A stretch of DNA of 64,000 bases from Desulfovibrionaceae bacterium. GTDB taxonomy: Bacteria; Desulfobacterota; Desulfovibrionia; Desulfovibrionales; Desulfovibrionaceae. The translations under genes and the position numbers were made by a program. The notes under the pieces were generated by a model. That model saw only the letters and a list, made by a program, of their open reading frames with translations. It was not told the DNA's origin and did not search any database. Positions within the stretch are counted from its first letter, which is position 1. Each line of letters begins with the position of its first letter. Positions 1 through 64,000 of this stretch are shown one piece after another. The stretch is from positions 62,001 to 126,000 of the forward strand of contig WSYE01000001.1 of assembly GCA_009773665.1 (NCBI GenBank), read 5' to 3'.

Positions 1-299
1 TGGCGTCTTCCTGCCACCACGTTATCAGTCCCTTGGAGCGCTTGTCCTTGCCGACCAGCAGCTCGAACGTCCCCCCAAAAGAAACAAGGGCCAAGTGTCG
101 TTGTCAACAAACACAGACGCTCACGGTCCCTGTTTGATATTCGGTTTTAGGCTTCACGCCTTGGCGGGACCCCGTGATCCTTGGCCCACAGAGTCCTCGC
201 CATATTGACGATGATTTTTATAATTCCACCCGCTGTTTTTACACTGTTTTAACACCCCCCTGATTATTCATTCCCCATCGACACTCATCGGAGGTTGCG
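1..299. other. kdp upstream region, no supported gene
   Basis: No convincing gene was found. A short minus-strand frame runs off the left edge (about 100 to 1) but has only a TTG as possible start and resembles nothing I recognise. The 3' part (about 200 to 270) is AT-rich with T-stretches, as expected for the control region of the kdp operon that follows. Confidence 0.5.
238..267 (+). promoter_or_regulatory. possible sigma-70 promoter of kdp operon
   Basis: A TTTACA hexamer at 238-243 is followed after 18 bp by GATTAT at 262-267. This lies 33 bp before the first start codon, in an AT- and T-rich tract of the kind KdpE-type regulators bind in other bacteria. The match is by eye only and could be chance. 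Confidence 0.3.
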
Positions 300-389
300 A
301 TGGACATTCTCTTCGTTTCGCTCACCTTGGCCCTGGTCTTCGGCCTGTTCGGCCTCATAGGCCTGCTTGGCAACCTGGAAAGGAAATAA
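300..389 (+). CDS. small single-span membrane protein upstream of kdpF
   Basis: A 29-residue protein, almost all hydrophobic until the C-terminal Asn-Leu-Glu-Arg-Lys, so one transmembrane helix. A strong GGAGG at 290-294 lies 5 nt before the ATG, which supports real translation. The next gene, kdpF, starts 2 nt after the stop. From memory, many kdp operons carry a similar unannotated peptide beginning Met-Asp-Ile before kdpF. Its role is unknown; a structural or assembly partner of the Kdp pump is plausible from position alone. Confidence 0.7.
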   Translation: MDILFVSLTLALVFGLFGLIGLLGNLERK

Positions 390-391
390 CC

Positions 392-475
392 ATGGACAGT
401 CTCGCGCTCACCCTTGCCGCCGTCCTGTTTGTGTACCTGCTGGCGGCGCTGTGCAAGCCGGAGTGGTTCGAATGA
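392..475 (+). CDS. kdpF: KdpF, potassium ATPase small subunit
   Basis: A 27-residue single-span membrane peptide. It has the KdpF layout: a hydrophobic helix containing YLLAAL, then a short tail with Lys-Pro-Glu and a final aromatic/acidic pair. KdpF stabilises the KdpABC complex in the inner membrane. The stop overlaps the kdpA start in an ATGA, so the two are translationally coupled. It lies between another tiny membrane ORF and kdpA, the usual place. Confidence 0.85.
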   Translation: MDSLALTLAAVLFVYLLAALCKPEWFE

Positions 476-2256
476 ACGCCAACAGCCTGTTTCACCTCGT
501 GTTCTTCGTCGCTCTGCTCCTGGCCGCGTCCTGGCCGCTGGGCCTGTACATGGCCCGCGTCTACCAGGACCAGCCCTGCGGCTTGGACCGCGTGTTCGGC
601 CCGGTGGAGCGTCTGCTGTACGGCCTGTGCGGCGTGGACGCCCGTCAGGAGATGGACTGGAAGGCCTACGCCCTGTCCATGGTGGGCCTGAACGCCTTGG
701 GCCTCCTGGCGGTCTACGCGCTCCAGAGGCTTCAGGGCGCGCTGCCGCTTAACCCGGCGGACCTCCCTGCGGTAGACCCCTTCGTGGCCTTCAACACCGC
801 CGTGAGCTTCGCCACCAACACCAACTGGCAGGCCTACGGCGGCGAGACCACCATGAGCCACCTCACCCAGATGCTGGCGCTCACGGTGCAGAACTTCCTG
901 TCCGCAGCCACGGGCATGGCCGTGATGGCCGCCCTCATCCGGGGACTTGCCCGGCGCGAGACCGACAGGCTGGGAAACTTCTGGCGCGACGTCACCCGCT
1001 CGGTGCTCTACGTGCTGTTGCCGTTGTCCATCGTGTTGAGCCTTGCGCTCATGTGGCAGGGCGTGCCCCAGACCTTGGAAGGCTCGGCAACCGCCGCCTT
1101 CCTGGAGCCTGCCAGCTACGACAAACCCGTGCTGGATGAAACGGGCAGGACGGTCCTGGACGAGGCGGGCAAACCCAGGACGGAACCGGCCACGCAAGCG
1201 CAACAGAGCATCGCCCTAGGCCCCGTGGCCTCCCAGGTGGCCATCAAGCAGCTGGGTACCAACGGCGGGGGCTACTACAACGTCAACTCCGCCCATCCAT
1301 TCGAGAACCCCACTCCGCTCACCAACCTGCTGGAGATGCTGGCCATCCTGCTCATCCCGGCAGCGCTGTGCCACACCTTTGGCGTGATGGTGGGCGACAG
1401 GCGGCAGGGATTCGCGGTCCTCGCGGCAATGACCATCCTTTTCGCAGGGTTTGCATTCTTGACGCTCCAGGCCGAATCCGCCCTTAATCCGGCGCTTGCG
1501 GGCATGGGCGTGGAATCCGCCCCCAGCCTGGAGGGCAAGGAACTGCGCTTCGGCGTGGCCGGGTCCGCCCTGTGGGCCGCCGTCACCACTGCCGCGTCCA
1601 ACGGCTCGGTGAACGCCATGCACGACAGCTTTACGCCCCTTGGCGGCATGTGGCCGATGCTGCTCATGCAGCTTGGCGAGGTGGTCTACGGCGGCGTTGG
1701 CTCCGGACTGTACGGCATGCTGGTCTTCGCCGTGGTGGCCGTTTTCGTGGCCGGGCTGATGGTGGGGCGCACACCGGAGTACCTGGGCAAGAAGATCGAA
1801 CCCTTCGAGACCAAGATGGCCGCGCTCATCATCCTCATCCCACCCTTTTTGTGCCTGATAGGCACGGCCCTGGCCGCCGTGGCCGGTCCTCCCGAGGCCG
1901 TCTCCAACCCAGGACCGCACGGCTTCAGCCAGATGCTCTACGCGTTCTCGTCCATGGGCAACAACAACGGCAGCGCCTTCGCGGGCCTCACCGCCTCCTC
2001 GCCCTTCTGGACCATCGCCGGGGCCGTGGCCATGTTCGTGTCGCGCTACTGGCTCATCATCCCGGTGCTGGCTCTGGCAGGGTCCATGGCTGGCAAGAAG
2101 CGGCTGCAGGAAGGCCCCGGAACCCTGCCCACGCATGGCCCCATCTTTGTGGGACTGCTTATGGCCGTGGTGCTGGTGGTGGGCGCGCTCACCTTCGTGC
2201 CCGCCCTGGCGCTCGGCCCGGTTGCCGAACATCTGGCCCTGTACCAGTTGAAATAA
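472..2256 (+). CDS. kdpA: KdpA, potassium-translocating subunit of Kdp ATPase
   Basis: A 594-residue polytopic membrane protein and the K+ channel-like subunit of the high-affinity KdpFABC pump. It has four selectivity-filter-like segments, including [11 protein letters not shown] near the N-terminus, [11 protein letters not shown], and later SNGS and GNNNGSAF motifs. The length is slightly above the E. coli protein (557 aa). The extra length sits partly in a charged loop around residues 216-245. The start codon overlaps the kdpF stop. It is the third gene of a kdpFABCDE operon with no sign of damage. Confidence 0.97.
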
Positions 2257-2270
2257 CGAGGTATATTGAG

Positions 2271-4343
2271 ATGTCCAAAGACAAGAACAAACGGCCCCTG
2301 TTCGATGCGGCCATCGTGCGCCAGGCGCTTGTGGACTGCGTGCGAAAGCTCTCCCCGGCCCGACAGGCCCGCAACCCCGTGATGTTCACGGTCTACGTGG
2401 GCAGCATCCTGACCACGTTGCTGGCCGTGCAGGCCTATCTGGGACAGGGCGAGGCCCCCTTTGGATTCGTGGCTGCGGTGTCCGCTTGGCTGTGGGCCAC
2501 GGTGCTCTTCGCCAACTTCGCCGAGGCCATGGCCGAGGGCCGTGGCAAGGCCCAGGCAGCGGCCCTTCGCGGCCTGCGCCAGGACGTGGCCGCCAAAAAG
2601 CTCGTGCACCCGCGCCGCGATTCGCCTTTCGCCACCGTGCCCGCCAAGAGCCTGCACCGGGGCGACCTGATGCTGGTGGAAGCGGGTGACACCATCGCCT
2701 CAGACGGCGAAATCGTGGAAGGAATCGCCTCCGTGGACGAGTCGGCAATAACCGGGGAGAGCGCTCCGGTGATCCGCGAGGCAGGCGGCGACCGCAGCGC
2801 CGTCACCGGTGGGACGCGGCTCCTCTCTGACTGGCTGGTGGTCAAGGTGGCCGCCGAATCCGGCGAGACCTTCCTGGACCGCATGATCTCCCTGGTGGAA
2901 GGGGCCAAGCGCCGCAAGACCCCCAACGAGATCGCTTTGAACATCCTGCTGGCCTCGCTGACCCTCATCTTTCTGGTGGTCTGCGTGACGCTGAGGCCCA
3001 TGTCGGCCTTTGCCGTGGCGCTCTCCGGCCAGGGACAGGCCGTGACCATCACCGCCCTGGCCGCGCTTTTCGTGTGCCTGGCTCCCACCACCATCGGGGG
3101 GCTGCTCTCGGCCATCGGCATCGCGGGCATGGACCGCCTCATCCAGGCGGGCGTCATCGCCACGTCCGGGCGCGCCGTGGAGGCCGCCGGAGACGTGGAC
3201 GTGCTGCTCCTGGACAAGACCGGCACCATCACCCTGGGCAACCGTCAGGCTTCGGCCTTCATGCCGGTGCCGGGCGTGGATGAGCGCGAGCTGGCCGAGG
3301 CGGCCCAGCTGGCGTCATTGGCCGACGAGACGCCCGAAGGCCGCTCCATCGTGGTGCTGGCCAAGGAGCGCTTTGGGATTCGCGGGCGCGACCTGCATGA
3401 ATTGGGGGCCACCTTCGTGCCCTTCACCGCCCAGACCCGCCTGTCGGGCGTGAACCTGCCGGAGCGCCAGATCCGCAAGGGCGCGCCCGACGCCATAAAA
3501 GCCCTGACCGAGCACTCCGGCCAGCGCATCCCCAAAGAGATCGACACCTTCATCCACGAGATCGCCAAATCCGGCGGCACCCCGCTTCTGGTGTCCGAGA
3601 ACGGCAGGCCGCTGGGGGCCATATGGCTCAAAGACATCGTGAAGGGTGGCATCCGGGAGCGCTTCGCCGAGCTTCGCTCCATGGGCATCAAGACCATCAT
3701 GGTCACCGGCGACAACTCACTTACCGCAGCGGCCATCGCGGCGGAGGCGGGCGTGGACGACTTCCTGGCCGAGGCCACGCCCGAGGCCAAGCTGGCCCGC
3801 ATCCGCCAGTACCAGGCCGAGGGCAAGATGGTGGCCATGACCGGCGACGGCACCAACGACGCCCCGGCCCTGGCCCAGGCCGACGTGGGCGTGGCCATGA
3901 ACTCCGGCACCCAGGCCGCCAAGGAGGCCGGGAACATGGTGGACCTGGACTCCAACCCCACCAAGCTGCTGGAAGTGGTGGCCATTGGCAAGCAGCTCCT
4001 GATGACGCGCGGCTCGCTGACCACCTTCAGCATATCAAACGACATCGCCAAGTACTTCGCCATCATCCCGGCGGTGTTCGCGGGCATCTACCCGCAGCTT
4101 GGGGTACTGGACGTGATGGGGCTCGCCACGCCCAAGTCCGCCGTGCTTTCCGCCGTGGTGTTCAACGCCCTCATCATCGTGGTGTTGATTCCGCTGGCGC
4201 TCAAGGGTGTGAAGTACGTGCCCGCCCCGGCGGCCATGGCCCTACGGCGAAACCTGCTGATTTACGGGCTGGGGGGGCTGCTTGTGCCCTTCGCGGGAAT
4301 CAAGCTCATAGACGTCATCATCTCCGCCCTGGGTTGGGCGTAA
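2271..4343 (+). CDS. kdpB: KdpB, catalytic P-type ATPase subunit
   Basis: A 690-residue P-type ATPase, the energy-coupling subunit of KdpFABC. The phosphorylated aspartate is D315 in [10 protein letters not shown]. The actuator motif TGES follows about residue 160. The nucleotide-domain KGAP and hinge motif [11 protein letters not shown] are intact. The start ATG lies 14 nt after kdpA, with a purine-rich tract before it. All hallmark residues are present, so it should be active. Confidence 0.98.
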
Positions 4344-4369
4344 CGGAAGAGAATACAACCAATGATTAT

Positions 4370-4399
4370 CCCGTGAAAACAGGGCTGTGTTCTCACGGG
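4370..4399 (+). other. hairpin between kdpB and kdpC
   Basis: CCCGTGA at 4370-4376 pairs with TCACGGG at 4393-4399, and the stem can extend with mismatches. It lies in the 73-nt gap between kdpB and kdpC, the widest gap between structural genes in the operon, and ends just upstream of the kdpC ribosome site. It has no T-run, so it is more likely an mRNA processing or stability element than a terminator. Confidence 0.45.
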
Positions 4400-4416
4400 T
4401 GCCACAGGAGCCTGAC

Positions 4417-5022
4417 ATGTTCACGATGTTCGCCCAGCAGCTCAAGCCTGCGTTTCTGATGCTCTTCTGGATGACGTTCCTGACCGGGCTGGCCTATCCC
4501 CTGGCCATGACCAGCGCGGGCAAGGCGCTGTTCCCGGCCCAGGCCTCGGGCAGCCTGATCCTGGGCCAGTCCGGCCATGCCGTCCCGGCAGGACCAGCAG
4601 GATCGGCGCTTATCGGCCAGCCCTTCGAGTCAGGGCAGTACTTCTGGGGCAGGCCCTCGACCACTTCGCCGCACGCCTACAACGCCGGGGCCTCGTCCGG
4701 CTCCAACCTGGGGCCGTCCAACCCCGCCCTGGCCGAGGCCGTGGCCGAGCGCGCCGCGAAGCTCAAGGCCGCTCATGGGGACGCTCCCATCCCCATGGAG
4801 CTCGTCACGGCGTCGGGCAGCGGCCTTGACCCGCACATAAGCCCCCAGGCAACCGCCTACCAGGTCGACCGGGTGTCCACGGCCCGGAAACTCTCCCGCG
4901 ACAGCGTGTCTGCCCTGGTTGCCAGGCACACCCAAGGGCCTCTGTGGGGATTCTGGGGTGAGCCGCGCGTGAACGTGCTGGAACTCAATCTTGCCCTGGA
5001 TGCCTTGGCCGACAAGGAGTAG
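4417..5022 (+). CDS. kdpC: KdpC, potassium ATPase assembly subunit
   Basis: A 201-residue protein with one N-terminal transmembrane helix (about residues 9-33) and a periplasmic domain. The family motifs are present: GQPF followed by FWGRPS, then [10 protein letters not shown], and later [12 protein letters not shown]. KdpC acts as a chaperone or nucleotide-affinity subunit in the Kdp complex. I chose the ATG at 4417 because AGGAG at 4406-4410 precedes it at proper spacing. An in-frame start 30 nt earlier is less likely. Confidence 0.95.
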
Positions 5023-5031
5023 GACGATACC

Positions 5032-7722
5032 ATGCGAGACGAGGATCAACGCCCGGACCCCGACGCCCTGCTGGCCATGGTCAGGCGCGAAGAGGAAGGC
5101 AAACGCAGGGGCCAGTTGAGGATATTCCTCGGCATGGCCCCCGGCGTGGGCAAGACCTACGCCATGCTGGAGGCCGCGCGCGCCAAGATGGCCGAGGGGC
5201 TGGACCTTCTGGCGGGCATCGTCGAGACCCACGGACGCGAGGAGACCGAAGCCCTCCTGTACGAGATGCCCGCCCTGCCACGCAAACGGATCGACTACAA
5301 GGGCCACCTGTTGGAAGAGTTCGACCTGGACGAGGCCCTGGCGCGGCGTCCCGCCCTCATCCTGGTGGACGAGCTGGCCCACACGAACGTCCCCGGCTCG
5401 CGCCATCCCAAGCGCTGGCAGGACGTGGAGGAGCTTTTGGAGAACGGGCTGAACGTCTGGAGCACCCTGAACGTACAGCACTTGGAGAGCTTGAACGACA
5501 TCGTGGCCCAGATAACCGGGGTGCGCGTGCGCGAGACCGTGCCCGACGCGGTGCTTGAGCGCGCCGAATCGGTCATCCTGGTGGACCTGCCTCCCGAGGA
5601 CCTGCGCCAGCGCCTGAACGAGGGCAAGGTCTACCTGCCCAGGCAGGCCGAGTGGGCCGGGGAGAATTTCTTCCGCTCCGGCAACTTGAGCGCCCTTCGC
5701 GAGCTGGCGCTGCGCTCCACGGCCAACCGCGTGAACACCGAGGTGCTGGTCTACCGCCAGGGGCACTCCATCCAGACCACCTGGCCTACAGCGGAGCGCA
5801 TCCTGGTGTGTGTGGGGCCTTCTCCCACCTCGGCCACCCTGGTGCGCGCCGCGAAGCGGTTGGCCGACGGCCTGCACGCGCCCTGGCACGCCCTGTATAT
5901 CCAGCACCAGCCCGGCGGAGGGCAGACCAGCAGGGCGCTTGCCAACCTGAACCTGGCTCGTGAGCTGGGCGCGCAGACCCACGTGCTGGCTGGCGGGGAC
6001 GTGGCGCGGCTCATTGTCGGCTTCGCCAGACAGCACAACGTGACCCGCATCGTGGTGGGCAAGCCACTGCACCGGCGCTTTACCGACCTGCTGCGGGGCA
6101 GCCCCGTGGATCAGCTGGTGCGCCTCTCCGAGGAAATCGACGTCCACGTCATCAAGGGGCAGGACACCGGCACTCCGCGTACGGCCAAGCCTGGAGCGCT
6201 CCCCAAACCCCGGTGGAAGGACTACGCAGCAGCCGTGTCGGTGGTGGGGCTTTCCACGGCGGCCTGCTTCGCCATGTTCCCGTATTTCGAGCTGGCCAAC
6301 CTGATTATGGTCTATCTGGTGGGGGTCATGGCCGTGGCCTTCTGGCTGCCCCGGAGAGCCTCCGCCCTGGCTTCGGGACTTAGCGTGCTGGCCTTCGATT
6401 TCTGTTTCGTGCCGCCGCGCTTCAGCTTCGCGGTGACGGACGTGGCCTATCTGGTCACGTTCCTGGTCATGTTCCTGGTGGCCCTGGTAATCAGCGGTAT
6501 GGCCTCGCGCATCAAGGCCCAGGCGGACAGCGCGGGTCAGCTGGAGCGACAGGCCTCCGAATTGAGCGGTCTCTCCAGGCACCTGGCCGCCAACCGGGGC
6601 ACGGCAAGTCTGGTGCAGGTGGCCAGAAATCACATCGCCGCCGTGTTCGGCTGCAAAGCCTTCGTGCTGCTGCCCGGAGCTTCCGGCAAGCTGGAGACGG
6701 CCTTCATGCCCAGCGACGAGGAACTCATCTCCAGCAAGGACCACGGCGTGGCCCAGTGGGTTTTCGACAACGAGAAGCCTGCCGGGCTGTCCACCCAGAC
6801 CCTGGCGGATTCCGACATCCTCTTCCTGCCGCTGCCTGGAACAGACGAGGTTCTGGGGGTGATCGGGCTTAAACCGCTGGACGAGGATGCACGTGATTCC
6901 CTGCTGCTGCCGGACAGGAGGCGTCTGCTGGACGCCTTCGTGCATCAGGCCGCCATGGCCCTGGACGTGGACCGGCTGGAGGAAAAGGCCAAGGCAACCC
7001 TCATGGAGGCCGAGCGCGAGAAGCTTCGCTCGGCCCTGCTTTCAACGGTGACGCACGACTTCAAGACCCCCCTGGCGGCCATCTCCGGCAGCGCCGAGAG
7101 CCTCATGGCCCTGGGAGAATCGGCCAGCCCAGAAGTCCGCCGTGCCCTGGAAGAGAACATCGCCGCCGAGGCCTCGCGCCTGGAGCGTTTGGCGGACAAC
7201 CTGCTGCGCATCGCGGCGCTGGAGTCCGGGGCCGTGGTGCCGGAACTCAAGCCCGTGCCGCTGGAGGAGGTCATCGGCAGTTCGCTCGCGCGGCTGGAGT
7301 CCATTCTGGCCGGGCACCCCGTGCGGGTGGACGTGCCACCGGACATGCCGCCCATCCCCATGGACGAGGTGCTCATGGAGCAGGTGTTTTTGAACCTCCT
7401 GGAGAACGCCGCCAAATACACCCCGCCGGGGACCGCCATCGCCATCCTGGCCGACACGCACCGGGGCGAAGCCGTGATCGAGGTGCGCGACACCGGGCCG
7501 GGGCTGCCTCCGGGCGATCACGACAGGCTGTTCGAGCGCTATCAGCGTGGCGACCGGCGAGGGGGGGGGCGCGGCGATGGCCGGGACGCCGAAGGCTACG
7601 GCCTGGGGTTGGCCATCTGCAAGGCCGTGATCCGGGCCCACGGCGGAAGCATCACGGCGCGCGACAACGCACCCAGCGGGGCACGCTTCACCATGACCCT
7701 TCCCCTCCATCATCAGTCATGA
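5032..7722 (+). CDS. kdpD: KdpD, osmosensing/K+-sensing histidine kinase
   Basis: An 896-residue membrane sensor kinase. The N-terminal KdpD domain carries a Walker A motif (GMAPGVGKT, residues 34-42). A universal-stress-protein-like domain follows (about 250-370), then four closely spaced membrane helices (about 400-490), a GAF-like region, and the kinase core with H675 in THDFKTPL, an N-box (NLLENAAKY) and G-boxes. It senses low K+ or osmotic stress and phosphorylates KdpE. The start overlaps an AAGGAG that lies inside the kdpC stop region. Its stop overlaps kdpE. Confidence 0.97.
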   Translation: MRDEDQRPDPDALLAMVRREEEGKRRGQLRIFLGMAPGVGKTYAMLEAARAKMAEGLDLLAGIVETHGREETEALLYEMPALPRKRIDYKGHLLEEFDLDEALARRPALILVDELAHTNVPGSRHPKRWQDVEELLENGLNVWSTLNVQHLESLNDIVAQITGVRVRETVPDAVLERAESVILVDLPPEDLRQRLNEGKVYLPRQAEWAGENFFRSGNLSALRELALRSTANRVNTEVLVYRQGHSIQTTWPTAERILVCVGPSPTSATLVRAAKRLADGLHAPWHALYIQHQPGGGQTSRALANLNLARELGAQTHVLAGGDVARLIVGFARQHNVTRIVVGKPLHRRFTDLLRGSPVDQLVRLSEEIDVHVIKGQDTGTPRTAKPGALPKPRWKDYAAAVSVVGLSTAACFAMFPYFELANLIMVYLVGVMAVAFWLPRRASALASGLSVLAFDFCFVPPRFSFAVTDVAYLVTFLVMFLVALVISGMASRIKAQADSAGQLERQASELSGLSRHLAANRGTASLVQVARNHIAAVFGCKAFVLLPGASGKLETAFMPSDEELISSKDHGVAQWVFDNEKPAGLSTQTLADSDILFLPLPGTDEVLGVIGLKPLDEDARDSLLLPDRRRLLDAFVHQAAMALDVDRLEEKAKATLMEAEREKLRSALLSTVTHDFKTPLAAISGSAESLMALGESASPEVRRALEENIAAEASRLERLADNLLRIAALESGAVVPELKPVPLEEVIGSSLARLESILAGHPVRVDVPPDMPPIPMDEVLMEQVFLNLLENAAKYTPPGTAIAILADTHRGEAVIEVRDTGPGLPPGDHDRLFERYQRGDRRGGGRGDGRDAEGYGLGLAICKAVIRAHGGSITARDNAPSGARFTMTLPLHHQS

Positions 7723-8411
7723 CCAGCATCTCCGCCACCATCCTGGTCGTGGACGACGAAGCGGCCATCCTTCGTTTCCTGAAGCCCTTTCTCCAGGCTG
7801 AAGGCTACAGCGTGCTTGAAGCGCGCACCGGACGCGAGGCCCTTGCCATGGCGTCATCCCACGAGCCGGAGGTCATCCTGCTTGACCTTGGGCTGCCTGA
7901 CATGGACGGGGAGGAGATCATACAGGCGCTGCCGCCCTGGAGCCGGGCGCGGGTGATAGTGGTGTCTGCGCGCGGTCGGGAGCAGGACAAGGTGTCAGCC
8001 CTGGACCTGGGCGCGAGTGACTACCTCACCAAGCCCTTCAGCCTGGCGGAGCTGGCTGCCAGGATTCGGGCGCTCCTGCGACGCGGGGCAACGGCGGACG
8101 CCCCACCCCCGGCCAGCTACCGATTCGGGGACCTGTCCATCGACATTGAGGCGCACGTGGTCCGTCTGGGCGACGAGGAGGTCCACCTGACCCCCACGGA
8201 GTTCAAGATGCTGGCCTTCCTGGCGCGCCATGCGGGCAAGGTGGTCACCCACGGGCAGCTCCTCAAGGAGGTCTGGGGCAAGCACAGCCAGGGGCAGGAA
8301 CACTACGTGCGCATCCACGTCCACAAGCTGCGCCAGAAGATCGAGCACGATCCGGCTCGCCCCCGGCACCTGCACACGGAAACGGGGGTGGGGTACCGGT
8401 TCAAAGAATAA
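7719..8411 (+). CDS. kdpE: KdpE, OmpR-type response regulator
   Basis: A 230-residue response regulator. The receiver domain has acidic residues DDE near residue 12, phospho-acceptor D56 in LLDLGLPDMDG, and Lys in TKPF. The C-terminal OmpR/PhoB winged helix (about 130-228) ends in ETGVGYRF. It activates the kdp operon when phosphorylated by KdpD. The ATGA overlap with kdpD couples the two. It is the last gene of the operon. Confidence 0.97.
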   Translation: MTSISATILVVDDEAAILRFLKPFLQAEGYSVLEARTGREALAMASSHEPEVILLDLGLPDMDGEEIIQALPPWSRARVIVVSARGREQDKVSALDLGASDYLTKPFSLAELAARIRALLRRGATADAPPPASYRFGDLSIDIEAHVVRLGDEEVHLTPTEFKMLAFLARHAGKVVTHGQLLKEVWGKHSQGQEHYVRIHVHKLRQKIEHDPARPRHLHTETGVGYRFKE

Positions 8412-8952
8412 TCGCGGCGCTTGCGTAGCAATCAACCGGGACCCACCCTGATTGCGTCGCAGCCGGGACCAAGTGAACATATGCCCGCGTTGCCGCGCCG
8501 CGCGCATGAATGGCACAGTTCTTCCCGTCACCCGGCACGCACCAAGACAAAATATTTATTAAAACATCTTTATTAGCTGTTCTTTGCCTTTATGGTTAAT
8601 GTAACTGTTGACATAAGAACAAAATAACACTGTCTCTGGTGGGTATCTTTCCGATTGAGTCATGTTGAGAGTGTTTTGCCTGGAAGCTTCAGGATGCCAT
8701 ACAATCGTTATTGGAGTAAAGAAGGGGTGAAGCGGCAGCGCCTGGGCAGGGAGCTGGCGGAAACTGCCGAGAATTGGTCGGCCCTTTCCAAGGTAGGCAT
8801 TCGAGGCGAGGAGTGGATCGCTCGTAGGCATAAAAACGAATACGTCTACACGTGGGGGTGTGAGAGGGGTAGGGGAGTATTCTGCTCGGAAAATAGAGGT
8901 AGCCTCGCTTTTTGGGGTCATTTTTAGGGACATTTCAGAAAATAGAATTTAT
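8412..8952. other. gene-poor, AT-rich stretch after kdpE
   Basis: About 540 bases with no gene I can support. Two overlapping frames (8655-8927 plus, 8559-8933 minus) have no clear ribosome site and no family resemblance. The segment 8540-8970 is much more AT-rich than the host genes around it, which suggests decayed or acquired DNA. No clear terminator for kdpE was seen. Confidence 0.5.
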
Positions 8953-9170
8953 TTAATTCAACCAAAACAGGTGTTTGTTTGCCGAATAATAGGCTCCCCT
9001 CTCCCCCAGATCCTTCATCAGCAGGATCACCTCGCGGATCTGCCGCCGCTCCTCCTGTGCTTCCCTGGTCCGCATCCCGTGCGTGAGCCTGTTCTTGTTG
9101 CCTTGGGCGCACCACCCCCCGGCCACCATGGAGCCAGCATGCCTCACTCGGTCACGCATCCCGCTTGAAC
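8953..9170 (-). pseudogene. decayed small gene with GNKN..HG motif
   Basis: The minus strand reads GNKNRLTHGMRTREAQEERR and continues with a helical tail to a stop at 8953. This resembles, from memory, a widespread short protein whose normal N-terminal part has Cys-x-x-His-Gly-Gly followed by Gly-Ala-Pro-x-Gly-Asn-x-Asn. Here CWLHGG occurs just upstream in a different frame, so a frameshift separates the two halves. No proper start is visible. The function of the family is unknown to me. It lies between kdpE and the prophage. Confidence 0.45.
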
Positions 9171-9309
9171 CGCGCCCCAGATTGCTTGGCCGTAACCGAT
9201 AGTGGGCAGGCCGAAAGGCTGTGTCCTCACACCCTCTGTGCGAGACGATGAGGGTGTCCCCACAGCGCGAGAAGGTAAAAATGCCAACGGCCACCGGGGA
9301 GGCGTGCAG

Positions 9310-9457
9310 TTTGGCACTAGAAGTAAGGCGAGGAAAAGCCGCGTGAAGCCGCGCCAGCTATGGGCTGACGGGCAAAAAGCGGCTCAAAGTCGATTTGGCA
9401 CTGAATGCGCGAAAATGGAGCCAGAGTGCGCGAAAAATGCGCACGAAACGGCACTAG
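9310..9457 (+). other. left-end transposase binding sites
   Basis: Three related sites lie in direct orientation: TTTGGCACTAG at 9310-9320, TTTGGCACTGA at 9394-9404 and CGGCACTAG at 9449-9457. The middle one, extended to CGATTTGGCACTGA, is matched perfectly and inverted at the right end. In Mu, MuA binds three such sites at each end. Just outside, ACACCCTC and GAGGGTGT form a hairpin around 9227-9256; its role is unknown. Confidence 0.6.
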
Positions 9458-9491
9458 ATTGAACGCGGAATGGTCGAGACTGCGCGGGCGG

Positions 9492-10310
9492 CTATTTCAG
9501 CTCTCGCCCCACCCAGACGGCGCGCCCGATGATGCGGATATCTGTCGCCAGGTCGCCCCGAGCATCCACTTCTAACGCCGGGTATGCCTTGTTGTAGCTG
9601 CTGAGGACCAGCTTGCCGGGTTCGGCGTTAACCTCTTTGATATAAACCATATCTTCCACGCCCACGGCGAACAGTTTGCCGGGTGTCGGCGTCTTTTGGT
9701 TCTGGTCGATCAGAACCACGTCGCCGTCCTTGATTTCCGGCTCCATGCTGTCGCCAGACACGCGCATCAAGGCCATCTGAGCCGGGATGCCCTTGCGGCG
9801 CAGGAAATCCAGCCGGAAGGCGTAGAATCGCTCCTGCCCCGCTCCAGTCTCAAAGCTGCCTGTGCCCGCTGAAAGCCTCGCCTCCACCATCGGAACCATA
9901 ATGATGTCGCCATTGTCGTGCTCAATGGTGCGGTCTGCCGTGGGCTTCGGCCTGTCCAGCACCACAATCTCGTTCAGCCGATCTCCCGCTTGCATCATCC
10001 CTGCGCGAGCTGGTTCAATCGTTGTCCGCTTCACGTCATAGGCTGAGCCTTCGCCCGTTAGCAGCCAGTCAATGGTGCATCCAAGAGCCCTTGCCAAGCT
10101 TACGGCATGCTCACCTTTAGGGAATTTGCCGCCCTCGTAATTTTGAATTGTCGTGAGGCTGACGCCAACTTTTGTTGCCAAAACTTGCTGGCCAAACCCA
10201 AGCGTCTCGCGTGCTTTTTTTACGCGCTCACCAAGTGAAGTTAGTGTCCGAGTTTCACGATCAGACTCGGATGGCAACTCGGATGAATATCCTTCGGTGT
10301 TTTCCGTCAT
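9492..10310 (-). CDS. phage repressor, XRE plus S24 LexA-like domain
   Basis: A 272-residue protein. Residues about 25-85 are an XRE helix-turn-helix (KKARETLGFGQQVLATKVGVS). The C-terminal half is a LexA/CI-type self-cleaving domain with the catalytic serine in SGDSMEPE and the lysine in VYIKEV. It should hold the prophage silent and be inactivated by RecA after DNA damage, unlike the Mu c repressor, which lacks this domain. It is transcribed away from the early genes. The first 25 residues look like a tail, and their codons contain two ACTCGGA repeats that may be operators; the true start could be later. Confidence 0.88.
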   Translation of the reverse strand: MTENTEGYSSELPSESDRETRTLTSLGERVKKARETLGFGQQVLATKVGVSLTTIQNYEGGKFPKGEHAVSLARALGCTIDWLLTGEGSAYDVKRTTIEPARAGMMQAGDRLNEIVVLDRPKPTADRTIEHDNGDIIMVPMVEARLSAGTGSFETGAGQERFYAFRLDFLRRKGIPAQMALMRVSGDSMEPEIKDGDVVLIDQNQKTPTPGKLFAVGVEDMVYIKEVNAEPGKLVLSSYNKAYPALEVDARGDLATDIRIIGRAVWVGRELK

Positions 10311-10377
10311 CTACCGCCCCGATATCTTTGTATTTTCCACTAAAAGCAGACAACGCCTCAAAAAACTTTAACTCGGA
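10247..10377. promoter_or_regulatory. candidate repressor operators, ACTCGGA repeats
   Basis: The heptamer ACTCGGA occurs in direct orientation at 10265-10271, 10277-10283 and 10371-10377, and inverted (TCCGAGT) at 10247-10253. The first inverted/direct pair forms a dyad with an 11-bp centre. They span the repressor N-terminus and the gap to the early genes, where Mu-like repressors bind. The rest of the gap, to 10536, holds an AT-rich stretch fitting divergent promoters, but no clear -35/-10 pair was identified. Confidence 0.45.
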
Positions 10378-10786
10378 CGCACTTTTCTTGTTGATAAGGC
10401 AAAGAATATTGGGCAAAGAAAAGTTGTGGACGGTAGACGGATTGCCCACATGGGCCATGTCTACCCGCCCGCAAGTCCGGGGTCAACGTCCAGCGGCTTC
10501 CCGCGTTTGGACGCCGAATCAGAAAACAGGTGAATCATGCGGCAATTTTCCCTCTTCGAGAACGACTTCAACGCCCTGGCGGGCGTCCTCGCGGCTATCC
10601 GCGCGGCGATGAACACCGCCGCAGGGGCGAGCGAAGAGGGCCGCAAGCTGCTGGTGGACAGCCTGAACGCCGTGGCGGGCAACGCCAGCGTTCGGCTGAC
10701 GGCTGGCAACACTAAGAACTTATCCATAAATAAAATTGCATTTGTATTCAATTTGATGTATGCTTTTCTCCAAAGGAGACAAGCAG

Positions 10787-11272
10787 ATGAGCGTAAAATC
10801 ATGGGAAGTTTCGGACGCGTTCTGGGAAATAGTTGAGCCTTTGATTCCCAAGCCAACGAGAGACGGTGAAAAGCAATATAAACGCAAGGTTGGGGGAGGC
10901 AGAAAGCCGATTGAGGCGCGCACTGTCTTTTCCGCTATTGTGTATGTGTTGCGGACCGGAATTCAATGGAAGGCGTTGCCTAAAGAAGTTTTTGGCAGTC
11001 CGAGTGCAATTCACCGATATTTCAGAGAATGGGAACAAGCGGGCTTCTTTCTGGAGCTTTGGCAGCGAGGATTGTCCGAGTATGACGACATGGAAGGAAT
11101 CGCCTGGGAATGGCAATCCATAGATGGCTGCATGAACAAAGCTCCAATGGCCAAAGAGCATTCCGGAAGAAATCCCACGGATAGGGGAAAAAAAAGGAAC
11201 AAAACGCCATATCCTTGTGGACGGGCGTGGCGTCCCGTTATCGGTCGTCGTCACCGGAGCCAATCGGCATGA
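10787..11272 (+). CDS. IS427-type transposase, OrfA part
   Basis: Start ATG at 10787 is preceded by AAAGGAG. The protein (161 residues as read) carries the DUF4096-like N-terminal domain (LIPKP, FSAIVYVLRTGIQWKALP, SAIHRYFREW) and the first catalytic aspartate in QSIDGCMNKAP. After a run of eight A (11188-11195) the meaningful sequence continues in another frame, so the last 30 or so residues here are probably not used. A shift on the A-run joins it to OrfB. Confidence 0.85.
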   Translation: MSVKSWEVSDAFWEIVEPLIPKPTRDGEKQYKRKVGGGRKPIEARTVFSAIVYVLRTGIQWKALPKEVFGSPSAIHRYFREWEQAGFFLELWQRGLSEYDDMEGIAWEWQSIDGCMNKAPMAKEHSGRNPTDRGKKRNKTPYPCGRAWRPVIGRRHRSQSA

Positions 11273-11630
11273 TGTCAGTCAACTGGAAGCAGTGCTGGCA
11301 AACAAGATTGCGGAGCCGATCATGGAATCCGAGCCCGAAAATCTATGTGCTGATGCTGGGTATGCGGGAGAAGCTCCTCGCAAAGCAATTCTCGCGGCCG
11401 GATACGAGCCACATGTGCGCCCTCGCGGTGAAGAAAAGCGGGAGAAGATGGAAAACCCTTCTTTCAAAGCACGACGGTGGGTCGTTGAGGCCTGCCATTC
11501 TTGGTTCAACCGGTTCCGCAAGTTGACGATTCGCTATGAAAAGCTTGGGGCAACCCATTTAGCTTTGATCCACTTGGCGGCGGCAATCATTGCGTTGCGG
11601 AAAGTAAAGACCAAAATTATTTATGGATAA
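11217..11630 (+). CDS. IS427-type transposase, OrfB catalytic part
   Basis: This frame holds the rest of the DDE domain: before 11217 it already reads GTKRHILVDGRGVPL, the standard join after the OrfA motif. The second aspartate is in CADAGYAG, and the glutamate lies in the C-terminal half (VVEACHSWFNRFRKL). It is +1 relative to OrfA across the A8 run at 11188-11195. Fusion by ribosomal or polymerase slippage is normal for this group, so the transposase is probably functional rather than broken. Confidence 0.82.
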   Translation: MDGRGVPLSVVVTGANRHDVSQLEAVLANKIAEPIMESEPENLCADAGYAGEAPRKAILAAGYEPHVRPRGEEKREKMENPSFKARRWVVEACHSWFNRFRKLTIRYEKLGATHLALIHLAAAIIALRKVKTKIIYG

Positions 11631-11895
11631 GTCCTAAGTCGATCAGCAAGGACACCTTGGACAAATGGCTGTCGCCGTCTGACCGCGATCACCCGCCTTC
11701 AATCCTGGCGGTGCTGGCGTTCTGCATGGCGACGAAGGACCAAGGCGCGTTGCGGGCAATGCTTCGTCCGCTCGGCCTGGACGTGATGACGCCTGAAGAC
11801 AGGCGGCTCCGGGACTATGGCCGGGCCTGCATCGAAAGCAAGGCGAAGGCCAAGACCAAGCGCCGTCTGGAAGATGAAATCCTGGAGGGGTTGAA

Positions 11896-12132
11896 ATGAG
11901 AATCCGCGTTGGAAAGAACCGCCAGCCCTGGCGCATCCGTGAATTTCTGGAAAGCAAAGGGAAGAATCTCGCCGACGTGGGCCGCGAGGTGGGTGCCAGC
12001 AAGCACCTGATGAGCGAGACGGTTAGGGGAATCCGCAACCATCGGAAGATACTGGCCTATTTGCGCGATCTCGGCTGCCCGGAGCGGTATCTGGACCTAC
12101 CAGAAGACCTGAAACCGCGGGAGGTTGCGTAG
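11896..12132 (+). CDS. small helix-turn-helix early protein
   Basis: A 78-residue basic protein. Residues 17-55 (GKNLADVGREVGASKHLMSETVRG) fit a helix-turn-helix of the Ner/XRE kind. The start overlaps the stop of the interrupted gene before it in an ATGA. It lies just before the transposase, so an early regulator like Mu Ner is a fair guess, though Ner itself normally sits next to the repressor. Confidence 0.6.
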   Translation: MRIRVGKNRQPWRIREFLESKGKNLADVGREVGASKHLMSETVRGIRNHRKILAYLRDLGCPERYLDLPEDLKPREVA

Positions 12133-12184
12133 ATGGGTGCCGGACCGCTTTGCGGACACATAGGAAGGGTCAGGGGCGCATAAC

Positions 12185-14272
12185 ATGCTCCAAGACGCAT
12201 ATACCGCATCAGAGCTTGCCCCTTTGCTTGGAATAGACGCTCGGAATGTTCGTGAGCGCGCCAAACGCGAATCCTGGGACTTCCGCAAGCGCCAGGGACG
12301 CGGCGGAGGCAAGGAATACCTCCTCGCCTCCATGCCCGCCGCCACCCGCGAAACCATTGCGGCTGCGATGCTGGCTGCTGATTCGCCCACCCCGGCCTTC
12401 CCTGCCGCGTCCGTCCCAGCTGTCCCTGCCGCACCCACGGCCAGTCTCACGGCTCACCAGCGCGAGACTGCCCTTGCCCGTCTGGCCTTCGTCCGGGAGA
12501 TCGAGCGCGCCGCCGCGATCATCGGCAAGGAAAAGGCCATCCGCAACCTGCTCAAGGCTGTCGCGGACGCCACCTTGCCCCCGCGCCTCGCGGGGCTGAT
12601 CCGCGTGGCCAATGACCGCTTCGGCACGGGCGAGAAGCGCTCGCTCGGCCTGTCCCGCCGCCGTCTGTACGACTGGTGCGCCAAGTTCGCCGAGGGCGGC
12701 GAGGCTGCGCTTGCACCCCAGCACAAGGGCAAGGACATGAGTTGGCCCGCGTGGGCCAGCGCGTTCCTGGCTATCTGGCAGCGCCCGCAGAAACCGACCG
12801 TCGCGGACGCCTACCGCGAGTTCAAGGACACCTACACGGACGAGCTGCCCTCCATCTTCTCGGTGCGCCGCTGGCTGGAGAAGATGGCCATGCCTGAGCG
12901 CGAGGCCGGGCGCGTGACGGGCAACGCGCGGCTCAAGATGCTTCCGCACAAGCGCCGCAGCACGGACGAGCTTTGGCCTACGGACGTGTACACGGCGGAC
13001 GGCACCACGTTCGATGCCGAAATCCAGCATCCCATTCACGGGCAACCCTTCAAGCCTGAAGTGACGCTGTTTATCGACGTGGCCACGCGCCGGTGCGTGG
13101 GCCTTGGCCTGGGCTTGTCCGAGAGCGGTTTCACGGTGCTGGACGGCCTGCGCATGGCCTGCCTGTTCGGCGGCATCCCGGCCATTCTCTACACGGACAA
13201 CGGCTCCGGCTACTGCAACCAGCTCATGACCGCGCAGGGAAGCGGCATGATGGACCGCCTGGGCATCGAAATGACGCACTCCATCCCAGGGCGTCCGCAG
13301 GGTAAGGGCCTCATGGAGCGGGCCGTGCAAACCATCTGCGAACCCGTGTCCAAGCGGTTTGTGACATGCAGCCACGCGGACATGGACGGCGACGCAGGCA
13401 AGAAGGTGTTCAAGATCACCCGCGCGCAGGCCAAAAAGGAAGGCAAATCCCGACTTATGCCCTCCTGGGAGGAGTTCAAGGCCGCCATGCTGGCGCGCGT
13501 GGAAGAGTACAACGCCTCGCCGCATCGTGGCCTGCCGAAGGTCGAAGACGCCGCAACCGGCAGGCGTCGTCATCTTTCCCCGAACGAAGCCTGGGAGGGC
13601 TTCCTGCGCCGCAATTGGGAGCCGGTGCGCGTTCCCGAGGAAATCCGCGACGAACTCTTCATGCCCGGCATTCCGCGTCAGGTGCGCAACGGCGAGATTC
13701 AGCTGTTCAACAGCATCTACTACGCAGACGAACTGGCCGACTTCCACCTGGATTACGTGGAGGCCCGCTACGACATCTGGGACGCCTCCAAAATTTACGT
13801 CTGGACCACCAGGGGCGAGAAAATCTGTTCAGCGACGCTCAACGGTAACTCCATCCCCTACTACGCGCAAAGCCGCGTCGAGGCCGCCCTGGAAAAGCGG
13901 GAAAAGGCCCAGCTTGCCAGGGTCGGGAAGAAGGTCGCGGCCATATCGCCGGGGGCCACGATCCAGGTTCAGGAAGTGCCCCGAGCGGTCACTGTTGTGG
14001 CGGACTCGCTCACGCAACCCGAGGTGGTTGTCCTGAACCTGCCGACGGCCAAGCCCGAAGAAATCCCAGCCACACCCGCCAAGCGCCCTTTCTTCACCAG
14101 CGTCCAGGAGCGCTACGGCTGGCTCATGCGCAACCGTGACCGCTGGACCGGAGCGGATGACGCATGGATGGCCGACTATGTGCGCTCCGCGCATTACGCG
14201 GACCTGCACGACTACTACCGTTACGAAGGCATTGCCTGGACCGGCGCGACCGTCCAGGCCGAAGCGAACTAA
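12185..14272 (+). CDS. MuA-type DDE transposase
   Basis: A 695-residue transposase. The N-terminal winged-helix domain reads YTASELAPLLGIDARNVRERA, as in the Mu A/repressor DNA-binding family. The core is an rve-type DDE domain with D272 (TADGTTF), D338 (YTDNGSGY) and E378 (GLMERAVQ); Mu A uses D269, D336 and E392. A Mu-transpos_C barrel and a C-terminal region for MuB contact follow. It should pair the phage ends and carry out integration and replicative transposition. The start ATG at 12185 lies 52 nt after the previous gene, with no strong Shine-Dalgarno. Confidence 0.96.
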   Translation: MLQDAYTASELAPLLGIDARNVRERAKRESWDFRKRQGRGGGKEYLLASMPAATRETIAAAMLAADSPTPAFPAASVPAVPAAPTASLTAHQRETALARLAFVREIERAAAIIGKEKAIRNLLKAVADATLPPRLAGLIRVANDRFGTGEKRSLGLSRRRLYDWCAKFAEGGEAALAPQHKGKDMSWPAWASAFLAIWQRPQKPTVADAYREFKDTYTDELPSIFSVRRWLEKMAMPEREAGRVTGNARLKMLPHKRRSTDELWPTDVYTADGTTFDAEIQHPIHGQPFKPEVTLFIDVATRRCVGLGLGLSESGFTVLDGLRMACLFGGIPAILYTDNGSGYCNQLMTAQGSGMMDRLGIEMTHSIPGRPQGKGLMERAVQTICEPVSKRFVTCSHADMDGDAGKKVFKITRAQAKKEGKSRLMPSWEEFKAAMLARVEEYNASPHRGLPKVEDAATGRRRHLSPNEAWEGFLRRNWEPVRVPEEIRDELFMPGIPRQVRNGEIQLFNSIYYADELADFHLDYVEARYDIWDASKIYVWTTRGEKICSATLNGNSIPYYAQSRVEAALEKREKAQLARVGKKVAAISPGATIQVQEVPRAVTVVADSLTQPEVVVLNLPTAKPEEIPATPAKRPFFTSVQERYGWLMRNRDRWTGADDAWMADYVRSAHYADLHDYYRYEGIAWTGATVQAEAN

Positions 14273-14290
14273 GCACACCAGGGAGAAGCC

Positions 14291-15034
14291 ATGCGCGAAC
14301 ATTTCGTCAAGACTGAGAACTACAGCCGCTTCACGGCAGGCATCCAGGCCGTGGAGGAACGCGGCGCGAAAGAGGCGGGCATGATGCTGGTCCATGGCGC
14401 GCCGGGTTTCGGCAAAAGCTGCATCGTGGATCGATGGGCCACCGAGGTCGGGGCCGTGTTCCTGCGGGCCAACGTGGATTGGACCCCGAGATATTTCCTC
14501 ATGGAGCTTGCCAAAAAGCTCACGGTGGACGCCAGCGGCACGGCCCAACAGCTTTTCGAGCGTCTGCTTGAGCGGGTGGTGGATTCGCAGACGCCCATCG
14601 TCATCGACGAGGCGGAGTTCACCCTCCACAACGGCGCGAAGTCCCTGGAGAAAATCCGGGACATCTCCGATCGGGCCGAAGTGACGGTGGTGCTCATCGG
14701 CATGGAGAAAATCCAGTCGTCCATAGCCCGCCACAAGCAGATTCACGGGCGCATCGCCCAGGTGGTGGAGTTCAAGCCCGCCACCCTGGCGGACGTGGCC
14801 CACGCCTGCGAACAATTGGCCGAGGTGGGCATGTCCGACGCGCTCAAGGGCGAGGTCCACCGCATCACGGGAGGGCGTATGCGCGAGGTGCTGAACGTGA
14901 TCGCAGCCATCGAACGCATGGCGAGGTTGAACGGGTCGGACAAGGTGGACGTTGCCGACCTGGAGGGTGTGGACCTTTCCTTCGACTGGCAGCGCCGCGC
15001 GCCCAAGCGCGTCTGCGTGGCGGGAGGGCGTTAG
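14291..15034 (+). CDS. MuB-type AAA ATPase, transposition target selector
   Basis: A 247-residue AAA+ ATPase. Walker A is GAPGFGKS (36-43), Walker B is VIDEAEF near residue 105. MuB coats target DNA, delivers it to MuA and gives target immunity. It is shorter than Mu B (312 aa) because the N-terminal helix-turn-helix part is missing, as in many Mu-like phages outside enterobacteria. It follows the transposase by 18 nt, with a GGAGAAG before the ATG. Confidence 0.92.
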   Translation: MREHFVKTENYSRFTAGIQAVEERGAKEAGMMLVHGAPGFGKSCIVDRWATEVGAVFLRANVDWTPRYFLMELAKKLTVDASGTAQQLFERLLERVVDSQTPIVIDEAEFTLHNGAKSLEKIRDISDRAEVTVVLIGMEKIQSSIARHKQIHGRIAQVVEFKPATLADVAHACEQLAEVGMSDALKGEVHRITGGRMREVLNVIAAIERMARLNGSDKVDVADLEGVDLSFDWQRRAPKRVCVAGGR

Positions 15035-15607
15035 ATGGCCTGGAACGGACTCACCATCCTTAACGCCCTGGCGGACGGCCCGCGCCTGACGCGGCAGATC
15101 GCCGCCGCTCTGGACAAGCCCTCGCGCGACATGTCCGGCTGCCTGGGGGCGCTTCGCCGCCAGGGCCTCATTCTCAGCGCCGAGGGCGTGCATGAAATCA
15201 CCGAAAAAGGGCGCGCCGCTCTGGCTGCCGGGGTCGAACTCACATCCGGCCCGTGCAACGGAGACGCCACGAGCCGCCATTCCAGAACGCTCCGGGTCCG
15301 AGCGTGGCGTTTCATGCGCATGCGTGACGGGTTCAGCCTCGCGGACATGCTGCGCACCTTGTGCGACGGCACCGAGGCCCACGCCAAAGATAACCTGCGC
15401 AGCTACATCCGGGCGCTGGAGACAGCCGGATACCTCCAGAAACTGCCCCGGCGCGGGGAGGCCGGACAACAGCGCTGGCGCTTGAAACGTGACCACGACA
15501 CCGGACCGGAGGCCCCGGCATGGAACAAGAAGGCCCGCACCCTGCGGGACCACAACAACGGCAAAGCCTTCGCTATCCCCGTCAAGGAGGCCAGCCGTGC
15601 CGCGTGA
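15035..15607 (+). CDS. winged-helix DNA-binding early protein
   Basis: A 190-residue protein whose ATG follows the MuB stop directly. The first half looks like a winged helix (LNALADGPRLTRQIAAALDKP, then ALRRQGLILSAEG). A second similar fold appears at about 95-150 (FSLADMLRTLC, YIRALETAGYL). It is probably a phage regulator. I do not recognise a named family. Confidence 0.65.
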   Translation: MAWNGLTILNALADGPRLTRQIAAALDKPSRDMSGCLGALRRQGLILSAEGVHEITEKGRAALAAGVELTSGPCNGDATSRHSRTLRVRAWRFMRMRDGFSLADMLRTLCDGTEAHAKDNLRSYIRALETAGYLQKLPRRGEAGQQRWRLKRDHDTGPEAPAWNKKARTLRDHNNGKAFAIPVKEASRAA

Positions 15608-15929
15608 CTGGTTCGCCTTGCTCACCAACGAGGTGGCCAACTCCTCCATCGCGGCCACGGCCCGCAGGCTTGGCTACTCGCGCACGGCCATCAGTCTGGC
15701 CATGGCCGAAAAGTATCCCGGAGCCACGGACAAGCTGGCCTCCACTGTCCTGGCCGTGCTCGGCACGCTGGAATGCCCGCACCTGGGGCTTTCGGTTACG
15801 CCCGCCAAGTGCGCGTCCAGCTCCGGGAAGATGCCCACGTCCAGCCCTGGGGACCTACGCCTGTGGCGGGCCTGCCAGACCTGCCCCAACAAACCGCAAA
15901 TCGAACAATCCGAAAGGAGGTCCACATGA
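15597..15929 (+). CDS. conserved Mu-like phage early protein
   Basis: A 110-residue protein starting at a GTG with AAGGAGG 6 nt upstream, inside the end of the preceding gene. The N-terminal part (SSIAATARRLGYSRTAISLAM) fits a helix-turn-helix. The C-terminal half has Cys at about 60, 71 and two near CQTCPN, so metal binding is possible. Its position between MuB and DUF3164 is typical of small early genes in Mu-like prophages. Function unknown. Confidence 0.7.
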   Translation: MPRDWFALLTNEVANSSIAATARRLGYSRTAISLAMAEKYPGATDKLASTVLAVLGTLECPHLGLSVTPAKCASSSGKMPTSSPGDLRLWRACQTCPNKPQIEQSERRST

Positions 15930-16093
15930 CCCTTCTGCGCTTGAGGGCCATCCAGCTGATGCTGGTGGCGCTGATCGTGGCGACTCCGAAGCCCTACCGC
16001 AGGGAATTGGAGACCTGTTTCAACCGTCTGGATGACGAAGCCAAGGCCATGGAGCGCTTGCCCGAGGCCACTCTTGAGGAGGTATCCCAATGA
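15926..16093 (+). CDS. small early phage protein
   Basis: A 55-residue protein. Start and stop both overlap the neighbours in ATGA arrangements, and AAGGAGG lies just upstream, so translation is well supported. The first 20 residues are hydrophobic (LMLVALIVAT), then it is charged. No family recognised. Confidence 0.65.
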   Translation: MTLLRLRAIQLMLVALIVATPKPYRRELETCFNRLDDEAKAMERLPEATLEEVSQ

Positions 16094-16716
16094 TCCAGAA
16101 CCCCGCCGCCCCCGCCATCCCGGAGGGCTACATGGAAGACGCCCAGGGCCGCCTGGTGCCCGTGGGCATGGTCAAAGACGTGGACAAGGCCCGGCACGAG
16201 TTCGTGCTGGAAGTCGTGGGCAAGGCCCAGAAGCTCCGCGAAGACATGGGCCAGTTCCGGGACGACGTGATGGGCGACATGGCCGCGTTCTGTTCGCTGT
16301 CCGCCGAGAAGTACAAAGCGAAGATCGGCGGCGACAAAGGCAACCTGACCCTGGTGTCCTTCGATGGCCGCTACAAGATTCAGCGCCAGGTCAGCGAGAC
16401 GCTGGTGTTCGACGAGCGCCTCCAGGCCGCCAAGGAACTCATTGACGAGTGCATCACCGAATGGACCGAGGGCAGCCGCGACGAACTGAAGGCGCTGATT
16501 AACGACGCCTTCCAGGTGGACAAGGAAGGCCGCATCAACACCGGGCGCGTGCTTGGCCTGCGGCGGCTGAACATCAAGGACGCCCGCTGGCTGCAAGCCA
16601 TGCAGGCCGTGTCGGACAGCCTGCGGGTGGCCGGATCGAAGACGTATGTGCGCGTCTACGAACGCCGGGGCGACGGCAAGTACATGCCCATCGCCCTGGA
16701 TATGGCGGCGATGTAA
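16090..16716 (+). CDS. DUF3164 family phage protein
   Basis: A 208-residue protein recognised as DUF3164: PEGYMEDAQGRLVP at the start, YKIQRQVSETLVFDERLQAAKELID in the middle and NIKDARWLQAM near the end. The family is found almost only in Mu-like phages, in the early region before GemA. Its function is not established. The start overlaps the upstream stop in an ATGA. Confidence 0.85.
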   Translation: MIQNPAAPAIPEGYMEDAQGRLVPVGMVKDVDKARHEFVLEVVGKAQKLREDMGQFRDDVMGDMAAFCSLSAEKYKAKIGGDKGNLTLVSFDGRYKIQRQVSETLVFDERLQAAKELIDECITEWTEGSRDELKALINDAFQVDKEGRINTGRVLGLRRLNIKDARWLQAMQAVSDSLRVAGSKTYVRVYERRGDGKYMPIALDMAAM

Positions 16717-16792
16717 GCGAAACCGCCCTCGCGCGGGGCGGTCGCCGGGACGTGGTTGTCCCGGCCTGATGAGCAGCCACACGGAGCACATT

Positions 16793-16963
16793 ATGCTTGG
16801 CATACCCTACATCGAAAAACCGACCGTACCGACGGATTATCCGTGCCTGAACTGTCACGCGCACGGCCCTTACTGCGCAGACTTTTGCGTTCAGTTGGAC
16901 GCCTGGCGCGAGGCCCAGGCCCGACATGACAAACAGGAAGCCAAGGCGGAGGAACACCCGTGA
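16793..16963 (+). CDS. small Cys-rich phage protein
   Basis: A 56-residue protein with three cysteines and a histidine in CLNCHAHGPYCADFC, which could bind a metal. I chose the ATG at 16793, with GGAG about 8 nt upstream; an ATG at 16769 is also open. Its stop overlaps the GTG of the next gene. Function unknown. Confidence 0.55.
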   Translation: MLGIPYIEKPTVPTDYPCLNCHAHGPYCADFCVQLDAWREAQARHDKQEAKAEEHP

Positions 16964-17367
16964 GACCTGAATCCCGCAAGAGCCTGCTGGCCAAGGTCCA
17001 TATCGCCAAGAAGGCGCTGGGCCTGGACGATGAAACTTACCGCGCGCTGCTGTCGCGTGTGACCCGCAAGGATAGCGCCGCAGACTGCACCGTGCCGCAG
17101 CTGACCGCCGTGGTGGTGGAGATGCGCAAGAAGGGCTGGAGCCCGCCCGAGAAGCCGCAGAAGCCCATGCCGCCCAAGGGCAAGGCCCCTCTGATGGGGA
17201 AGATCACGGCGCTGCTGGCCGAAGCCAAGCGCCCGGACGCCTACGCCGAGGCCATGGCCCGGCGCATGTACAAGCGCGACGCCCTGGCTTTCTGCACCGC
17301 GCCGGAGCTGCAAGGCATCGTGGCTGCGCTGGTGAAGGACGCCAAACGCAACGGGAGGCCCGCGTGA
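16960..17367 (+). CDS. GemA/gp16-like regulatory protein (DUF1018)
   Basis: A 135-residue protein with the typical opening of phage gp16 proteins: AKVHIAKKALGLDDETYRALLSRVT. It has the second typical block ALLAEAKRPDAYAEAMARRM, where the family has a Trp or similar before the last helix. In Mu, gp16/GemA is an early protein linked to changes of host gene expression. Start is a GTG in overlap with the gene before; the stop overlaps the GTG of mor. Confidence 0.85.
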   Translation: MRPESRKSLLAKVHIAKKALGLDDETYRALLSRVTRKDSAADCTVPQLTAVVVEMRKKGWSPPEKPQKPMPPKGKAPLMGKITALLAEAKRPDAYAEAMARRMYKRDALAFCTAPELQGIVAALVKDAKRNGRPA

Positions 17368-17780
17368 CGAGCGACAAGCTGCCCACGTCCGTGCGCGAGC
17401 TGGCAGACATCCTGGGGATGGATACCGTCTTGACGCTCATTCGGAGCTTGGGGGGGACGACGTTCCCTGTTCCCAAGCGGGAAACCAAGCAAGGCGAGGT
17501 CCGTTATCGCATGCTGGTCGAAGTGATAGGTGAAGAGGCGGCGGACCTGGTGGTCTACCACTACGGAGGTGGGGATATGTATATTCCCCGATGTGCCAAG
17601 GCCCTCCAGGAGAGCCGCGACGCCGAGATCAACAGTACGTTTGTGCGGGAGTGCCGGGAGGGCAAGAGCAGCACGGATATTGTCAATTCGCTGGCGAGGG
17701 AGTATAAGCTGACCGACAGAAGAGTTTGGGATATTCTGAAATCTTCTCCAAGGGGCGGAGCGCAGCTTCGATTGTTCTAA
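17364..17780 (+). CDS. mor: Mor-family transcription activator
   Basis: A 138-residue protein of the Mor/C family of Mu. It has an N-terminal dimer region (LADILGMDTVLTLIRSLGG) and a C-terminal helix-turn-helix (TFVRECREGKSSTDIVNSLAREYKLTDRRV). In Mu, Mor switches on the middle promoter and the related C protein the late ones. Only one such gene is seen here, so it may do both. Its likely targets are the three repeated dyad elements at 19578, 29436 and 41887; this is an inference. GTG start, overlapping the GemA gene. Confidence 0.88.
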   Translation: MTSDKLPTSVRELADILGMDTVLTLIRSLGGTTFPVPKRETKQGEVRYRMLVEVIGEEAADLVVYHYGGGDMYIPRCAKALQESRDAEINSTFVRECREGKSSTDIVNSLAREYKLTDRRVWDILKSSPRGGAQLRLF

Positions 17781-17791
17781 AAGAGGAACGC

Positions 17792-18307
17792 ATGACGCGG
17801 TTGTTGTTCGCAGCAATTCTCTGCTTGGTTTTGGCTAGCGCAACGCAGGCCGAAGCCAAGAAAGCCTTCAATCTCAATCCAGTTGATTGCGCTGAGGGTT
17901 TCGCCATTTCCAGCAAGCATGTCGGAGCGGTAGCTCCTGATTCCTGGGAACTCAAAATCTCGGGGCAAACCCCGATGCTGTCAAGCCAAAGCGGAAAGGC
18001 GGTCGTGACGTTTATCCTGGACAGAAAGGCAGCCAAGCCCACGGGAATCATTGTTGTGGCCCCGAATGTCGTCGGGGAGAAAAAGGACACCGCTGCCCAG
18101 GTTTCCAGCATTATGGCGATGAATGCCGTGGTGGGTATGACTTCGCAATTGGCTGCTCAACAGCGCATGGATTTGGTTGCCAAGCTTGTGGAAAAAGCCA
18201 GTGGAGGCAACGAGGCGAGGTTGGATGCTGGTCAGGTTGCTTATACTCTCAGCATGGCCGGTGGAACTCTTATGTTCATGGCCACTCCGGCTGACAATGT
18301 GAAATAA
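17792..18307 (+). CDS. secreted protein of unknown function, possible moron
   Basis: A 171-residue protein with a clear Sec signal peptide (positively charged start, LLFAAILCLVLASATQAEA, cleavage near residue 22). The mature part has the segment VVTFILDRKAAKPTGIIVVAP and an alanine-rich helical stretch. No family recognised. It lies 11 nt after mor, with AAGAGG before the ATG. Periplasmic phage proteins in such places often change the host surface or block superinfection, but nothing here proves that. Confidence 0.65.
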   Translation: MTRLLFAAILCLVLASATQAEAKKAFNLNPVDCAEGFAISSKHVGAVAPDSWELKISGQTPMLSSQSGKAVVTFILDRKAAKPTGIIVVAPNVVGEKKDTAAQVSSIMAMNAVVGMTSQLAAQQRMDLVAKLVEKASGGNEARLDAGQVAYTLSMAGGTLMFMATPADNVK

Positions 18308-18359
18308 CATTATTTATTGACTATTTACATGATGGAACAACGAGCAGAGGGCCGTGAAT

Positions 18360-19547
18360 ATGTCAAAGAAGTTTCACGACGACTGGAACAATGCAGTTCA
18401 AATAATTAAACTTGAGAATGATCTAATTCACCATAGAACTACTACGGCGTTTGCTGTTCATGGTTTTTTATTTGCTGCTTTTTGCGCAGTGGCCGTCAAG
18501 CTGAATGACAACCTTGACAGCAACTGGAACACATTACTGATAATAATTGAATATATTATTCCAATCATTGGCATTGTCGCGTCATATCTGCTCAGGTCCG
18601 GCATGTGCGCAGCCCTGCGACAAATTCGAGCCTGCGATATTTGGTTTAAAAAAACGACAGAATGTGATTCAAGTCAAGGGTTTGTCATGTCGGACTACCC
18701 TCCATTGACAGGAAGGCGACACGCAAACGAGTATACAGAGTTCACCCAAGACGAACGCAATAAAATAAACGACATATCGACACTCTGCGTTGGAATGGAC
18801 AGACTTCCAAGCATAATGTCATTGGTCTGGGTTATTGTTGTTATTGCATTGACAACGACATTGTGCATAAAGGAAAACTTCCCTTACAGCCTTGCGGTTA
18901 TTGCGTTATTTGTAATTGTGTTGCAATTTTCAATAAAATACAATTCTTTTGGCTTTTACGGGCAACAGCGCTCAAGAAGCCAAGGAGCGTGTTGTGCAGG
19001 AGATGTAATGAGCCAAGCTAATGAAGCACGCGAAATTACAAAAAAATGGGTAAGACTAGTTTCCGCTTGCAAACTAGAAAAGCAATGGACAAATGAGCGT
19101 CTTGGGTGGTTTTTTACTGCAAACGGCATCCTCCTTGGCTCACTAGCTGCAATCATTAAAATATATTACGATGGAAATAGTACAAAAGCAAATCCACCAA
19201 ACGAGCATACGGCCTTTATCATTGGAAACCTTGGAATCGAAAATATTGTGGCATTTATTATTTTAATAGGAATTGTCTCGTCTGTATCTACGGTTGCTAG
19301 CGTTGTGTCGGCAGCATGGATGCATCATACTTGGTTTGGTGAGTTGGTTGCACTAATTGACTCATGCAATGACAAGAGGGTTGCTGATGGGTTAACATTT
19401 GGAAGAGTTGGGCGTTGCCGCTCACTTGTAGCCAGATGGGTACCCGTTTTAGTTCCAGCAACAATGCTGTATATTTGGTTCCGCATAGCATCAAAAGTAT
19501 ATGTCACAGATGGGTTGGTGGCGCTATTTCGTATTTTCAAGCTTTAG
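18360..19547 (+). CDS. AT-rich cargo: membrane protein with two related halves
   Basis: A 395-residue polytopic protein in DNA far more AT-rich than its neighbours. Each half opens with the same pattern: LENDLIHHRTTTAFAVHGFL near residue 18, and LEKQWTNERLGWFFTANGIL near residue 240. In both, Leu-Glu and a few residues with Arg are followed by a membrane helix with Gly-(Phe/Ile)-Leu. Each half has three to four helices. It looks like an internal duplication of one membrane module. No known function. I chose the ATG at 18360, with AGAGG upstream; a GTG at 18354 is in frame. Confidence 0.7.
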   Translation: MSKKFHDDWNNAVQIIKLENDLIHHRTTTAFAVHGFLFAAFCAVAVKLNDNLDSNWNTLLIIIEYIIPIIGIVASYLLRSGMCAALRQIRACDIWFKKTTECDSSQGFVMSDYPPLTGRRHANEYTEFTQDERNKINDISTLCVGMDRLPSIMSLVWVIVVIALTTTLCIKENFPYSLAVIALFVIVLQFSIKYNSFGFYGQQRSRSQGACCAGDVMSQANEAREITKKWVRLVSACKLEKQWTNERLGWFFTANGILLGSLAAIIKIYYDGNSTKANPPNEHTAFIIGNLGIENIVAFIILIGIVSSVSTVASVVSAAWMHHTWFGELVALIDSCNDKRVADGLTFGRVGRCRSLVARWVPVLVPATMLYIWFRIASKVYVTDGLVALFRIFKL

Positions 19548-19577
19548 TGTTTTTTCTGTTGTGCTAACGCCGCCGCA

Positions 19578-19627
19578 CTGAACCCCTTCACCTATCACGC
19601 CCCCCGTCTGCCGCCTATTCAGGCGGC
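19578..19627 (+). promoter_or_regulatory. late-promoter/leader element, copy 1 (lysis operon)
   Basis: Motif CTGAACCCCTTCACCTATC at 19578-19596 contains the dyad TGAA-N4-TTCA. After a 13-nt spacer comes a 7-bp hairpin (GCCGCCT, loop ATTC, AGGCGGC; 19610-19627). The same layout recurs at 29436 and 41887. Here a further 11-bp outer stem (CGCCCCCCGTC with GACGGGGGGCG, to 19638) and a TTTT follow, which could also terminate transcription of the cargo gene. It sits before the holin, the place of Mu Plys. Confidence 0.65.
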
Positions 19628-19684
19628 GACGGGGGGCGACCGTTTTGGTGCCGTCGCCTCCACAAACAAACTCATGGAGGCTTT

Positions 19685-20140
19685 ATGCTCGGCATCTTCG
19701 ACATCATCCCCTGGCTCGTCATCATGTCCGCCGGTGCGTTCCTGATTGTTCTGGCCTGGCGCTTCAGGTCCGACATCACCACGTACTGCGACCGCCGCAC
19801 CGGCGCGAGCCCGTTCCGCATGGTCATCTGCGGCTTGGCCGCACTGGCCTGTCTGGCTGTCGTGGCCGCCGTGTCGCCGGTGCAGCTGCCCGTGACCGTC
19901 TACAAGCTCGCCTTGGTGCTCCTGGCGGGCTACTTGGGCTATTGGGCCGACGTGTGGCTGTTCCCGTATTCGCGCCCGGACGGCTACCTGCTCAGCAACT
20001 GGCAGGCCGCGCCGGGCTTTAAGTACTCCGAGCCCGATCACGCCATCGTACCCGGATACGAGACCGTCTTCTCCGCAGCGCTCATCCGCCGGGCGCTCGT
20101 GGTCGGATGCTGCATGCTGGCCGTGGGGCTGGGGCTGTAG
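19685..20140 (+). CDS. putative holin
   Basis: A 151-residue protein with three to four membrane helices (about 7-25, 45-62, 70-88, and one at the C-terminus). The pattern YLGYWADVWLFPYSRPDGY and the closing stretch with ALIRRALVVGCCMLAVG fits the putative holin family seen in Mu-like prophages of Desulfovibrio and pseudomonads. It is the first gene of the lysis block, with GGAGG before the ATG. Holins form the membrane lesion that triggers lysis. Confidence 0.75.
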   Translation: MLGIFDIIPWLVIMSAGAFLIVLAWRFRSDITTYCDRRTGASPFRMVICGLAALACLAVVAAVSPVQLPVTVYKLALVLLAGYLGYWADVWLFPYSRPDGYLLSNWQAAPGFKYSEPDHAIVPGYETVFSAALIRRALVVGCCMLAVGLGL

Positions 20141-20142
20141 CC

Positions 20143-20844
20143 ATGCGCGCTTGGCTTGAGCGAGTTGCCAAGAACCTGGAGATGGCCGGGGCCATCGTTT
20201 GGATGGCCTTCATGGCCGGGATCGGACTTGCTTTGGGCGTGAGCCTGGTCATCGCCGTAGTGAGCAAGCACGCCCACGCTGAAACCGTCCCGCCCCAGGC
20301 CGCGCGCTTCAAGGCGGACCTCACCCGGTGCGCCCGCGTCCATTGGGGCCTGGAGGCTCCGGTGGCCACCTTCGCCGCCCAGATCCACCAGGAAAGCCGC
20401 TGGAACCCCAACGCGGTCTCGCCGGTGGGGGCCAAGGGCCTTACGCAGTTCATGCCCGCAACGTCCGCCTGGATGGGCAACGTGGACCCGGAGCTGACCG
20501 CCAACCAGCCTTTCAACCCCGGCTGGGCGCTCCGGGCGCTCTCCGCCTACGACAAATGGCTGTGGGACCGCGTCCAGGCGTCCACGCCCTGCGACCGCAT
20601 GGCCATGGCCCTTTCCGCCTACAACGGCGGCCTGGGCTGGGTGCAGCGCGACAAGGCCCTTGCCCGGCAGCGCGGCGCGGACCCGTTAGAGTGGTTCGGT
20701 TCCGTGGAGCGGTTTAACGCCGGGCGGAGCGCCGCAGCCAGCCGGGAAAACCGGGGCTATCCGCGCCTCATTCTGCTGACATTGGAACCGCTTTACGTCC
20801 AGGCCGGATGGGGCCGGGGGGTATGCCATGATGACCTACGCTAA
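20143..20844 (+). CDS. lytic transglycosylase endolysin (SLT domain)
   Basis: A 233-residue protein. An N-terminal membrane helix (about 18-42, ending near Ala-His-Ala-Glu) could act as a signal-anchor. The SLT fold follows, with catalytic glutamate in QIHQESRWNPNAVSP, then GAKGLTQFMPATSAW and SAYNGGLGWVQRD. It cleaves the peptidoglycan glycan strand. It lies 2 nt after the holin gene and overlaps the spanin gene by 17 nt. Confidence 0.92.
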   Translation: MRAWLERVAKNLEMAGAIVWMAFMAGIGLALGVSLVIAVVSKHAHAETVPPQAARFKADLTRCARVHWGLEAPVATFAAQIHQESRWNPNAVSPVGAKGLTQFMPATSAWMGNVDPELTANQPFNPGWALRALSAYDKWLWDRVQASTPCDRMAMALSAYNGGLGWVQRDKALARQRGADPLEWFGSVERFNAGRSAAASRENRGYPRLILLTLEPLYVQAGWGRGVCHDDLR

Positions 20845-21391
20845 GGCGATCGCCGTCGCGCTCGTCGTGGTGGCCGTCTACGCGGCGGGCGTGTGGGTGG
20901 GCTACGACAAGGCCAACGACCGCCGCAAGGCCGAGGTGGCCGCCCTCACCGCCGGATATGCCGAAGCATACGCCAAGGCCGAGAAACAGGCCCGCGAACA
21001 CCTGGAAGAGGAAACCCAGCGGGCCAATCTGCTGGCCGTGCAGCTCATGGGCGCAAAGCGCCAGATCGCCGCCCAAACCCAAGACATCACCCGGAGGATA
21101 CGCCATGCCGCGCAAGCTGGTGCTGCTGGTTGCCGCTTTGGCCCTGATTTCGTGCGCCTGTACAACGAAGCCCTCGGCTATCCCGGCGGCGGTGCTCTGC
21201 CCGAGGACGCCAGTGCCGCCGGAACTGACCACGCTGGCGGACCCGCCCCCGCCGCTGGCCCCGGATTACTTCCAGACCGACCCGTGACGCCTGAAGACCT
21301 GCTGGCACACGCCCGTGACTACGGTGCCTGGGCCAGGGGCATGCGGGCGCAGCTGGCCGCCCTGGGCGAGCTGCTGAAGGAGGGGTTGTAG
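20828..21391 (+). CDS. Rz-like inner-membrane spanin
   Basis: A 187-residue protein with one N-terminal membrane helix (residues 5-26) and a long charged, coiled-coil-like region (about 30-90). This is the usual form of the inner-membrane spanin that joins inner and outer membranes at the last lysis step. It is longer than lambda Rz (153 aa), with a Gly/Ala/Pro-rich part. A separate frame inside it encodes the lipoprotein partner Rz1. Confidence 0.8.
   Translation: MMTYAKAIAVALVVVAVYAAGVWVGYDKANDRRKAEVAALTAGYAEAYAKAEKQAREHLEEETQRANLLAVQLMGAKRQIAAQTQDITRRIRHAAQAGAAGCRFGPDFVRLYNEALGYPGGGALPEDASAAGTDHAGGPAPAAGPGLLPDRPVTPEDLLAHARDYGAWARGMRAQLAALGELLKEGL
21105..21287 (+). CDS. Rz1-like outer-membrane spanin lipoprotein, nested in Rz
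   Basis: A 60-residue frame lying wholly inside the Rz gene. The ATG has its own GGAGG at 21093-21097. The product has a lipoprotein signal (MPRKLVLLVAALALISC) with lipobox Leu-Ile-Ser-Cys, then a short proline-rich body (PVPPEL, DPPPPLAPDY). Those are the hallmarks of Rz1. It pairs with Rz across the periplasm. Confidence 0.88.
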   Translation: MPRKLVLLVAALALISCACTTKPSAIPAAVLCPRTPVPPELTTLADPPPPLAPDYFQTDP

Positions 21392-21673
21392 ATGGACACC
21401 GCCGCGTTGATCGCCCTCATCCTGAGCGCCCTGCTGACCCTGGCGGGCGCTCTTGGGGGCTTCATCGTCAAGCACCTGAACGACTCGGTGCGGACGCTCC
21501 AGGAGCGTTGCACGGAGCTGGAAAAATCCCAGGCCGAACAGGCCCAAAGAACCGCCGAAAACTACCTGCGGCGCGAAGACTGCCACCGGCAGACCGATGC
21601 CGTGGTGGATAGGCTCAAGGGCATCGAAGACAAGCTGGACCGCGTCATCGAACGCATAGGAGTGAAGGCATGA
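21392..21673 (+). CDS. membrane-anchored coiled-coil phage protein
   Basis: A 93-residue protein with one N-terminal helix (about 5-27) and a long charged helix after it (TLQERCTELEKSQAEQAQRT). From memory, similar proteins (Mu gp25-like/DUF2730 style) stand between lysis and head genes in Mu-like phages. It starts next to the Rz stop. Function unknown. Confidence 0.7.
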   Translation: MDTAALIALILSALLTLAGALGGFIVKHLNDSVRTLQERCTELEKSQAEQAQRTAENYLRREDCHRQTDAVVDRLKGIEDKLDRVIERIGVKA

Positions 21674-21879
21674 GTGACGAACACGTCGAACCGGCCACGC
21701 CGGAGATGCAGGCCCTTAGCCGCATCGAAACGAAGGTGGACGGCGTGGCCGGGTGCCTGAAGAACATCGAGCGCCGCGCCGTCGTGGCCGGTGCCGTTGC
21801 TGGCGGTTTTTCGGGCGGCCTGGTCGGGGGCATCGTGTCCACGGCCATTCTCTCCATCAAGATCAAGATGGGGTGGTAA
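21670..21879 (+). CDS. small membrane phage protein
   Basis: A 69-residue protein. The N-terminal half is charged and helical; the C-terminal half is a Gly/Ala-rich membrane helix (AVVAGAVAGGFSGGLVGGIV). The start overlaps the gene before in an ATGA. Its stop adjoins the GTG of the DUF1804 gene. No family is recognised, but gene order fits Mu gp26-like proteins. Confidence 0.65.
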   Translation: MSDEHVEPATPEMQALSRIETKVDGVAGCLKNIERRAVVAGAVAGGFSGGLVGGIVSTAILSIKIKMGW

Positions 21880-22380
21880 GTGGCTCACGCCCGCGAAAAG
21901 CGCGAAGCGGTCAGAGCCGCCTACATCCACGAGCGCATGCCGTTGGATATCGCCGCCCTCAAGTCCGGGGTGCCGCCGGGCACGGCCACGCGCTGGAAGC
22001 GCCGGGCCAAGGAGCTGGGCGACGATTGGGACAAGATGCGCGCCGCGTGCCTGCTGGCCGGAGACGGCGTGGAGTCCGTGGCCCGGCAGATGCTGGCCGA
22101 TTACGTGGTGCAGTACAAGGCGATCATGGACGCCATCAGCACCGACGAAACCATCCCGGCGCACTCCAAGGTGCAGATGCTGGCCAGTCTGGCGGACAGC
22201 TTCAACAAGACGGTGGCCGCCAGCAAGCGCGTGCTGCCGGAAACCAGCGAACTGGCCACGGCGCTGAACGTGCTGGACCGGCTTTCCAACTTCATCCGCG
22301 AGCACTTCCCGCAGCATGGCCCGGCCTTCGTGGAGGTTCTGGAGCCGTTCGGCGGCGAGCTGGCGCGGGCGTTCGGGTAG
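21880..22380 (+). CDS. DUF1804 protein (Mu gp27-like, small terminase role)
   Basis: A 166-residue protein with the DUF1804 opening: REKREAVRAAYIHERMPLDIAALKSGVPPGTATRWKRRAKELGDDWD, where a helix-turn-helix is followed by the GDDWDK block. The family always precedes the large terminase in Mu-like phages and probably acts as DNA-recognition (small) terminase. Start is GTG. An AT-rich piece lies between it and the large terminase, which usually follow each other directly. Confidence 0.85.
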   Translation: MAHAREKREAVRAAYIHERMPLDIAALKSGVPPGTATRWKRRAKELGDDWDKMRAACLLAGDGVESVARQMLADYVVQYKAIMDAISTDETIPAHSKVQMLASLADSFNKTVAASKRVLPETSELATALNVLDRLSNFIREHFPQHGPAFVEVLEPFGGELARAFG

Positions 22381-22398
22381 TTTGTACTGCTGTCTGGC

Positions 22399-22620
22399 TC
22401 AGTACAACTCTACATATAGGCCGTTGAGTGTTGATTTTAGATTATGTTCAGCGTCATCGCACTTTTCAAGAAAAGACTCGACAGTGTTGCGTTGAACATT
22501 TTTGACATGCCAAAGCGTTTCTCCGTTTGGGAACGGATTGCGTGATCTTACGATAAGATATTTTTTCTCGACAAAATACGTCACTTTGACCCCGATGTGC
22601 TCAAAATCTTTCTTCAGCAT
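22399..22620 (-). CDS. small AT-rich minus-strand cargo gene
   Basis: A 73-residue charged protein (MLKKDFEHIGVKVTYFVEKK at the start, VESFLEKCDDAEH near the end), encoded against the phage genes in AT-rich DNA between the two terminase genes. No Shine-Dalgarno is clear. A longer frame would need a TTG at 22644 and would overlap the large terminase. No family recognised. Its base composition marks it as inserted DNA. Confidence 0.4.
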   Translation of the reverse strand: MLKKDFEHIGVKVTYFVEKKYLIVRSRNPFPNGETLWHVKNVQRNTVESFLEKCDDAEHNLKSTLNGLYVELY

Positions 22621-22625
22621 TTGGA

Positions 22626-24278
22626 ATGAATATGCACATAGCAAAACAAGTCAAGATTGCGAGGAAGGACTTCCTCCTCGAACTGGCCCGCATGGCCGAC
22701 GGCCTGCGCCGCACCATCGAAGCCGAGTGCGAGGGGTTCTCGCCGGACGCTGCCGCCGCCCGCAAGCGCCGGGAGCGCGCCTGGAGGGACTTCTCGTTCT
22801 TCCGCCGCACCTACTTCCCGCACTACTGCCGATACGCCGATTCCGTGCTGCACGTCTGGCTGGAAGATACCCTTCCCGCCCTGGTGGCCAACCCCGCCGG
22901 GCAGCGCCTGGCCGTGGCCGCTCCGCGCGGCGAGGCCAAGTCCACCATGGTCAGCCTGATCTTCGTGCTCTGGTGCATCCTCACCGGGCGCAAGCGCTTC
23001 GTGATCCTGGTGGCCGACGCCTTCGAGCAGGCCGCCACCCTCCTGGAAGCGGTGAAGGCCGAACTGGAGGCCAACCCGCGCCTTGCCATGGATTTCCCCG
23101 AGGCGTGCATGCCGGGCCGCGTCTGGAACGTGGGCGTGGCCATCACCGCCACCAACGTGAAGCTCCAGGCGTTCGGCTCCGGCAAGCGCATGCGCGGCCT
23201 GCGCCACGGCCCGCACCGCCCGGACCTGGTCATCGGCGACGACCTGGAGAACGACGAGAACGTCAAAAGCCCGGCCCAGCGCGACAAGCTGCAAAGCTGG
23301 CTCTCCAAGACCGTGCTGAACCTGGGCGAGGCCGGGGACACCATGGACGTGATCCTGGTGGGCACGGTGCTGCACTATGATTCCGTGTTGTCGCGCCTGC
23401 TGGCCAACAAGCTCTGGCGGTCGCGCAAGTTCCAAGCGGTCATTGAATGGCCGCACCGCATGGACCTCTGGGACCGCTGGGAGGAAGTGCTCCTTGCCGA
23501 AGGCGAGGAAGCCGCCCTGGACTACTACCGCGACCGCGCCCAGGCCATGGACGAAGGCGCGGTGGTCAGCTGGCCCAGCGCCCGGCCCATCTACAAGCTG
23601 ATGGTCAAGCGCGCCCGCGACGGCCACGACGCCTTCGACTCCGAACAGCAGAACGACCCCCTGGCTGGAGACGGCGCGCCCTTCGCCACCTGCATCACCT
23701 TCTGGGTGGAGCGCCGCAACGACTGGATGTTCTTCGGCGCGGTGGACCCATCCCTGGGCAAGTCCGGCGCGGGGCGCGACCCCTCGGCCATCCTGGTGGG
23801 CGGCTATTCGCGCGAGCGCGCCGTGCTGGACGTGGTGGAGGCGTCAATTCGCAAAAGAGTCCCTGACCGCATCATCGAAGACGTGCTGGCCTTCCACGCG
23901 CAGTACCGCTGCCTGCTCTGGGCCGTGGAGTCGGTGCAGTTTCAGGAGTTCCTGCGCACGGAGCTGATTCGTCGGGCCATGGTGCGCGGGATGACCATCC
24001 CGGCCAGGGCCGTGACCCCCATCGCGGACAAGACCCTGCGCATCGAGGCCATGCAGCCCTATTTCGCCCAGGGGCGCATCCGCGTGCATAGCTCGCAGCA
24101 CACGCTCGTCGCTCAGCTCCGGCACTTCCCCAAAGCGGACCACGACGACGGCCCGGACTGCCTGGAGATGCTCTGGCAGGCCGCCACACGAGGATTCACA
24201 ACCATGAGCTTCACCGCCGTGCCCAAGGGCGGCGGGCGTTCCATGATTCGGAGGGGACATGCTGACGACGATGATTGA
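22626..24278 (+). CDS. terminase large subunit, Mu gp28-like
   Basis: A 550-residue packaging ATPase/nuclease. The ATPase part has an atypical Walker A (AAPRGEAKST, about residues 98-107) and a Walker B-like DLVIGDDLEND. The nuclease part shows FGAVDPSLGKSG and a later DDGPDCLEML with acidic residues. It packages phage DNA by headful, starting from an integrated copy as in Mu. Its start (ATG AAT ATG) has no good ribosome site and lies at the edge of the AT-rich insert, so the original start may have been changed. Confidence 0.92.
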   Translation: MNMHIAKQVKIARKDFLLELARMADGLRRTIEAECEGFSPDAAAARKRRERAWRDFSFFRRTYFPHYCRYADSVLHVWLEDTLPALVANPAGQRLAVAAPRGEAKSTMVSLIFVLWCILTGRKRFVILVADAFEQAATLLEAVKAELEANPRLAMDFPEACMPGRVWNVGVAITATNVKLQAFGSGKRMRGLRHGPHRPDLVIGDDLENDENVKSPAQRDKLQSWLSKTVLNLGEAGDTMDVILVGTVLHYDSVLSRLLANKLWRSRKFQAVIEWPHRMDLWDRWEEVLLAEGEEAALDYYRDRAQAMDEGAVVSWPSARPIYKLMVKRARDGHDAFDSEQQNDPLAGDGAPFATCITFWVERRNDWMFFGAVDPSLGKSGAGRDPSAILVGGYSRERAVLDVVEASIRKRVPDRIIEDVLAFHAQYRCLLWAVESVQFQEFLRTELIRRAMVRGMTIPARAVTPIADKTLRIEAMQPYFAQGRIRVHSSQHTLVAQLRHFPKADHDDGPDCLEMLWQAATRGFTTMSFTAVPKGGGRSMIRRGHADDDD

Positions 24279-25872
24279 TCGCCTCAAGGCCGCCTTCAGC
24301 GCCTTCAAGGGCCAGTCCCGCGACGAAATGCAGTCAGCATCCCTGGCCGCGCTGCACAACCGCTATATCGCCAGCCTCACCGGCGGCCTGACCCCGCGCA
24401 AGCTGGAATCCATCCTGGCCGCCGCCGATCAGGGCGACATCGTGGGCCAGCATGAGCTGTTCGCGGAGATCGAAGCGCGCGACGAACACATCCACGCGGA
24501 GCTGTCCAAGCGCCGCCGGGCGCTGCTCTCCGTTCCCTGGCAGATCAAGCCGGGCCGCGCGGGCGACAAGCGCGCAGAGGACGTGGCCGCCGCCGTGCGC
24601 GAGCAGGTGCTTTCCATCCCGGACTTCGAGGACGCCATCCTGAATGCGGCTGACGCCATTGGCCACGGGTTTGCCTGTCTGGAGTTCGAGTGGGGATTCA
24701 GCGGCAAGCTGCATGTGCCGCAGGCGCTGCACTTCCGGCCTCAGTCCATGTTCCAGCTGGCCCCGGACTTCATGACGTTGCGCCTGCGCGACAACACCGT
24801 GGAGGGCCAGGAACTCTGGCCCGGCGGTTGGATCATCCACCGGCATGCGTCCATGTCCGGGTGGCTGCCACGCACCGGCTTGTTCCGGGTGCTGGTGTGG
24901 ACCTACCTGCTCAAGCAATACTGCAGGGGCGATTTCGCCGAGTTCCTGGAGATTCACGGACTGCCGCTTCGCCTGGGCAAGTTCCCGCCCGGCACTCCCG
25001 AGGAGGAGCAGGCCACGCTGCTCAAGGCGTTGCAGGCCATCGGGCATGACGCCGCCGGGGCCATCCCTGACAGCATGATGATCGAATTCCACGACGCAGC
25101 GCGCGGCAGCGAGAAGCCGTTCATGGCCATGCATGAGCTGTGCGAAAAGGGCGCGAGCAAGGCCATCCTGGGCAGCACCCTGACCACGGACACGCAAGGA
25201 GTGGGCAGCCAGGCGCTGGGTGAGATCCACAACGAAGTGCGCCTGGACATCCTGAAGAGCGACGGTCGCCAGCTCGGCGGGACGTTCACCCGGCAGTTGT
25301 GCGCGCCGCTGGCGTTCCTGAACGAAGGCGTGACCGATCCCGGCCTGATGCCGGTGTTCGCCTTCGACTTCAACCGCCCGGAGGACTTGGAGAAGCTGGC
25401 CAATGCGCTGCCCAAGCTGGTGCAGGTAATGGATATTCCCAGAGCCTGGGCGCACGAGCGGGCGGGGATTCCCGTTCCCGAGGACGGCGAGCCGGTGTTG
25501 CAGCTCAAGGGACAGGCGAAGTCCGAGGCCGCAGAAAGCGACCCTGGGCAGCCCGGCCAAAAGGGGAAAGCCGAAGCCACGGTAGCCTTGTCGGCTGAAG
25601 ATGGCGGCGATGGACCGCTGTTCCCGGATCAGGCCGCCGTGGATGCGGCGGACGTGCCGGACGCGGTGCTGGCGGCCCTGGCCAGGGACATGCTGGCCCC
25701 GATCATCGCCGAGGCCTCGGACGGCATCGGGCCGCAGGAGCTGCTGGGCAAGCTGGCCGAGCTGTACCCCAAGATGGACACCACGGGCCTGGAAGAGCTG
25801 TGCGCGCGGGTGCTGTTTGTGGGGGAACTGTGGGGGCGCTTGAGCGCCCAGGCTGAGTCCGGGGCGGACTGA
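24259..25872 (+). CDS. portal protein, DUF935 (Mu gp29-like)
   Basis: A 537-residue protein of the DUF935 portal family: LTPRKLESILAAADQGD, then HELFAEIEARDEHIHAELSKRR, and EIHGLPLRLGKF and GSQALGEIHNEVR further on. It should form the dodecameric ring at the head vertex. It overlaps the terminase end by 20 nt. The C-terminal 130 residues are acidic and low-complexity. Confidence 0.93.
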   Translation: MLTTMIDRLKAAFSAFKGQSRDEMQSASLAALHNRYIASLTGGLTPRKLESILAAADQGDIVGQHELFAEIEARDEHIHAELSKRRRALLSVPWQIKPGRAGDKRAEDVAAAVREQVLSIPDFEDAILNAADAIGHGFACLEFEWGFSGKLHVPQALHFRPQSMFQLAPDFMTLRLRDNTVEGQELWPGGWIIHRHASMSGWLPRTGLFRVLVWTYLLKQYCRGDFAEFLEIHGLPLRLGKFPPGTPEEEQATLLKALQAIGHDAAGAIPDSMMIEFHDAARGSEKPFMAMHELCEKGASKAILGSTLTTDTQGVGSQALGEIHNEVRLDILKSDGRQLGGTFTRQLCAPLAFLNEGVTDPGLMPVFAFDFNRPEDLEKLANALPKLVQVMDIPRAWAHERAGIPVPEDGEPVLQLKGQAKSEAAESDPGQPGQKGKAEATVALSAEDGGDGPLFPDQAAVDAADVPDAVLAALARDMLAPIIAEASDGIGPQELLGKLAELYPKMDTTGLEELCARVLFVGELWGRLSAQAESGAD

Positions 25873-27116
25873 TGCCCCAGCCCGTTAACCTGTCCTTCGC
25901 CATGGGCCTGCCGCCCAAGGACGCCGTCAGTTACCTCAAGTCGAAGGGCTACCAGATCACCTTTGACTGGAAGGAGATGGACCAGGCCGCCCACGCTCAA
26001 GCCTTCACCGTGGCCAAGGCGGCGAAGCTCGCCATCCTCCAGGACATCGGCGAAGCCTGCAAGACCGCCCTAAAAGAGGGCAAAACCGAAGCCTGGTTCC
26101 TCAAGCACATGGAGCCGAAGCTGCGCGAAAAGGGCTGGTGGGGCAAGCAGCCCATGGTCGACCCGCGTACCGGCGAGGAGCGCCGCGTGCAGCTCGGCAG
26201 CCCGGCGCGCCTGAAGCTCATTTACCGCCAGAACATGCAGACCGCCTTCATGGCCGGGCGCTACAAGCAGATGCTGGAAAACGCCGACGCGCGTCCCTGG
26301 TGGCAGTACGTGGCCATTCTGGACGGCAAGACCCGCCCGTCCCATAAAATCCTGGGCGGTCGCACCTTCCGCTTCGACGATCCGTTCTGGGTCAGCCACT
26401 ACCCGCCCAACGGCTTCAACTGCCGCTGCCGCCCCCGTGCGCTGTCGGACAGTCGCCTGGAGGCCGAGAACATCCAGCCCGAATCCGGCGTGGGCAACAT
26501 GGTCACGGAGGAAGTGACCACCATGGACCGGGCCATCCAGCAGGAAGTGCGGCGCACGGTGACGGGCTACAAGGTGCCGGAGACCGGGTACACCGTGTTT
26601 ACAGACGTGGGGTTCTCCGCCAACCCCGGCGCGAGTTGGATCGGGCAGCAGCTGGACGACATCGTGCGCAGGATCGAAGCCGCGCCGCCGGAGATCGCCC
26701 GCGCCGCCGTGAAGGACATGACGCACGGCCCGGTGCTTTCGGCGTGGCTGGAGCGCCCCGTGGGCAACTTCCCGCTGGTTGTGGTGCCGGAGGCGGACGC
26801 CAAGCGGATCGGGGCCAAGTGCCAGGTGGGGCGGCTGTCGCAGCAGACGGCGGGCAAGCAGGCCGCGAAGCACCCTGAGCTTGGGCCGGATGACTACCGG
26901 GCCGCCCAGGATGCCGTTGACCACGGCGAGCGGATACAGGAGAGCGCCCGCAAGCTGGATTATGTGCTGGACAGGCCAGACGGCGTGCTGGTCGTAGTGA
27001 AAGCAGCCGCCGATGGCGACGAGCTGTTCGTGCAGAGTCTTGTCAGGTTGAGCGGCGACGATGCCAAGAGGGAACGGGAACTGCGCAGGCTGAAAAAACG
27101 GAGCGCCCGGCGGTAA
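25872..27116 (+). CDS. head morphogenesis protein, SPP1 gp7/Mu gpF-like
   Basis: A 414-residue protein. It has the minor-head (Phage_Mu_F) signature: RLKLIYRQNMQTAFMAGRYKQM, then RPSHKILGGRTFRFDDPFW and PPNGFNCRCRPRALS with the conserved Cys-x-Cys. The C-terminal part (about 270-414) is a different, less conserved domain. In Mu, gpF is a head protein needed for assembly. The start overlaps the portal stop by 1 nt. Confidence 0.9.
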   Translation: MPQPVNLSFAMGLPPKDAVSYLKSKGYQITFDWKEMDQAAHAQAFTVAKAAKLAILQDIGEACKTALKEGKTEAWFLKHMEPKLREKGWWGKQPMVDPRTGEERRVQLGSPARLKLIYRQNMQTAFMAGRYKQMLENADARPWWQYVAILDGKTRPSHKILGGRTFRFDDPFWVSHYPPNGFNCRCRPRALSDSRLEAENIQPESGVGNMVTEEVTTMDRAIQQEVRRTVTGYKVPETGYTVFTDVGFSANPGASWIGQQLDDIVRRIEAAPPEIARAAVKDMTHGPVLSAWLERPVGNFPLVVVPEADAKRIGAKCQVGRLSQQTAGKQAAKHPELGPDDYRAAQDAVDHGERIQESARKLDYVLDRPDGVLVVVKAAADGDELFVQSLVRLSGDDAKRERELRRLKKRSARR

Positions 27117-27252
27117 GTTGGGCGCTGACGCTTTGTGGATGGCGAGGCCTCCCACCCGCTTTCGCGGAAACCTCACATAGCGCTCCAGGCTGAGTTCCCA
27201 GGCTACGGCAGGGAGAGTTTCACCGTGTCACATCCACAAGGAGAAGATAAGC

Positions 27253-27732
27253 GTGATTCAGATCGAAGTAAATACTTCCGGCGTGGATGCCACCCTGGCC
27301 CGCATCGTCTCCCTGGGCGCGAACATGACCCCCATCACCCGCGCGCTGGCAGGCATTCTGGCGGACATCCCGGAGCGGGCTTTCGCGGCGCAGGCCGACC
27401 CGGTGACGGGCGCGCCCTGGGCGCAGCTCTCGCCGGTGACGGTGAAGCGCCGGGGCAGCTCCTCGCCGATCCTCCAGGTGAGCGGCATCCTGGCCGGGTC
27501 CATCCAGGCCGAACACGGGGCGGACTTCGCCCGAGTGACCACGGCCACGAAGTACGCGCCCACGCATCAGTTCGGGGCCAAGAAGGGGCAGTTCGGGCGC
27601 ACCAGGCGCGGCGGGCCGATTCCCTGGGGAGACATCCCGGCAAGGCCGTTCTTTGGCGTCGGTTCGGCTGACGAAGCCGAAATCGAGCAAACGGCGTTAG
27701 AAACGCTTCAACGGGTTTTGGCGGGTGGTTGA
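27253..27732 (+). CDS. virion morphogenesis protein, Mu gpG-like
   Basis: A 159-residue protein of the phage virion morphogenesis (gpG/tail_S) family: AQADPVTGAPWAQLSPVTVKRRGSS, then LQVSGILAGSI and ATKYAPTHQFGAKKG, with PWGDIPARPFFG near the end. GTG start with AAGGAGAAG upstream. The 136 nt before it hold no gene. It is the last backbone gene before the cargo at 27837. Confidence 0.88.
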   Translation: MIQIEVNTSGVDATLARIVSLGANMTPITRALAGILADIPERAFAAQADPVTGAPWAQLSPVTVKRRGSSSPILQVSGILAGSIQAEHGADFARVTTATKYAPTHQFGAKKGQFGRTRRGGPIPWGDIPARPFFGVGSADEAEIEQTALETLQRVLAGG

Positions 27733-27836
27733 TGCGGGTAAGGCGGCAGGATGGTTTCTAACGGGGGACTAACTAGAAAAAATATCCCAGCTCATACTTG
27801 ACGGCCACCACGAACGCCTTGGGAATCGCCTTAAGC

Positions 27837-29174
27837 CTATTGAGAACCGACCTTAATTTCTGTTTTCCCACACCTAGTCCATGCCTCAATATGGGACAAT
27901 CCTTTTGATCGAATATACTGCACTGGAATCATTACATGATCCTGTCCCGCTGGTATTGTGATATCAATGCATTTGTACTCATCTCCGGTGCCTTCGACTG
28001 TGCACACTTTGAATTTTCCAGGCTTTGAAACAATGTCTGCGCACCCTTCGCTCGCCCAACCTTTGAGAGAGAACGGTCTTATTTTGATTTCACATTTGAC
28101 ATCATCCTTGGATGGGCAATCCAATCGGACTCTTAAGCTTGTATCCGATTTGATCTTGAACAAACGAATTCCTTGCCCATCATGGTCTTTGTCAACCAGC
28201 GCTGCGTAAGGAAAATCTAAGGTTACAGACGGACCGCAGAGCGCAATATTATTTTCGAAATAGACAACGTCTGACTTTGAAATGCTTATTTTCCCTTGTG
28301 TATCTGTGTCGTTGCATACCGGAACTATGTCATATTCGACATGAATAGAGTTTGCAGGGATGTTTAGCAACCACCCAGCATTATTATCGATGGGGACACT
28401 ATTGACAACTCTCACCAGCCCTCTGGGTTCAACTCGTAAAACTACGACTTTGTCTACCGTCGGAACGCGTCTTGGCGTTAAGCGCAGCTTGATGCCACGT
28501 GTCATGTTGATTTGGCCATCACGTGGGTCCGCAAAGCGCTCTTTGCCGTATTCCTGAATACTGACCTCGGAAAATTCAATATATTTAGACGTGAAGTTGA
28601 ATTTCGAATATGTATTTTCTTCGTCAAAAATTCGAAAATAAGAGTCTACATACCCTTTGTGTGTGTCGATGGCTCCAGCAAGCGCAAGTCTGTATGAACT
28701 AAATCCACCTGACAATGTAATTTTATAGTCCCCGTCACCCATGTCGTCAACATGAACGCCAGAACCCTGAGCCTTTAATTCAACTGCTCCTTCACTGGGA
28801 AACCTTACATTGACAACCCTATCAAAAAGCAATTTTCTGACAAAATTTATTTGTAAAAAAGCAACTCCATCACAATCAATATCCATTTTTGCTGATTCTA
28901 CATGATCAAGACTTACAGAGTTAACGCCACAATACGACCCGGTTATGCTTTTTATTGGAAGTGCACATGTCAAATCAACATAAGAAGAGTATGACGTGTA
29001 CGCGACAAACGACAATGAAGCAAGACAGTATGTATAAAATATGCTTTTTTGAATTTTTGCGTACAACTTGTATCCAGTGACAATGAAGGCAAGTGCTACA
29101 ATCCCAATAATTACATAAACATCATGCACGCCAAGCCGCTTAATTGCGTCAATAAATAGATGTACAAGTTCCAC
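27837..29174 (-). CDS. AT-rich cargo: large membrane-anchored protein, unknown
   Basis: A 445-residue protein read against the phage genes. Two N-terminal membrane helices (about 18-36 and 44-64) are followed by about 380 residues rich in beta-type sequence and cysteines, placed outside the inner membrane if the short loop is as I read it. No family recognised. The start is GTG with a weak GGCGGA upstream. Base use is far more AT-rich than the head genes on either side. Its position between the gpG and protease genes fits an accessory gene carried in the prophage. Confidence 0.65.
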   Translation of the reverse strand: MELVHLFIDAIKRLGVHDVYVIIGIVALAFIVTGYKLYAKIQKSIFYTYCLASLSFVAYTSYSSYVDLTCALPIKSITGSYCGVNSVSLDHVESAKMDIDCDGVAFLQINFVRKLLFDRVVNVRFPSEGAVELKAQGSGVHVDDMGDGDYKITLSGGFSSYRLALAGAIDTHKGYVDSYFRIFDEENTYSKFNFTSKYIEFSEVSIQEYGKERFADPRDGQINMTRGIKLRLTPRRVPTVDKVVVLRVEPRGLVRVVNSVPIDNNAGWLLNIPANSIHVEYDIVPVCNDTDTQGKISISKSDVVYFENNIALCGPSVTLDFPYAALVDKDHDGQGIRLFKIKSDTSLRVRLDCPSKDDVKCEIKIRPFSLKGWASEGCADIVSKPGKFKVCTVEGTGDEYKCIDITIPAGQDHVMIPVQYIRSKGLSHIEAWTRCGKTEIKVGSQ

Positions 29175-29211
29175 ATTTCCGCCATCTAGTGATGTTCAAC
29201 AAGGAGCTATC

Positions 29212-29421
29212 GTGTCCACAATGGACAGTGTGACAAAAGGCACCCCCTGGTTATGTGCATTGGATAGCCAGGGCAAACATATTCGCTCTTTCCATTCACA
29301 TTATGGCATAGGAAGTGCTAAATTCGCAAGCACCCTCCGGCAAAGTTGTTCAGTTTATAGTAGATATTTCTGTGGCTTATTGAAATACTTGAAAGTAACT
29401 CCAATACCCTCCATGTATTAG
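29212..29421 (+). CDS. possible small cargo protein
   Basis: A 69-residue frame starting at a GTG with AAGGAG 5 nt upstream, divergent from the large cargo gene with a 37-nt gap. It has no recognisable motif, and the sequence is Ser/His/Tyr-rich. The good ribosome site is the main support. It ends 14 nt before the repeated late element. Confidence 0.35.
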   Translation: MSTMDSVTKGTPWLCALDSQGKHIRSFHSHYGIGSAKFASTLRQSCSVYSRYFCGLLKYLKVTPIPSMY

Positions 29422-29435
29422 TGGCGGGTTGTTTC

Positions 29436-29485
29436 CTGAACCCTTTCACCTATCACCCCCACCCCCGCCGCCGCTAAAGCGGCGG
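29436..29485 (+). promoter_or_regulatory. late-promoter/leader element, copy 2 (head operon)
   Basis: Motif CTGAACCCTTTCACCTATC (29436-29454, dyad TGAA-N4-TTCA), 13-nt C-rich spacer, then hairpin CCGCCGC, loop TAAA, GCGGCGG (29468-29485). GC and the ATG of the protease gene follow directly, with no Shine-Dalgarno. Copy 3 has the same lengths and loop but different arm sequences that still pair. Position equals that of Mu promoter PI. Confidence 0.7.
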
Positions 29486-29487
29486 GC

Positions 29488-30663
29488 ATGCGCAACGCGA
29501 CACCCACTCCCACTTCTTCGACCCTGACGGCGGCCCTGGCCGTCCAGTTGACCCCGGACGCTCCCGGCCTGCCCGAGGGCGTCAATGTCCAGCTCTTCCC
29601 TGACGGCGAGTTCTCGGCCCGTGATGGTCGTCCGGCCACCGTGGAAAAGTGCGAGGCCACGGCCTGGCGCATGGACGCCGACATCGCCGCCGCGCTCATC
29701 GCCCAGATCGAATCGCGCGAGACGCCCCTCTTCGTCGATTACGAGCACCACACGCTCACCGCCAAGGACTCCGGCCACAAGGCCGTGGCCGCCGGATGGA
29801 TCGAAGCCCTGGCCTACATCCCCGGCCAGGGCCTGTTCGCCAGGGTCGCCTGGACCGACACCGCCCGCCAGCACATCCAGGCCGACGAATACCGCTTCAT
29901 CAGCCCGCTTTTCGCGTTCGACCTCAAGACCGGGGCCGTGCGCACTCTCATCAACGCAGCTCTCACGAACAACCCGGCGCTGGATGGCATGGCCGCCGTG
30001 GCCGCCGCGCTGGAAATCACCCGAATGGAGGAGAACATGAGTTTCAAGAAACCTGGCACCGGCGAGGTCGCCCTCAGCGAGGACTTCGCCGAGCGGCTGC
30101 GCTGGATGTTCAACCTGCCCGTGACCGCCACGGCGCAGGAGATCATGGCCGCGCTGGACGCGGCAAAGGCCATGCTGGCCACCGATGGCACCGCCGACAC
30201 CGGCGTCGACGTGTTGGCCATCATCCAGGCCAAGGACACGCAGATCGCGGCCCTCACCGCCCAGGCGGGCCAGCCTGACCCCACCAAGTTCGCCCCGGTT
30301 GCCGCCATCGCGGCCCTCACCGAGGAGAATACCGCGCTCAAGGCCAAGCTGGCCGAAGCCCAGACTGCGAATGGCACCGCCGCCCTGTCGGCGGAAATCC
30401 AGGCCGCCCTGGCCGACGGGCGCATCCACAAGAGCCTGGAAGGCTGGATCACCGGGCTGGCCGCGTCGCATCCCGCCGAGGCCCAGGCCTACCTGGAGAA
30501 GGCCGCGCCCGTGGCCGCGCTCACCAGCATGCAGACCAGCGGGACGAACATCCCGCCCGGCGCGCCCCAGGGCGTGGCCGCCCTGTCGGCGGAAGAAAAG
30601 GAAGCCGCCAAGCTCCTCGGCATTTCCGAGGACGATTACGCTAAATCCAAGGAGGCCAAGTAA
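29488..30663 (+). CDS. phage protease with C-terminal scaffold, Mu gpI-like
   Basis: A 391-residue protein. The N-terminal part is a Mu-type prohead protease (LFVDYEHHTLTAKDSG, then GWIEALAYIPGQGLFA and YRFISPLFAFD, with NAALTNNPALDGM). The C-terminal part, from about residue 184, is a helical Ala/Glu/Lys-rich scaffold. In Mu these are gpI and the internally started gpZ. The ATG lies 2 nt after a hairpin and lacks a ribosome site. It is the first gene of the head operon. Confidence 0.92.
   Translation: MRNATPTPTSSTLTAALAVQLTPDAPGLPEGVNVQLFPDGEFSARDGRPATVEKCEATAWRMDADIAAALIAQIESRETPLFVDYEHHTLTAKDSGHKAVAAGWIEALAYIPGQGLFARVAWTDTARQHIQADEYRFISPLFAFDLKTGAVRTLINAALTNNPALDGMAAVAAALEITRMEENMSFKKPGTGEVALSEDFAERLRWMFNLPVTATAQEIMAALDAAKAMLATDGTADTGVDVLAIIQAKDTQIAALTAQAGQPDPTKFAPVAAIAALTEENTALKAKLAEAQTANGTAALSAEIQAALADGRIHKSLEGWITGLAASHPAEAQAYLEKAAPVAALTSMQTSGTNIPPGAPQGVAALSAEEKEAAKLLGISEDDYAKSKEAK
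30037..30663 (+). CDS. scaffold protein from internal start, Mu gpZ-like
   Basis: An in-frame ATG inside the protease gene has GGAGGAG at 30027-30033, a far better ribosome site than that of the full-length gene. It would give a 208-residue scaffold protein identical to the protease C-terminus, as gpZ is made in Mu. The internal start is read from the sequence; separate production is inferred. Confidence 0.75.
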   Translation: MSFKKPGTGEVALSEDFAERLRWMFNLPVTATAQEIMAALDAAKAMLATDGTADTGVDVLAIIQAKDTQIAALTAQAGQPDPTKFAPVAAIAALTEENTALKAKLAEAQTANGTAALSAEIQAALADGRIHKSLEGWITGLAASHPAEAQAYLEKAAPVAALTSMQTSGTNIPPGAPQGVAALSAEEKEAAKLLGISEDDYAKSKEAK

Positions 30664-31575
30664 ATGGCGATCATTACCCCCGCGCTCATCAGCGCGCTGT
30701 TCACGGGCTTCAAGTCCGAATTCCAGCGCGTTTTCGGCGAGACCCCGTCCAATTGGGACAAGGTGGCCACCCTCATGCCGTCCACGTCCAAGTCCAACAC
30801 CTACGGCTGGCTGGGGCAGTTCCCGGCGCTGGTCGAGTGGGTGGGCGAACGTGTGCTGAAGGACATGGCGGCCCACGGCTACAGCATCACCAACAAGCTC
30901 TTCGAGTCCACCGTGAGCGTGCGCCGCGTGGACATCGAAGACGACGAAGTGGGCATCTACAAGCCCCTGTTCGGCGAGATGGGCCGCGCCGCCAAGAGCT
31001 TCCCGGACGAGCTGGTCTACGGGCTGCTGGCCCAGGGGCTGGCCTCCCTCTGCTACGACGGCCAGAACTTTTTCGACACCGACCACCCCGTGTTTCCCAA
31101 GGTGGACGGCACCGGCGCGGCGGTCACCGTGGCCAACTACGCCGCTGGCACCGACCCGGCCTGGTTCCTTCTGGACTGCTCCCGCGTGCTCAAGCCCGTC
31201 TTGTTCCAGGAGCGCACCAAGCCTGAGCTGACCCACATGACCGACGGCAAGGACGAGGCGGTCTTCATGACCGACACCTACCGGTACGGCATCCGTACCC
31301 GCTGCAACGTGGGCTTCGGCTTCTGGCAGACCGCCTACTGCTCCAAGCTGGCCCTGAACGACGAGAACTTCAACGCCGCCTACGACGCCATGACCGCCGT
31401 CAAGGCCGATGGCGGGCGTCCGCTTGGCATCAAGCCCACCCTGCTGGTGGTGCCCGGCAACCTGCGCACCGCTGCCGCCGAAGTGGTGCAGGTGGCCCGC
31501 CGCTCTGACGGCTCGGATAACCCCAACGCCGGGCTGGTGGACGTGCTGGTCACGCCCTGGCTGAACGCGGCTTAG
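30664..31575 (+). CDS. major capsid protein, Mu gpT-like
   Basis: A 303-residue major head subunit: SALFTGFKSEFQRVF at the start, MPSTSKSNTYGWLGQFP, then DGQNFFDTDHPV and LGIKPTLLVVPGNLR. All are typical of Mu gpT. It follows the scaffold stop directly, with an AAGGAGG upstream. Confidence 0.96.
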   Translation: MAIITPALISALFTGFKSEFQRVFGETPSNWDKVATLMPSTSKSNTYGWLGQFPALVEWVGERVLKDMAAHGYSITNKLFESTVSVRRVDIEDDEVGIYKPLFGEMGRAAKSFPDELVYGLLAQGLASLCYDGQNFFDTDHPVFPKVDGTGAAVTVANYAAGTDPAWFLLDCSRVLKPVLFQERTKPELTHMTDGKDEAVFMTDTYRYGIRTRCNVGFGFWQTAYCSKLALNDENFNAAYDAMTAVKADGGRPLGIKPTLLVVPGNLRTAAAEVVQVARRSDGSDNPNAGLVDVLVTPWLNAA

Positions 31576-31587
31576 GACTAACGTCCC

Positions 31588-32007
31588 ATGTACGCCACGG
31601 TTGAGGACCTGGTTGCCGCCTTCGGCCTGGACGAAGTGATCGCCCTGACCAACCGCGACGACACCGACACGGTGGGCGCGGACGTGGCCCTGGAAGCCCT
31701 CGCGCGCGCCAGCAGCGAGGCGGACAGCTACCTCTCCGTGCGTTACCCGGTGCCGGTCCTGACCGTGGACCCGGCGCTGAAGGATGCGGTGTGCCAAATC
31801 GCCCGCTACCGCCTCACCGGCGCGGAAGTGAACGAAACCGACCCCATCCAGGCGCGCTACGACCGGGCCATCAAGTGGCTGGAACGCATCGCCAAGGGCG
31901 AGGCCAACCTGCCCGGCCTGCAAGGCCCGGCGGAAACGGCGGGGAGCGTGAAGTTCTCCACGGGCCGCCGGGTCTTCAACCGAATCGCCGGAGTCTTCGA
32001 TGATTAG
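31588..32007 (+). CDS. DUF1320 head-completion protein, Mu gp36-like
   Basis: A 139-residue protein with the DUF1320 pattern: YATVEDLVAAFGLDEVIALTNRDD, then ADSYLSVRYPVPV and AVCQIARYRLTG. It is a Mu gp36-type connector. It lies 12 nt after the capsid gene and overlaps the next gene by 8 nt. Confidence 0.9.
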   Translation: MYATVEDLVAAFGLDEVIALTNRDDTDTVGADVALEALARASSEADSYLSVRYPVPVLTVDPALKDAVCQIARYRLTGAEVNETDPIQARYDRAIKWLERIAKGEANLPGLQGPAETAGSVKFSTGRRVFNRIAGVFDD

Positions 32008-32578
32008 CCAGATCGAAGAGGCCATCAAGCGCCGCATCGCGGAGGCTGGCCTGCCCTACAAACCCACGGTGGCCACCTACGCAGGGGAGTTTGACGACGG
32101 CCTGGAGGCCGTTATCCGCTCCTTCCCGGCCATCTGGGTGGTGTTCGGAAACGACGGGCCGGGCAAGCCCCTGGCCAGCAACCGCCGCGTCTGGCGCTTC
32201 CCGGCCATGTTCGTGGTCATCGTGGCCGCGCGCAACCTTCGCTCCGAAGCGTCGGGCCGCAAGGGCGACGCTTCCAAGATCGGCACATACGCCATGCTGG
32301 CGGACGTGCGCCGGCTGCTCATCAATGAGGACCTCGGCCTGGAGATCGCGGAGCTGTCGCCGGGCCGCACCCGCACGCTGGTCAATGCGCGCTTCAAGGG
32401 CAACGGCGTCAGCGCCTATGCCACGGAATGGCACACCAGCTACGACGTGGTTCTTGGCGAGCTGGCTCCGCAAGAGCCGCCCATGCTGGAGCGCATCGGC
32501 CTGAACATCCACCTGGTCCCGGACGACGGCGTTGCCGATGCCCAGGACATCGTTGAACTGCAAGGAGAGAACCCGTGA
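32000..32578 (+). CDS. Mu gp37-like tail terminator (DUF1834)
   Basis: A 192-residue protein of the Gp37/DUF1834 family: ISQIEEAIKRRIAEAG at the start, FPAIWVVFGND and FVVIVAARNLRSE further on. The family is placed between the connector and the tail sheath in Mu-like phages. It overlaps both neighbours. Confidence 0.85.
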   Translation: MISQIEEAIKRRIAEAGLPYKPTVATYAGEFDDGLEAVIRSFPAIWVVFGNDGPGKPLASNRRVWRFPAMFVVIVAARNLRSEASGRKGDASKIGTYAMLADVRRLLINEDLGLEIAELSPGRTRTLVNARFKGNGVSAYATEWHTSYDVVLGELAPQEPPMLERIGLNIHLVPDDGVADAQDIVELQGENP

Positions 32579-32775
32579 ACATCATCGTGAAAGCAGCGCC
32601 GGGCGTGAAAGTGCCCAAGGAGGGCGCGCCCCGCGAATACATCACCGAGGACGCGCCCCAAGCCGTGCCGGGCAGCGCCTACTACCTGCGCCGCCTGGAT
32701 GACGGCGACCTGATCCGGGCGGAGGACGCCCCGGCCAAGGCCCCCAACATCAGGGAGGATAAAGGCAATGAGTAG
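32575..32775 (+). CDS. DUF2635 small protein, Mu gp38-like
   Basis: A 66-residue protein resembling DUF2635: an opening with PGVKVPKEGAPREYI, and a middle with VPGSAYYLRRLDDGDLI. GTG start with AAGGAGAGAA upstream and an overlap with gp37. Its order, just before the sheath, is that of Mu gp38. Confidence 0.82.
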   Translation: MNIIVKAAPGVKVPKEGAPREYITEDAPQAVPGSAYYLRRLDDGDLIRAEDAPAKAPNIREDKGNE

Positions 32776-34189
32776 CGCCAACATCAGCTTCGACACCTTG
32801 CCTTCCAGCATCAGAAAGCCGGGCAAGTATTTCGAGTTCAACACCCGGCTGGCCGTGCGCACGCTACCCGCCAACGTGCAGCGGGTGCTCATCGTGGCCC
32901 AGGTCAACGTCGGATGCGCGCAGGTCCCGCTCACCCCCGTGGACGTGTTCTCGGACTTCGAGGCCGCGCTTCTGTTCGGGCCGGGCAGCCAGGCGCACCT
33001 GATGGCCCGCGCGGCCATCACCGCCAACCCGTACCTGCGCCTTTCCGCCATCGGCCTGGCCGACGACGAGGCCGGGATCGCTGCGACCTGCACCGCCACC
33101 TTCACCGGCCCGGCGGCTGGCCTTGGCGTGGTGGGGCTTACCATCGGCAACCAGAACGCGCAGACCGCCGTCACCCTTGGGGCCACGGCCACGGCCATCG
33201 CTTCGGGTCTGGCGGACAAGGTGAACACCCACCCGTCGCTGCCGGTGACTGCCGCCGCCCTGAACGGCGTCATCACCCTGACCGCCCGCAATAAGGGCGC
33301 TGCCGGGAACTCCATCCCCGTGAGCGGCCAGGCCGCCGTGGACGGCGTCACCGTGGCGGTCACGGCCATGGCCAACGGTGCCACGGACCCGGACATCACC
33401 CAGGCGCTGGCCGCCGTGTTCGCGGACGGGCATCACATCATCGTCACGCCCTATGCGGCGCAGGAATCGCTCAACAACCTGCGCGAGCACCTGGACGCGG
33501 TGAGCCACGCCCTGGAACAGCGCGGGGCCATCGGCGTCTATGCCCACACCGGCACCCTGGCGGCGTCCACCACGCTGGCCGGGCTGATAAACTCCGGCAG
33601 GATCACCGGGGCGCTCCTGCCCGGCAGCGTAAGCCTGCCCTGGGAGATCGCCGCAGCCTACGCCGCCGTGATCGCCTCCGAGGAAGACCCGGCCAGGCCG
33701 CTGAACACCCTGGCGCTCACGGCCATCAGCCCGCCGCCTGTGAAGAAACGCCTGTCGCGCATGGAGCAGGAAGCGGCGCTGCTAAACGGCGTCACGCCGC
33801 TGGAAGTGGGGCCGGGCGAGAAGGTGCAGATCGTGCGGGCCATCACCACCTACACCCTGGACCCGCAGGGAGTGGAAGACATCGCGCTCCTGGACCTGAC
33901 CACCATCCGCACCCTGGACTATGTCCGCAAGGCCATGCGCGAGCGCATCAGCCTGCGCTTCCCACGCGAGAAGCTGTCCGGGCGCACGCAGGCCAAGGTC
34001 CGCTCGGAACTGATCGACGTGGCCTACAAGCTGGAGGAGCTGGAAATCCTGGAGGAGGTGAAGGCCAACCTTCCCGGCCTCATCGTGGAGCGCGACGACC
34101 AGGACCCCAACCGCTTGAACGCGAAAATCCCGGCTGACGTGGTCAACGGGCTGCACATCTTCACCGGTCGCATCGACCTGCTGCTGTAA
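32768..34189 (+). CDS. tail sheath protein, Mu gpL-like
   Basis: A 473-residue contractile tail sheath protein: ISFDTLPSSIRKPGKYFEFN at the start, GIYAHTG-like VYAHTGTLAAS in the middle, and RERISLRFPREKLS, then DPNRLNAKIPADVVNGLHIF at the end. It overlaps gp38 by 8 nt. The prophage thus encodes a myovirus tail. Confidence 0.95.
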   Translation: MSSANISFDTLPSSIRKPGKYFEFNTRLAVRTLPANVQRVLIVAQVNVGCAQVPLTPVDVFSDFEAALLFGPGSQAHLMARAAITANPYLRLSAIGLADDEAGIAATCTATFTGPAAGLGVVGLTIGNQNAQTAVTLGATATAIASGLADKVNTHPSLPVTAAALNGVITLTARNKGAAGNSIPVSGQAAVDGVTVAVTAMANGATDPDITQALAAVFADGHHIIVTPYAAQESLNNLREHLDAVSHALEQRGAIGVYAHTGTLAASTTLAGLINSGRITGALLPGSVSLPWEIAAAYAAVIASEEDPARPLNTLALTAISPPPVKKRLSRMEQEAALLNGVTPLEVGPGEKVQIVRAITTYTLDPQGVEDIALLDLTTIRTLDYVRKAMRERISLRFPREKLSGRTQAKVRSELIDVAYKLEELEILEEVKANLPGLIVERDDQDPNRLNAKIPADVVNGLHIFTGRIDLLL

Positions 34190-34213
34190 GCCCAAAGAGA
34201 TAAGGAGAACGCC

Positions 34214-34588
34214 ATGGCGCTCAAAGAATACGTCGGCTCCATCGTCCTGGAAGTGGACGGCAAGGAGTACGAGGTTATCGACCTGAACGTGGACCACCAG
34301 ACCGGCAAGAAGGCGGTCAAGACCATGAACCGCACGGGCCGCGCCCTGGGCTACCACAAGGGCGTGGAAACCTGGGAGCTGTCCGTCACCGCCGCCATTC
34401 CCATGGAAGAACCGGCTGACTGGGAGAGCATCGAAGGGGCCAAGATCACCGTGTTCCCGCCCAGCGAGGGAGGCCTGCGCGAGACCTACCAGGATTGCGT
34501 GTGCGTCAGCGCCGGGCGCAAGTACTCGGTTGAGAACGAGGCGCGCATCGACCTCAAGCTGTCGGCCCTGAACCACATCAAGGAGTAG
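34214..34588 (+). CDS. tail tube protein, Mu gpM-like
   Basis: A 124-residue tail tube protein: VGSIVLEVDGKEYEVIDLNV, then TMNRTGRALGYHKGVETWEL. It follows the sheath gene by 24 nt, with a TAAGGAG before the ATG. The tube lies within the sheath and passes DNA. Confidence 0.92.
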   Translation: MALKEYVGSIVLEVDGKEYEVIDLNVDHQTGKKAVKTMNRTGRALGYHKGVETWELSVTAAIPMEEPADWESIEGAKITVFPPSEGGLRETYQDCVCVSAGRKYSVENEARIDLKLSALNHIKE

Positions 34589-34591
34589 CCC

Positions 34592-34900
34592 GTGCTTACC
34601 GTGAAAGGAACGCTGCTTTACGGCTACGTGGACGCCGAGGGCAAGGCGCACGCCGCTTTCGAGATGCGCATGCCCACCCTGGAAGACATGGAATGGGCCA
34701 TCGAAAACGCGCCGGAGGGCGCAAGTCCCGCTCGGATGGCCCGCTATATCTGGGCGCGCACGCTGGTCAGCCTGGGCGAATTGACCCCGGAGCAGATCAC
34801 GCCGGAGCTGCTCGCTGGCCTGCATTACGGCGAATACAACGTCCTGGAAGCCGCAGAGGTGGAGCTCAAGGGAAAGCTCACGCCCGCGAGCGCCGCATGA
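34592..34900 (+). CDS. tail assembly chaperone, Mu gp41-like (short form)
   Basis: A 102-residue protein (FEMRMPTLEDMEWAIENAPEG in the middle). It is the short product of a chaperone pair between tube and tape measure. A GGGAAAG slip site near its end (34870-34876) puts a -1 frameshift into the next frame, which would give a fused 159-residue product. GTG start, 3 nt after the tube gene. Confidence 0.85.
   Translation: MLTVKGTLLYGYVDAEGKAHAAFEMRMPTLEDMEWAIENAPEGASPARMARYIWARTLVSLGELTPEQITPELLAGLHYGEYNVLEAAEVELKGKLTPASAA
34870..34876 (+). other. -1 programmed frameshift site GGGAAAG
   Basis: In the chaperone frame the heptamer reads G GGA AAG, the X XXY YYZ form. It is the same heptamer as in the lambda G/GT site. 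A slip of -1 leads to the frame that ends at 35070. Frames were checked by counting. Confidence 0.8.
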
Positions 34901-35070
34901 GGGAGCTTAGGCTCCTGGAAACGGCTCTCGCGGGCCGTGCTTTCTCACGGGCCGAGATACGCGCCATGACCATGCCTGAAATCGAATCCTTCGTGAGCAT
35001 CTTAAGCGGCAAGCCCGGCCCGTCCGGGACAGGGCGGCGCATGGTGCCGGTGCGCCGCAAGGGGCGTTAA
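34897..35070 (+). CDS. chaperone extension frame (GT-type)
   Basis: The frame from 34897 codes 57 residues (RELRLLETALAGRAFSRAEI, then TMPEIESFVSILSG). It can be reached by the -1 shift at 34870 from the upstream gene, joining after codon 95, or by its own ATGA-coupled start. In long-tailed phages such extensions bind the tape measure protein. I think the frameshift product is the main one. Confidence 0.75.
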   Translation: MRELRLLETALAGRAFSRAEIRAMTMPEIESFVSILSGKPGPSGTGRRMVPVRRKGR

Positions 35071-37170
35071 ATGGCCAAAGATACCGTTATACAGGTCATC
35101 CTGCGCCTGCGCGACGAAATGGGCGGGCAGGCCAGAAAGGCCCTGGACGCACTGACGCAGGCCGCGCGGGGTTCCGCCCAGGGGGCCGGGGCCACGGCCA
35201 AGGCACTCGACACGCTGAACCGCGCCACCAGGGACACCGCCGGAAGCGCGGGAGCTTCGGCCAAGGCCCTGGGGGAAATGAACCGTGCCGCCGGGGCCTT
35301 CCGAAGCGACCGCGTGCGCCAGGCCGCCCAGGATGCCGCGCGGATCAGCCAGGAATCCCGGCAGGCCCGGCACGAGCTGGACGCGGCAGCGAAGTCCGGC
35401 GAGCGTTTGGCCAGCTCCCTTTCCAGAGCGGGCAGCGCTGGCCGGGCCGCCTGGGGCGCGCTTCGCGGCATCGGGCAAGCCGGGGCTGGCGTGGCCGCAG
35501 GAGCTGGCGTAGCGGCTGCGACGCTCAGGCAGCCCATAGCTTTCGAGAAGCGCATGACGCTCATGGCCAACACGGCCTTTGCAGACGAGAAAGACCCGGC
35601 AAAGCGGCTGGCTGGCCGCACAAAGCTTACGGACAGCGTGAATGCGGCGGTGCGCACCGGCGGCGGCACCAGAGACGAAGCCGCCGAGGCCCTGGACAAG
35701 ATGCTGGCGTCGGGAGCGGTCAAAGCCGATTCGGCCATGAGTCTGCTGCCCACCATCCAGAAGTTCGCCGCCGCCTCGGGCGCTCAGTCCGGCGACATCG
35801 CAGACATCGTCATCCGGGGCCTTCAGAACAAAATGTTCAGCGAGGACCAAGCCGTCCAGGCGTTGGACAAGGCGCTGGTCGCGGGCCAGTCCGGCGGCTT
35901 TGAGCTGAAGGATATGGCCAAGTGGCTGCCCAAGATGTTCGCCTTGAGCTCCGGCATGAAGGGCATGGGCGGATACGAGCAGGTTTTGGCATACGCCCAG
36001 GCTGCGGCCACCACGGCGGGCAGCAAGGACGACGCCGGAAACAACCTGGTCAACCTGCTGCAAAAGCTCAACAGCCAGGACACCCAGAAGGATTTTGGGA
36101 AGCTGGGCATTGATTTGACCGGCACGCTGATGAAGGCCCGCCAGAAAGGCGTGCTCCCGCTGGAGGCGTTCGGCGACCTGCTGGAGCAGCGTGTGATGGG
36201 CAAGGACAAGCGGTATCAGGCGCTCAAGAAGAAGCTGGAGGCAGTCCAGGGGGACGAGAAAAAGCAGGTCATGAACGACATGGCGGACCTGGCCAGCGCC
36301 TCGGCCATCGGCAAGGTGGTCCAGGACCGGCAGGCGCTGCTGGCCCTGATCGCCGCCATCAACCAGAAGGACTACATCAAGAAGATCCTCGGCGACATGG
36401 CCAGCGCCTCCGGTGAAGGGGACCGCTCCTTCGAGACCTACAAAGGGTCAACGGCCTATTCGGTGGAACGGGCCGCCAACGAGACGGAGATCGCCCGTTC
36501 GGGGATGCTCTCCGACACGTCCGGCCCTCTGAAAGCGCTGGCCGATGGAGCTGCCGACCTGGCGCAGAAGTTCCCCGGCCTCGCCACCGTGGCCATGGAG
36601 GCCACCACCGCCATCGGGGCCATGACCGCCGCTGCCGCCGCGTTCGGGGCCATGCGCATGTTCTCCGGCGGCGGTGGGGGCTCTGGCGCTGCCGCGCTTG
36701 GGGCTGGCGGCTTGGGCTGGATGAAGGGCAAGGGCGGCTGGCTGGCCACCGCCGGGCTGGCCGCCTACGACATTTACGCCACCGAATCCAACGACACCAT
36801 GAGCCGCGCCCAGAAGAACATTTCCCACACCGAGAATGCCGGTGGCCTGGCCGCAGCCATCGCCGGAGCCCAAATGGGCGCGGCCCTGGGCGGCGGCGCT
36901 GGCGCGGCGTTCATGGGCATAGGGGCCGTTCCCGGCGCGATCCTGGGCGGTCTGGCTGGCGGCGCAATGGGCTGGTGGGGCGGCAGCAAGGCTGGCCGCC
37001 AGATCGGCGACTGGATGTTCGGCCCGTCTTCCGAGACCACGGAAGCGGCCAAGAAGCTGGTGGTGGAAGATCGCGGCACCATCACCGTGGACACCAAGAT
37101 CAACCTGGACGGACGCGAAGTGGCCCGCGTGGTGAACGAACACAACGCCTCCGAGGCGAAGAGGCAGTAA
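35071..37170 (+). CDS. tail tape measure protein
   Basis: A 699-residue protein with a coiled-coil, Ala/Arg-rich first 120 residues, a TP901-type core (GGTRDEAAEALDKMLASGAV, then SGAQSGDIADIVIRG), and Gly/Ala-rich membrane-like segments at about 525-570 and 595-640. Its length sets the tail length. It starts right after the chaperone extension stop and overlaps gpN by 1 nt. Confidence 0.94.
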   Translation: MAKDTVIQVILRLRDEMGGQARKALDALTQAARGSAQGAGATAKALDTLNRATRDTAGSAGASAKALGEMNRAAGAFRSDRVRQAAQDAARISQESRQARHELDAAAKSGERLASSLSRAGSAGRAAWGALRGIGQAGAGVAAGAGVAAATLRQPIAFEKRMTLMANTAFADEKDPAKRLAGRTKLTDSVNAAVRTGGGTRDEAAEALDKMLASGAVKADSAMSLLPTIQKFAAASGAQSGDIADIVIRGLQNKMFSEDQAVQALDKALVAGQSGGFELKDMAKWLPKMFALSSGMKGMGGYEQVLAYAQAAATTAGSKDDAGNNLVNLLQKLNSQDTQKDFGKLGIDLTGTLMKARQKGVLPLEAFGDLLEQRVMGKDKRYQALKKKLEAVQGDEKKQVMNDMADLASASAIGKVVQDRQALLALIAAINQKDYIKKILGDMASASGEGDRSFETYKGSTAYSVERAANETEIARSGMLSDTSGPLKALADGAADLAQKFPGLATVAMEATTAIGAMTAAAAAFGAMRMFSGGGGGSGAAALGAGGLGWMKGKGGWLATAGLAAYDIYATESNDTMSRAQKNISHTENAGGLAAAIAGAQMGAALGGGAGAAFMGIGAVPGAILGGLAGGAMGWWGGSKAGRQIGDWMFGPSSETTEAAKKLVVEDRGTITVDTKINLDGREVARVVNEHNASEAKRQ

Positions 37171-38528
37171 TGGCCTGGAAAGACACCCTGCTCGACGCCA
37201 CCTTCCGGGGCGTGAAGTTAAGCGTCCTCAACACCGATGACGCTGCCGAACGCGCCCAGGTGCGCCACGAATACCCCTACCGGGACGGGGCCGAGGTGGA
37301 AGACCTGGGGCGGCGCGCCCGCACCATCCACGTCCAGGCCATCGTCTGGGGCAAGGAGTACGAGACGGACCTGCGCAAGCTCCTGGAGGCCCTGGACAAG
37401 CCTGGGCCGGGCGAGCTGATCCATCCGGTGTTCGGTTCCATCAATGTCAGTCTGGCGAGCCATCACGTCGCCCATCACGAGGACAACCCGGACAGCGCCC
37501 AGCTGACCCTGGATTTCGTGGAGGCCGAACCGGACGCGCCGTTCTTCGCAAACGGCAGGACTCCCGCCGCCAAGGCGTTGGGCAACGCCGGGAAGCTCCA
37601 GGGCAGCCTGGAGCTGCTGCGCAAGCTGAACCTCTCCGCCGTGCAGAAATGGGGTGGCAAGCTTGCCACCACCATGTCCCAGGTGGCGCGCGGCGACCTG
37701 CTGGGCGCGGCGCGAGGCGTGTACACCAACGCGGCCAGCTTGGCGGGCATCACCGTGCCTGCCATGCCGGACTTCACCGGCATGAGCCAGGGCGGCCTGA
37801 TGGGTACGGCGCAGGCCCTGGTTTCCAGCGCCGTCCAGCTGTCCACCATGTCCAACCCGTTCGGCCAGTTCGCGGGCCTGGCCGACTTCTCCAATCTGCT
37901 GCCCCGGTTCTCATTAAGTCCCGACGGCCAGACCACGTCCTACGCCATGACCCCTGCCAGGTATTCCGGCACGCCCGTCAGCGGGCCGATCACCGGGCAG
38001 GCCGAACCGCGCCCGCTGCTGGTGGTTCCGCCCGCATCGGAAGCGCGCCAGGACGCCGCGCCGGATATGTCCACGCCCACAGGCCAGGGCCACGCCATGG
38101 CAGCGGGCACGCTCAATCTGGCCTCCGCCATGGCCGTGGCCAGCGCCGCGTCCAGCGCGTTGACCGCCGAAGTAAGCGCCCCCACGCTCACCCCGGCGGA
38201 GGTGGAGGCCGTGGTGGGCGTCAGCCGCCAGCGCCTCCAGGACAGCATAGACGATCACCGCGCGCTGTTCCCCACCCATGAAGCCTATCCCATCACCGAG
38301 GAGCTGCGCACTGCCGCCCTGGCTGTGCAGGACATGGGCGCGCAGGTCATCCGCCTGCATCCGCCCCTGGTGGCGCAGACCGCCCCGGCCCTGTGCAACC
38401 TGCACCTGATGGCCCACTGGCTCTATGGCGACTTCACGCGCGCGGACGAACTGGCCCGCCTGAATCCGGGCCTGCGCAACCCCAACTTCGTGGCTCCCGG
38501 CCAGGTGCTGAGTGGCTTCGCCCGCTGA
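37170..38528 (+). CDS. DNA circularisation/tail protein, Mu gpN-like
   Basis: A 452-residue protein. The N-terminal 90 residues match the gpN circulation-protein domain (WKDTLLDATFRGVKLSVLN, then RAQVRHEYPYRDGAEVEDLG and TIHVQAIVWG). A LysM-like ending is possible (LARLNPGLRNPNFVAPGQVL). In Mu, gpN is a tail/baseplate hub protein that also rides with the injected DNA in some views. It overlaps gpP by 17 nt. Confidence 0.88.
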   Translation: MAWKDTLLDATFRGVKLSVLNTDDAAERAQVRHEYPYRDGAEVEDLGRRARTIHVQAIVWGKEYETDLRKLLEALDKPGPGELIHPVFGSINVSLASHHVAHHEDNPDSAQLTLDFVEAEPDAPFFANGRTPAAKALGNAGKLQGSLELLRKLNLSAVQKWGGKLATTMSQVARGDLLGAARGVYTNAASLAGITVPAMPDFTGMSQGGLMGTAQALVSSAVQLSTMSNPFGQFAGLADFSNLLPRFSLSPDGQTTSYAMTPARYSGTPVSGPITGQAEPRPLLVVPPASEARQDAAPDMSTPTGQGHAMAAGTLNLASAMAVASAASSALTAEVSAPTLTPAEVEAVVGVSRQRLQDSIDDHRALFPTHEAYPITEELRTAALAVQDMGAQVIRLHPPLVAQTAPALCNLHLMAHWLYGDFTRADELARLNPGLRNPNFVAPGQVLSGFAR

Positions 38529-39621
38529 GGACCGCATCACCCTGCGCGTGGCCGGTGGCGAGCACCGCGACTGGACCTCCTATTCCATCGACTCGGACCT
38601 GCTCACCCCGGCTGACGCCTGGCGCGTGTCGCTGGGCATCCCGGCGCAGAAGATTCCGGCAAGCATCCGCCCCTGGGCGCAGGTGGAAGTGCTCCTCGGC
38701 GGGGACATCATTCTTACCGGGCGAATCGACCGCATCGAACGCGAGCTGGCCAAGGACACCCAGACCTTGAGCCTGTCCGGGCGCGACGGGGCGGCGGTGC
38801 TGGTGGATTGCTCCGCGCCGATCTTCACCCAGCGCGAAGCCACGCTTCAGGAAGTGGTTGACCTGGTGGCCAGACCGCTGGGCATCCTGCGCACCGACGT
38901 GCGCACAGATGGGCGTAAGGAGAAGGTGGCCATCGAACCGGGCATGACCGCCTGGGACGCCCTGAAGCAGGCCTGCGAGGCCAATGGCTGCTGGGCCTGG
39001 TGCGAACCGGAGGGCACGCTGGTGGTGGGCGGGCCAGACTACGCCGCCGCACCCGTGGCCACGCTGGTTACGACCTTCGACGGCAAGGGCAACAACACCT
39101 TGAGCCTGTCCGTGCGCGAGGATGTTTCCGGGTGCTATTCCGAAGTGACGGTGCTGGGCCAGACCCACGGCACCGAGGACCAGGAAGGCAAGAACAGTAT
39201 CATGCACCGCGAGACCGACCCAGACGTGCCGGGCTATCGCCCGCTCATCATCGCCGAAGGCGAGTGCGACGACGTGGCCGAGGCCGAGCGCCGGGCCAAG
39301 AAGACGCTGATGGATAGCCGCCTGGAGGGCTTCGAGATCGCGGCCAGGGTGCGCGGCCACAGGGTGGGCGGGCAAAGCGGTGAACCGTGGAAGCCAGGCC
39401 AGCGCGTGCATGTGCTGAGTGAACCTGACGGGCTGGACGGCGTGTATTTCCTGATGAAACGGGTATTCCTCGGCGGCAAAGATAAAGGCCGCGTGACCGA
39501 GCTGACCTTGAAAGAGGACGGCGTCTGGCTGCCGGAGCTGGCAGACAAGGCCAAGTCCAGGAAAAAGGGGAAGAAAGGCCCCGGCGAGGCGGTGGATTTA
39601 TGGACGACACGTCCCGCATAG
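38512..39621 (+). CDS. baseplate hub protein, Mu gpP-like
   Basis: A 369-residue protein: ITLRVAGGEHRDWTSYSIDSDLLTPADAW at the start (over the usual gpP opening), then ILTGRIDRIERE and QVVGRPL-like LVARPLGILR. It is the gp44/gpP baseplate hub, like P2 gpD and T4 gp27. GTG start, overlapping gpN. It overlaps gp45 by 22 nt. Confidence 0.9.
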   Translation: MASPAEDRITLRVAGGEHRDWTSYSIDSDLLTPADAWRVSLGIPAQKIPASIRPWAQVEVLLGGDIILTGRIDRIERELAKDTQTLSLSGRDGAAVLVDCSAPIFTQREATLQEVVDLVARPLGILRTDVRTDGRKEKVAIEPGMTAWDALKQACEANGCWAWCEPEGTLVVGGPDYAAAPVATLVTTFDGKGNNTLSLSVREDVSGCYSEVTVLGQTHGTEDQEGKNSIMHRETDPDVPGYRPLIIAEGECDDVAEAERRAKKTLMDSRLEGFEIAARVRGHRVGGQSGEPWKPGQRVHVLSEPDGLDGVYFLMKRVFLGGKDKGRVTELTLKEDGVWLPELADKAKSRKKGKKGPGEAVDLWTTRPA

Positions 39622-40250
39622 ACGCGCGGATCGCGCGGGCCTTCGGGCGCGTGCGTCTGGCCTTTCGGGCTGTGCTTACCGCCCTGGACACCAAGCCCGG
39701 CGTGCAGCTCACCCAGGCGAGCGGCCTGAGTGGAGAGAAACTCCAGGCGTCGGAGCTGTTCCAGCACTTCGGCTTTACCAGCGCGCCGCCCGCCGGGACG
39801 CAATGCATCGTGCTGCCCCTGGGGGGCAAGACCGCCCACTCGGTCATCGTGGCCACCGAGGCCGGGGCCTATCGCATTGACGGGCTGAAGAGCGGCGAGG
39901 TGGCCGTGTACAACCAGTCCGGGGCCAAGATAGTGCTGAAGGAAGAGAAGGTCATCGAGATTGATTGCGACGAGCTGCGGATAAAGGCCGGAAAGTCAAT
40001 CAGGATGGAAGCGCCGGAGATCGAGGCTTACGCCAGCGAGCATATGGGGTTGTATGCCCCGGCGTGGGACATGGGAGCGGAAGGGGAAGGCGACAGCGAG
40101 GCCCTGTGGCGCGGGAGCGTGCATTTTACGGGGACCAGCCGGGCGGACGAGGATCATGTGAGTGGTGAGGTGTCCTTGCGCCACCACGTCCACCGGGAGA
40201 ATGACGGCGGGCAGCTGACAGACGAACCAAGTGGCAGGAGAGAACTATGA
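39600..40250 (+). CDS. baseplate spike protein, Mu gp45-like
   Basis: A 216-residue protein of the gp45/GpV spike family: RIARAFGRVRLAFRAVLT at the start, then ELFQHFGFTSAPPAGTQCIVLPLGG, and LRHHVHRENDGGQLTDEP near the end. It forms the trimeric tail spike that pierces the outer membrane. The last residues (SGRREL) may be changed by the cargo insertion that begins just behind it. Confidence 0.92.
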   Translation: MDDTSRIDARIARAFGRVRLAFRAVLTALDTKPGVQLTQASGLSGEKLQASELFQHFGFTSAPPAGTQCIVLPLGGKTAHSVIVATEAGAYRIDGLKSGEVAVYNQSGAKIVLKEEKVIEIDCDELRIKAGKSIRMEAPEIEAYASEHMGLYAPAWDMGAEGEGDSEALWRGSVHFTGTSRADEDHVSGEVSLRHHVHRENDGGQLTDEPSGRREL

Positions 40251-41453
40251 ATTCAACATTGAGTCATTTCCTGGGCTCACAGTGTCTAAGACAAGAGAAA
40301 CTAAGAAGAATTTGTCTCTCATATGTCCAGGGCCAGTTCCAATAGATTTAACTTGTGCGAGTGTAGCAGAGTATCTTGATCCAATCTTTGCTTGCAGCGC
40401 GGATTCAAACGCTTCATCAAGGATATGTCCTGAATAAATAGAACCACTGGATGAAACAATCTCAAATCGTCGGGTTCTAATGTTGAGGCCCGTAAGAATG
40501 CCATTTGTAGATATGTTAACCGTTGCGGACTCAATTGATTTGACTATGGCAAGCTTTTCAACAATATCTCTCCTGCTGTTGTTGGCAACTACTTTGCCTA
40601 CTCTCTTAGGAGATGCATATTGGCATGAAAAACCAACTCCAAAACTATCAACTGTCCCGAGAAATTTTGAAAACCTTGAAACAATACGACTCTCAGACGG
40701 ATTAAGGTACGTTTCAAGCGAGTCACTATCTGGCTTTGCATTGACAATTTTAACAAAACTAAGGATGGCTTCTTCTATGAGTGTGAAACTTGGATCAAGA
40801 TAATGAGCGACGGACCTCAACTGTAAGCCAAAAGAGCTAGGAAATGAGAAGGCAACATTTAATTCTGTTTGATTTTTTATATATTTAGGAACATTCTTAT
40901 GTTTTTGCCCGCTGTGTTTCAATCCAAGTTCATCGATAAAATCTTGAAGATCATTTATGATGCGGCCAAGGTATCTTGCTGAAGCCTCATGTTTCTCGTC
41001 ATTCACGTCGAGCATAACATTGAGAATCCCCCTCTGCGTGCTGTCCGCAATGTATTTAGGCTCAGCATAGTAAGGGACTGTCTTTTCATTTCCAGCGTTT
41101 TCAATACGCTCCCCTTGAAGAGGAAGCCAGTCGTCAGGTATCTCTAGGGAGAATATAGGTTGAATTTCTGATTTTTTTTCTGGTATATTTGTTACGACAA
41201 AAGAAAATCCATTCACTGTATTTTTAAATGTTTCTTTAAAGTCGACAAACCCCTTTCTAAGCTTTTCGATAGCATCGCTAGAGATCGGAGAATAAAGCCA
41301 TTTGTGCTCTGTAGAAGTTTCCTCTACAGAAACAACAATATACACCTGATTCGCTTCATTTGTACATGTGAACAATAGCGGAATGTCATAAAACTCAAAC
41401 ACTTCTTGAGTGGTGAGTTTTCCGAGGAATGTAAAGTCTGGGAGGTGTAGCAT
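40245..41453 (-). CDS. AT-rich cargo pair: large protein, possible defence gene
   Basis: A 402-residue soluble protein. The opening FLGKLTTQEVFEFYDIPLLF reminds me of the DUF6575 family, but this is memory only. I chose the ATG at 41453 (MLHLPDF), which lies 10 nt after the stop of the small partner gene; a longer frame from 41534 would overlap it. The C-terminal half contains GVGFSCQYASPKRV and NISTNGILTGL. No catalytic motif seen. It stands on the minus strand between gp45 and gp46 in strongly AT-rich DNA. Confidence 0.65.
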   Translation of the reverse strand: MLHLPDFTFLGKLTTQEVFEFYDIPLLFTCTNEANQVYIVVSVEETSTEHKWLYSPISSDAIEKLRKGFVDFKETFKNTVNGFSFVVTNIPEKKSEIQPIFSLEIPDDWLPLQGERIENAGNEKTVPYYAEPKYIADSTQRGILNVMLDVNDEKHEASARYLGRIINDLQDFIDELGLKHSGQKHKNVPKYIKNQTELNVAFSFPSSFGLQLRSVAHYLDPSFTLIEEAILSFVKIVNAKPDSDSLETYLNPSESRIVSRFSKFLGTVDSFGVGFSCQYASPKRVGKVVANNSRRDIVEKLAIVKSIESATVNISTNGILTGLNIRTRRFEIVSSSGSIYSGHILDEAFESALQAKIGSRYSATLAQVKSIGTGPGHMRDKFFLVSLVLDTVSPGNDSMLNS

Positions 41454-41463
41454 GGCATCTGTC

Positions 41464-41838
41464 TCAAATGTCTGTAAAATGTCCCCAAGGACAATCCACT
41501 TCAACAGGAACCCACCAAGTAAAATGGTGTTCAATTCCCGGTAGAGGCGTGTGCTTTATTCTGCCTACCGCTTCTTCGAGGTCCGCGTAAAGCAGTTGTT
41601 TTTTCCTCAAAGAAGGGACTCTTCGCCTACTCGCTTCGCACTTCTCCAAGGACTTGGCGACAGACAAACCACATGCCATGCACATGTCATCATAGACTTG
41701 GCCAGGAAATCTCACACCTTTGCAGGTAAAGCTCTCACTGATTGGCTTGTCGTTGCTAATAAATATATAAATCTCTCCATCCGCCCCAGATGCATCCTCA
41801 GGTGGGCAGTTAGGTGGAAAGAATTCAGGCCAAGACAT
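41464..41838 (-). CDS. AT-rich cargo pair: small partner protein
   Basis: A 124-residue protein: WPEFFPPNCPPEDASG near the start, MACGLSVAKSLEKC in the middle, VPSLRKKQL, and HHFTWWVPVEVDCPW at the end. I recall a family of small bacterial proteins with the same run of motifs (Pro-Pro-Asn-Cys-Pro-Pro-x-Asp-Ala, Gly-Leu-Ser-Val, His-His-x-Thr-Trp-Trp) encoded next to a larger partner; function unknown. It is the first gene of the pair, and only 10 nt separate it from the larger gene. Confidence 0.65.
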   Translation of the reverse strand: MSWPEFFPPNCPPEDASGADGEIYIFISNDKPISESFTCKGVRFPGQVYDDMCMACGLSVAKSLEKCEASRRRVPSLRKKQLLYADLEEAVGRIKHTPLPGIEHHFTWWVPVEVDCPWGHFTDI

Positions 41839-41886
41839 TAACTATCTACCTTATTAGGAAATTCACCAGAAGACAATGCTGGTTCA

Positions 41887-41936
41887 CTGAACCCCTTCAC
41901 CTATCTCTCCGCCCCCTTGCGCCACTAAAGTGGCGC
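41887..41936 (+). promoter_or_regulatory. late-promoter/leader element, copy 3 (baseplate operon)
   Basis: Motif CTGAACCCCTTCACCTATC (41887-41905), 13-nt spacer, hairpin GCGCCAC, loop TAAA, GTGGCGC (41919-41936), then GC and the ATG of gp46 with no Shine-Dalgarno. Motif matches copy 1 in all 19 positions. It lies between the cargo pair and the baseplate genes, comparable to Mu PP. Confidence 0.7.
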
Positions 41937-41938
41937 GC

Positions 41939-42295
41939 ATGAGCATCGACAAGGGAATCGACCCCTCTACCGGCGAATACTTACCAGCCCGAATAAATCA
42001 TCTGGGCAACGCCGTCTATATCCGTCTCGCCACGCAGTTAGGTTCGTGGTGGGCGGACCCCGCTATCGGTTCCCGCCTGCACGAACTGGCCCGCGAGAAG
42101 GACCTTCCGCGCGTCGGCATCCTGGCCGAACAGTTCGCCGAGCAGGCCCTGCGCCCGCTCATTGAAGATGGCCGGGCGCGCTCCGTCACCGTCACTTCCC
42201 AGCAGCCCCACAACGGGCGCTGCCTGCTCATCATCACGGTCGAGGACGCCACCGGGCGCGAATCCACCTTTCAGCACCCGGTGGGGGTGGCCTGA
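41939..42295 (+). CDS. baseplate protein, Mu gp46-like
   Basis: A 118-residue protein of the GP46 family (GIDPSTGEYLPARINHLGNA, then RLATQLGSWWADPAIGSRL). It resembles T4 gp25-like baseplate wedge proteins. I chose the ATG at 41939, 2 nt after the leader hairpin; a GTG at 41930 lies within the hairpin. It overlaps gp47 by 1 nt. Confidence 0.88.
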   Translation: MSIDKGIDPSTGEYLPARINHLGNAVYIRLATQLGSWWADPAIGSRLHELAREKDLPRVGILAEQFAEQALRPLIEDGRARSVTVTSQQPHNGRCLLIITVEDATGRESTFQHPVGVA

Positions 42296-43359
42296 TGTAC
42301 GCCATCCCCAGCTTCGAGGACATCCGCGCCGCCTACCTGCGCGACATCAAGAACCTGCTGCCGGACGCCGCCACGGACTCGGACTCGGACTTCTACATCC
42401 GAGGCACGGCTCTGGCTTCCGCCGTGGACGGCCTCTATCATCACCAGCTCTGGACCGCGCGCCAGGTGCTGCCCGACACCTCCGACCCCGAATACCTGGA
42501 GCGGCACGCCGCGCTTCGCGGCATCACCCGCAAGCCCGCCATCGCGGCCACCGGCGAACTGACGGTCGAAGGGACGCCGGGTGCGGTCATCTCCTCGGGC
42601 GAATCCGTTAGACACGCGGCCACGGGCCTGACCTTCCTAACGTCCGCGCAGGGCATCATCGGCGCGGATGGCCGGGCCGTGGTTCCCATGGCCGCCGCTT
42701 CGGCTGGCGTTATGCCTGCCTTCGCGGGCGAGCCGGTGCTGTTCATCCAGGCCCCGGCGGGCGTGGTTTCCCAGGCTGGCCTGACGCTCTCCGGCGGACA
42801 GGCGGGCGAAAGCGACGCGGAGCTGCTGGCGCGGCTGCTGGACTACATGCAGCATCCGCCCGGCGGCGGCAACGCGCACGACTACAGGCGCTGGGCGCTC
42901 GAAGTGCCGGGCATCTCCCGCGCCTGGGCCTTTCCAGGTCGGCGCGGCCTGGGGACCGTGGACGTGGCCGTGCTCGGCCCGGACGGCCCGGCCTTGCCCT
43001 CGGCCATCGCCGCCGCCCAATCTGCCGTGGACTTCAAGCGCCCCGTGGCCTGCAAGGACGCCTGGGTGCTGTCGCCCACTCCGGTGCTGGTCACGGTCAA
43101 CGTGGCCGTGCGCCTGGACTCCAAGATCACCACACTTGCCATCTTCACGGCCCAGCTCCAGGACGCCCTGGCCGCCGCGCTGGCGGACATGCCGCCGGGC
43201 GGTGTGGTCTACCGCTCGCGCATCGAATCCATTGTTTCAGGAGTTCCGGGCGTCACCGACCGGGTGGTCAAGGTGCCGCAGTCCAACTTCGTGGCCCTGG
43301 TGAATGCCCAGCGCCTGGAATGGCCGCGCCTTGGCCTGGTGCAGGCGGAGGCGCTCTGA
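42295..43359 (+). CDS. baseplate wedge protein J-type, Mu gp47-like
   Basis: A 354-residue baseplate J protein: DSDSDFYIRGTALASAVDGLYHH, then DPEYLERHAALRGI, LTVEGTPGAVI and VPGISRAWAFPGR. It joins the wedge that spreads on infection. It overlaps gp46 and gp48. Confidence 0.93.
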   Translation: MYAIPSFEDIRAAYLRDIKNLLPDAATDSDSDFYIRGTALASAVDGLYHHQLWTARQVLPDTSDPEYLERHAALRGITRKPAIAATGELTVEGTPGAVISSGESVRHAATGLTFLTSAQGIIGADGRAVVPMAAASAGVMPAFAGEPVLFIQAPAGVVSQAGLTLSGGQAGESDAELLARLLDYMQHPPGGGNAHDYRRWALEVPGISRAWAFPGRRGLGTVDVAVLGPDGPALPSAIAAAQSAVDFKRPVACKDAWVLSPTPVLVTVNVAVRLDSKITTLAIFTAQLQDALAAALADMPPGGVVYRSRIESIVSGVPGVTDRVVKVPQSNFVALVNAQRLEWPRLGLVQAEAL

Positions 43360-43979
43360 TGGCTGGTCACGCCGAACTTTTGGCCCTGCTGCTGCCCGCC
43401 AGCTACGCGCTCACCGGGCAGATCGAGGCCGAACTGACAGCCGAGGGCGAGGCGCTGGACACGGCGCTGGCCGTCAGCCTGGACCCTTTGCGCGGCCTGA
43501 CGCCGCTTCAGGCCCTGGAATGGCTGGAGGATTACGAGCGGGTTTACGGCCTGCCCGGCGACTGCCGCCAGTCCGGCCTGCTGCTTCAGGAGCGCCTGGC
43601 GCTTCTGGGCATCGCCCTGGCGGAGCGCGCGACCATCAACCGGGAGTATTTCATCTGGCTGGCCGCGCAGCTGGGCTACACCATCTCCATTGAGGAATTC
43701 GCCCCGTTCCGGGCCGGATTCTCCAGCGCCGGGGACAGCCTGACCAACTACGAAACCCTGTTCACGGCAGGCTGCCGTGCCGGGGAGCCGCTGAGTCAGG
43801 GCGCGCCCTGGCAATTCGTCTGGGTGGTCCACGCCCAGGGCGAACCCACCGCGTATTTCCGGGCGGGCGTCAGCTGCGCGGGCGAACCGCTGGTGAGCTG
43901 GAGCAACCAACTACTCGAATGCGCCATCAGGGGTGCGGCTCCGGCCCACACCACGGTGCACTTCGCATACGGAGGATAG
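43359..43979 (+). CDS. DUF2313 (YmfQ) baseplate protein, Mu gp48-like
   Basis: A 206-residue protein: LLLPASYALTGQIEAELTAE, then DPLRGLTPLQALEWLEDYERVYGLPG, and ERATINREYFIWLAAQLGY. These fit DUF2313/YmfQ, the tail tip protein before the fibre genes. A TGATG overlap joins it to gp47. Confidence 0.9.
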   Translation: MAGHAELLALLLPASYALTGQIEAELTAEGEALDTALAVSLDPLRGLTPLQALEWLEDYERVYGLPGDCRQSGLLLQERLALLGIALAERATINREYFIWLAAQLGYTISIEEFAPFRAGFSSAGDSLTNYETLFTAGCRAGEPLSQGAPWQFVWVVHAQGEPTAYFRAGVSCAGEPLVSWSNQLLECAIRGAAPAHTTVHFAYGG

Positions 43980-43981
43980 CC

Positions 43982-44662
43982 ATGCACAGAATCGACGGCC
44001 CCGGTGCCGTGAACAACCTCTTCACCGAGGGCGATCCTTCGGTGCCGCAGATGGCCACGGTGGTGACGGCTCCCTGGCTGAACGACGTGCAGGAGAACAT
44101 TACCCGCGCCATCGAGGCCGCCGGGATCACGCCGGTCAAAGGCGATTACGACCAGCTGCGCCAGGCCGTCCTGCTGCTGTCCGGTTCGGGCGAGATCGGC
44201 GAGATCAAGCTCTGGGGAAGCGAGACCCTGCCCCCAAGCGGCGACTGGCTGGAGGGCGACGGTTCGTCGCTGCTCATCGTGGACTACCCGGCCTTGTACG
44301 CCATGTACGGCCACACGTTCGGTGCTGCCCCGGCTGGATACTTCCGGCTGCCGGACACGCGGGGCATCGGCGTTCGCGGCTGGGACCACGGACGCGGAAA
44401 GGACCCGGACGCGGCGCTTCGTACAGGCGGCGACCACGTAGGCTCCACCCAGGAGGACGCTCTGGGAGCGCACAAACACGACATGGACATGGGCGCTCAG
44501 GGGATCGGCGAAGGCAGCGCCTGGGCTTTCGGTGACCGTGAGGCGGGCCAGTGGGGCAACCCAAACCCTTGCCCGATGAACACCTCCGTCTGCCAGATCG
44601 CAGGCGGTGCGGAAACCCGCATGAAGAACATCAACCTCATGTTCATCATTCGCTGGAGGTAA
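43982..44662 (+). CDS. tail fibre with collar domain
   Basis: A 226-residue protein. The first part (NLFTEGDPSVPQMATVVTAP, then WLNDVQENI) is the usual base-attachment part of short fibres. A phage collar domain follows (GEIKLWGSETLPPSGDW, then YGHTFGAAPAGYFRLPDTRG). It ends with NINLMFIIRW, as such fibre tips often do. It follows gp48 by 2 nt. Confidence 0.85.
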   Translation: MHRIDGPGAVNNLFTEGDPSVPQMATVVTAPWLNDVQENITRAIEAAGITPVKGDYDQLRQAVLLLSGSGEIGEIKLWGSETLPPSGDWLEGDGSSLLIVDYPALYAMYGHTFGAAPAGYFRLPDTRGIGVRGWDHGRGKDPDAALRTGGDHVGSTQEDALGAHKHDMDMGAQGIGEGSAWAFGDREAGQWGNPNPCPMNTSVCQIAGGAETRMKNINLMFIIRWR

Positions 44663-44665
44663 TCC

Positions 44666-45373
44666 GTGATTCTTTATTCTTACGATGAAAGCGGCCTGTA
44701 CACCGGCCCCATCTCTCCGCGCCTTTCTCCGGCACGTCCGTTCATTGACGGGCAGCCCAACTACCTGCACCCGGCCAACGCCACGGACCTCGTGCCTCCT
44801 GCGCTGGCCGAAGGTCAGGCCGCCGTGTTCGACGGCCAGAACTGGCGCGTGGTGGAGGATCACCGGGGCAAGATCGCCTACGCCACCGCCACCCGCCATC
44901 CCATAGCCATTCAGACCGTCGGGCCTGTTCCCGATGGGTACACCCTGACCCCGCCGCCCAGCCGCTTTCACACTTGGGACGGCGCGGTCTGGCAGCCGGA
45001 CATGGCCCAGGTCCGCGCCAGCGCCGAGGCCGTCATTGATGCCCAGGCAGACGCGCTGCTTGCGCCATACATGACGCTCACGCCCGGCAGGGCCATGACC
45101 TACATGGCCAAGGAGGCCCAGGCGCGCCAATTCCTGGAGGCTGCCAGCCCTGATCCGGCGGACTATCCGCTCATTATCGGCGAGGTGGGCATCACCGGCG
45201 ACACTCCCCAGGCCGTGGCCGAAACCATCCTGGCCATGTCTCGCGCGTGGCACTCCATGGGCGCGGCCATCGAATCCGTGCGCCTGGCCGCCAAGAAGAA
45301 CGCGCGCGAAGCCCAAACCCCGGAGGCAGTTCAGACCGTGCTGAACGCCGTCACCTGGCCCGGAGCGCAGTAG
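44666..45373 (+). CDS. tail fibre assembly-type protein
   Basis: A 235-residue protein. The N-terminal half (YDESGLYTGPISPRLSPARP, then LVPPALAEGQAAVFDGQNW, and HTWDGAVWQPD) is like the tail fibre assembly chaperones placed after fibre genes. The C-terminal half is helical (YMAKEAQARQFLEA). GTG start 3 nt after the fibre gene. Confidence 0.72.
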   Translation: MILYSYDESGLYTGPISPRLSPARPFIDGQPNYLHPANATDLVPPALAEGQAAVFDGQNWRVVEDHRGKIAYATATRHPIAIQTVGPVPDGYTLTPPPSRFHTWDGAVWQPDMAQVRASAEAVIDAQADALLAPYMTLTPGRAMTYMAKEAQARQFLEAASPDPADYPLIIGEVGITGDTPQAVAETILAMSRAWHSMGAAIESVRLAAKKNAREAQTPEAVQTVLNAVTWPGAQ

Positions 45374-45376
45374 CCC

Positions 45377-45856
45377 ATGAGCGCCATCCCCACCGTGGAA
45401 GTCACGGTTTCCGTGCAGGACAACCAGGGCCAGGCCGTGCCGGGGGCAGCCGTCAAGGCGCTGCTCACCGCGCAGGAACGCTACCAGGGCCTGGAAGTGC
45501 CGGGCCAGGTCCTGGGCGTGACCGACGTGCACGGCAAGGCGGTCTTGGAGCTTTTCCCCAACGACCTGGGCAGCGAAGGCAGCTCATATTCCCTGACAGT
45601 CACCCCGCCCCTGGGCGGCAGCATCGTGCGCTTCGTGGCCATCCCGAACTCGCCCTGCGACGTGCTCATCCGCCCCCACGCCCAAACGGCCATCACCGGG
45701 CCGCAGGGGCTGCAAGGCCAGAAAGGGGACAAGGGCGAAAAAGGCGACAAGGGAGACCGGGGCGAACAGGGACTGCAAGGGCTGCCCGGCGAATCGGCTG
45801 GCGTGGCGGGCGCGGACCTCTATCTGGCCAACCTCTATCCCTGCCTGAACTACTAG
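45377..45856 (+). CDS. phage protein with collagen-like repeat
   Basis: A 159-residue protein. Residues 1-105 form a beta-type domain ([20 protein letters not shown], Ig- or carboxypeptidase-regulatory-like). From about 108 there are some ten Gly-X-Y triplets, mostly with Gln, Lys, Asp and Glu. A short tail ends LYPCLNY. Collagen-like stretches occur in fibre-associated phage proteins and form trimers. It is in the fibre gene block. Confidence 0.75.
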
Positions 45857-45864
45857 GAGGCGAC

Positions 45865-46260
45865 ATGGCTTCTCATCCCGCTTTCCCGTCCACGCCCCCG
45901 GTTTCGGCAGGCGTCACGCTCTCCAGCGCCGACAACGGCGCGTGGAAACAAATTCTTGAGGCTCCCGCTGATGGCTCCGGCGTTCTGGTGGGAAGGCTGC
46001 GCGCCGTCAGCGACGACACGGCGGGCGTGAGCTTGATCGCCGCTCGCAATATCGGGGGCACCTACTACCGCATCGGCTGCGCCACCGTGCCAGCGGGCGC
46101 TGGCAACAGCGCGGGCGTGGCCTGGAAGGATTTGCTGGCGGACCTGAACCTGGGCGAATCCCTGGCCCTGACCCCGTCCGAAGGGCTGTTCGTCATGCCC
46201 ATCACGAACATCACCGCCGCGAAGACCATCTGGCTGCACCTCGAAGGCGCACCGCTCTAG
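45865..46260 (+). CDS. small fibre-region protein
   Basis: A 131-residue protein, of beta type (VTLSSADNGAWKQILEAP, then RNIGGTYYRIG and IWLHLEGAPL). AGGAGG stands before the ATG. No named family; probably a virion decoration or fibre part because of the fibre genes on both sides. Confidence 0.65.
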   Translation: MASHPAFPSTPPVSAGVTLSSADNGAWKQILEAPADGSGVLVGRLRAVSDDTAGVSLIAARNIGGTYYRIGCATVPAGAGNSAGVAWKDLLADLNLGESLALTPSEGLFVMPITNITAAKTIWLHLEGAPL

Positions 46261-46272
46261 GAGGATGGCAGC

Positions 46273-47487
46273 ATGAGTCTCTATTCTCTCAAGAAGGCGG
46301 GCGGTGGGGCCGTGCAGCCGTGGTCCCAGGTCATTACCCTGGCTCAGGCAGGAAAAGGCTGCGACGGACTGTTCAACCTTTACGATTCGCTGGGCGACAA
46401 GACGCTCACCGGGGCGAACACTATCCCCACTCTTCTGGACGGCCCCGAGAAGGTGGTGCGCTACGGCGCACTAACGCTGGGGGACGGCGCAACCACTACC
46501 AGCCTTACGGTAAGCAACCGCTGCAAGGGGCTGACGGTCCTGTGCGACTCGCTGACCGTAAAGGCCAACGCGACCTTGCACATGACCGGAAAGGGGGCGC
46601 GGGTGGACAGGGCAGACGACCCGTTTTTCCCGTTCATCGACTACAAGATCCCGTTCAAAGTTTCCCTGGACTCTTCCCGAATGTCCCTGGTCCAGGCCCT
46701 CGCGGTCATAAAATCCATGGGGCTGGCTCCGTGGGACGCAGGGACATTTGCCCATATCATCGCTGGCTTGTTCGGCTTCAACCTGGGGATCAGCCTCGCC
46801 GGTTCGCTGGTGCTCTTGAACTGGGCATCCCCAGGCGGTGCTGGTGCTGTGCCTCAAAGTGTGGCCCAGGCCAATCAGAACGGGAATGCTGGCTCCGCAG
46901 GTGTAAATGGAGGGTGTGGTGGTGGCGGTCATGGAGGGATTTGTGCCCGCATAGATGTTTCCAGCTACCCGGCCTATCACGCGTATTCCGCAGGCAAGGG
47001 GAACCCCTATGGCGGTGGGTGCGGGACAAGCGGGTTCTCCGCTGGCAACGGCTACGGAAGCATGCGCGACCAATATGATTACCCGCGCTACTCCTCCCTT
47101 CTGGGTGATGCGCAAGTTGGAGGTGGTGGGGCGGGGATACCTGCTGGCCTTGGTTCAAACAGTCCTTGGGGAGGTGCAGCCTCTACGAACGGGGGGGAGG
47201 GAGTCGGCGGGAAGCTGACCATCATCTGCGCCGGAGCCATCACCGTCCAGCCCGGCGGTAAGATCGAGGCCAACGGCATGCTGGGCGGAAATGGTCCTGG
47301 GACGTATGCAATGGGTGGAGGGGGCTCCGGTGGCGGACATCTCTCGATCATCACTCCCACTGCTCCCTCCAACTTGGGCACGATTCAGGCCATTGGCGGC
47401 GTTGGAGGCACTGGACATTACGGCGCTGGGGGCGCTGGGGGCGCTGGCTCCGTGGTCACGAAAACCTTCAGCGACATGGGGTGGTAA
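46273..47487 (+). CDS. glycine-rich tail fibre / receptor-binding protein
   Basis: A 404-residue protein. The N-terminal 120 residues are beta-type (LTLGDGATTTSLTVSNRCKG). From about residue 190 it turns strongly Gly-rich (GGCGGGGHGG, GGGGAGIPAG, YGAGGAGGAG), as in receptor-binding tips with polyglycine helices. It lies at the end of the fibre block, so host recognition is likely. Confidence 0.75.
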   Translation: MSLYSLKKAGGGAVQPWSQVITLAQAGKGCDGLFNLYDSLGDKTLTGANTIPTLLDGPEKVVRYGALTLGDGATTTSLTVSNRCKGLTVLCDSLTVKANATLHMTGKGARVDRADDPFFPFIDYKIPFKVSLDSSRMSLVQALAVIKSMGLAPWDAGTFAHIIAGLFGFNLGISLAGSLVLLNWASPGGAGAVPQSVAQANQNGNAGSAGVNGGCGGGGHGGICARIDVSSYPAYHAYSAGKGNPYGGGCGTSGFSAGNGYGSMRDQYDYPRYSSLLGDAQVGGGGAGIPAGLGSNSPWGGAASTNGGEGVGGKLTIICAGAITVQPGGKIEANGMLGGNGPGTYAMGGGGSGGGHLSIITPTAPSNLGTIQAIGGVGGTGHYGAGGAGGAGSVVTKTFSDMGW

Positions 47488-47489
47488 AC

Positions 47490-48011
47490 ATGGAGATCAC
47501 TCTGCTGCATAGCGCCCAGGTTGCGACCTCGCGCAACATCGTTCGGGAACTTGGAGGCGATCCCGCCGGGAACGAAGCAACGATAACCCACGAAGGGCGC
47601 GAGGTGCGCGTCATCTCAAAGCATGCCCTGGCCGTGGCCGCCTGCCCGAACTTCAGCGCATATCCGGCCATCGTGGTCCAGGACGGAGAAACCGTGCGGG
47701 TGAAGTCCCCGGTGGAATCCTGGCAGGACTGCCTGGATTTCGCGGACAACCCGCCGGAGCCCGCGCCGTCGATCCCGACCCCGAAGATCGAATTCACGAA
47801 AACCGACTTCCTGGACCTGTTCACCGTCGAAGAACAGGTGGCGCTCAAGGGCCTGGAAAAGACCGACGACGCCGTTGCCCTGTTCTGGGAGCGCTACCGC
47901 GTGGCGGACAACATCCGCCTGGACGATCCCCGGACCATCGGAGCCATCAACATGCTAGCCGCCGCCGGGCATATCACCCTGGCGCGGGCTGCGGCCATCC
48001 TGGAAGGCTGA
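47490..48011 (+). CDS. conserved phage protein after fibre genes
   Basis: A 173-residue protein. The first 85 residues mix strand and helix (EITLLHSAQVATSRNIVREL, ITHEGREVRV); the C-terminal 60 are helical (FTKTDFLDLFTVEEQVALKG). I recall the C-terminal type from tail-fibre region proteins of Desulfovibrio prophages. No established role. The ATG lies 2 nt after the preceding stop. Confidence 0.65.
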   Translation: MEITLLHSAQVATSRNIVRELGGDPAGNEATITHEGREVRVISKHALAVAACPNFSAYPAIVVQDGETVRVKSPVESWQDCLDFADNPPEPAPSIPTPKIEFTKTDFLDLFTVEEQVALKGLEKTDDAVALFWERYRVADNIRLDDPRTIGAINMLAAAGHITLARAAAILEG

Positions 48012-48014
48012 TTC

Positions 48015-48251
48015 ATGGCCATGCTCAAGCGCTACTTCTGGAACGTCCTGCTGGGCTTGGATCAGTTCCTTTCGGTGCTCACCGGCGGCGACCCCGACGA
48101 GACCGTATCCAGCCGGGTGGGCAAAGCTGCCGCAGCCGGGGGCCTGATTGGCCTGGCGCTGGAACGGTGCCTGGACGCGGTGTTCGGCAAGGGACACTGC
48201 CGGGAATCCATTGAGGCGGACGAAGGTGCGGAGAAAGTTCTGAAATACTAG
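48015..48251 (+). CDS. small conserved phage protein
   Basis: A 78-residue protein: GGDPDETVSSRVGKAAAAGG, then HCRESIEADEG near the end. I have seen this pattern in prophages of Desulfovibrio, in or after fibre genes; function unknown. It is the last gene of the late operon, and two GC hairpins (about 48262-48310) follow. Confidence 0.65.
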   Translation: MAMLKRYFWNVLLGLDQFLSVLTGGDPDETVSSRVGKAAAAGGLIGLALERCLDAVFGKGHCRESIEADEGAEKVLKY

Positions 48252-48393
48252 ACTGAGAGGAGCGGCAGGGCGGCAGCCACCGCCCCACCGACGGGATGTT
48301 TGCGCATCCCGCCACGGCCAAGGCCGCACTCCTTGCCCATCGCGCGCGGGCAAAGGGGTGTTAACGGTTCGAGGCAGACCTGTAAAGGACGTC

Positions 48394-48567
48394 ATGACGG
48401 AGATTCGATGCGGAGCTTGTGAGCGTTTGTTGGCGAAAGGCAGCGTGGTCCGGCTTGAAATCAAGTGCCCCCGCTGCAAGGCATTGAACCATGTGAGGGC
48501 CGAGAACCCCAGCAAGAGCCAGGAAGGCCAGAGCAAGGAGTTCTCCCGTGATGCAAGCGATCTTTGA
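48394..48567 (+). CDS. com: Com-like zinc finger translational activator
   Basis: A 57-residue protein. Its Cys pairs, CGAC near residue 6 and CPRC near 25, with EIRCGACERLLAKG at the start, match Com of Mu. Com binds the mom mRNA and opens a hairpin that hides the ribosome site. Here it precedes a DNA methyltransferase gene, not mom, and overlaps it. I chose the ATG at 48394, with AAAGGA upstream. Confidence 0.88.
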   Translation: MTEIRCGACERLLAKGSVVRLEIKCPRCKALNHVRAENPSKSQEGQSKEFSRDASDL

Positions 48568-49285
48568 AAATGGAATACTGTACAATGGCGATGCGCTCGC
48601 CATCCTGAAGGACCTTTCCAGCGAATCCGTGGACACGGTTCTGACCGACCCGCCGTATTCCAGCGGCGGTGTTCATCTGTCCGCCCGGCAAACCGCCCCT
48701 TCGGCGAAATACCAGGGCTCGAACACAAAGAGGACTTACCCACCCATGCTCGGAGACCACAAGGATCAGCGGTCCTTCACCATGTGGGCGACGCTTTGGC
48801 TTGGCGAGTGTTGGAGGCTGGCCAAGCCGGGAGCGCCTTGCATGGTCTTCTCGGACTGGCGGCAACTCCCAGCCATGACCGACGCCGTTCAAGCCGCCGG
48901 GTGGTCCTGGAAGGGCATCGTGGTCTGGCACAAGCCAAGCGCACGGCCAATGCTTGGAGCCTTTCGGCGAGACACAGAGTTCGTGATTCACGCGGTCAAA
49001 GGACAGGCCAAGGCGCATACCCGCCAGTGCTTCCCCGGAGTGTTCAAGCATTCGGTGAATACTGCCCAGAAGGTTCACCTGACGGGCAAGCCGGTGGACC
49101 TGGTCAAGGACCTGCTGGCCGTGAGCCAGCCGGGCGGCATGGTGCTGGACCCATTCATGGGTGGAGGCACCACGGCACTGGCCTGCCTGGAGACCGAAAG
49201 GCGTTTCACGGGGGTGGAAATATCGACCGAATATGCGGCCCTCGCCACCGAGAGAATCCGCAGGGCCGAGGAAGCGTTAAAATAG
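48551..49285 (+). CDS. DNA methyltransferase in the mom position
   Basis: A 244-residue DNA methyltransferase. DPPY (TVLTDPPYSSGG, about residue 37) comes before the SAM-binding motif (LDPFMGGGTTALACLE, about 200), so it is the beta class, which makes N6-methyladenine or N4-methylcytosine. It likely protects phage DNA from restriction, the role Mom has in Mu. It overlaps com by 17 nt; AAGGAG at 48535-48540 also allows a GTG start at 48548. GAGAAC (48502-48507) can pair with GTTCTC (48540-48545), covering the ribosome site edge. Confidence 0.9.
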   Translation: MQAIFENGILYNGDALAILKDLSSESVDTVLTDPPYSSGGVHLSARQTAPSAKYQGSNTKRTYPPMLGDHKDQRSFTMWATLWLGECWRLAKPGAPCMVFSDWRQLPAMTDAVQAAGWSWKGIVVWHKPSARPMLGAFRRDTEFVIHAVKGQAKAHTRQCFPGVFKHSVNTAQKVHLTGKPVDLVKDLLAVSQPGGMVLDPFMGGGTTALACLETERRFTGVEISTEYAALATERIRRAEEALK

Positions 49286-49307
49286 GGAGTTGAAGCAACG
49301 GGGCGGC

Positions 49308-49340
49308 GTGCCGAAAGCGGCGCAAATCAGTGCCAAATCG
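49308..49340 (-). other. right-end transposase binding sites
   Basis: Two sites in the orientation opposite to the left end: GTGCCGAAA (49308-49316) and TCAGTGCCAAATCG (49327-49340). The second is the exact complement of 9391-9404. They lie 23 to 55 nt after the methyltransferase stop, as the right end of a Mu-like prophage should. Confidence 0.6.
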
Positions 49341-49401
49341 CGCGCCGCCTTACACGGCCTCACTTTTTGTACCCCAATTTGTACCCAGAAGAAATATGAC
49401 A

Positions 49402-49435
49402 GAAAAAGGGGTTGGCTCTGTGCGAGCTAACCCCT
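49402..49435 (-). terminator. rho-independent terminator of tRNA-Pro
   Basis: On the minus strand AGGGGTTAGCTC pairs with GAGCCAACCCCT around a 5-nt loop, followed by a T-run. It ends the transcript of the tRNA gene and lies about 60 bp from the prophage end. Confidence 0.8.
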
Positions 49436-49444
49436 TGATTTCTT

Positions 49445-49521
49445 TGGTCGGGGCGGCGAGATTTGAACTCACGGCCCCCTGCGCCCAAGGCAGGTGCGCT
49501 ACCAGGCTGCGCTACGCCCCG
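49445..49521 (-). tRNA. tRNA-Pro (anticodon TGG)
   Basis: The minus strand folds as a cloverleaf: acceptor CGGGGCG with CGCCCCG, D arm with AGCCTGGTAGC, anticodon arm CCTGC-CTTGGGC-GCAGG with anticodon TGG, T arm with GTTCAAATC-type loop, and encoded CCA at the 3' end. 77 nt including CCA. Confidence 0.96.
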
Positions 49522-49583
49522 ACATGAATTTCTAACTCTAGAGGATTCTCCGGGGCATGGCAAGCGTCGCCCCGGCGGGCCGT

Positions 49584-51326
49584 TCATACCCCCGTTGTGG
49601 CGTAGTTGGCCACGGAAACCATGAGGTACCGAAGCGGCATGTCCTGCGAGGGCGGGAGTGGTGTGATGGTCACGTTGAGCGTCGCCGCGTATCCGTCCAC
49701 GGCCACCTCGGCGGAGATGGTCTGGCCTGGCCGGGGTGGCCAGCCGTCCTGGCTGTGCCTGATCCTGCACATGGCTCCTTCCAGCGGTTCCTGACCCGCG
49801 CCCAGCATCCTGGCGGTGAGGCGGTTGGCTGACAGGACGCGCAAGTCTTCGTCCAGTATGGCCAGTCCGTGCGGCCCGTGCACGAACGCTTCTTCCCATT
49901 CGCGGTTGAGCTGCAAGATTTTGCGCTTGAACTCTTCATTCTCGGTCACATCGATGATGAGCGAGTGCAGCACGCTCCGCCCGCTGCGGTTCATGAACGA
50001 CGTGCGCGTCTCCACGTCGCGTATGTCCCCGTTGGCCAGTCTGTGCCGGAAGCGGAACAGGCTGGTGTCCCGCGTGCGGGCCTCCCGCAGTTTTTCGGAC
50101 AGCTCATCGGTAGGCAGCACGTTGATGTCTCCGAGTGTTTTGCTTCGGATTTCGTGGCTTGAGTATCCGTAAAAGGCGCAGGCAGCCGGGTTGGCGTCCA
50201 GGATGGCCCCGGTTTCGGCGTCGATAAGCAACTGCACCGTGCAGTTGGTCATGAACAGGTTCCTGTAGCGCGATTCCGACTCACGCATGGCCAGTTCGGA
50301 CGCTTTGGCATCGGTGATGTCCAGCCACGACCCGACGATCTCCTTTGGGTTGCCCTCCTCGTCGCGTACCAGGCGCAGGTCGTCGCGGATGAAGCGCCAG
50401 CTGCCATTGCCGTGGCGGAAGCGGAATTCCTGCGTCAGGCAGCCCTGCTCGAAAAGAACCGGCATGCGCTCGAACAGCCGCTCCTTTTCACCTGGATACA
50501 TGTGTGAGAGCCAGTAGTCCGAGCAGCCGATGAAGGCTTGCGGCGCGTGTCCGAACAGGCTCAGCATATTGTCTGAAATGTAGGTGGCGGCGTAGTCCTC
50601 GACTGCCTCGCAGGAATAGAGCATGGCCGGGCCAGTGGCCAGCAGATGTTCGAGCCGTTGGCGCACCGAGCGGAGTTCTTCCTCCATCTGCTTGCGGCCC
50701 GAGATGTCCAGGGCCACGTGGATTGCGCCCTTGATGCGTCCGTCGGGGGCGAACACAGGGTTGCAGCGGGTCAGGAAGGCTCGTCCGTTTGGGGCGGTCA
50801 CCTCGCCCTCCTGGGGGGCTCCTGTCGTGAGCACGGTGGGCAACAGGCAATCAGCGCAGGGAGCGTCCAGCCCGTGCGCGGCCTCGTAGCAGTGCCTGCC
50901 TACGCAGGACGGCGCGTCGGTCAGGGCAGAACCGGAGGTGGCCGTGGAAAACCAGACCAGGCGCATGTCCTGGTCCACGCATTTCACCGTAAGGCCGGGC
51001 AGGCTCTTGAGGATGGCGTCCTTTTCCAGGAGCGCCTCGAGCACGGCCTGAGCCTCCTGCGTCGAGAGAGCTTGGGCGGGCAGGGCAGGTTCCGGGCCTG
51101 GGCTTCGGAACCGGAATAGTTCCACGGGCGCGGTCCCCAGGGCGTTGCACAGTTTTTCAATGCACTCGAAGGAGGGCGACACCAGCCCTCGCTCCATGCG
51201 GCTTAAGTGCCTGTCCGAAATCCCCACCCGCTGCGCGAGTTGCAACTGCGTCAGGGCGCGACCGAGCCGCAGGGTTCTGAGGCGTGCCCCAAAGTGCTTT
51301 TTCACGTCAGGCTCTCCCTCTGGCAT
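49584..51326 (-). CDS. XRE-PAS transcription regulator
   Basis: A 580-residue protein. The N-terminal XRE helix-turn-helix reads LRLGRALTQLQLAQRVGISDRH (about 15-40). Four PAS-like segments follow. The first holds CVGRHCYEAAHGLDAPCADC, a Cys-rich block known in PAS proteins; later ones contain ISGRKQMEEELR, WLDITDAKASE and IIDVTENEEF-type ends. No kinase or output domain other than the HTH. It would sense a small molecule or redox state and control genes directly. The start at 51326 lacks a good ribosome site; another Met lies at 51362. It is divergent from the kinase gene. Confidence 0.85.
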   Translation of the reverse strand: MPEGEPDVKKHFGARLRTLRLGRALTQLQLAQRVGISDRHLSRMERGLVSPSFECIEKLCNALGTAPVELFRFRSPGPEPALPAQALSTQEAQAVLEALLEKDAILKSLPGLTVKCVDQDMRLVWFSTATSGSALTDAPSCVGRHCYEAAHGLDAPCADCLLPTVLTTGAPQEGEVTAPNGRAFLTRCNPVFAPDGRIKGAIHVALDISGRKQMEEELRSVRQRLEHLLATGPAMLYSCEAVEDYAATYISDNMLSLFGHAPQAFIGCSDYWLSHMYPGEKERLFERMPVLFEQGCLTQEFRFRHGNGSWRFIRDDLRLVRDEEGNPKEIVGSWLDITDAKASELAMRESESRYRNLFMTNCTVQLLIDAETGAILDANPAACAFYGYSSHEIRSKTLGDINVLPTDELSEKLREARTRDTSLFRFRHRLANGDIRDVETRTSFMNRSGRSVLHSLIIDVTENEEFKRKILQLNREWEEAFVHGPHGLAILDEDLRVLSANRLTARMLGAGQEPLEGAMCRIRHSQDGWPPRPGQTISAEVAVDGYAATLNVTITPLPPSQDMPLRYLMVSVANYATTGV

Positions 51327-51470
51327 TGTGTCGATGCGTAAGGCGGCCCGAAAAGATGCCATCCCGATAGATTGAATGCTGAAAAAACCCACCAACACCT
51401 TCTTGGCCGACATTCCCAGCGTTGGCAACCTTCGCTTTTCATGCAGGGCGGCCTGGGATACACACGGGCC

Positions 51471-52847
51471 ATGCACGGACACCCACTGCTTTCGGCGCTT
51501 CTGGGCCAGCTGGAATCCCTGGAGCGCTCCGCCAGGGAAATGCGCGTGCCGCTTCTGGCCGGGCAGGCCGAGGCCTTGCGCCAGTCCGTGCTGGGCGTGG
51601 TGGGAGAGCGTGCAGCCCTGGAGGACGCGGCCGCCGTGGCCATGGCCAAAACCAGGCGGCTCAAGCAGGCCTACGAGGAAAACCGCAGGCGCTACGAGAA
51701 CACCCTGCGCGCCTTCGACCGCTTCCGGCAAGCCTTCGAGATTCTGGAATCCCTGCGCGCTCTCGATGATCTGGCCGATGTCCTGGAGGCGCTGCGCAAG
51801 CTGTTCCGAGTGGACTCCATGTTGCTGTTCATGGACGCCGCCGATTACGGCCAATATCTCCCCGAGGTGATCTCCTGCGTGCCCCAGGACGTCCTGCGCG
51901 CCATGGCCGAGCCGGTGCTGGCCGCCGGGGGCAGGAGCTACGTGGGGCCGGTGGCCGCCGCGCCGCGCGGCCTGCTGACCCCCGCCCAGGCCAAGCGCTT
52001 CGGCTCCTGCTTCGCCTACCCCCTGGAAGACCGCTTCCATGAGGGGCGCTGGGCCGGGCTGCTCCTGGTGTTGGACGCTAGCCCCGAACGCTACAGCCCG
52101 GAAATGGCCACCGACTACATGGAGCACTTCAGCGACGCCCTGCGCAGCGCCTTGGTGGGCGCGGTGGACCGCCTCAAGGCCGAGGAACTGCGCGAGGATG
52201 TGGAACGCATCACCCGGCACGACCTGAAGTCTCCCCTGACGGCCATCCTGACCCTGCCGCAGTTCCTGCTGGAGTCCGACAACCTCACGGAGCGCCAGCG
52301 GGAGATGCTGCGCATGATGCTGGAGTCCGGGCGGCGCATGCAGTCCATGATCACCCTGTCTTTGTCGCTCTACCGCATGGAGCAGGGCGTGTACGCCCTG
52401 GCCCCTGAGCCCCTGGACCTCGCGGCGCTGGTGCGGGCCATCTGGAACGAATCGGGCGGGCCGTACCGCTCGGCGCACATGGAGCTTGAGCTTGTGGCCG
52501 ACGAGGACCCCTTCCCGGCGCTTGGGGAGGAGCTTCTGTGTTACACCATGCTGGCCAACCTGATAAAGAACGCCCTGGAGGCGTCCAAGCCGGGGGAGGG
52601 AATCTCGGTGCGCCTGCGGCGCGAACCGGGCTGGGCTGTGGCGGAGGTGCGAAACGGCAGGGACGTGCCCGAGGACATCCGAGCGAGTTTCTTCGAGAAG
52701 TACGCCACCTGCGGCAAGGCGGGCGGCACGGGGCTGGGCACATATACGGCCCGTCTGATCGCCGAGGTGCACGGCGGGGACATCGCCCTGGAAACCGGCC
52801 AGGGCGAAGGTACTGTAGTTCGGGTGCGGCTGCCTATGAACGCCTGA
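51471..52847 (+). CDS. sensor histidine kinase, soluble
   Basis: A 458-residue protein. A coiled-coil (about 45-85) is followed by a GAF-like part (about 95-220) and a HisKA/HATPase core with His in RITRHDLKSPLTAIL, N-box ANLIKNALEAS and G-box GGTGLGTYTARLIAE. No membrane helix is seen, so it is cytosolic. No response regulator is next to it; the divergent PAS regulator may be linked in function. Start uncertain: ATG at 51471 or 51441 or TTG at 51372. Confidence 0.85.
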   Translation: MHGHPLLSALLGQLESLERSAREMRVPLLAGQAEALRQSVLGVVGERAALEDAAAVAMAKTRRLKQAYEENRRRYENTLRAFDRFRQAFEILESLRALDDLADVLEALRKLFRVDSMLLFMDAADYGQYLPEVISCVPQDVLRAMAEPVLAAGGRSYVGPVAAAPRGLLTPAQAKRFGSCFAYPLEDRFHEGRWAGLLLVLDASPERYSPEMATDYMEHFSDALRSALVGAVDRLKAEELREDVERITRHDLKSPLTAILTLPQFLLESDNLTERQREMLRMMLESGRRMQSMITLSLSLYRMEQGVYALAPEPLDLAALVRAIWNESGGPYRSAHMELELVADEDPFPALGEELLCYTMLANLIKNALEASKPGEGISVRLRREPGWAVAEVRNGRDVPEDIRASFFEKYATCGKAGGTGLGTYTARLIAEVHGGDIALETGQGEGTVVRVRLPMNA

Positions 52848-52897
52848 TCGGGCGCTAATTCTCTGTTCTGTTCGCCTGACGGAGAGTCGCCTTTCTT

Positions 52898-53956
52898 TTA
52901 TCTTCCGCCGGTCAGCACCGAATAGACCGGTGGCGCGATCCGCCTGAGAACCCACCCCATGGCGTAGGTGATCGCTACCGTGGCCGAGGCCAGCAGCAGG
53001 GCGTAGCCAAGCTGCGAGGGCGAACTGCCCGCCGAAACCAGCGCCCCCGTCCAGTTCGCCAGATAGGACAGCACCGGCTCGTGCAGCAGGTAGACGAAGA
53101 AGATGGACGGCGCGAGCTTCAGCAGCATGCGGCTCTCGCCCAGCCGGACCAGACCGGAAAGCTGCCAGACCGCAACGACCCCGGCCAGAATGCTTAAGCG
53201 CCACATGGGAAAGAGCCACTGCACGTCCAGAATCAGCGGGCTTCCCAGCTGGATGGACGCGCTTGCCGCGATCAGCGCCGCCCAGACAAGACAGATCGGC
53301 CAGAGCGCCCGGCTCCAGGCGTCCAGGTCGGCCCGCCTCAAGGCCAAGAGCCCCCCCAGGCAGAAGAAGAAAGCTCCGCCGTAATCCACAGGCATGGCTT
53401 TGAGTTCCATGAAATTCCAGCACAGCCAGAGAGCGCACAGCCCCGCATAAGGCGCGCGCCGCAGCACGAACCCGAAGGCCGGGGCCAGCAGGAAGAACAC
53501 GAATAGGTCCCGCAGGAACCACAGCGGGTAGATGAGCGGCAGGCCGTTCAGGCCCAGAAGCAGGCTGAACACGCCGCGTTCGTGCAGGAAGGTGGTGCCC
53601 CCGATGCCGGGAATGCCCCCGGCGATCATCAGATAGGCGATCCAGAAGCCGTTCACCAGCAGGAAGGGCAGGAAGATGCTTCTGAAACGCTTGAGCGCCA
53701 GACGCGGGTACTCAGCCAGGTTGCCGTCGTAGCGCAGGAACAGCAGGTAGCCGGACATGGCGAAGTAGAGCGGCACGGCGGTCTGGAACATGTGGCGGCA
53801 GACCACGTTGAACAGGACCTGGGCCAGGGGCGCTTCGGCGGCAATGTTGAACAGCACACCCTTTTCCGAGTGGATGCCCACCACGCAGAGCATAAGGAGC
53901 GCTCGAAGCGCGGTCAGGCGGCGCGAGGTGGGAGCGTCGATCAGCGGGGTACTCAT
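52898..53956 (-). CDS. acyltransferase 3 family membrane protein
   Basis: A 352-residue protein with about ten membrane helices. The family opening RLTALRALLMLCVVGIHS holds the conserved His. The later motif VYLLHEPVLSYL is also typical. Such enzymes acetylate or acylate surface sugars. It stands downstream of uppS with a 52-nt gap and could be the last gene of that operon. Confidence 0.85.
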   Translation of the reverse strand: MSTPLIDAPTSRRLTALRALLMLCVVGIHSEKGVLFNIAAEAPLAQVLFNVVCRHMFQTAVPLYFAMSGYLLFLRYDGNLAEYPRLALKRFRSIFLPFLLVNGFWIAYLMIAGGIPGIGGTTFLHERGVFSLLLGLNGLPLIYPLWFLRDLFVFFLLAPAFGFVLRRAPYAGLCALWLCWNFMELKAMPVDYGGAFFFCLGGLLALRRADLDAWSRALWPICLVWAALIAASASIQLGSPLILDVQWLFPMWRLSILAGVVAVWQLSGLVRLGESRMLLKLAPSIFFVYLLHEPVLSYLANWTGALVSAGSSPSQLGYALLLASATVAITYAMGWVLRRIAPPVYSVLTGGR

Positions 53957-54008
53957 GAACGTCTGCGTCTCTTGGATGGGGACAGTACGGACGGGTCCCC
54001 CGGCACGT

Positions 54009-54743
54009 TTATTTGGGGGCGTCTGCGCCTTCGGCCTGGGCTCCGGTCAGGCCGAAGCGGCGCTGGCGCGAGGCGTAGGCTTCAAGGGCGCGGTCCAGCT
54101 GGGCGTCGTCGAAGTCCGGCCAGGGCACGTCGGTGAAGTAGTACTCGGCGTAGGCGCTCTGCCAGAGCAGATAGTTGCTGATGCGCACCTCGCCGCTGGT
54201 GCGGACCACCAGATCAGGGTCGGGCTGGCCCGCCGTGAACAGCTCCGCGCTGAAACGCTCCTCGGTGACGTCCTTGGCGGCCACGCCCTGCTCGATGAGC
54301 CGTTTGCAAGCCCGCAGTATCTCGCCGCGCCCAGAGTAGTTCAGCGCGAGGTTCAGCGTCATGGACGAGCATTTTTCGGTCTTTCGCATCACGTGCCCCA
54401 GTACCTGGCGCACCGCGAAGGGGAACTCCTCCAGTTCACCAAGCACCCGCAGGCGAATGTCCTGGTCCATGAGGGACTTGAGCTCGTTGTTGAGGAAGCG
54501 CACCAGAAGATCGAACAGGGTGCGTATCTCGTCCTGGGGGCGCCCCCAGTTCTCCTTGGAGAAGGTGTAGAGCGTCAGGTGGGCGATGCCCAGTTCCCGG
54601 CAGCGGGTGACTAGGCGTTTGGCGGTCTCGGTTCCGGCCTTGTGGCCTTCGCTGCGGCCGAGTCCTCGCGCCTGGGCCCAGCGGCCGTTGCCGTCCATGA
54701 TGACGGCCAGATGACGGGGGGTCGGGCGGGTTGTTTCTGGCAT
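54009..54743 (-). CDS. uppS: isoprenyl (undecaprenyl) diphosphate synthase
   Basis: A 244-residue cis-prenyltransferase: VIMDGNGRWAQARG with catalytic Asp 17, then GHKAGTETAKRLV, TLYTFSKENWGRP, and near the end DLVVRTSGEVRISNYLLWQSAYAEYYF. It makes the C55 lipid carrier for cell wall and O-antigen. It belongs to the rpsB-tsf-pyrH-frr-uppS order, though 330 nt separate it from frr. Confidence 0.97.
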   Translation of the reverse strand: MPETTRPTPRHLAVIMDGNGRWAQARGLGRSEGHKAGTETAKRLVTRCRELGIAHLTLYTFSKENWGRPQDEIRTLFDLLVRFLNNELKSLMDQDIRLRVLGELEEFPFAVRQVLGHVMRKTEKCSSMTLNLALNYSGRGEILRACKRLIEQGVAAKDVTEERFSAELFTAGQPDPDLVVRTSGEVRISNYLLWQSAYAEYYFTDVPWPDFDDAQLDRALEAYASRQRRFGLTGAQAEGADAPK

Positions 54744-55073
54744 CGGGTAGTCCTGTCAGTCGTAAGAGCGTCGGCCCCCAGGGCTGAAGCACCAGGGGGC
54801 CTGAAATATATGGCAGATGCGGTCCTGGCAACCGCTTGGGGAGATGCCTTCTCTCCCCCTTCCGGCAAGGGCTTCGCTGGCGGGTTCGCGTGCGCGGACT
54901 TATGCGCGAAGCTGATAGCCGGGTCCAGGGGGAGGCTTCTCCCCCTGGCCGCCGGAGGCATCTTCTACTCGTGTCGCGTTTTCAAGATACATCCACGCAA
55001 TTCATGAACTCAAACACAGAGACCATGTCAAATATTTGGGAAAAACATGTTCATGTTTTTCCAAAAAAGGACA
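54744..55073. other. uppS-frr intergenic region
   Basis: 330 bases without a supported gene. They contain one REP-like palindrome (54925-54962). An AT-rich part at 54975-55070 next to frr could hold a terminator or a promoter, and ATTTGGGAAAAACATG with CATGTTTTTCC forms a weak hairpin at about 55035-55070, right after the frr stop. Confidence 0.5.
54925..54962. repeat. REP-like palindrome
   Basis: CCAGGGGGAG, loop GCTT, CTCCCCCTGG (54925-54948), followed by CCGCCGGAGGC. The same form (variable palindrome plus GGCCGCCGGAGG or its complement) occurs at 61828 and 62042. Confidence 0.65.
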
Positions 55074-55628
55074 CTAGATCTCCATGATCTCTTTGTCTTT
55101 CTTGGCGAAGGTCTGGTCCATCTTGGCCACGTAGAGGTCGGTGGTCTTCTGGATGTCGGCCTCGCCCTTGCGCAGGTCATCCTCGGAGATGGCCTTGTCC
55201 TTCTGAAGCTTCTTGAGGGCGTCGTTGGCGTCGCGACGAATGTTGCGCACGGCGACCTTGGCTTCCTCGGTGTACTTCTTGGCCACCTTCACCAGTTCCT
55301 TGCGGCGGTCCTCGGTGAGGGGGGGCAGGCCGATGCGGATGATCTTGCCGTCGTTGACCGGGGTGAGCCCCAGGTCGGACTTCAGGATGGCCTTCTCCAC
55401 CAGTCCGAAGGCCGCGCGGTCCCAGGGCTGGATGGTGATGGTGCGGCTGTCCGGGGTGGACACGGAGGCGATCTGATCCACGGGAGTGGGCGTACCGTAA
55501 TAGTCCACCTTCAGGCCGTCCAGCAGGGAAATGGAGGCCCTGCCGGTGCGCAGGTGGGAGAATTCCTTTTCAAGGGCGGCCACGGCCTTGTCCATACGGG
55601 TCTTGGCATCAGCAAGCACGCTGTCCAT
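55074..55628 (-). CDS. frr: ribosome recycling factor
   Basis: A 184-residue RRF of normal length: [31 protein letters not shown], then [10 protein letters not shown], and [19 protein letters not shown]. It splits post-termination ribosomes with EF-G. It follows pyrH by 12 nt, with GGAGAGAG before the start. Confidence 0.98.
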
Positions 55629-55640
55629 GCTTCTCTCTCC

Positions 55641-56540
<900 letters not shown>

Positions 56541-56638
56541 CTACGCCGTGACGGGAACAGCCGTCAATTTCTTTGGAAATAAAGCGCGAGGGGAACCCTG
56601 GCGGGGAGGGAGTCCCCTCGCGGCGGCGTCGTGGTCAG

Positions 56639-56662
56639 AAAAAACGGGCCTTTCGGCCCGTT
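56639..56662 (-). terminator. terminator of rpsB-tsf
   Basis: On the minus strand ACGGGCC, loop GAAA, GGCCCGT, then six T. A standard rho-independent terminator 8 nt behind the tsf stop. Confidence 0.9.
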
Positions 56663-56669
56663 GTTATTC

Positions 56670-57272
56670 TTAGGCTTCTTCGCCCAGCTGCATGCGGACG
56701 AAGCGGCCTATCTGGATGTTTTCACCCAGGGTGGCCACCAGGTCGTTCAGAAGCGTCTGGATGGTGAGCTTGTCGTCCTTGATGAACGGCTGCTCCAACA
56801 GACAGACTTCCTTGTAGAACTTCTTGATGCGGCCTTCGACGATCTTCTCGGCGATGTTGTCGGGCTTGCCTTCGGCCTTGGTCTGGGCCATGAAAATGGC
56901 CTTTTCCTTTTCAAGCACGTCGGCGGGGATGCCCTCAGGGGAGACACACAGGGGGCAGGCTGCGGCGACCTGCATGGCCACGTTGCGTGCAAACTCCTGG
57001 AACTTGTCGCTGCGGGCCACGAAGTCGGTCTCGCACTTGATCTCCACCAGAACGGCGATCTTGCCGTTGGAGTGGATGTAGGAACCGATGACGCCTTCGG
57101 AGGTGTCGCGTCCGGCCTTCTTGGCGGCCTTGGACAGACCCTTCTCGCGCAGCCAGGCAATTGCCTTCTCGCAGTCGCCGTCGCAGGCTTGCAGGGCTTT
57201 CTTGCAGTCCATCATTCCGGCGCTGGTCTTGTCGCGCAGGTCCTTGACCGCGCTGGCGCTGATCTGAGCCAT
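56670..57272 (-). CDS. tsf: elongation factor Ts
   Basis: A 200-residue EF-Ts: ISASAVKDLRDKTSAGMMDCKKAL at the start with the TGAGMMDCK-type motif, then VEIKCETDFVARSDKF. It recycles EF-Tu-GDP. Shorter than the E. coli protein (283 aa), as in many bacteria that lack part of the core domain. The start at 57272 has GAGGAGG upstream. It lies 4 nt after rpsB. Confidence 0.97.
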   Translation of the reverse strand: MAQISASAVKDLRDKTSAGMMDCKKALQACDGDCEKAIAWLREKGLSKAAKKAGRDTSEGVIGSYIHSNGKIAVLVEIKCETDFVARSDKFQEFARNVAMQVAAACPLCVSPEGIPADVLEKEKAIFMAQTKAEGKPDNIAEKIVEGRIKKFYKEVCLLEQPFIKDDKLTIQTLLNDLVATLGENIQIGRFVRMQLGEEA

Positions 57273-57276
57273 GATA

Positions 57277-58077
57277 CTAAACCTCCTCGGTCCCGGCCGC
57301 TTCGGTTTCGACGGCGGCTTCGGGCTTCTCTTCGATCTTTTCCATTTCGGCCAGATCGACTTCGTCACGAGCGCCAGCGCCCTGGTCCTTGCGGGAGGCT
57401 TCGCCCTCAAGGCAGGCGTCGGCCACGCAGGTCACGAAGAGCTTGATGGCGCGGATGGCGTCGTCGTTGCCGGGGATGATGTAGTCGATGACGTCGGGAT
57501 CGCAGTTGGTGTCCACAACGGCCACCACGGGGATGCCGAGCTTGCGGCATTCCTGCACGGCGATCTCTTCACGCTTGGGGTCGATGATGAACGCGGCCGA
57601 GGGCACGCCGTCCATGTTCTTGATGCCGCCCAGGGTGGCGTTCAGCTTGGTGACTTCGCGACCGTACATGGCCAGCTCTTTCTTGTGGTAGCGCTTGGTG
57701 ATGGTGCCGTCGGCGAAACCGGACTCAAGCTTCTTCAGGCGGTCGATGGAGCCGCGAATGGTCTGGAAGTTGGTGAGCATGCCGCCCATCCAGCGGTGGG
57801 TGACGAAGTACTGGCCGCAGCGTTCGGCTTCCTTCTTCACGGCTTCCTGAGCCTGGCGCTTGGTGCCGACGAAGATGATGTTGCCACCCTTGGCGACGGT
57901 GTCGACCAGGAAGTCGTGAGCTTTCTGGAACAGCTTCACGGTCTGCTGCAGGTCGATGATATGGATGCCGTTGCGTGCGCCGAAGATGAAGGGGCGCATT
58001 TTGGGGTTCCAACGGCGGGTCTGGTGTCCGAAGTGGACGCCAGTTTCCAGAAGCTGTTTCATTGTGACGTAGGCCAT
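57277..58077 (-). CDS. rpsB: 30S ribosomal protein S2
   Basis: A 266-residue S2: [22 protein letters not shown], then [23 protein letters not shown] and [13 protein letters not shown]. The C-terminal 45 residues are an acidic Glu/Ala-rich tail found in this group. ATG at 58077 has AAGGAGAG upstream. First gene of the operon. Confidence 0.98.
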
Positions 58078-58274
58078 GGGGCTCTCCTTGGGTTTTTTCC
58101 TCCACGCCGGGGTCCGTCCTCCGGCCCTTGCGGGCACCCGTGGGGGGTGTATTCCGGCGTGTGTGAAGTTGGGAAGCGGAGTTAGCTACAACGTCCGCTC
58201 CCTTTTGGCAAGAGGGATGTCCGGTGCGGGCGGGGGTTTTTTTCGTGGTGCAAATGGAGTAGGTTTCACGCAAT

Positions 58275-59750
58275 ATGGAATCCTGCGCTCACCAGAGGCC
58301 CCCCGCCGCCGCCCGGTTTGCCGGAGTGCTCCTGCTTGCCGCCGGATTCGGGCTGGCATGGCTGGCCTGCGCGGCACTCCCGCAGCTGCACTACGCTGAA
58401 AGCTATCCGTTGTTTCGCCGTCAGCAGCTCCCGGCCTCCGCCTATTTCGACCCGGCCCGCACGGATGAACCCAGGCACGCCTTCGTGGGGGCCAGCTACA
58501 TCATAAACGCCTGGGTGGACAACGACCTGGACTCCAAGGGCTGGCCCGCCCTGGAAGACCCGTCAAGCTCCTACGCGGCCACGGCCAGGCTGGCCGCACA
58601 GCGCGAGTTCGACGCCCCTGGCCAGGGCTTCTACGACATGGGCCGCCTGGGGGCCGGATTCCTGGAGCACCTGTGGTACGTGAACCAGGCGCTTAAGGCT
58701 CCGAACCTGAAGACGGTCATCTACGCCACGGGCCACACCAACCTGACCCACTTCACCGACACCCCCTGGACCGACGTGGAGCGCTCCTGCCTGGAGACGG
58801 CCTACATCCTGGAGCAGTGGAAGCTGCGCTATCCTGCGGCTGGCCCGGCCATCGACGAGTACGTGGTGCTGCTTACAGCTTCCCCGGCCTACGCCTCGGC
58901 GCTCGAGCGCTTCGGCGCGGACTGGCGTTCCCGACTGGATGGGCGCGAGGTGTTCCTGAACGATACGCCCCGCCAGACCCTGGCCAACGCCATGCAGAGC
59001 GGCAGCCACTACCGCTCAGCGGCGGGCCTTCGCGGCAATCCGCATCTGGCCGTGAACAAACCGGCTGAGCTTCGCGACGCGCTCATCTGGAATACCTCGC
59101 TTCTGACGCGCTACGGCGAACAGTCGCGTGAGCGCCGCACCCTGTTGCTTCTGGACCAGAACGCTGCCGGACTGGGCGACCCGCGCCTGGACGCGCCCGT
59201 GCTGCTGAACCCCTCCCGTAATCCCTTCGACGGCCCGGAGGCTGCGGCCAACCGGGCCTGGACCCGCATGGTGGGCGAAGTACTGCGGGCCGCCGGGGTC
59301 AGGCTGGTGTGGTTCTTCCCCCCGGAAGTGAGCATCACCCCCCAGGACTATCAGCGCCACTATCTGCCCGGCTTCGTGAACGCCGTGCGCGCTATCGTTG
59401 AACCCATGGGGCATGTGGTCAGCGACCACGTGCTGGACCACGGGCTCAACCAGCGCGAATTCATCATGGAGTCGGACTCGCCTCCGCACCAGACCGGATA
59501 CAAGCCGGGCTCAGTGGGCAAGCTCAAGGCCGTGCGGCTGCTGCTGGCGGACATGACCCGTGCGGGGGCCTTCCCCGGCAGGCTGGCCCCTGGTCCGGAA
59601 ACGCTCTCGGGGAGTCCGGGGGCGCTTGGATCCTGCTGGCCGGGCGAGGCGCGCCTGCCTGCGGTCCCGTTCTGCGTGCGGGACTTCTCCTTGCGCGGCT
59701 CAGGCGGCTGCCTGCCCTGGCCGAAACCCGAAACGGGAGGCGTACGATGA
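58275..59750 (+). CDS. DltD/AlgX-like membrane-anchored protein
   Basis: A 491-residue protein with one N-terminal membrane helix (about 14-36) and a large periplasmic part. SGNH-type features: FVGASYIINAW near residue 75, where the serine could be the nucleophile, and MESDSPPHQTGYKPG near 400, with an Asp-x-x-His-like pair. Those, plus the cluster behind it (carrier protein, adenylation enzyme, MBOAT), suggest the DltD role in moving an acyl or alanyl group to a surface polymer. The last 60 residues are low-complexity. The start has no strong ribosome site. Confidence 0.65.
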   Translation: MESCAHQRPPAAARFAGVLLLAAGFGLAWLACAALPQLHYAESYPLFRRQQLPASAYFDPARTDEPRHAFVGASYIINAWVDNDLDSKGWPALEDPSSSYAATARLAAQREFDAPGQGFYDMGRLGAGFLEHLWYVNQALKAPNLKTVIYATGHTNLTHFTDTPWTDVERSCLETAYILEQWKLRYPAAGPAIDEYVVLLTASPAYASALERFGADWRSRLDGREVFLNDTPRQTLANAMQSGSHYRSAAGLRGNPHLAVNKPAELRDALIWNTSLLTRYGEQSRERRTLLLLDQNAAGLGDPRLDAPVLLNPSRNPFDGPEAAANRAWTRMVGEVLRAAGVRLVWFFPPEVSITPQDYQRHYLPGFVNAVRAIVEPMGHVVSDHVLDHGLNQREFIMESDSPPHQTGYKPGSVGKLKAVRLLLADMTRAGAFPGRLAPGPETLSGSPGALGSCWPGEARLPAVPFCVRDFSLRGSGGCLPWPKPETGGVR

Positions 59751-59875
59751 AATTATCCGATGCGGCGCTTTCGCTGCTGGCGGGGGCGTTGGTGTTCTGC
59801 GCGCTGTCGCTTCTCATAAATCCTGAGGTCACCGGGGTGCGCATCGCCTGGGGGACCTTCTACGGAGCATTCTAG
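59747..59875 (+). CDS. DltX-like 42-residue membrane peptide
   Basis: A tiny gene with GGGAGG before its ATG, overlapping the SGNH-like gene in an ATGA and ending 2 nt before the carrier protein gene. One membrane helix (LSLLAGALVFCALSLLI) and a C-terminal aromatic tail WGTFYGAF. In Gram-positive dlt operons the small DltX peptide also has one helix and an aromatic C-terminal motif needed for alanyl transfer. The match is in layout, not in close sequence. Confidence 0.7.
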   Translation: MKLSDAALSLLAGALVFCALSLLINPEVTGVRIAWGTFYGAF

Positions 59876-59877
59876 CC

Positions 59878-60120
59878 ATGTCGCAAAAAACCATGGACGA
59901 TTTGGCGGCCTTCATCGGCCAGACCTTGAAGGCCGCAAATCTCGGTCCCGACGCGGGAATGGGCCGCACCAGGGGGTGGGACTCCCTGGCGCATGTGAAT
60001 CTGATCCTGGCCCTGGAGACCTGGGCCGGTGTTCCCGTGCCGCCCGAGCTCATGGGCGAGCTGACCACGCTGGAAACTCTGGCGGACTGGCTGCGCGCCC
60101 AGGGAGTGCTGACCCAGTGA
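59878..60120 (+). CDS. acyl carrier protein, DltC-like
   Basis: An 80-residue carrier protein. Serine 36 in TRGWDSLAHVNL takes the phosphopantetheine arm; the acidic helix after it is typical. It would carry the group activated by the adenylation enzyme encoded next. It overlaps that gene by 4 nt. Confidence 0.88.
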   Translation: MSQKTMDDLAAFIGQTLKAANLGPDAGMGRTRGWDSLAHVNLILALETWAGVPVPPELMGELTTLETLADWLRAQGVLTQ

Positions 60121-61745
60121 GCCTGCCTTCCGATCTTTCGTTGTTGCATGAGTCGGTGTGGCACTGGGCCGAGCACACCCCGGAAGCGCCCGCCGTGGTG
60201 GGTTCGAGCGGGGCGCTCAGCTATTCGGCCCTGGCCCTTAAGGCCGGGCGCGTGGCCCGCATGCTCCAGGACCTGGGATTCTCGCGCGGGGCGCGGGCAG
60301 CTCTGCTTATGGACGGCTCCGTGGAGTGCTGCGTGGGCATGCTGGCCTGCCTGCGTGCTGGGGGCTGCTACTTGCCGCTGGGAGTGGGCAACCCGCCCGC
60401 CCGTCTGGCTGCGGTCATCCGCGACGCCGAGCCCGAGGCGGTGATGACCGTCAGCGCCCTGGTCCCGCTGCTGGCCCAGGCCTTGGAGCTGGCCGGGGTC
60501 TGCCCCAAGGCGGTGATCGTGCTGGACGGACCTCCCGAACCGGGCGAAGGGGGCGCGCCCGCCCTGACGTGCCGGATGCTCGTCCCGGCGGATTTCATCC
60601 ACGCGCCCGCGCCCAGGCCGTGTCCGTCCATCGGCTCGGACCTTGCCTACATTCTGTACACCTCCGGTTCCACGGGGGTGCCCAAGGGCGTGATGGTGCG
60701 CCACGACAACGCGCGCGCTTATCTGGGCTGGATGGCGCGCCACTTCGGGATCAGTCCGGCGGACCGGCTCTCGGGGCATGCCAGCCCCACCTTTGACATC
60801 TCCGTGCACGACATCTTCGGGGCCTTCTTCAGCGGCGCGTCGGTGCATCCGCTGGAAACCCCGGCCCAGAAGGCCTTTCCCGGCCCGTTCATCGCCGCGC
60901 GCGGCATCACCTGCTGGAACTCGGTGCCTTCGGTTATCGCCATGATGGTGCGTTCCCGGCAGCTGACGCCAGGGGCCTTCCCCAGCCTGCGTCTGGCCGT
61001 GTTCGCGGGCGAGCCTCTCGCGCCCGGACTGGCCAAGGCCTGGCTGGACGCCCTGCCGCACTGCGAACTGTACAACAACTACGGCCCCACCGAGACGACC
61101 ATCGTGGTCACAGCCCACAAGGTGGTCCAGGTGGATCTGGGTAAACCCGTGCCTATCGGCAGGCCGACGTCGCCCACAGAGTGCCTGATTCTGTCGCCGG
61201 GGAGCATGCTTCCCGCCGGGCCGGGGCTGCCGGGCAGGCTGTTCGTGCGGGGCGCGCAGGTGAGCGCCGGATACTGGCGCAGGTCTGAGCTGACGCAAAA
61301 GGCGTTCGTATCCAACCCGCTTCAGCCGGACATCAACGACATTCTCTACGATACCGGTGATCTGGCCTACCGCGACGAATCCGGCGTGATCCACTACGTG
61401 GGGCGGGCGGACAACCAGGTGAAGGTCCGGGGATATCGGGTGGAAACCGGCGACGTGGAGGCGGCGTTGGCCAGCCTGCCGGGCGTGGTGGAGGCGGCTG
61501 TGCTGGCGGTGGTCGGGCGGGACGGGGCGGAACTTGCGGCCTGCGTCTCCGGGCCTGCCGCAGGCGTGCCTGACCCGGAAGACGCCCTGCTGCGGGCGCT
61601 CGCCGAGGCGCTTCCGGCCTACATGCTGCCGCACCAAGTGTATTTCTTCGACGAACTGCCCAAGAATGGCAACGGCAAGACGGACAGGAAAGTCCTGCTT
61701 GGGCAGGTCGAGGCGCTCATGCGGGAGCAGGCAGAGCAGCACTGA
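60117..61745 (+). CDS. amino acid adenylation enzyme, DltA-like
   Basis: A 542-residue ANL-superfamily enzyme: YTSGSTGVPKGVMVRH (core A3), SPTFDISVHDIFGAFFSG, NNYGPTETTIVVT (A5), YDTGDLAYRDESG (A7), and NGNGKTDRKVL with the catalytic lysine (A10). Length and context fit D-alanine:carrier ligase, which loads DltC. The true substrate cannot be read from the sequence. GTG start, overlapping the carrier protein gene. Confidence 0.85.
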   Translation: MSLPSDLSLLHESVWHWAEHTPEAPAVVGSSGALSYSALALKAGRVARMLQDLGFSRGARAALLMDGSVECCVGMLACLRAGGCYLPLGVGNPPARLAAVIRDAEPEAVMTVSALVPLLAQALELAGVCPKAVIVLDGPPEPGEGGAPALTCRMLVPADFIHAPAPRPCPSIGSDLAYILYTSGSTGVPKGVMVRHDNARAYLGWMARHFGISPADRLSGHASPTFDISVHDIFGAFFSGASVHPLETPAQKAFPGPFIAARGITCWNSVPSVIAMMVRSRQLTPGAFPSLRLAVFAGEPLAPGLAKAWLDALPHCELYNNYGPTETTIVVTAHKVVQVDLGKPVPIGRPTSPTECLILSPGSMLPAGPGLPGRLFVRGAQVSAGYWRRSELTQKAFVSNPLQPDINDILYDTGDLAYRDESGVIHYVGRADNQVKVRGYRVETGDVEAALASLPGVVEAAVLAVVGRDGAELAACVSGPAAGVPDPEDALLRALAEALPAYMLPHQVYFFDELPKNGNGKTDRKVLLGQVEALMREQAEQH

Positions 61746-61827
61746 CGGCTGGCCCGGTCGAAAATGCTGACCTCCCTGAGCCAAAGAGAACCAATTGGGG
61801 AACTTGCAAAATTCGCAGTAGAGGAAC

Positions 61828-61865
61828 GCCTCCGGCGGCCAAAGGGCTGCGCCCTTTGGAATCCG
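61828..61865. repeat. REP-like palindrome
   Basis: GCCTCCGGCGGCC followed by CCAAAGGGC, TGC, GCCCTTTGG and AATCC. It shares the GCCTCCGGCGGCC part, inverted, with the elements at 54925 and 62042, and the centre form N-GGGC-TGC-GCCC-N is common to several. Confidence 0.7.
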
Positions 61866-62041
61866 CAATTATCCCAGCTTGTTGCCGACTCGCATTTTGG
61901 GTCGGGTGGCAGATGGCGATGAGTTTTGCAAGAGCCTAAATTGGTTGGTTTTTGAAAACCAAGTTCAGGGTTTTCAAACAAGCGACGTTGGAGCAGGGGA
62001 AACGCCAGATTCTCGCTAATCGCGCGAAGCGGAATGGGTGT

Positions 62042-62074
62042 CCAGAGGGCGGAGCCCTCTGGCCGCCGGAGGCC
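62042..62074. repeat. REP-like palindrome
   Basis: CCAGAGGGC, GGA, GCCCTCTGG, then CCGCCGGAGGCC. The opposite orientation to the element at 61828. Confidence 0.7.
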
Positions 62075-62139
62075 TTCTTCCACGACGCCCAACCTTCTCT
62101 CAAATATAACGACGCAACCAGAGACGTAATTTCAGCCAC

Positions 62140-63342
62140 ATGCTCAACTACTATTCCGAACTCACGTTCTACGCGCTGATCATCCCGGCGCTGATCGCCT
62201 ACCGGCTCGTCTCCCCGCGTTTGTCGCCGGGCTGGCGCGCCGCTGCGCTCTCTCTCGTCTCGCTGCCGTTCCTGGCGCTGTTATCCGGCGGGCGCACCTT
62301 CCTGCCGCTGCTCTTTGCCAGCGTGGCGCTCCTGTATGTCGGCGTCCGGCGCGTGCGGGCCGGGGGGCGCGTGTGGCCGTGGGTGGTCCTGTGGGTGGCG
62401 CTCCTGGTGCTGGCCAAGCACCCGGTGTATGTGTCCTGGCTGCCGATTGTCGAAGAAAGCGGCGCGCGCATCTCAGGCTGGGGCTGGATGGGCTTCTCCT
62501 ACTTCGTGTTCCGGGCCATCGACGCCCTGTTCCAGGCCCGTCGCAAGGACTTGTCCTTCGGTCTGCCCGAGACTGCCGCGCTGGGCCTGTACTTCGCGCC
62601 CTACGTGTCCGGCCCGGTCAACCGCGTGGCCACCCTGGCCAAGGACCTCTCCGCGCCGGACGCGCCGCTCGATTTCCAGCGGACGCGCGCCGCCATCATC
62701 CGCATGAGCCTTGGCGTCATCAAGATTCTGCTGCTCTCCAAATGGGCCTACTTCTCAAGCGTGGCCGCCCCGGAGTTCCTGGACGCGCGCCTGCCTGGGC
62801 TTTTCGGGCTGGCGATTGGGGCCTGGGCCTACTACCTGTTCATCTATTTCGACTTCTCCGGCTATACGGATGTGGCCGTGGGCCTGTCCGGGCTGTTCGG
62901 CGTGCGCCTGCCCGAGAACTTCAACCGGCCCTTCCTGGCGGCCAACATCCAGGAGTTCTGGAACCGCTGGCACATGAGTCTCTCCACCTGGTTTCGTGAC
63001 TACCTGTTCTTCCCGTCGCTCAAGTCGCTACGCCTGCGTCTGCCGGGCCTGCACCCCCAGGCCGCCCAGGCCGGGGCGCTGTTCGTCACCTTCCTGTCCA
63101 TGGGGGCCTGGCACGGCGACGGCCTCAATTGGGTGGTCTACGGGCTGTTCCACGGCTGTTCCATGGCCCTGTGGTCGCTCAAGCGCGGGCTGGAAGATGG
63201 GTACGCGCCGGACTTCTTTGCCGCCCTGCGCGAAAATAAGGCCTATGTCTGGCTCTGCCGCGCCTTCACCTTCAACTACATCTGCTTCGGCATGCTCCTG
63301 ATGCTCGACTTCAAGACCCTGGCGCTGCTCCTGGCGGGCTGA
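62140..63342 (+). CDS. MBOAT O-acyltransferase, DltB-like
   Basis: A 400-residue protein with ten or more membrane helices. MBOAT signatures: YLFIYFDFSGYTDVAVGLSGLFG, LPENFNRPFLAANIQEFWNRWHMSLSTW (broken here by family convention), and the catalytic histidine in GAWHGDGLNWVVYGLFHG. DltB moves the activated group across the membrane. It lies behind the other dlt-like genes but with a 394-nt repeat-filled gap, so it may have its own promoter. Confidence 0.88.
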   Translation: MLNYYSELTFYALIIPALIAYRLVSPRLSPGWRAAALSLVSLPFLALLSGGRTFLPLLFASVALLYVGVRRVRAGGRVWPWVVLWVALLVLAKHPVYVSWLPIVEESGARISGWGWMGFSYFVFRAIDALFQARRKDLSFGLPETAALGLYFAPYVSGPVNRVATLAKDLSAPDAPLDFQRTRAAIIRMSLGVIKILLLSKWAYFSSVAAPEFLDARLPGLFGLAIGAWAYYLFIYFDFSGYTDVAVGLSGLFGVRLPENFNRPFLAANIQEFWNRWHMSLSTWFRDYLFFPSLKSLRLRLPGLHPQAAQAGALFVTFLSMGAWHGDGLNWVVYGLFHGCSMALWSLKRGLEDGYAPDFFAALRENKAYVWLCRAFTFNYICFGMLLMLDFKTLALLLAG

Positions 63343-63350
63343 AACAGGAA

Positions 63351-63413
63351 GAGCTGGGCTCCGCCCAGACCCAGCAGGGGCGCTGCCCCTGCACCCCGGC
63401 GGGCTCCCTGGAC
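63351..63413. repeat. REP-like double palindrome
   Basis: CTGGGC with GCCCAG and CAGGGGCG with CGCTGCCCCTG form two hairpins, followed by CCCGGCGGGCTCCCTGG. Build and position as the element at 56373. It may also end the dltB transcript. Confidence 0.55.
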
Positions 63414-63448
63414 CCGGCTTTCCGCTTCGCGTCGTGTGCGGTTAGCTT

Positions 63449-63487
63449 GTGCAGGTTGTTGCACAAATTGGTGCAGTTGCACTGCAC
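63449..63487 (+). promoter_or_regulatory. candidate enhancer (UAS) of sigma-54 promoter
   Basis: Five copies of TGCAC or its complement GTGCA lie within 39 nt (63449, 63460, 63471, 63478, 63483). They are 62 to 100 nt upstream of the sigma-54 site, the right range for a NtrC-type activator. Spacing of 11 nt between the first three fits one helix turn. Confidence 0.45.
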
Positions 63488-63548
63488 ACAAAAGTCTCTG
63501 TTGCTCTTTCTCGTTGGATGGTGCTTAGTATTACGAGGTTTTACCCGA

Positions 63549-63564
63549 TGGCACGGCAAATGCT
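63549..63564 (+). promoter_or_regulatory. sigma-54 promoter
   Basis: TGGCACGGCAAATGCT keeps GG and GC exactly 10 nt apart and matches TGGCACG-N4-TTGCW in all but one position. It lies 38 nt before the start of a ZraP-like gene; zraP in E. coli is sigma-54 dependent. Confidence 0.72.
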
Positions 63565-63582
63565 ACCAATACGGTAGCATTT
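63558..63582. promoter_or_regulatory. 10-bp perfect palindrome at the transcription start
   Basis: AAATGCTACC, 5-nt centre AATAC, GGTAGCATTT. It overlaps the -12 element and the expected start site, so it could be an operator or a 5' hairpin of the mRNA. The T-run is too short for a terminator. Confidence 0.5.
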
Positions 63583-63602
63583 AAACCCAAGGGAGCATCT
63601 CC

Positions 63603-64000
63603 ATGAGCAAGACATCTCGTATTTTCCAGACCTTCGGCGGCATCACCCTGGCCTTCCTCGTAGGCGTCGCGGCTATCGCCGCCCAGGACAAGGCCGCAAG
63701 CCATTCCGGCGGAGGTGACCACCCGCAGGCCGCCAAGACCGATCCCGCTCCGGCAGCCGCAGCCGCCACGACTTCCGCAGTGCCCACTACCTACGCTCCC
63801 GGCCTGCCCGGCTGGATCAAGAATCTGCCCGCCGACAAGCAGGAGGCAGCCCGCAAGATCTGGCTGGTGGACGGACGCGTCATCCACGCCAGTAAGGAAA
63901 TGGTCACGGCCAAGCGCCACGAGCTGGACGCGCTCCTTACCCTGCCGACCTCCGACGACAAGGCCATAGCGGCCCAGGTGAAGGAAATCGCCACCTGGGA
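63603..64000 (+). CDS. ZraP-like periplasmic metal-stress protein (partial)
   Basis: The gene starts at 63603 behind AAGGGA and is open to the window edge (132 codons visible). It has an N-terminal signal (ITLAFLVGVAAIAAQ), an Ala/Pro-rich linker, and then GWIKNLPADKQEAARKIW and MVTAKRHELDALL, the pattern of Spy/CpxP/ZraP-type zinc-resistance proteins. Such proteins act as periplasmic chaperones under metal or envelope stress. The sigma-54 promoter supports the ZraP assignment. Confidence 0.75.
   Translation, partial: MSKTSRIFQTFGGITLAFLVGVAAIAAQDKAASHSGGGDHPQAAKTDPAPAAAAATTSAVPTTYAPGLPGWIKNLPADKQEAARKIWLVDGRVIHASKEMVTAKRHELDALLTLPTSDDKAIAAQVKEIATW

Follow-up and report, generated by a model that had tools for sequence, protein, structure and literature searches.

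In phage Mu, Mor switches on the middle promoter Pm and C the late promoters (lys, I, P, and mom), none of which has a −35 element (PMC4390567, PMC4287176, and PMC4461284), and at Pm the Mor site is centered at −43.5 (PMC4390567 and PMC4287176). Mu-like phages of Pseudomonas carry low-GC accessory genes, including anti-CRISPRs, at RGP G (PMC4378225); the words "hairpin", "stem-loop", and "inverted repeat" do not occur in the main text of that study, where the right-edge element described below is not mentioned. In phage T4, the late promoters of e, soc, 49, and I-TevI lie inside inhibitory hairpins, which offers a precedent; for gene e, the promoter is in the DNA of the 5′ strand of the hairpin, and only the longer early transcripts fold (PMC3014915). 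However, T4 relies on a late sigma factor of its own, and its hairpins conceal a Shine-Dalgarno or AUG, unlike the elements reported here, for which we predict an activator-dependent promoter, leaderless starts, and a terminator-like class. Hairpins protect IS10 and IS50 against read-through in a similar manner, structure in incoming transcripts hiding the start, but these serve transposase genes rather than late phage promoters. The element was not recognized in our literature search, from which subscription journals were mostly absent, so an earlier account of the late promoters of D3112, B3, or DMS3 may exist. In the passages covered, PMC9936078 (RNA-Seq of Fc02), PMC10884400, and PMC10155984 do not mention late start sites.

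The window, i.e. the whole 64,000-nt stretch of Desulfovibrionaceae DNA that was analyzed, contains three copies of a 19-nt activator box, CTGAACCCCTTCACCTATC, composed of the dyad TGAA-N4-TTCA plus CCTATC. The copies at 19578–19596 and 41887–41905 are identical, and that at 29436–29454 has one C/T change. As assessed by a scan allowing up to 3 mismatches, there are three matches in the window, all on the + strand, vs 0.01 expected, and 0 of 100 shuffles reached three. All three associated hairpins are paired, which bears out the claim of a three-copy element made in a previous sequence-only reading. In the genome to which the window belongs (2.99 Mb, 66% complete), the Y form of the box occurs with fewer than 2 mismatches only in these three copies; a fourth match, with 2 mismatches, is on another contig. 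The presumed binder of the dyad is a Mor-family late activator encoded at 17364–17780 (+; PF08765, E 5e-15; phrog_836, E 3e-36), the only Mor-family match in this 66% complete genome. Mu relies on C to activate its late promoters, whereas here one Mor-family gene was found.

Among Desulfovibrionaceae, related Mu-like prophages have these elements at the three corresponding places, i.e. ahead of lysis, I, and gp46, with a box-to-hairpin spacer that shifts by a base or two, and diverged forms reach as far as Pseudomonas phage DMS3. When relatives were searched with a model of the element, all 53 strong matches (E < 0.01, in 46 loci) were ahead of late operons, in agreement with the earlier statement that the elements precede late operons. 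A 17-mer scan of genome contigs returned 42 stretches; judged by their flanks, three contain the element (L046, L052, and L069), and the others are apparently chance matches within unrelated DNA. Three weak loci, identified by I-protein patterns on viral contigs, gave no match in the box scan and were not used further.

Elements 2 and 3, ahead of I and gp46, belong to class L, whose short hairpin borders directly on the start codon. The hairpin of element 2 (CCGCCGC-TAAA-GCGGCGG, 29468–29485, +), with a −10-like TAAAGC in its loop region (29475–29480, +), precedes gene I, which encodes the head protease/scaffold (29488–30663, +; PF10123, E 3.8e-95). The hairpin of element 3 (GCGCCAC-TAAA-GTGGCGC, 41919–41936, +), with a −10-like TAAAGT (41926–41931, +), precedes the gp46 baseplate gene (41939–42295 from its ATG, +; PF07409, E 2.8e-18); the ORF list has it begin farther upstream, at a GTG (41930), and the ATG at 41939 is retained in relatives. 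The spacing (13 nt), the arms (7 bp), and, for these two copies, the 2-nt gap to the ATG agree with the original description. Copy 3 had been likened to the P promoter of Mu, but the gene that follows it, inside the baseplate cluster, is gp46 (PF07409), not P.

Element 1, ahead of the lysis operon, belongs to class S. Its terminator-like hairpin (19598–19638, +; 18 bp, −40.5 kcal/mol) contains a −10-like TATTCA (19616–19621, +), is followed on the 3′ side of the stem by the T-rich tail ACCGTTTTGG (19639–19648, +), and precedes a holin gene (19685–20140, + from its ATG at 19685; PF13272, E 5e-36). The 7 bp reported previously do pair, but they are merely the tip of the 18-bp stem. Likewise, the Shine-Dalgarno is missing from copies 2 and 3 as had been noted, but the holin gene downstream of copy 1 has its own GGAGG (19677–19681, +). 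All 20 class S copies have stems of 13–21 bp (−23.7 to −45.6 kcal/mol) and tails in which 4 or more of the 8 nt that begin 0–4 nt past the stem are T (random, 10.4%); 13 of the 20 tails have 5 or more (random, 3.4%), five being the number in the window copy. By sequence, this element resembles an intrinsic terminator with a candidate promoter in its loop; in many copies the T-run begins 2–4 nt past the stem, and the window copy does not pass the stricter terminator rule of the prediction tool.

Structure is conserved beyond sequence through compensatory changes in the stems, as the sequence-only reading had proposed. In an alignment of 22 elements, 89.6% of the cells are paired vs 73.7% upon shuffling, 23 cells are changed on both sides vs 7.6, and the covariation score is 0.459 vs 0.202, values that were reached in 0 of 500 shuffles. 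Two further measures were equaled more often (pairs with a double change in 10 of 500 shuffles and further pair types in 166 of 500), and slid control alignments were 34–56% paired. The rows of alignment A3 were hand-picked from known elements rather than sampled at random, and two of them (L134 and DMS3) are misaligned in part, so that the count is too low; alignment A1 omits L021 (same as L015) and L024 (an I copy). Of 30 family loci, 21 have a hairpin at the start of I (15 of 24 once the window and the five relatives closest to it are left out), and none of 27 I loci found outside the family by a phylum search has one. The same rule applied to ORFs of at least 250 aa, I genes included, scores 29 of 366, and 10 of the 11 TA-loop hairpins among these are at I genes. 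A perfect stem is missing at 9 of the 30 family I loci; the I stems of DMS3 and MP29, with 5 Watson-Crick pairs and one G·U, fall below the 6-bp rule. At gp46, the hairpin scan scored 8 of 20, with G060 lost to the frame setting, L254 and L256 to loops longer than 7 nt (hairpins are visible by eye), and L253 stopping at a contig edge. In Mu itself, no comparable hairpin was seen upstream of lys, and the region upstream of I has a 7-bp inverted repeat whose loop lacks TA and which ends 6 nt before the ATG.

Of 20 distinct regions upstream of hairpin-bearing I genes, 18 have TA exactly 13 nt (10 regions) or 12 nt (8 regions) ahead of the ATG, and none of the positions −24 to −14 keeps TA in this way. 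As counted from the sequences, the center of the dyad lies 31.5–32.5 nt upstream of a TANNNN hexamer that is part of the hairpin loop. A dyad ∼31.5 nt before the −10 and promoters ahead of lysis and I are features shared with Mu (PMC4390567, PMC4287176, and PMC4461284). The Mu-like geometry, i.e. an inverted repeat near −43.5, a −10, and no −35, is reproduced by spacing alone, and the loop hexamers match TATAAT poorly. Two earlier suggestions are supported: that the dyad suits a Mor-family protein as its putative binder and that the elements serve a Mu-like phage as late promoters. A hexamer in the loop with Mor-like spacing would place +1 at or adjoining the ATG of I and gp46. A −10 hexamer 6–7 nt ahead of the ATG without a Shine-Dalgarno is what a leaderless mRNA would show, and class L fits this: TA is at −12/−13 in the 18 of 20 regions above, and Shine-Dalgarno-like pairing was found for 2 of 21 hairpin-bearing I genes vs 19 of 26 I genes of the phylum. 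The mRNAs of I and gp46 are thus predicted to be leaderless, which would explain their missing Shine-Dalgarno.

A low-GC cargo island is located directly upstream of each window element. The cargo gene of island 1 (18354–19547, +; low GC, 397 aa, no family match) adjoins element 1, that of island 2 (27837–29174, −; 445 aa, no family match) occupies the same slot as the anti-CRISPR locus of DMS3, where it lies between G and I, and that of island 3 (40245–41534, −) encodes a DUF6575 protein with a weak PD-T4-10_B match (E 5.7e-6). Islands in relatives hold several defense-like genes. Forty islands contain an ORF, and in 20 of them the one closest to the element is directed away from the late gene, which counts against the insulating role proposed below.

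These data bear on three other explanations. The sequence-only reading suggested CCTATC as a possible −10, with transcription starting in the spacer and the hairpin stabilizing the late mRNA at its 5′ end or controlling its translation. Indeed, CCTATC is near-invariant among close relatives, and 5′ hairpins are a known means of mRNA stabilization. However, diverged copies have CCTGTC, CCTTTC, CCTTTTTT, or GTGACC at this position but keep TA at −12/−13, and the dyad would be centered near −20, not −43.5. Moreover, L132, L133, L150, L155, and L075 have their start codon inside the stem. An mRNA with the complete hairpin would be impeded by this, and the hairpin is therefore expected in read-through RNA and not in the promoter's own. 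We consider this explanation quite unlikely; of the original interpretation, the late promoters, dyad, covariation, and location are supported, whereas the CCTATC −10 and the 5′-end hairpin are not.

It is also improbable, if a little less so, that the palindrome acts as DNA, extruding or easing melting near the −10 under supercoiling, with the RNA hairpin being incidental. The early promoters of phage N4 use extruded hairpins, and in either class the hairpins described here have the −10 hexamer at their center, even where the gene has a leader. Yet, coding-strand G·T pairs, which are mismatches in the template strand, occur in lysis stems (G002, G012, and G286), in DMS3 and MP29, and, by eye, in L147 and L154, and the T-rich tails of class S would have no role. 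Finally, the sharp border between unrelated cargo and conserved box in the relatives examined might suggest that the box and hairpin are no promoter but a site at which cargo cassettes recombine or insert. This appears very improbable, since G005 retains the element without cargo (at site 3, 13 nt separate gp45 from the box, and at site 2 there are 205 nt without an ORF of at least 70 aa), no box was found at the left side of islands when up to 3 mismatches were allowed, and the dyad and −10 geometry suits a promoter.

Conservation, covariation, geometry, T-rich tails, and position beside cargo rather point to Mor-type late promoters that probably insulate late operons from prophage read-through, and it is from these features that we infer Mor binding, start sites, termination, translational silencing, and purpose. 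Each element would be a sigma70-type late promoter switched on by the phage's Mor-family protein, with the 19-nt box as its binding site (about −51 to −33), a −10 hexamer (TANNNN) in the hairpin loop, and transcription starting in or just past the 3′ arm. With a −10 in the loop, the promoter's own RNA would lack the 5′ arm and form no hairpin, whereas longer RNA from upstream would carry the whole hairpin. In class S, the long hairpin and T-rich tail would terminate incoming transcription. In class L, the short hairpin abutting or overlapping the ATG would deprive read-through RNA of any accessible start or Shine-Dalgarno. The mRNA made from the promoter itself would begin at the AUG and be leaderless. 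Late genes would in this way be insulated from prophage-time transcription of the adjoining cargo islands.

A cargo-expressing prophage would thereby have a compact means of shielding its lethal late genes, and Mu-like prophages could in this way park expressed defense and anti-CRISPR genes directly against lethal late operons. The design would account for the missing Shine-Dalgarno sites and imply that gene starts, including in DMS3, are to be corrected, and the element could serve as a search handle marking the right edge of cargo islands or, possibly, as a one-piece insulated promoter in genetic circuits. We lean, by a modest degree, toward the broader view that insulated phage promoters are widespread, with a −10 carried by the loop of either an intrinsic terminator or a start-codon hairpin and a single palindrome that blocks incoming RNA but lets the promoter's own pass. 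A separate candidate effect, i.e. that folding of read-through RNA hides the lysis Shine-Dalgarno, gave a mixed picture and is absent from the window copy: the opening cost differs by less than 1 kcal/mol there, whereas among 14 leaders it differs by at least 3.7 kcal/mol in 9 (or in 10 when scored from the Shine-Dalgarno to the AUG).

Family matches of its encoded proteins show that the prophage of the window is Mu-like. As the sequence-only reading had claimed, boxes (19 nt, with the dyad TGAA-N4-TTCA plus CCTATC), each followed by a hairpin, lie at 19578, 29436 and 41887, in a number far above chance, and the lysis, head and baseplate operons it had placed downstream are borne out by genes for a holin (19685), a head protease (I, 29488) and a baseplate protein (gp46, 41939). 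Away from the prophage, the same genome also holds a box-like CTCAACGCCTTCACCTATC with two mismatches (G000:C30:12773-12791), which recurs identically in another genome (G017:C167:2651-2669).

In viral contigs, 25 stretches contain the exact box. Among the 18 records behind exact matches, which were picked for having them, seven (G001, G002, G004, G005, G008, G010, and G012) carry three boxes apiece when three mismatches are allowed, and two are present in the 71-kb G015. Of 288 family genomes, counting that of the window, 11 contain a box with no more than one mismatch; three of these (G040, G044, and G168) have a single copy only, reading CTGAACGCCTTC. Solidesulfovibrio magneticus UBA7700 and Desulfovibrio sp. 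DV place members of the family in Desulfovibrionaceae. In the 20 mapped sequences, the boxes precede whichever of holin, I and gp46 the sequence retains; G012 has lost the I gene itself, and neither holin nor the first box was found in the mapped sequence of G015. DNA downstream of the box is conserved among the phages, and DNA directly upstream varies. Apparent internal deletions were seen in G012, G157 and locus L012, where terminase to T, the tape gene, and sheath and tape, respectively, were not found.

Structure was claimed to be conserved along with sequence and, across 22 elements, compensatory change is indeed strong. The proposed covariance model search gave 53 hits with E <0.01 in 849 kb, 13 of them training elements. 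Judged by homology of what follows, 19 hits precede I, 15 gp46, 11 holin, four lysozyme-like genes, two tail tube genes, one the deleted I of G012 and one an ORF ahead of the lysis cluster of Pseudomonas phage DMS3. The next best hit in the window is at 59205 (E 0.015).

Diverged forms are seen at I, where 30 family loci, the top-scoring ones among hits in 55 genomes, have differing boxes and unrelated stems ahead of the same ATG, e.g. CATGCCCCCG-TATAC-CGGGGGCATG, GCCACCG-TAAAAC-CGGTGGC, GCCCTGG-TACA-CCAGGGC, and CATGCGCCC-TAAAAG-GGGCGCATG. Under a strict rule (perfect stem of at least 6 bp, loop of 3-7, hairpin end between -4 and +3 relative to an in-frame ATG), 21 of the 30 are positive, six of these being the window and close relatives. 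It also picks out 29 of 366 ORFs of at least 250 aa on both strands of 16 prophages, a set that contains the I genes, and none of 27 I loci found outside the family in a phylum search, one of which lacks a usable ATG. The rule makes no demand for TA; nevertheless, 18 of the 20 distinct sequences upstream of hairpin-bearing loci have TA at -13 or -12, and TA is absent from positions -24 through -14. Shine-Dalgarno-like pairing is seen in 2/21 hairpin-bearing I genes versus 19/26 phylum I genes, and in 5/9 hairpin-less family genes; in the last two groups the best of several ATGs was used, which makes such pairing easier to find.

Two element classes can be distinguished. Lysis-type elements (14 close lysis copies including the window's, four diverged lysis copies, and two tail-tube elements) combine a stem of 13-21 bp with a T-rich tail and a subsequent leader bearing a Shine-Dalgarno. 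I and gp46 elements have a short hairpin against the ATG without a leader, except at gp46 of G061, where the hairpin surrounds the hexamer, GGAG is present and the ATG is ∼20 nt downstream. The dyad centre lies 31.5-32.5 nt upstream of the loop hexamer and 43.5-45.5 nt upstream of the ATG of I or gp46, as counted from the sequences. In phage Mu, the site of the Mor dimer is a dyad spanning -51 to -36 (centre -43.5), which takes the place of a -35 (PMC4390567, PMC4287176). With the same spacing, the start is predicted at the AUG or 1-2 nt before it. A Mor-type late promoter would be nested in the hairpin, with a -10-like hexamer (TANNNN) in the loop and an RNA of its own without the 5' arm. This nested-promoter reading, which we infer from sequence, would account by one principle for covariation, TA in the loop, the lack of a Shine-Dalgarno, stems that contain start codons, and T-rich tails; T4 late promoters are a documented precedent for it (PMC3014915). 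That the purpose might be insulation of late genes is the least certain step, since in 20 of the 40 islands the ORF adjoining the element is oriented away from the late gene.

DMS3 has two elements, ahead of I and of the lysis cluster, and MP29 has the I element; both I stems have five Watson-Crick pairs and one G.U, and the DMS3 lysis-side stem has 6 bp. In DMS3 (NC_008717), the element at L184 562 points to an unannotated ORF ahead of the lysis cluster, and that at L184 9338, together with I homology beginning 5' of the annotated start, suggests that I starts 126 nt further upstream. A looser rule (perfect stem of at least 6 bp, loop of no more than 20, hairpin end at most 12 nt from the start) found an inverted repeat before I in 9 of 13 phage records, with 0 to 46 of 500 crude shuffles of each also positive. 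The best are 10 bp in Pseudoalteromonas HS6 (0/500), 8 bp then T6 in Shewanella MuM16-1 (1/500; L190 549-604, immediately 5' of the I start), 7 bp in Mu (5/500 as long; L182 9015-9050, ending 6 nt 5' of the annotated start), 7 bp in Thiobacimonas P1 (6/500), and 6 bp with an 18-nt loop in Klebsiella ST405-OXA48phi1.1 (13/500), which retains box, hexamer (TACTGT) and ATG spacing. Pasteurella Pmp9 has GCCCTC-TACTGT-GAGGGC-TTTC before its annotated TTG, but 46/500 shuffles match it. By this rule, DMS3, MP29, Mannheimia 3927AP2 and Mx4 have none before I. Single cases are weak, and the nested layout may be more widespread than the box.

Upstream of the elements lie low-GC cargo islands, in the window at 17781-19577, 27672-29435, and 40251-41886. 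From the previous conserved gene to the element, such stretches measure 13 to 3534 nt with a GC of 0.34-0.60 (the window is mostly 0.60-0.70), and 40 of 42 contain an ORF of at least 70 aa. The three 148-aa ORFs at the holin site in G001, G004 and G010 may be one common gene instead of cargo. We scanned 42 cargo proteins of at least 140 aa (41 of 44 located, plus the window's DUF6575 protein). Matches, tallied by family rather than protein and for PADLOC covering 25 of 69 entries, include type IIG restriction (MmeI-like), ThsA/SIR2, TIR, NACHT, STAND, Dsr2-like, SLATT, PD-T7-4 and PD-Lambda-2 models. In the window, the DUF6575 protein is the one cargo protein with a defence match, and that match is weak. 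In relatives, the corresponding slots hold several defence-like genes (restriction, SIR2, TIR, STAND); the window proteins of 397 and 445 aa have no family match and are candidates. The DMS3 slot between G and I, which contains an anti-CRISPR gene and a regulator, is comparable to RGP G of Pseudomonas Mu-like phages (PMC4378225). In MuM16-1, a reverse transcriptase is annotated upstream of I (L190 1-78), in the cargo slot of others. In G002, G008 and G015, the 3' end of gp45, the conserved gene upstream of the gp46 slot, is repeated within the cargo island, which would fit a gain of cargo through recombination at the gp45 end.
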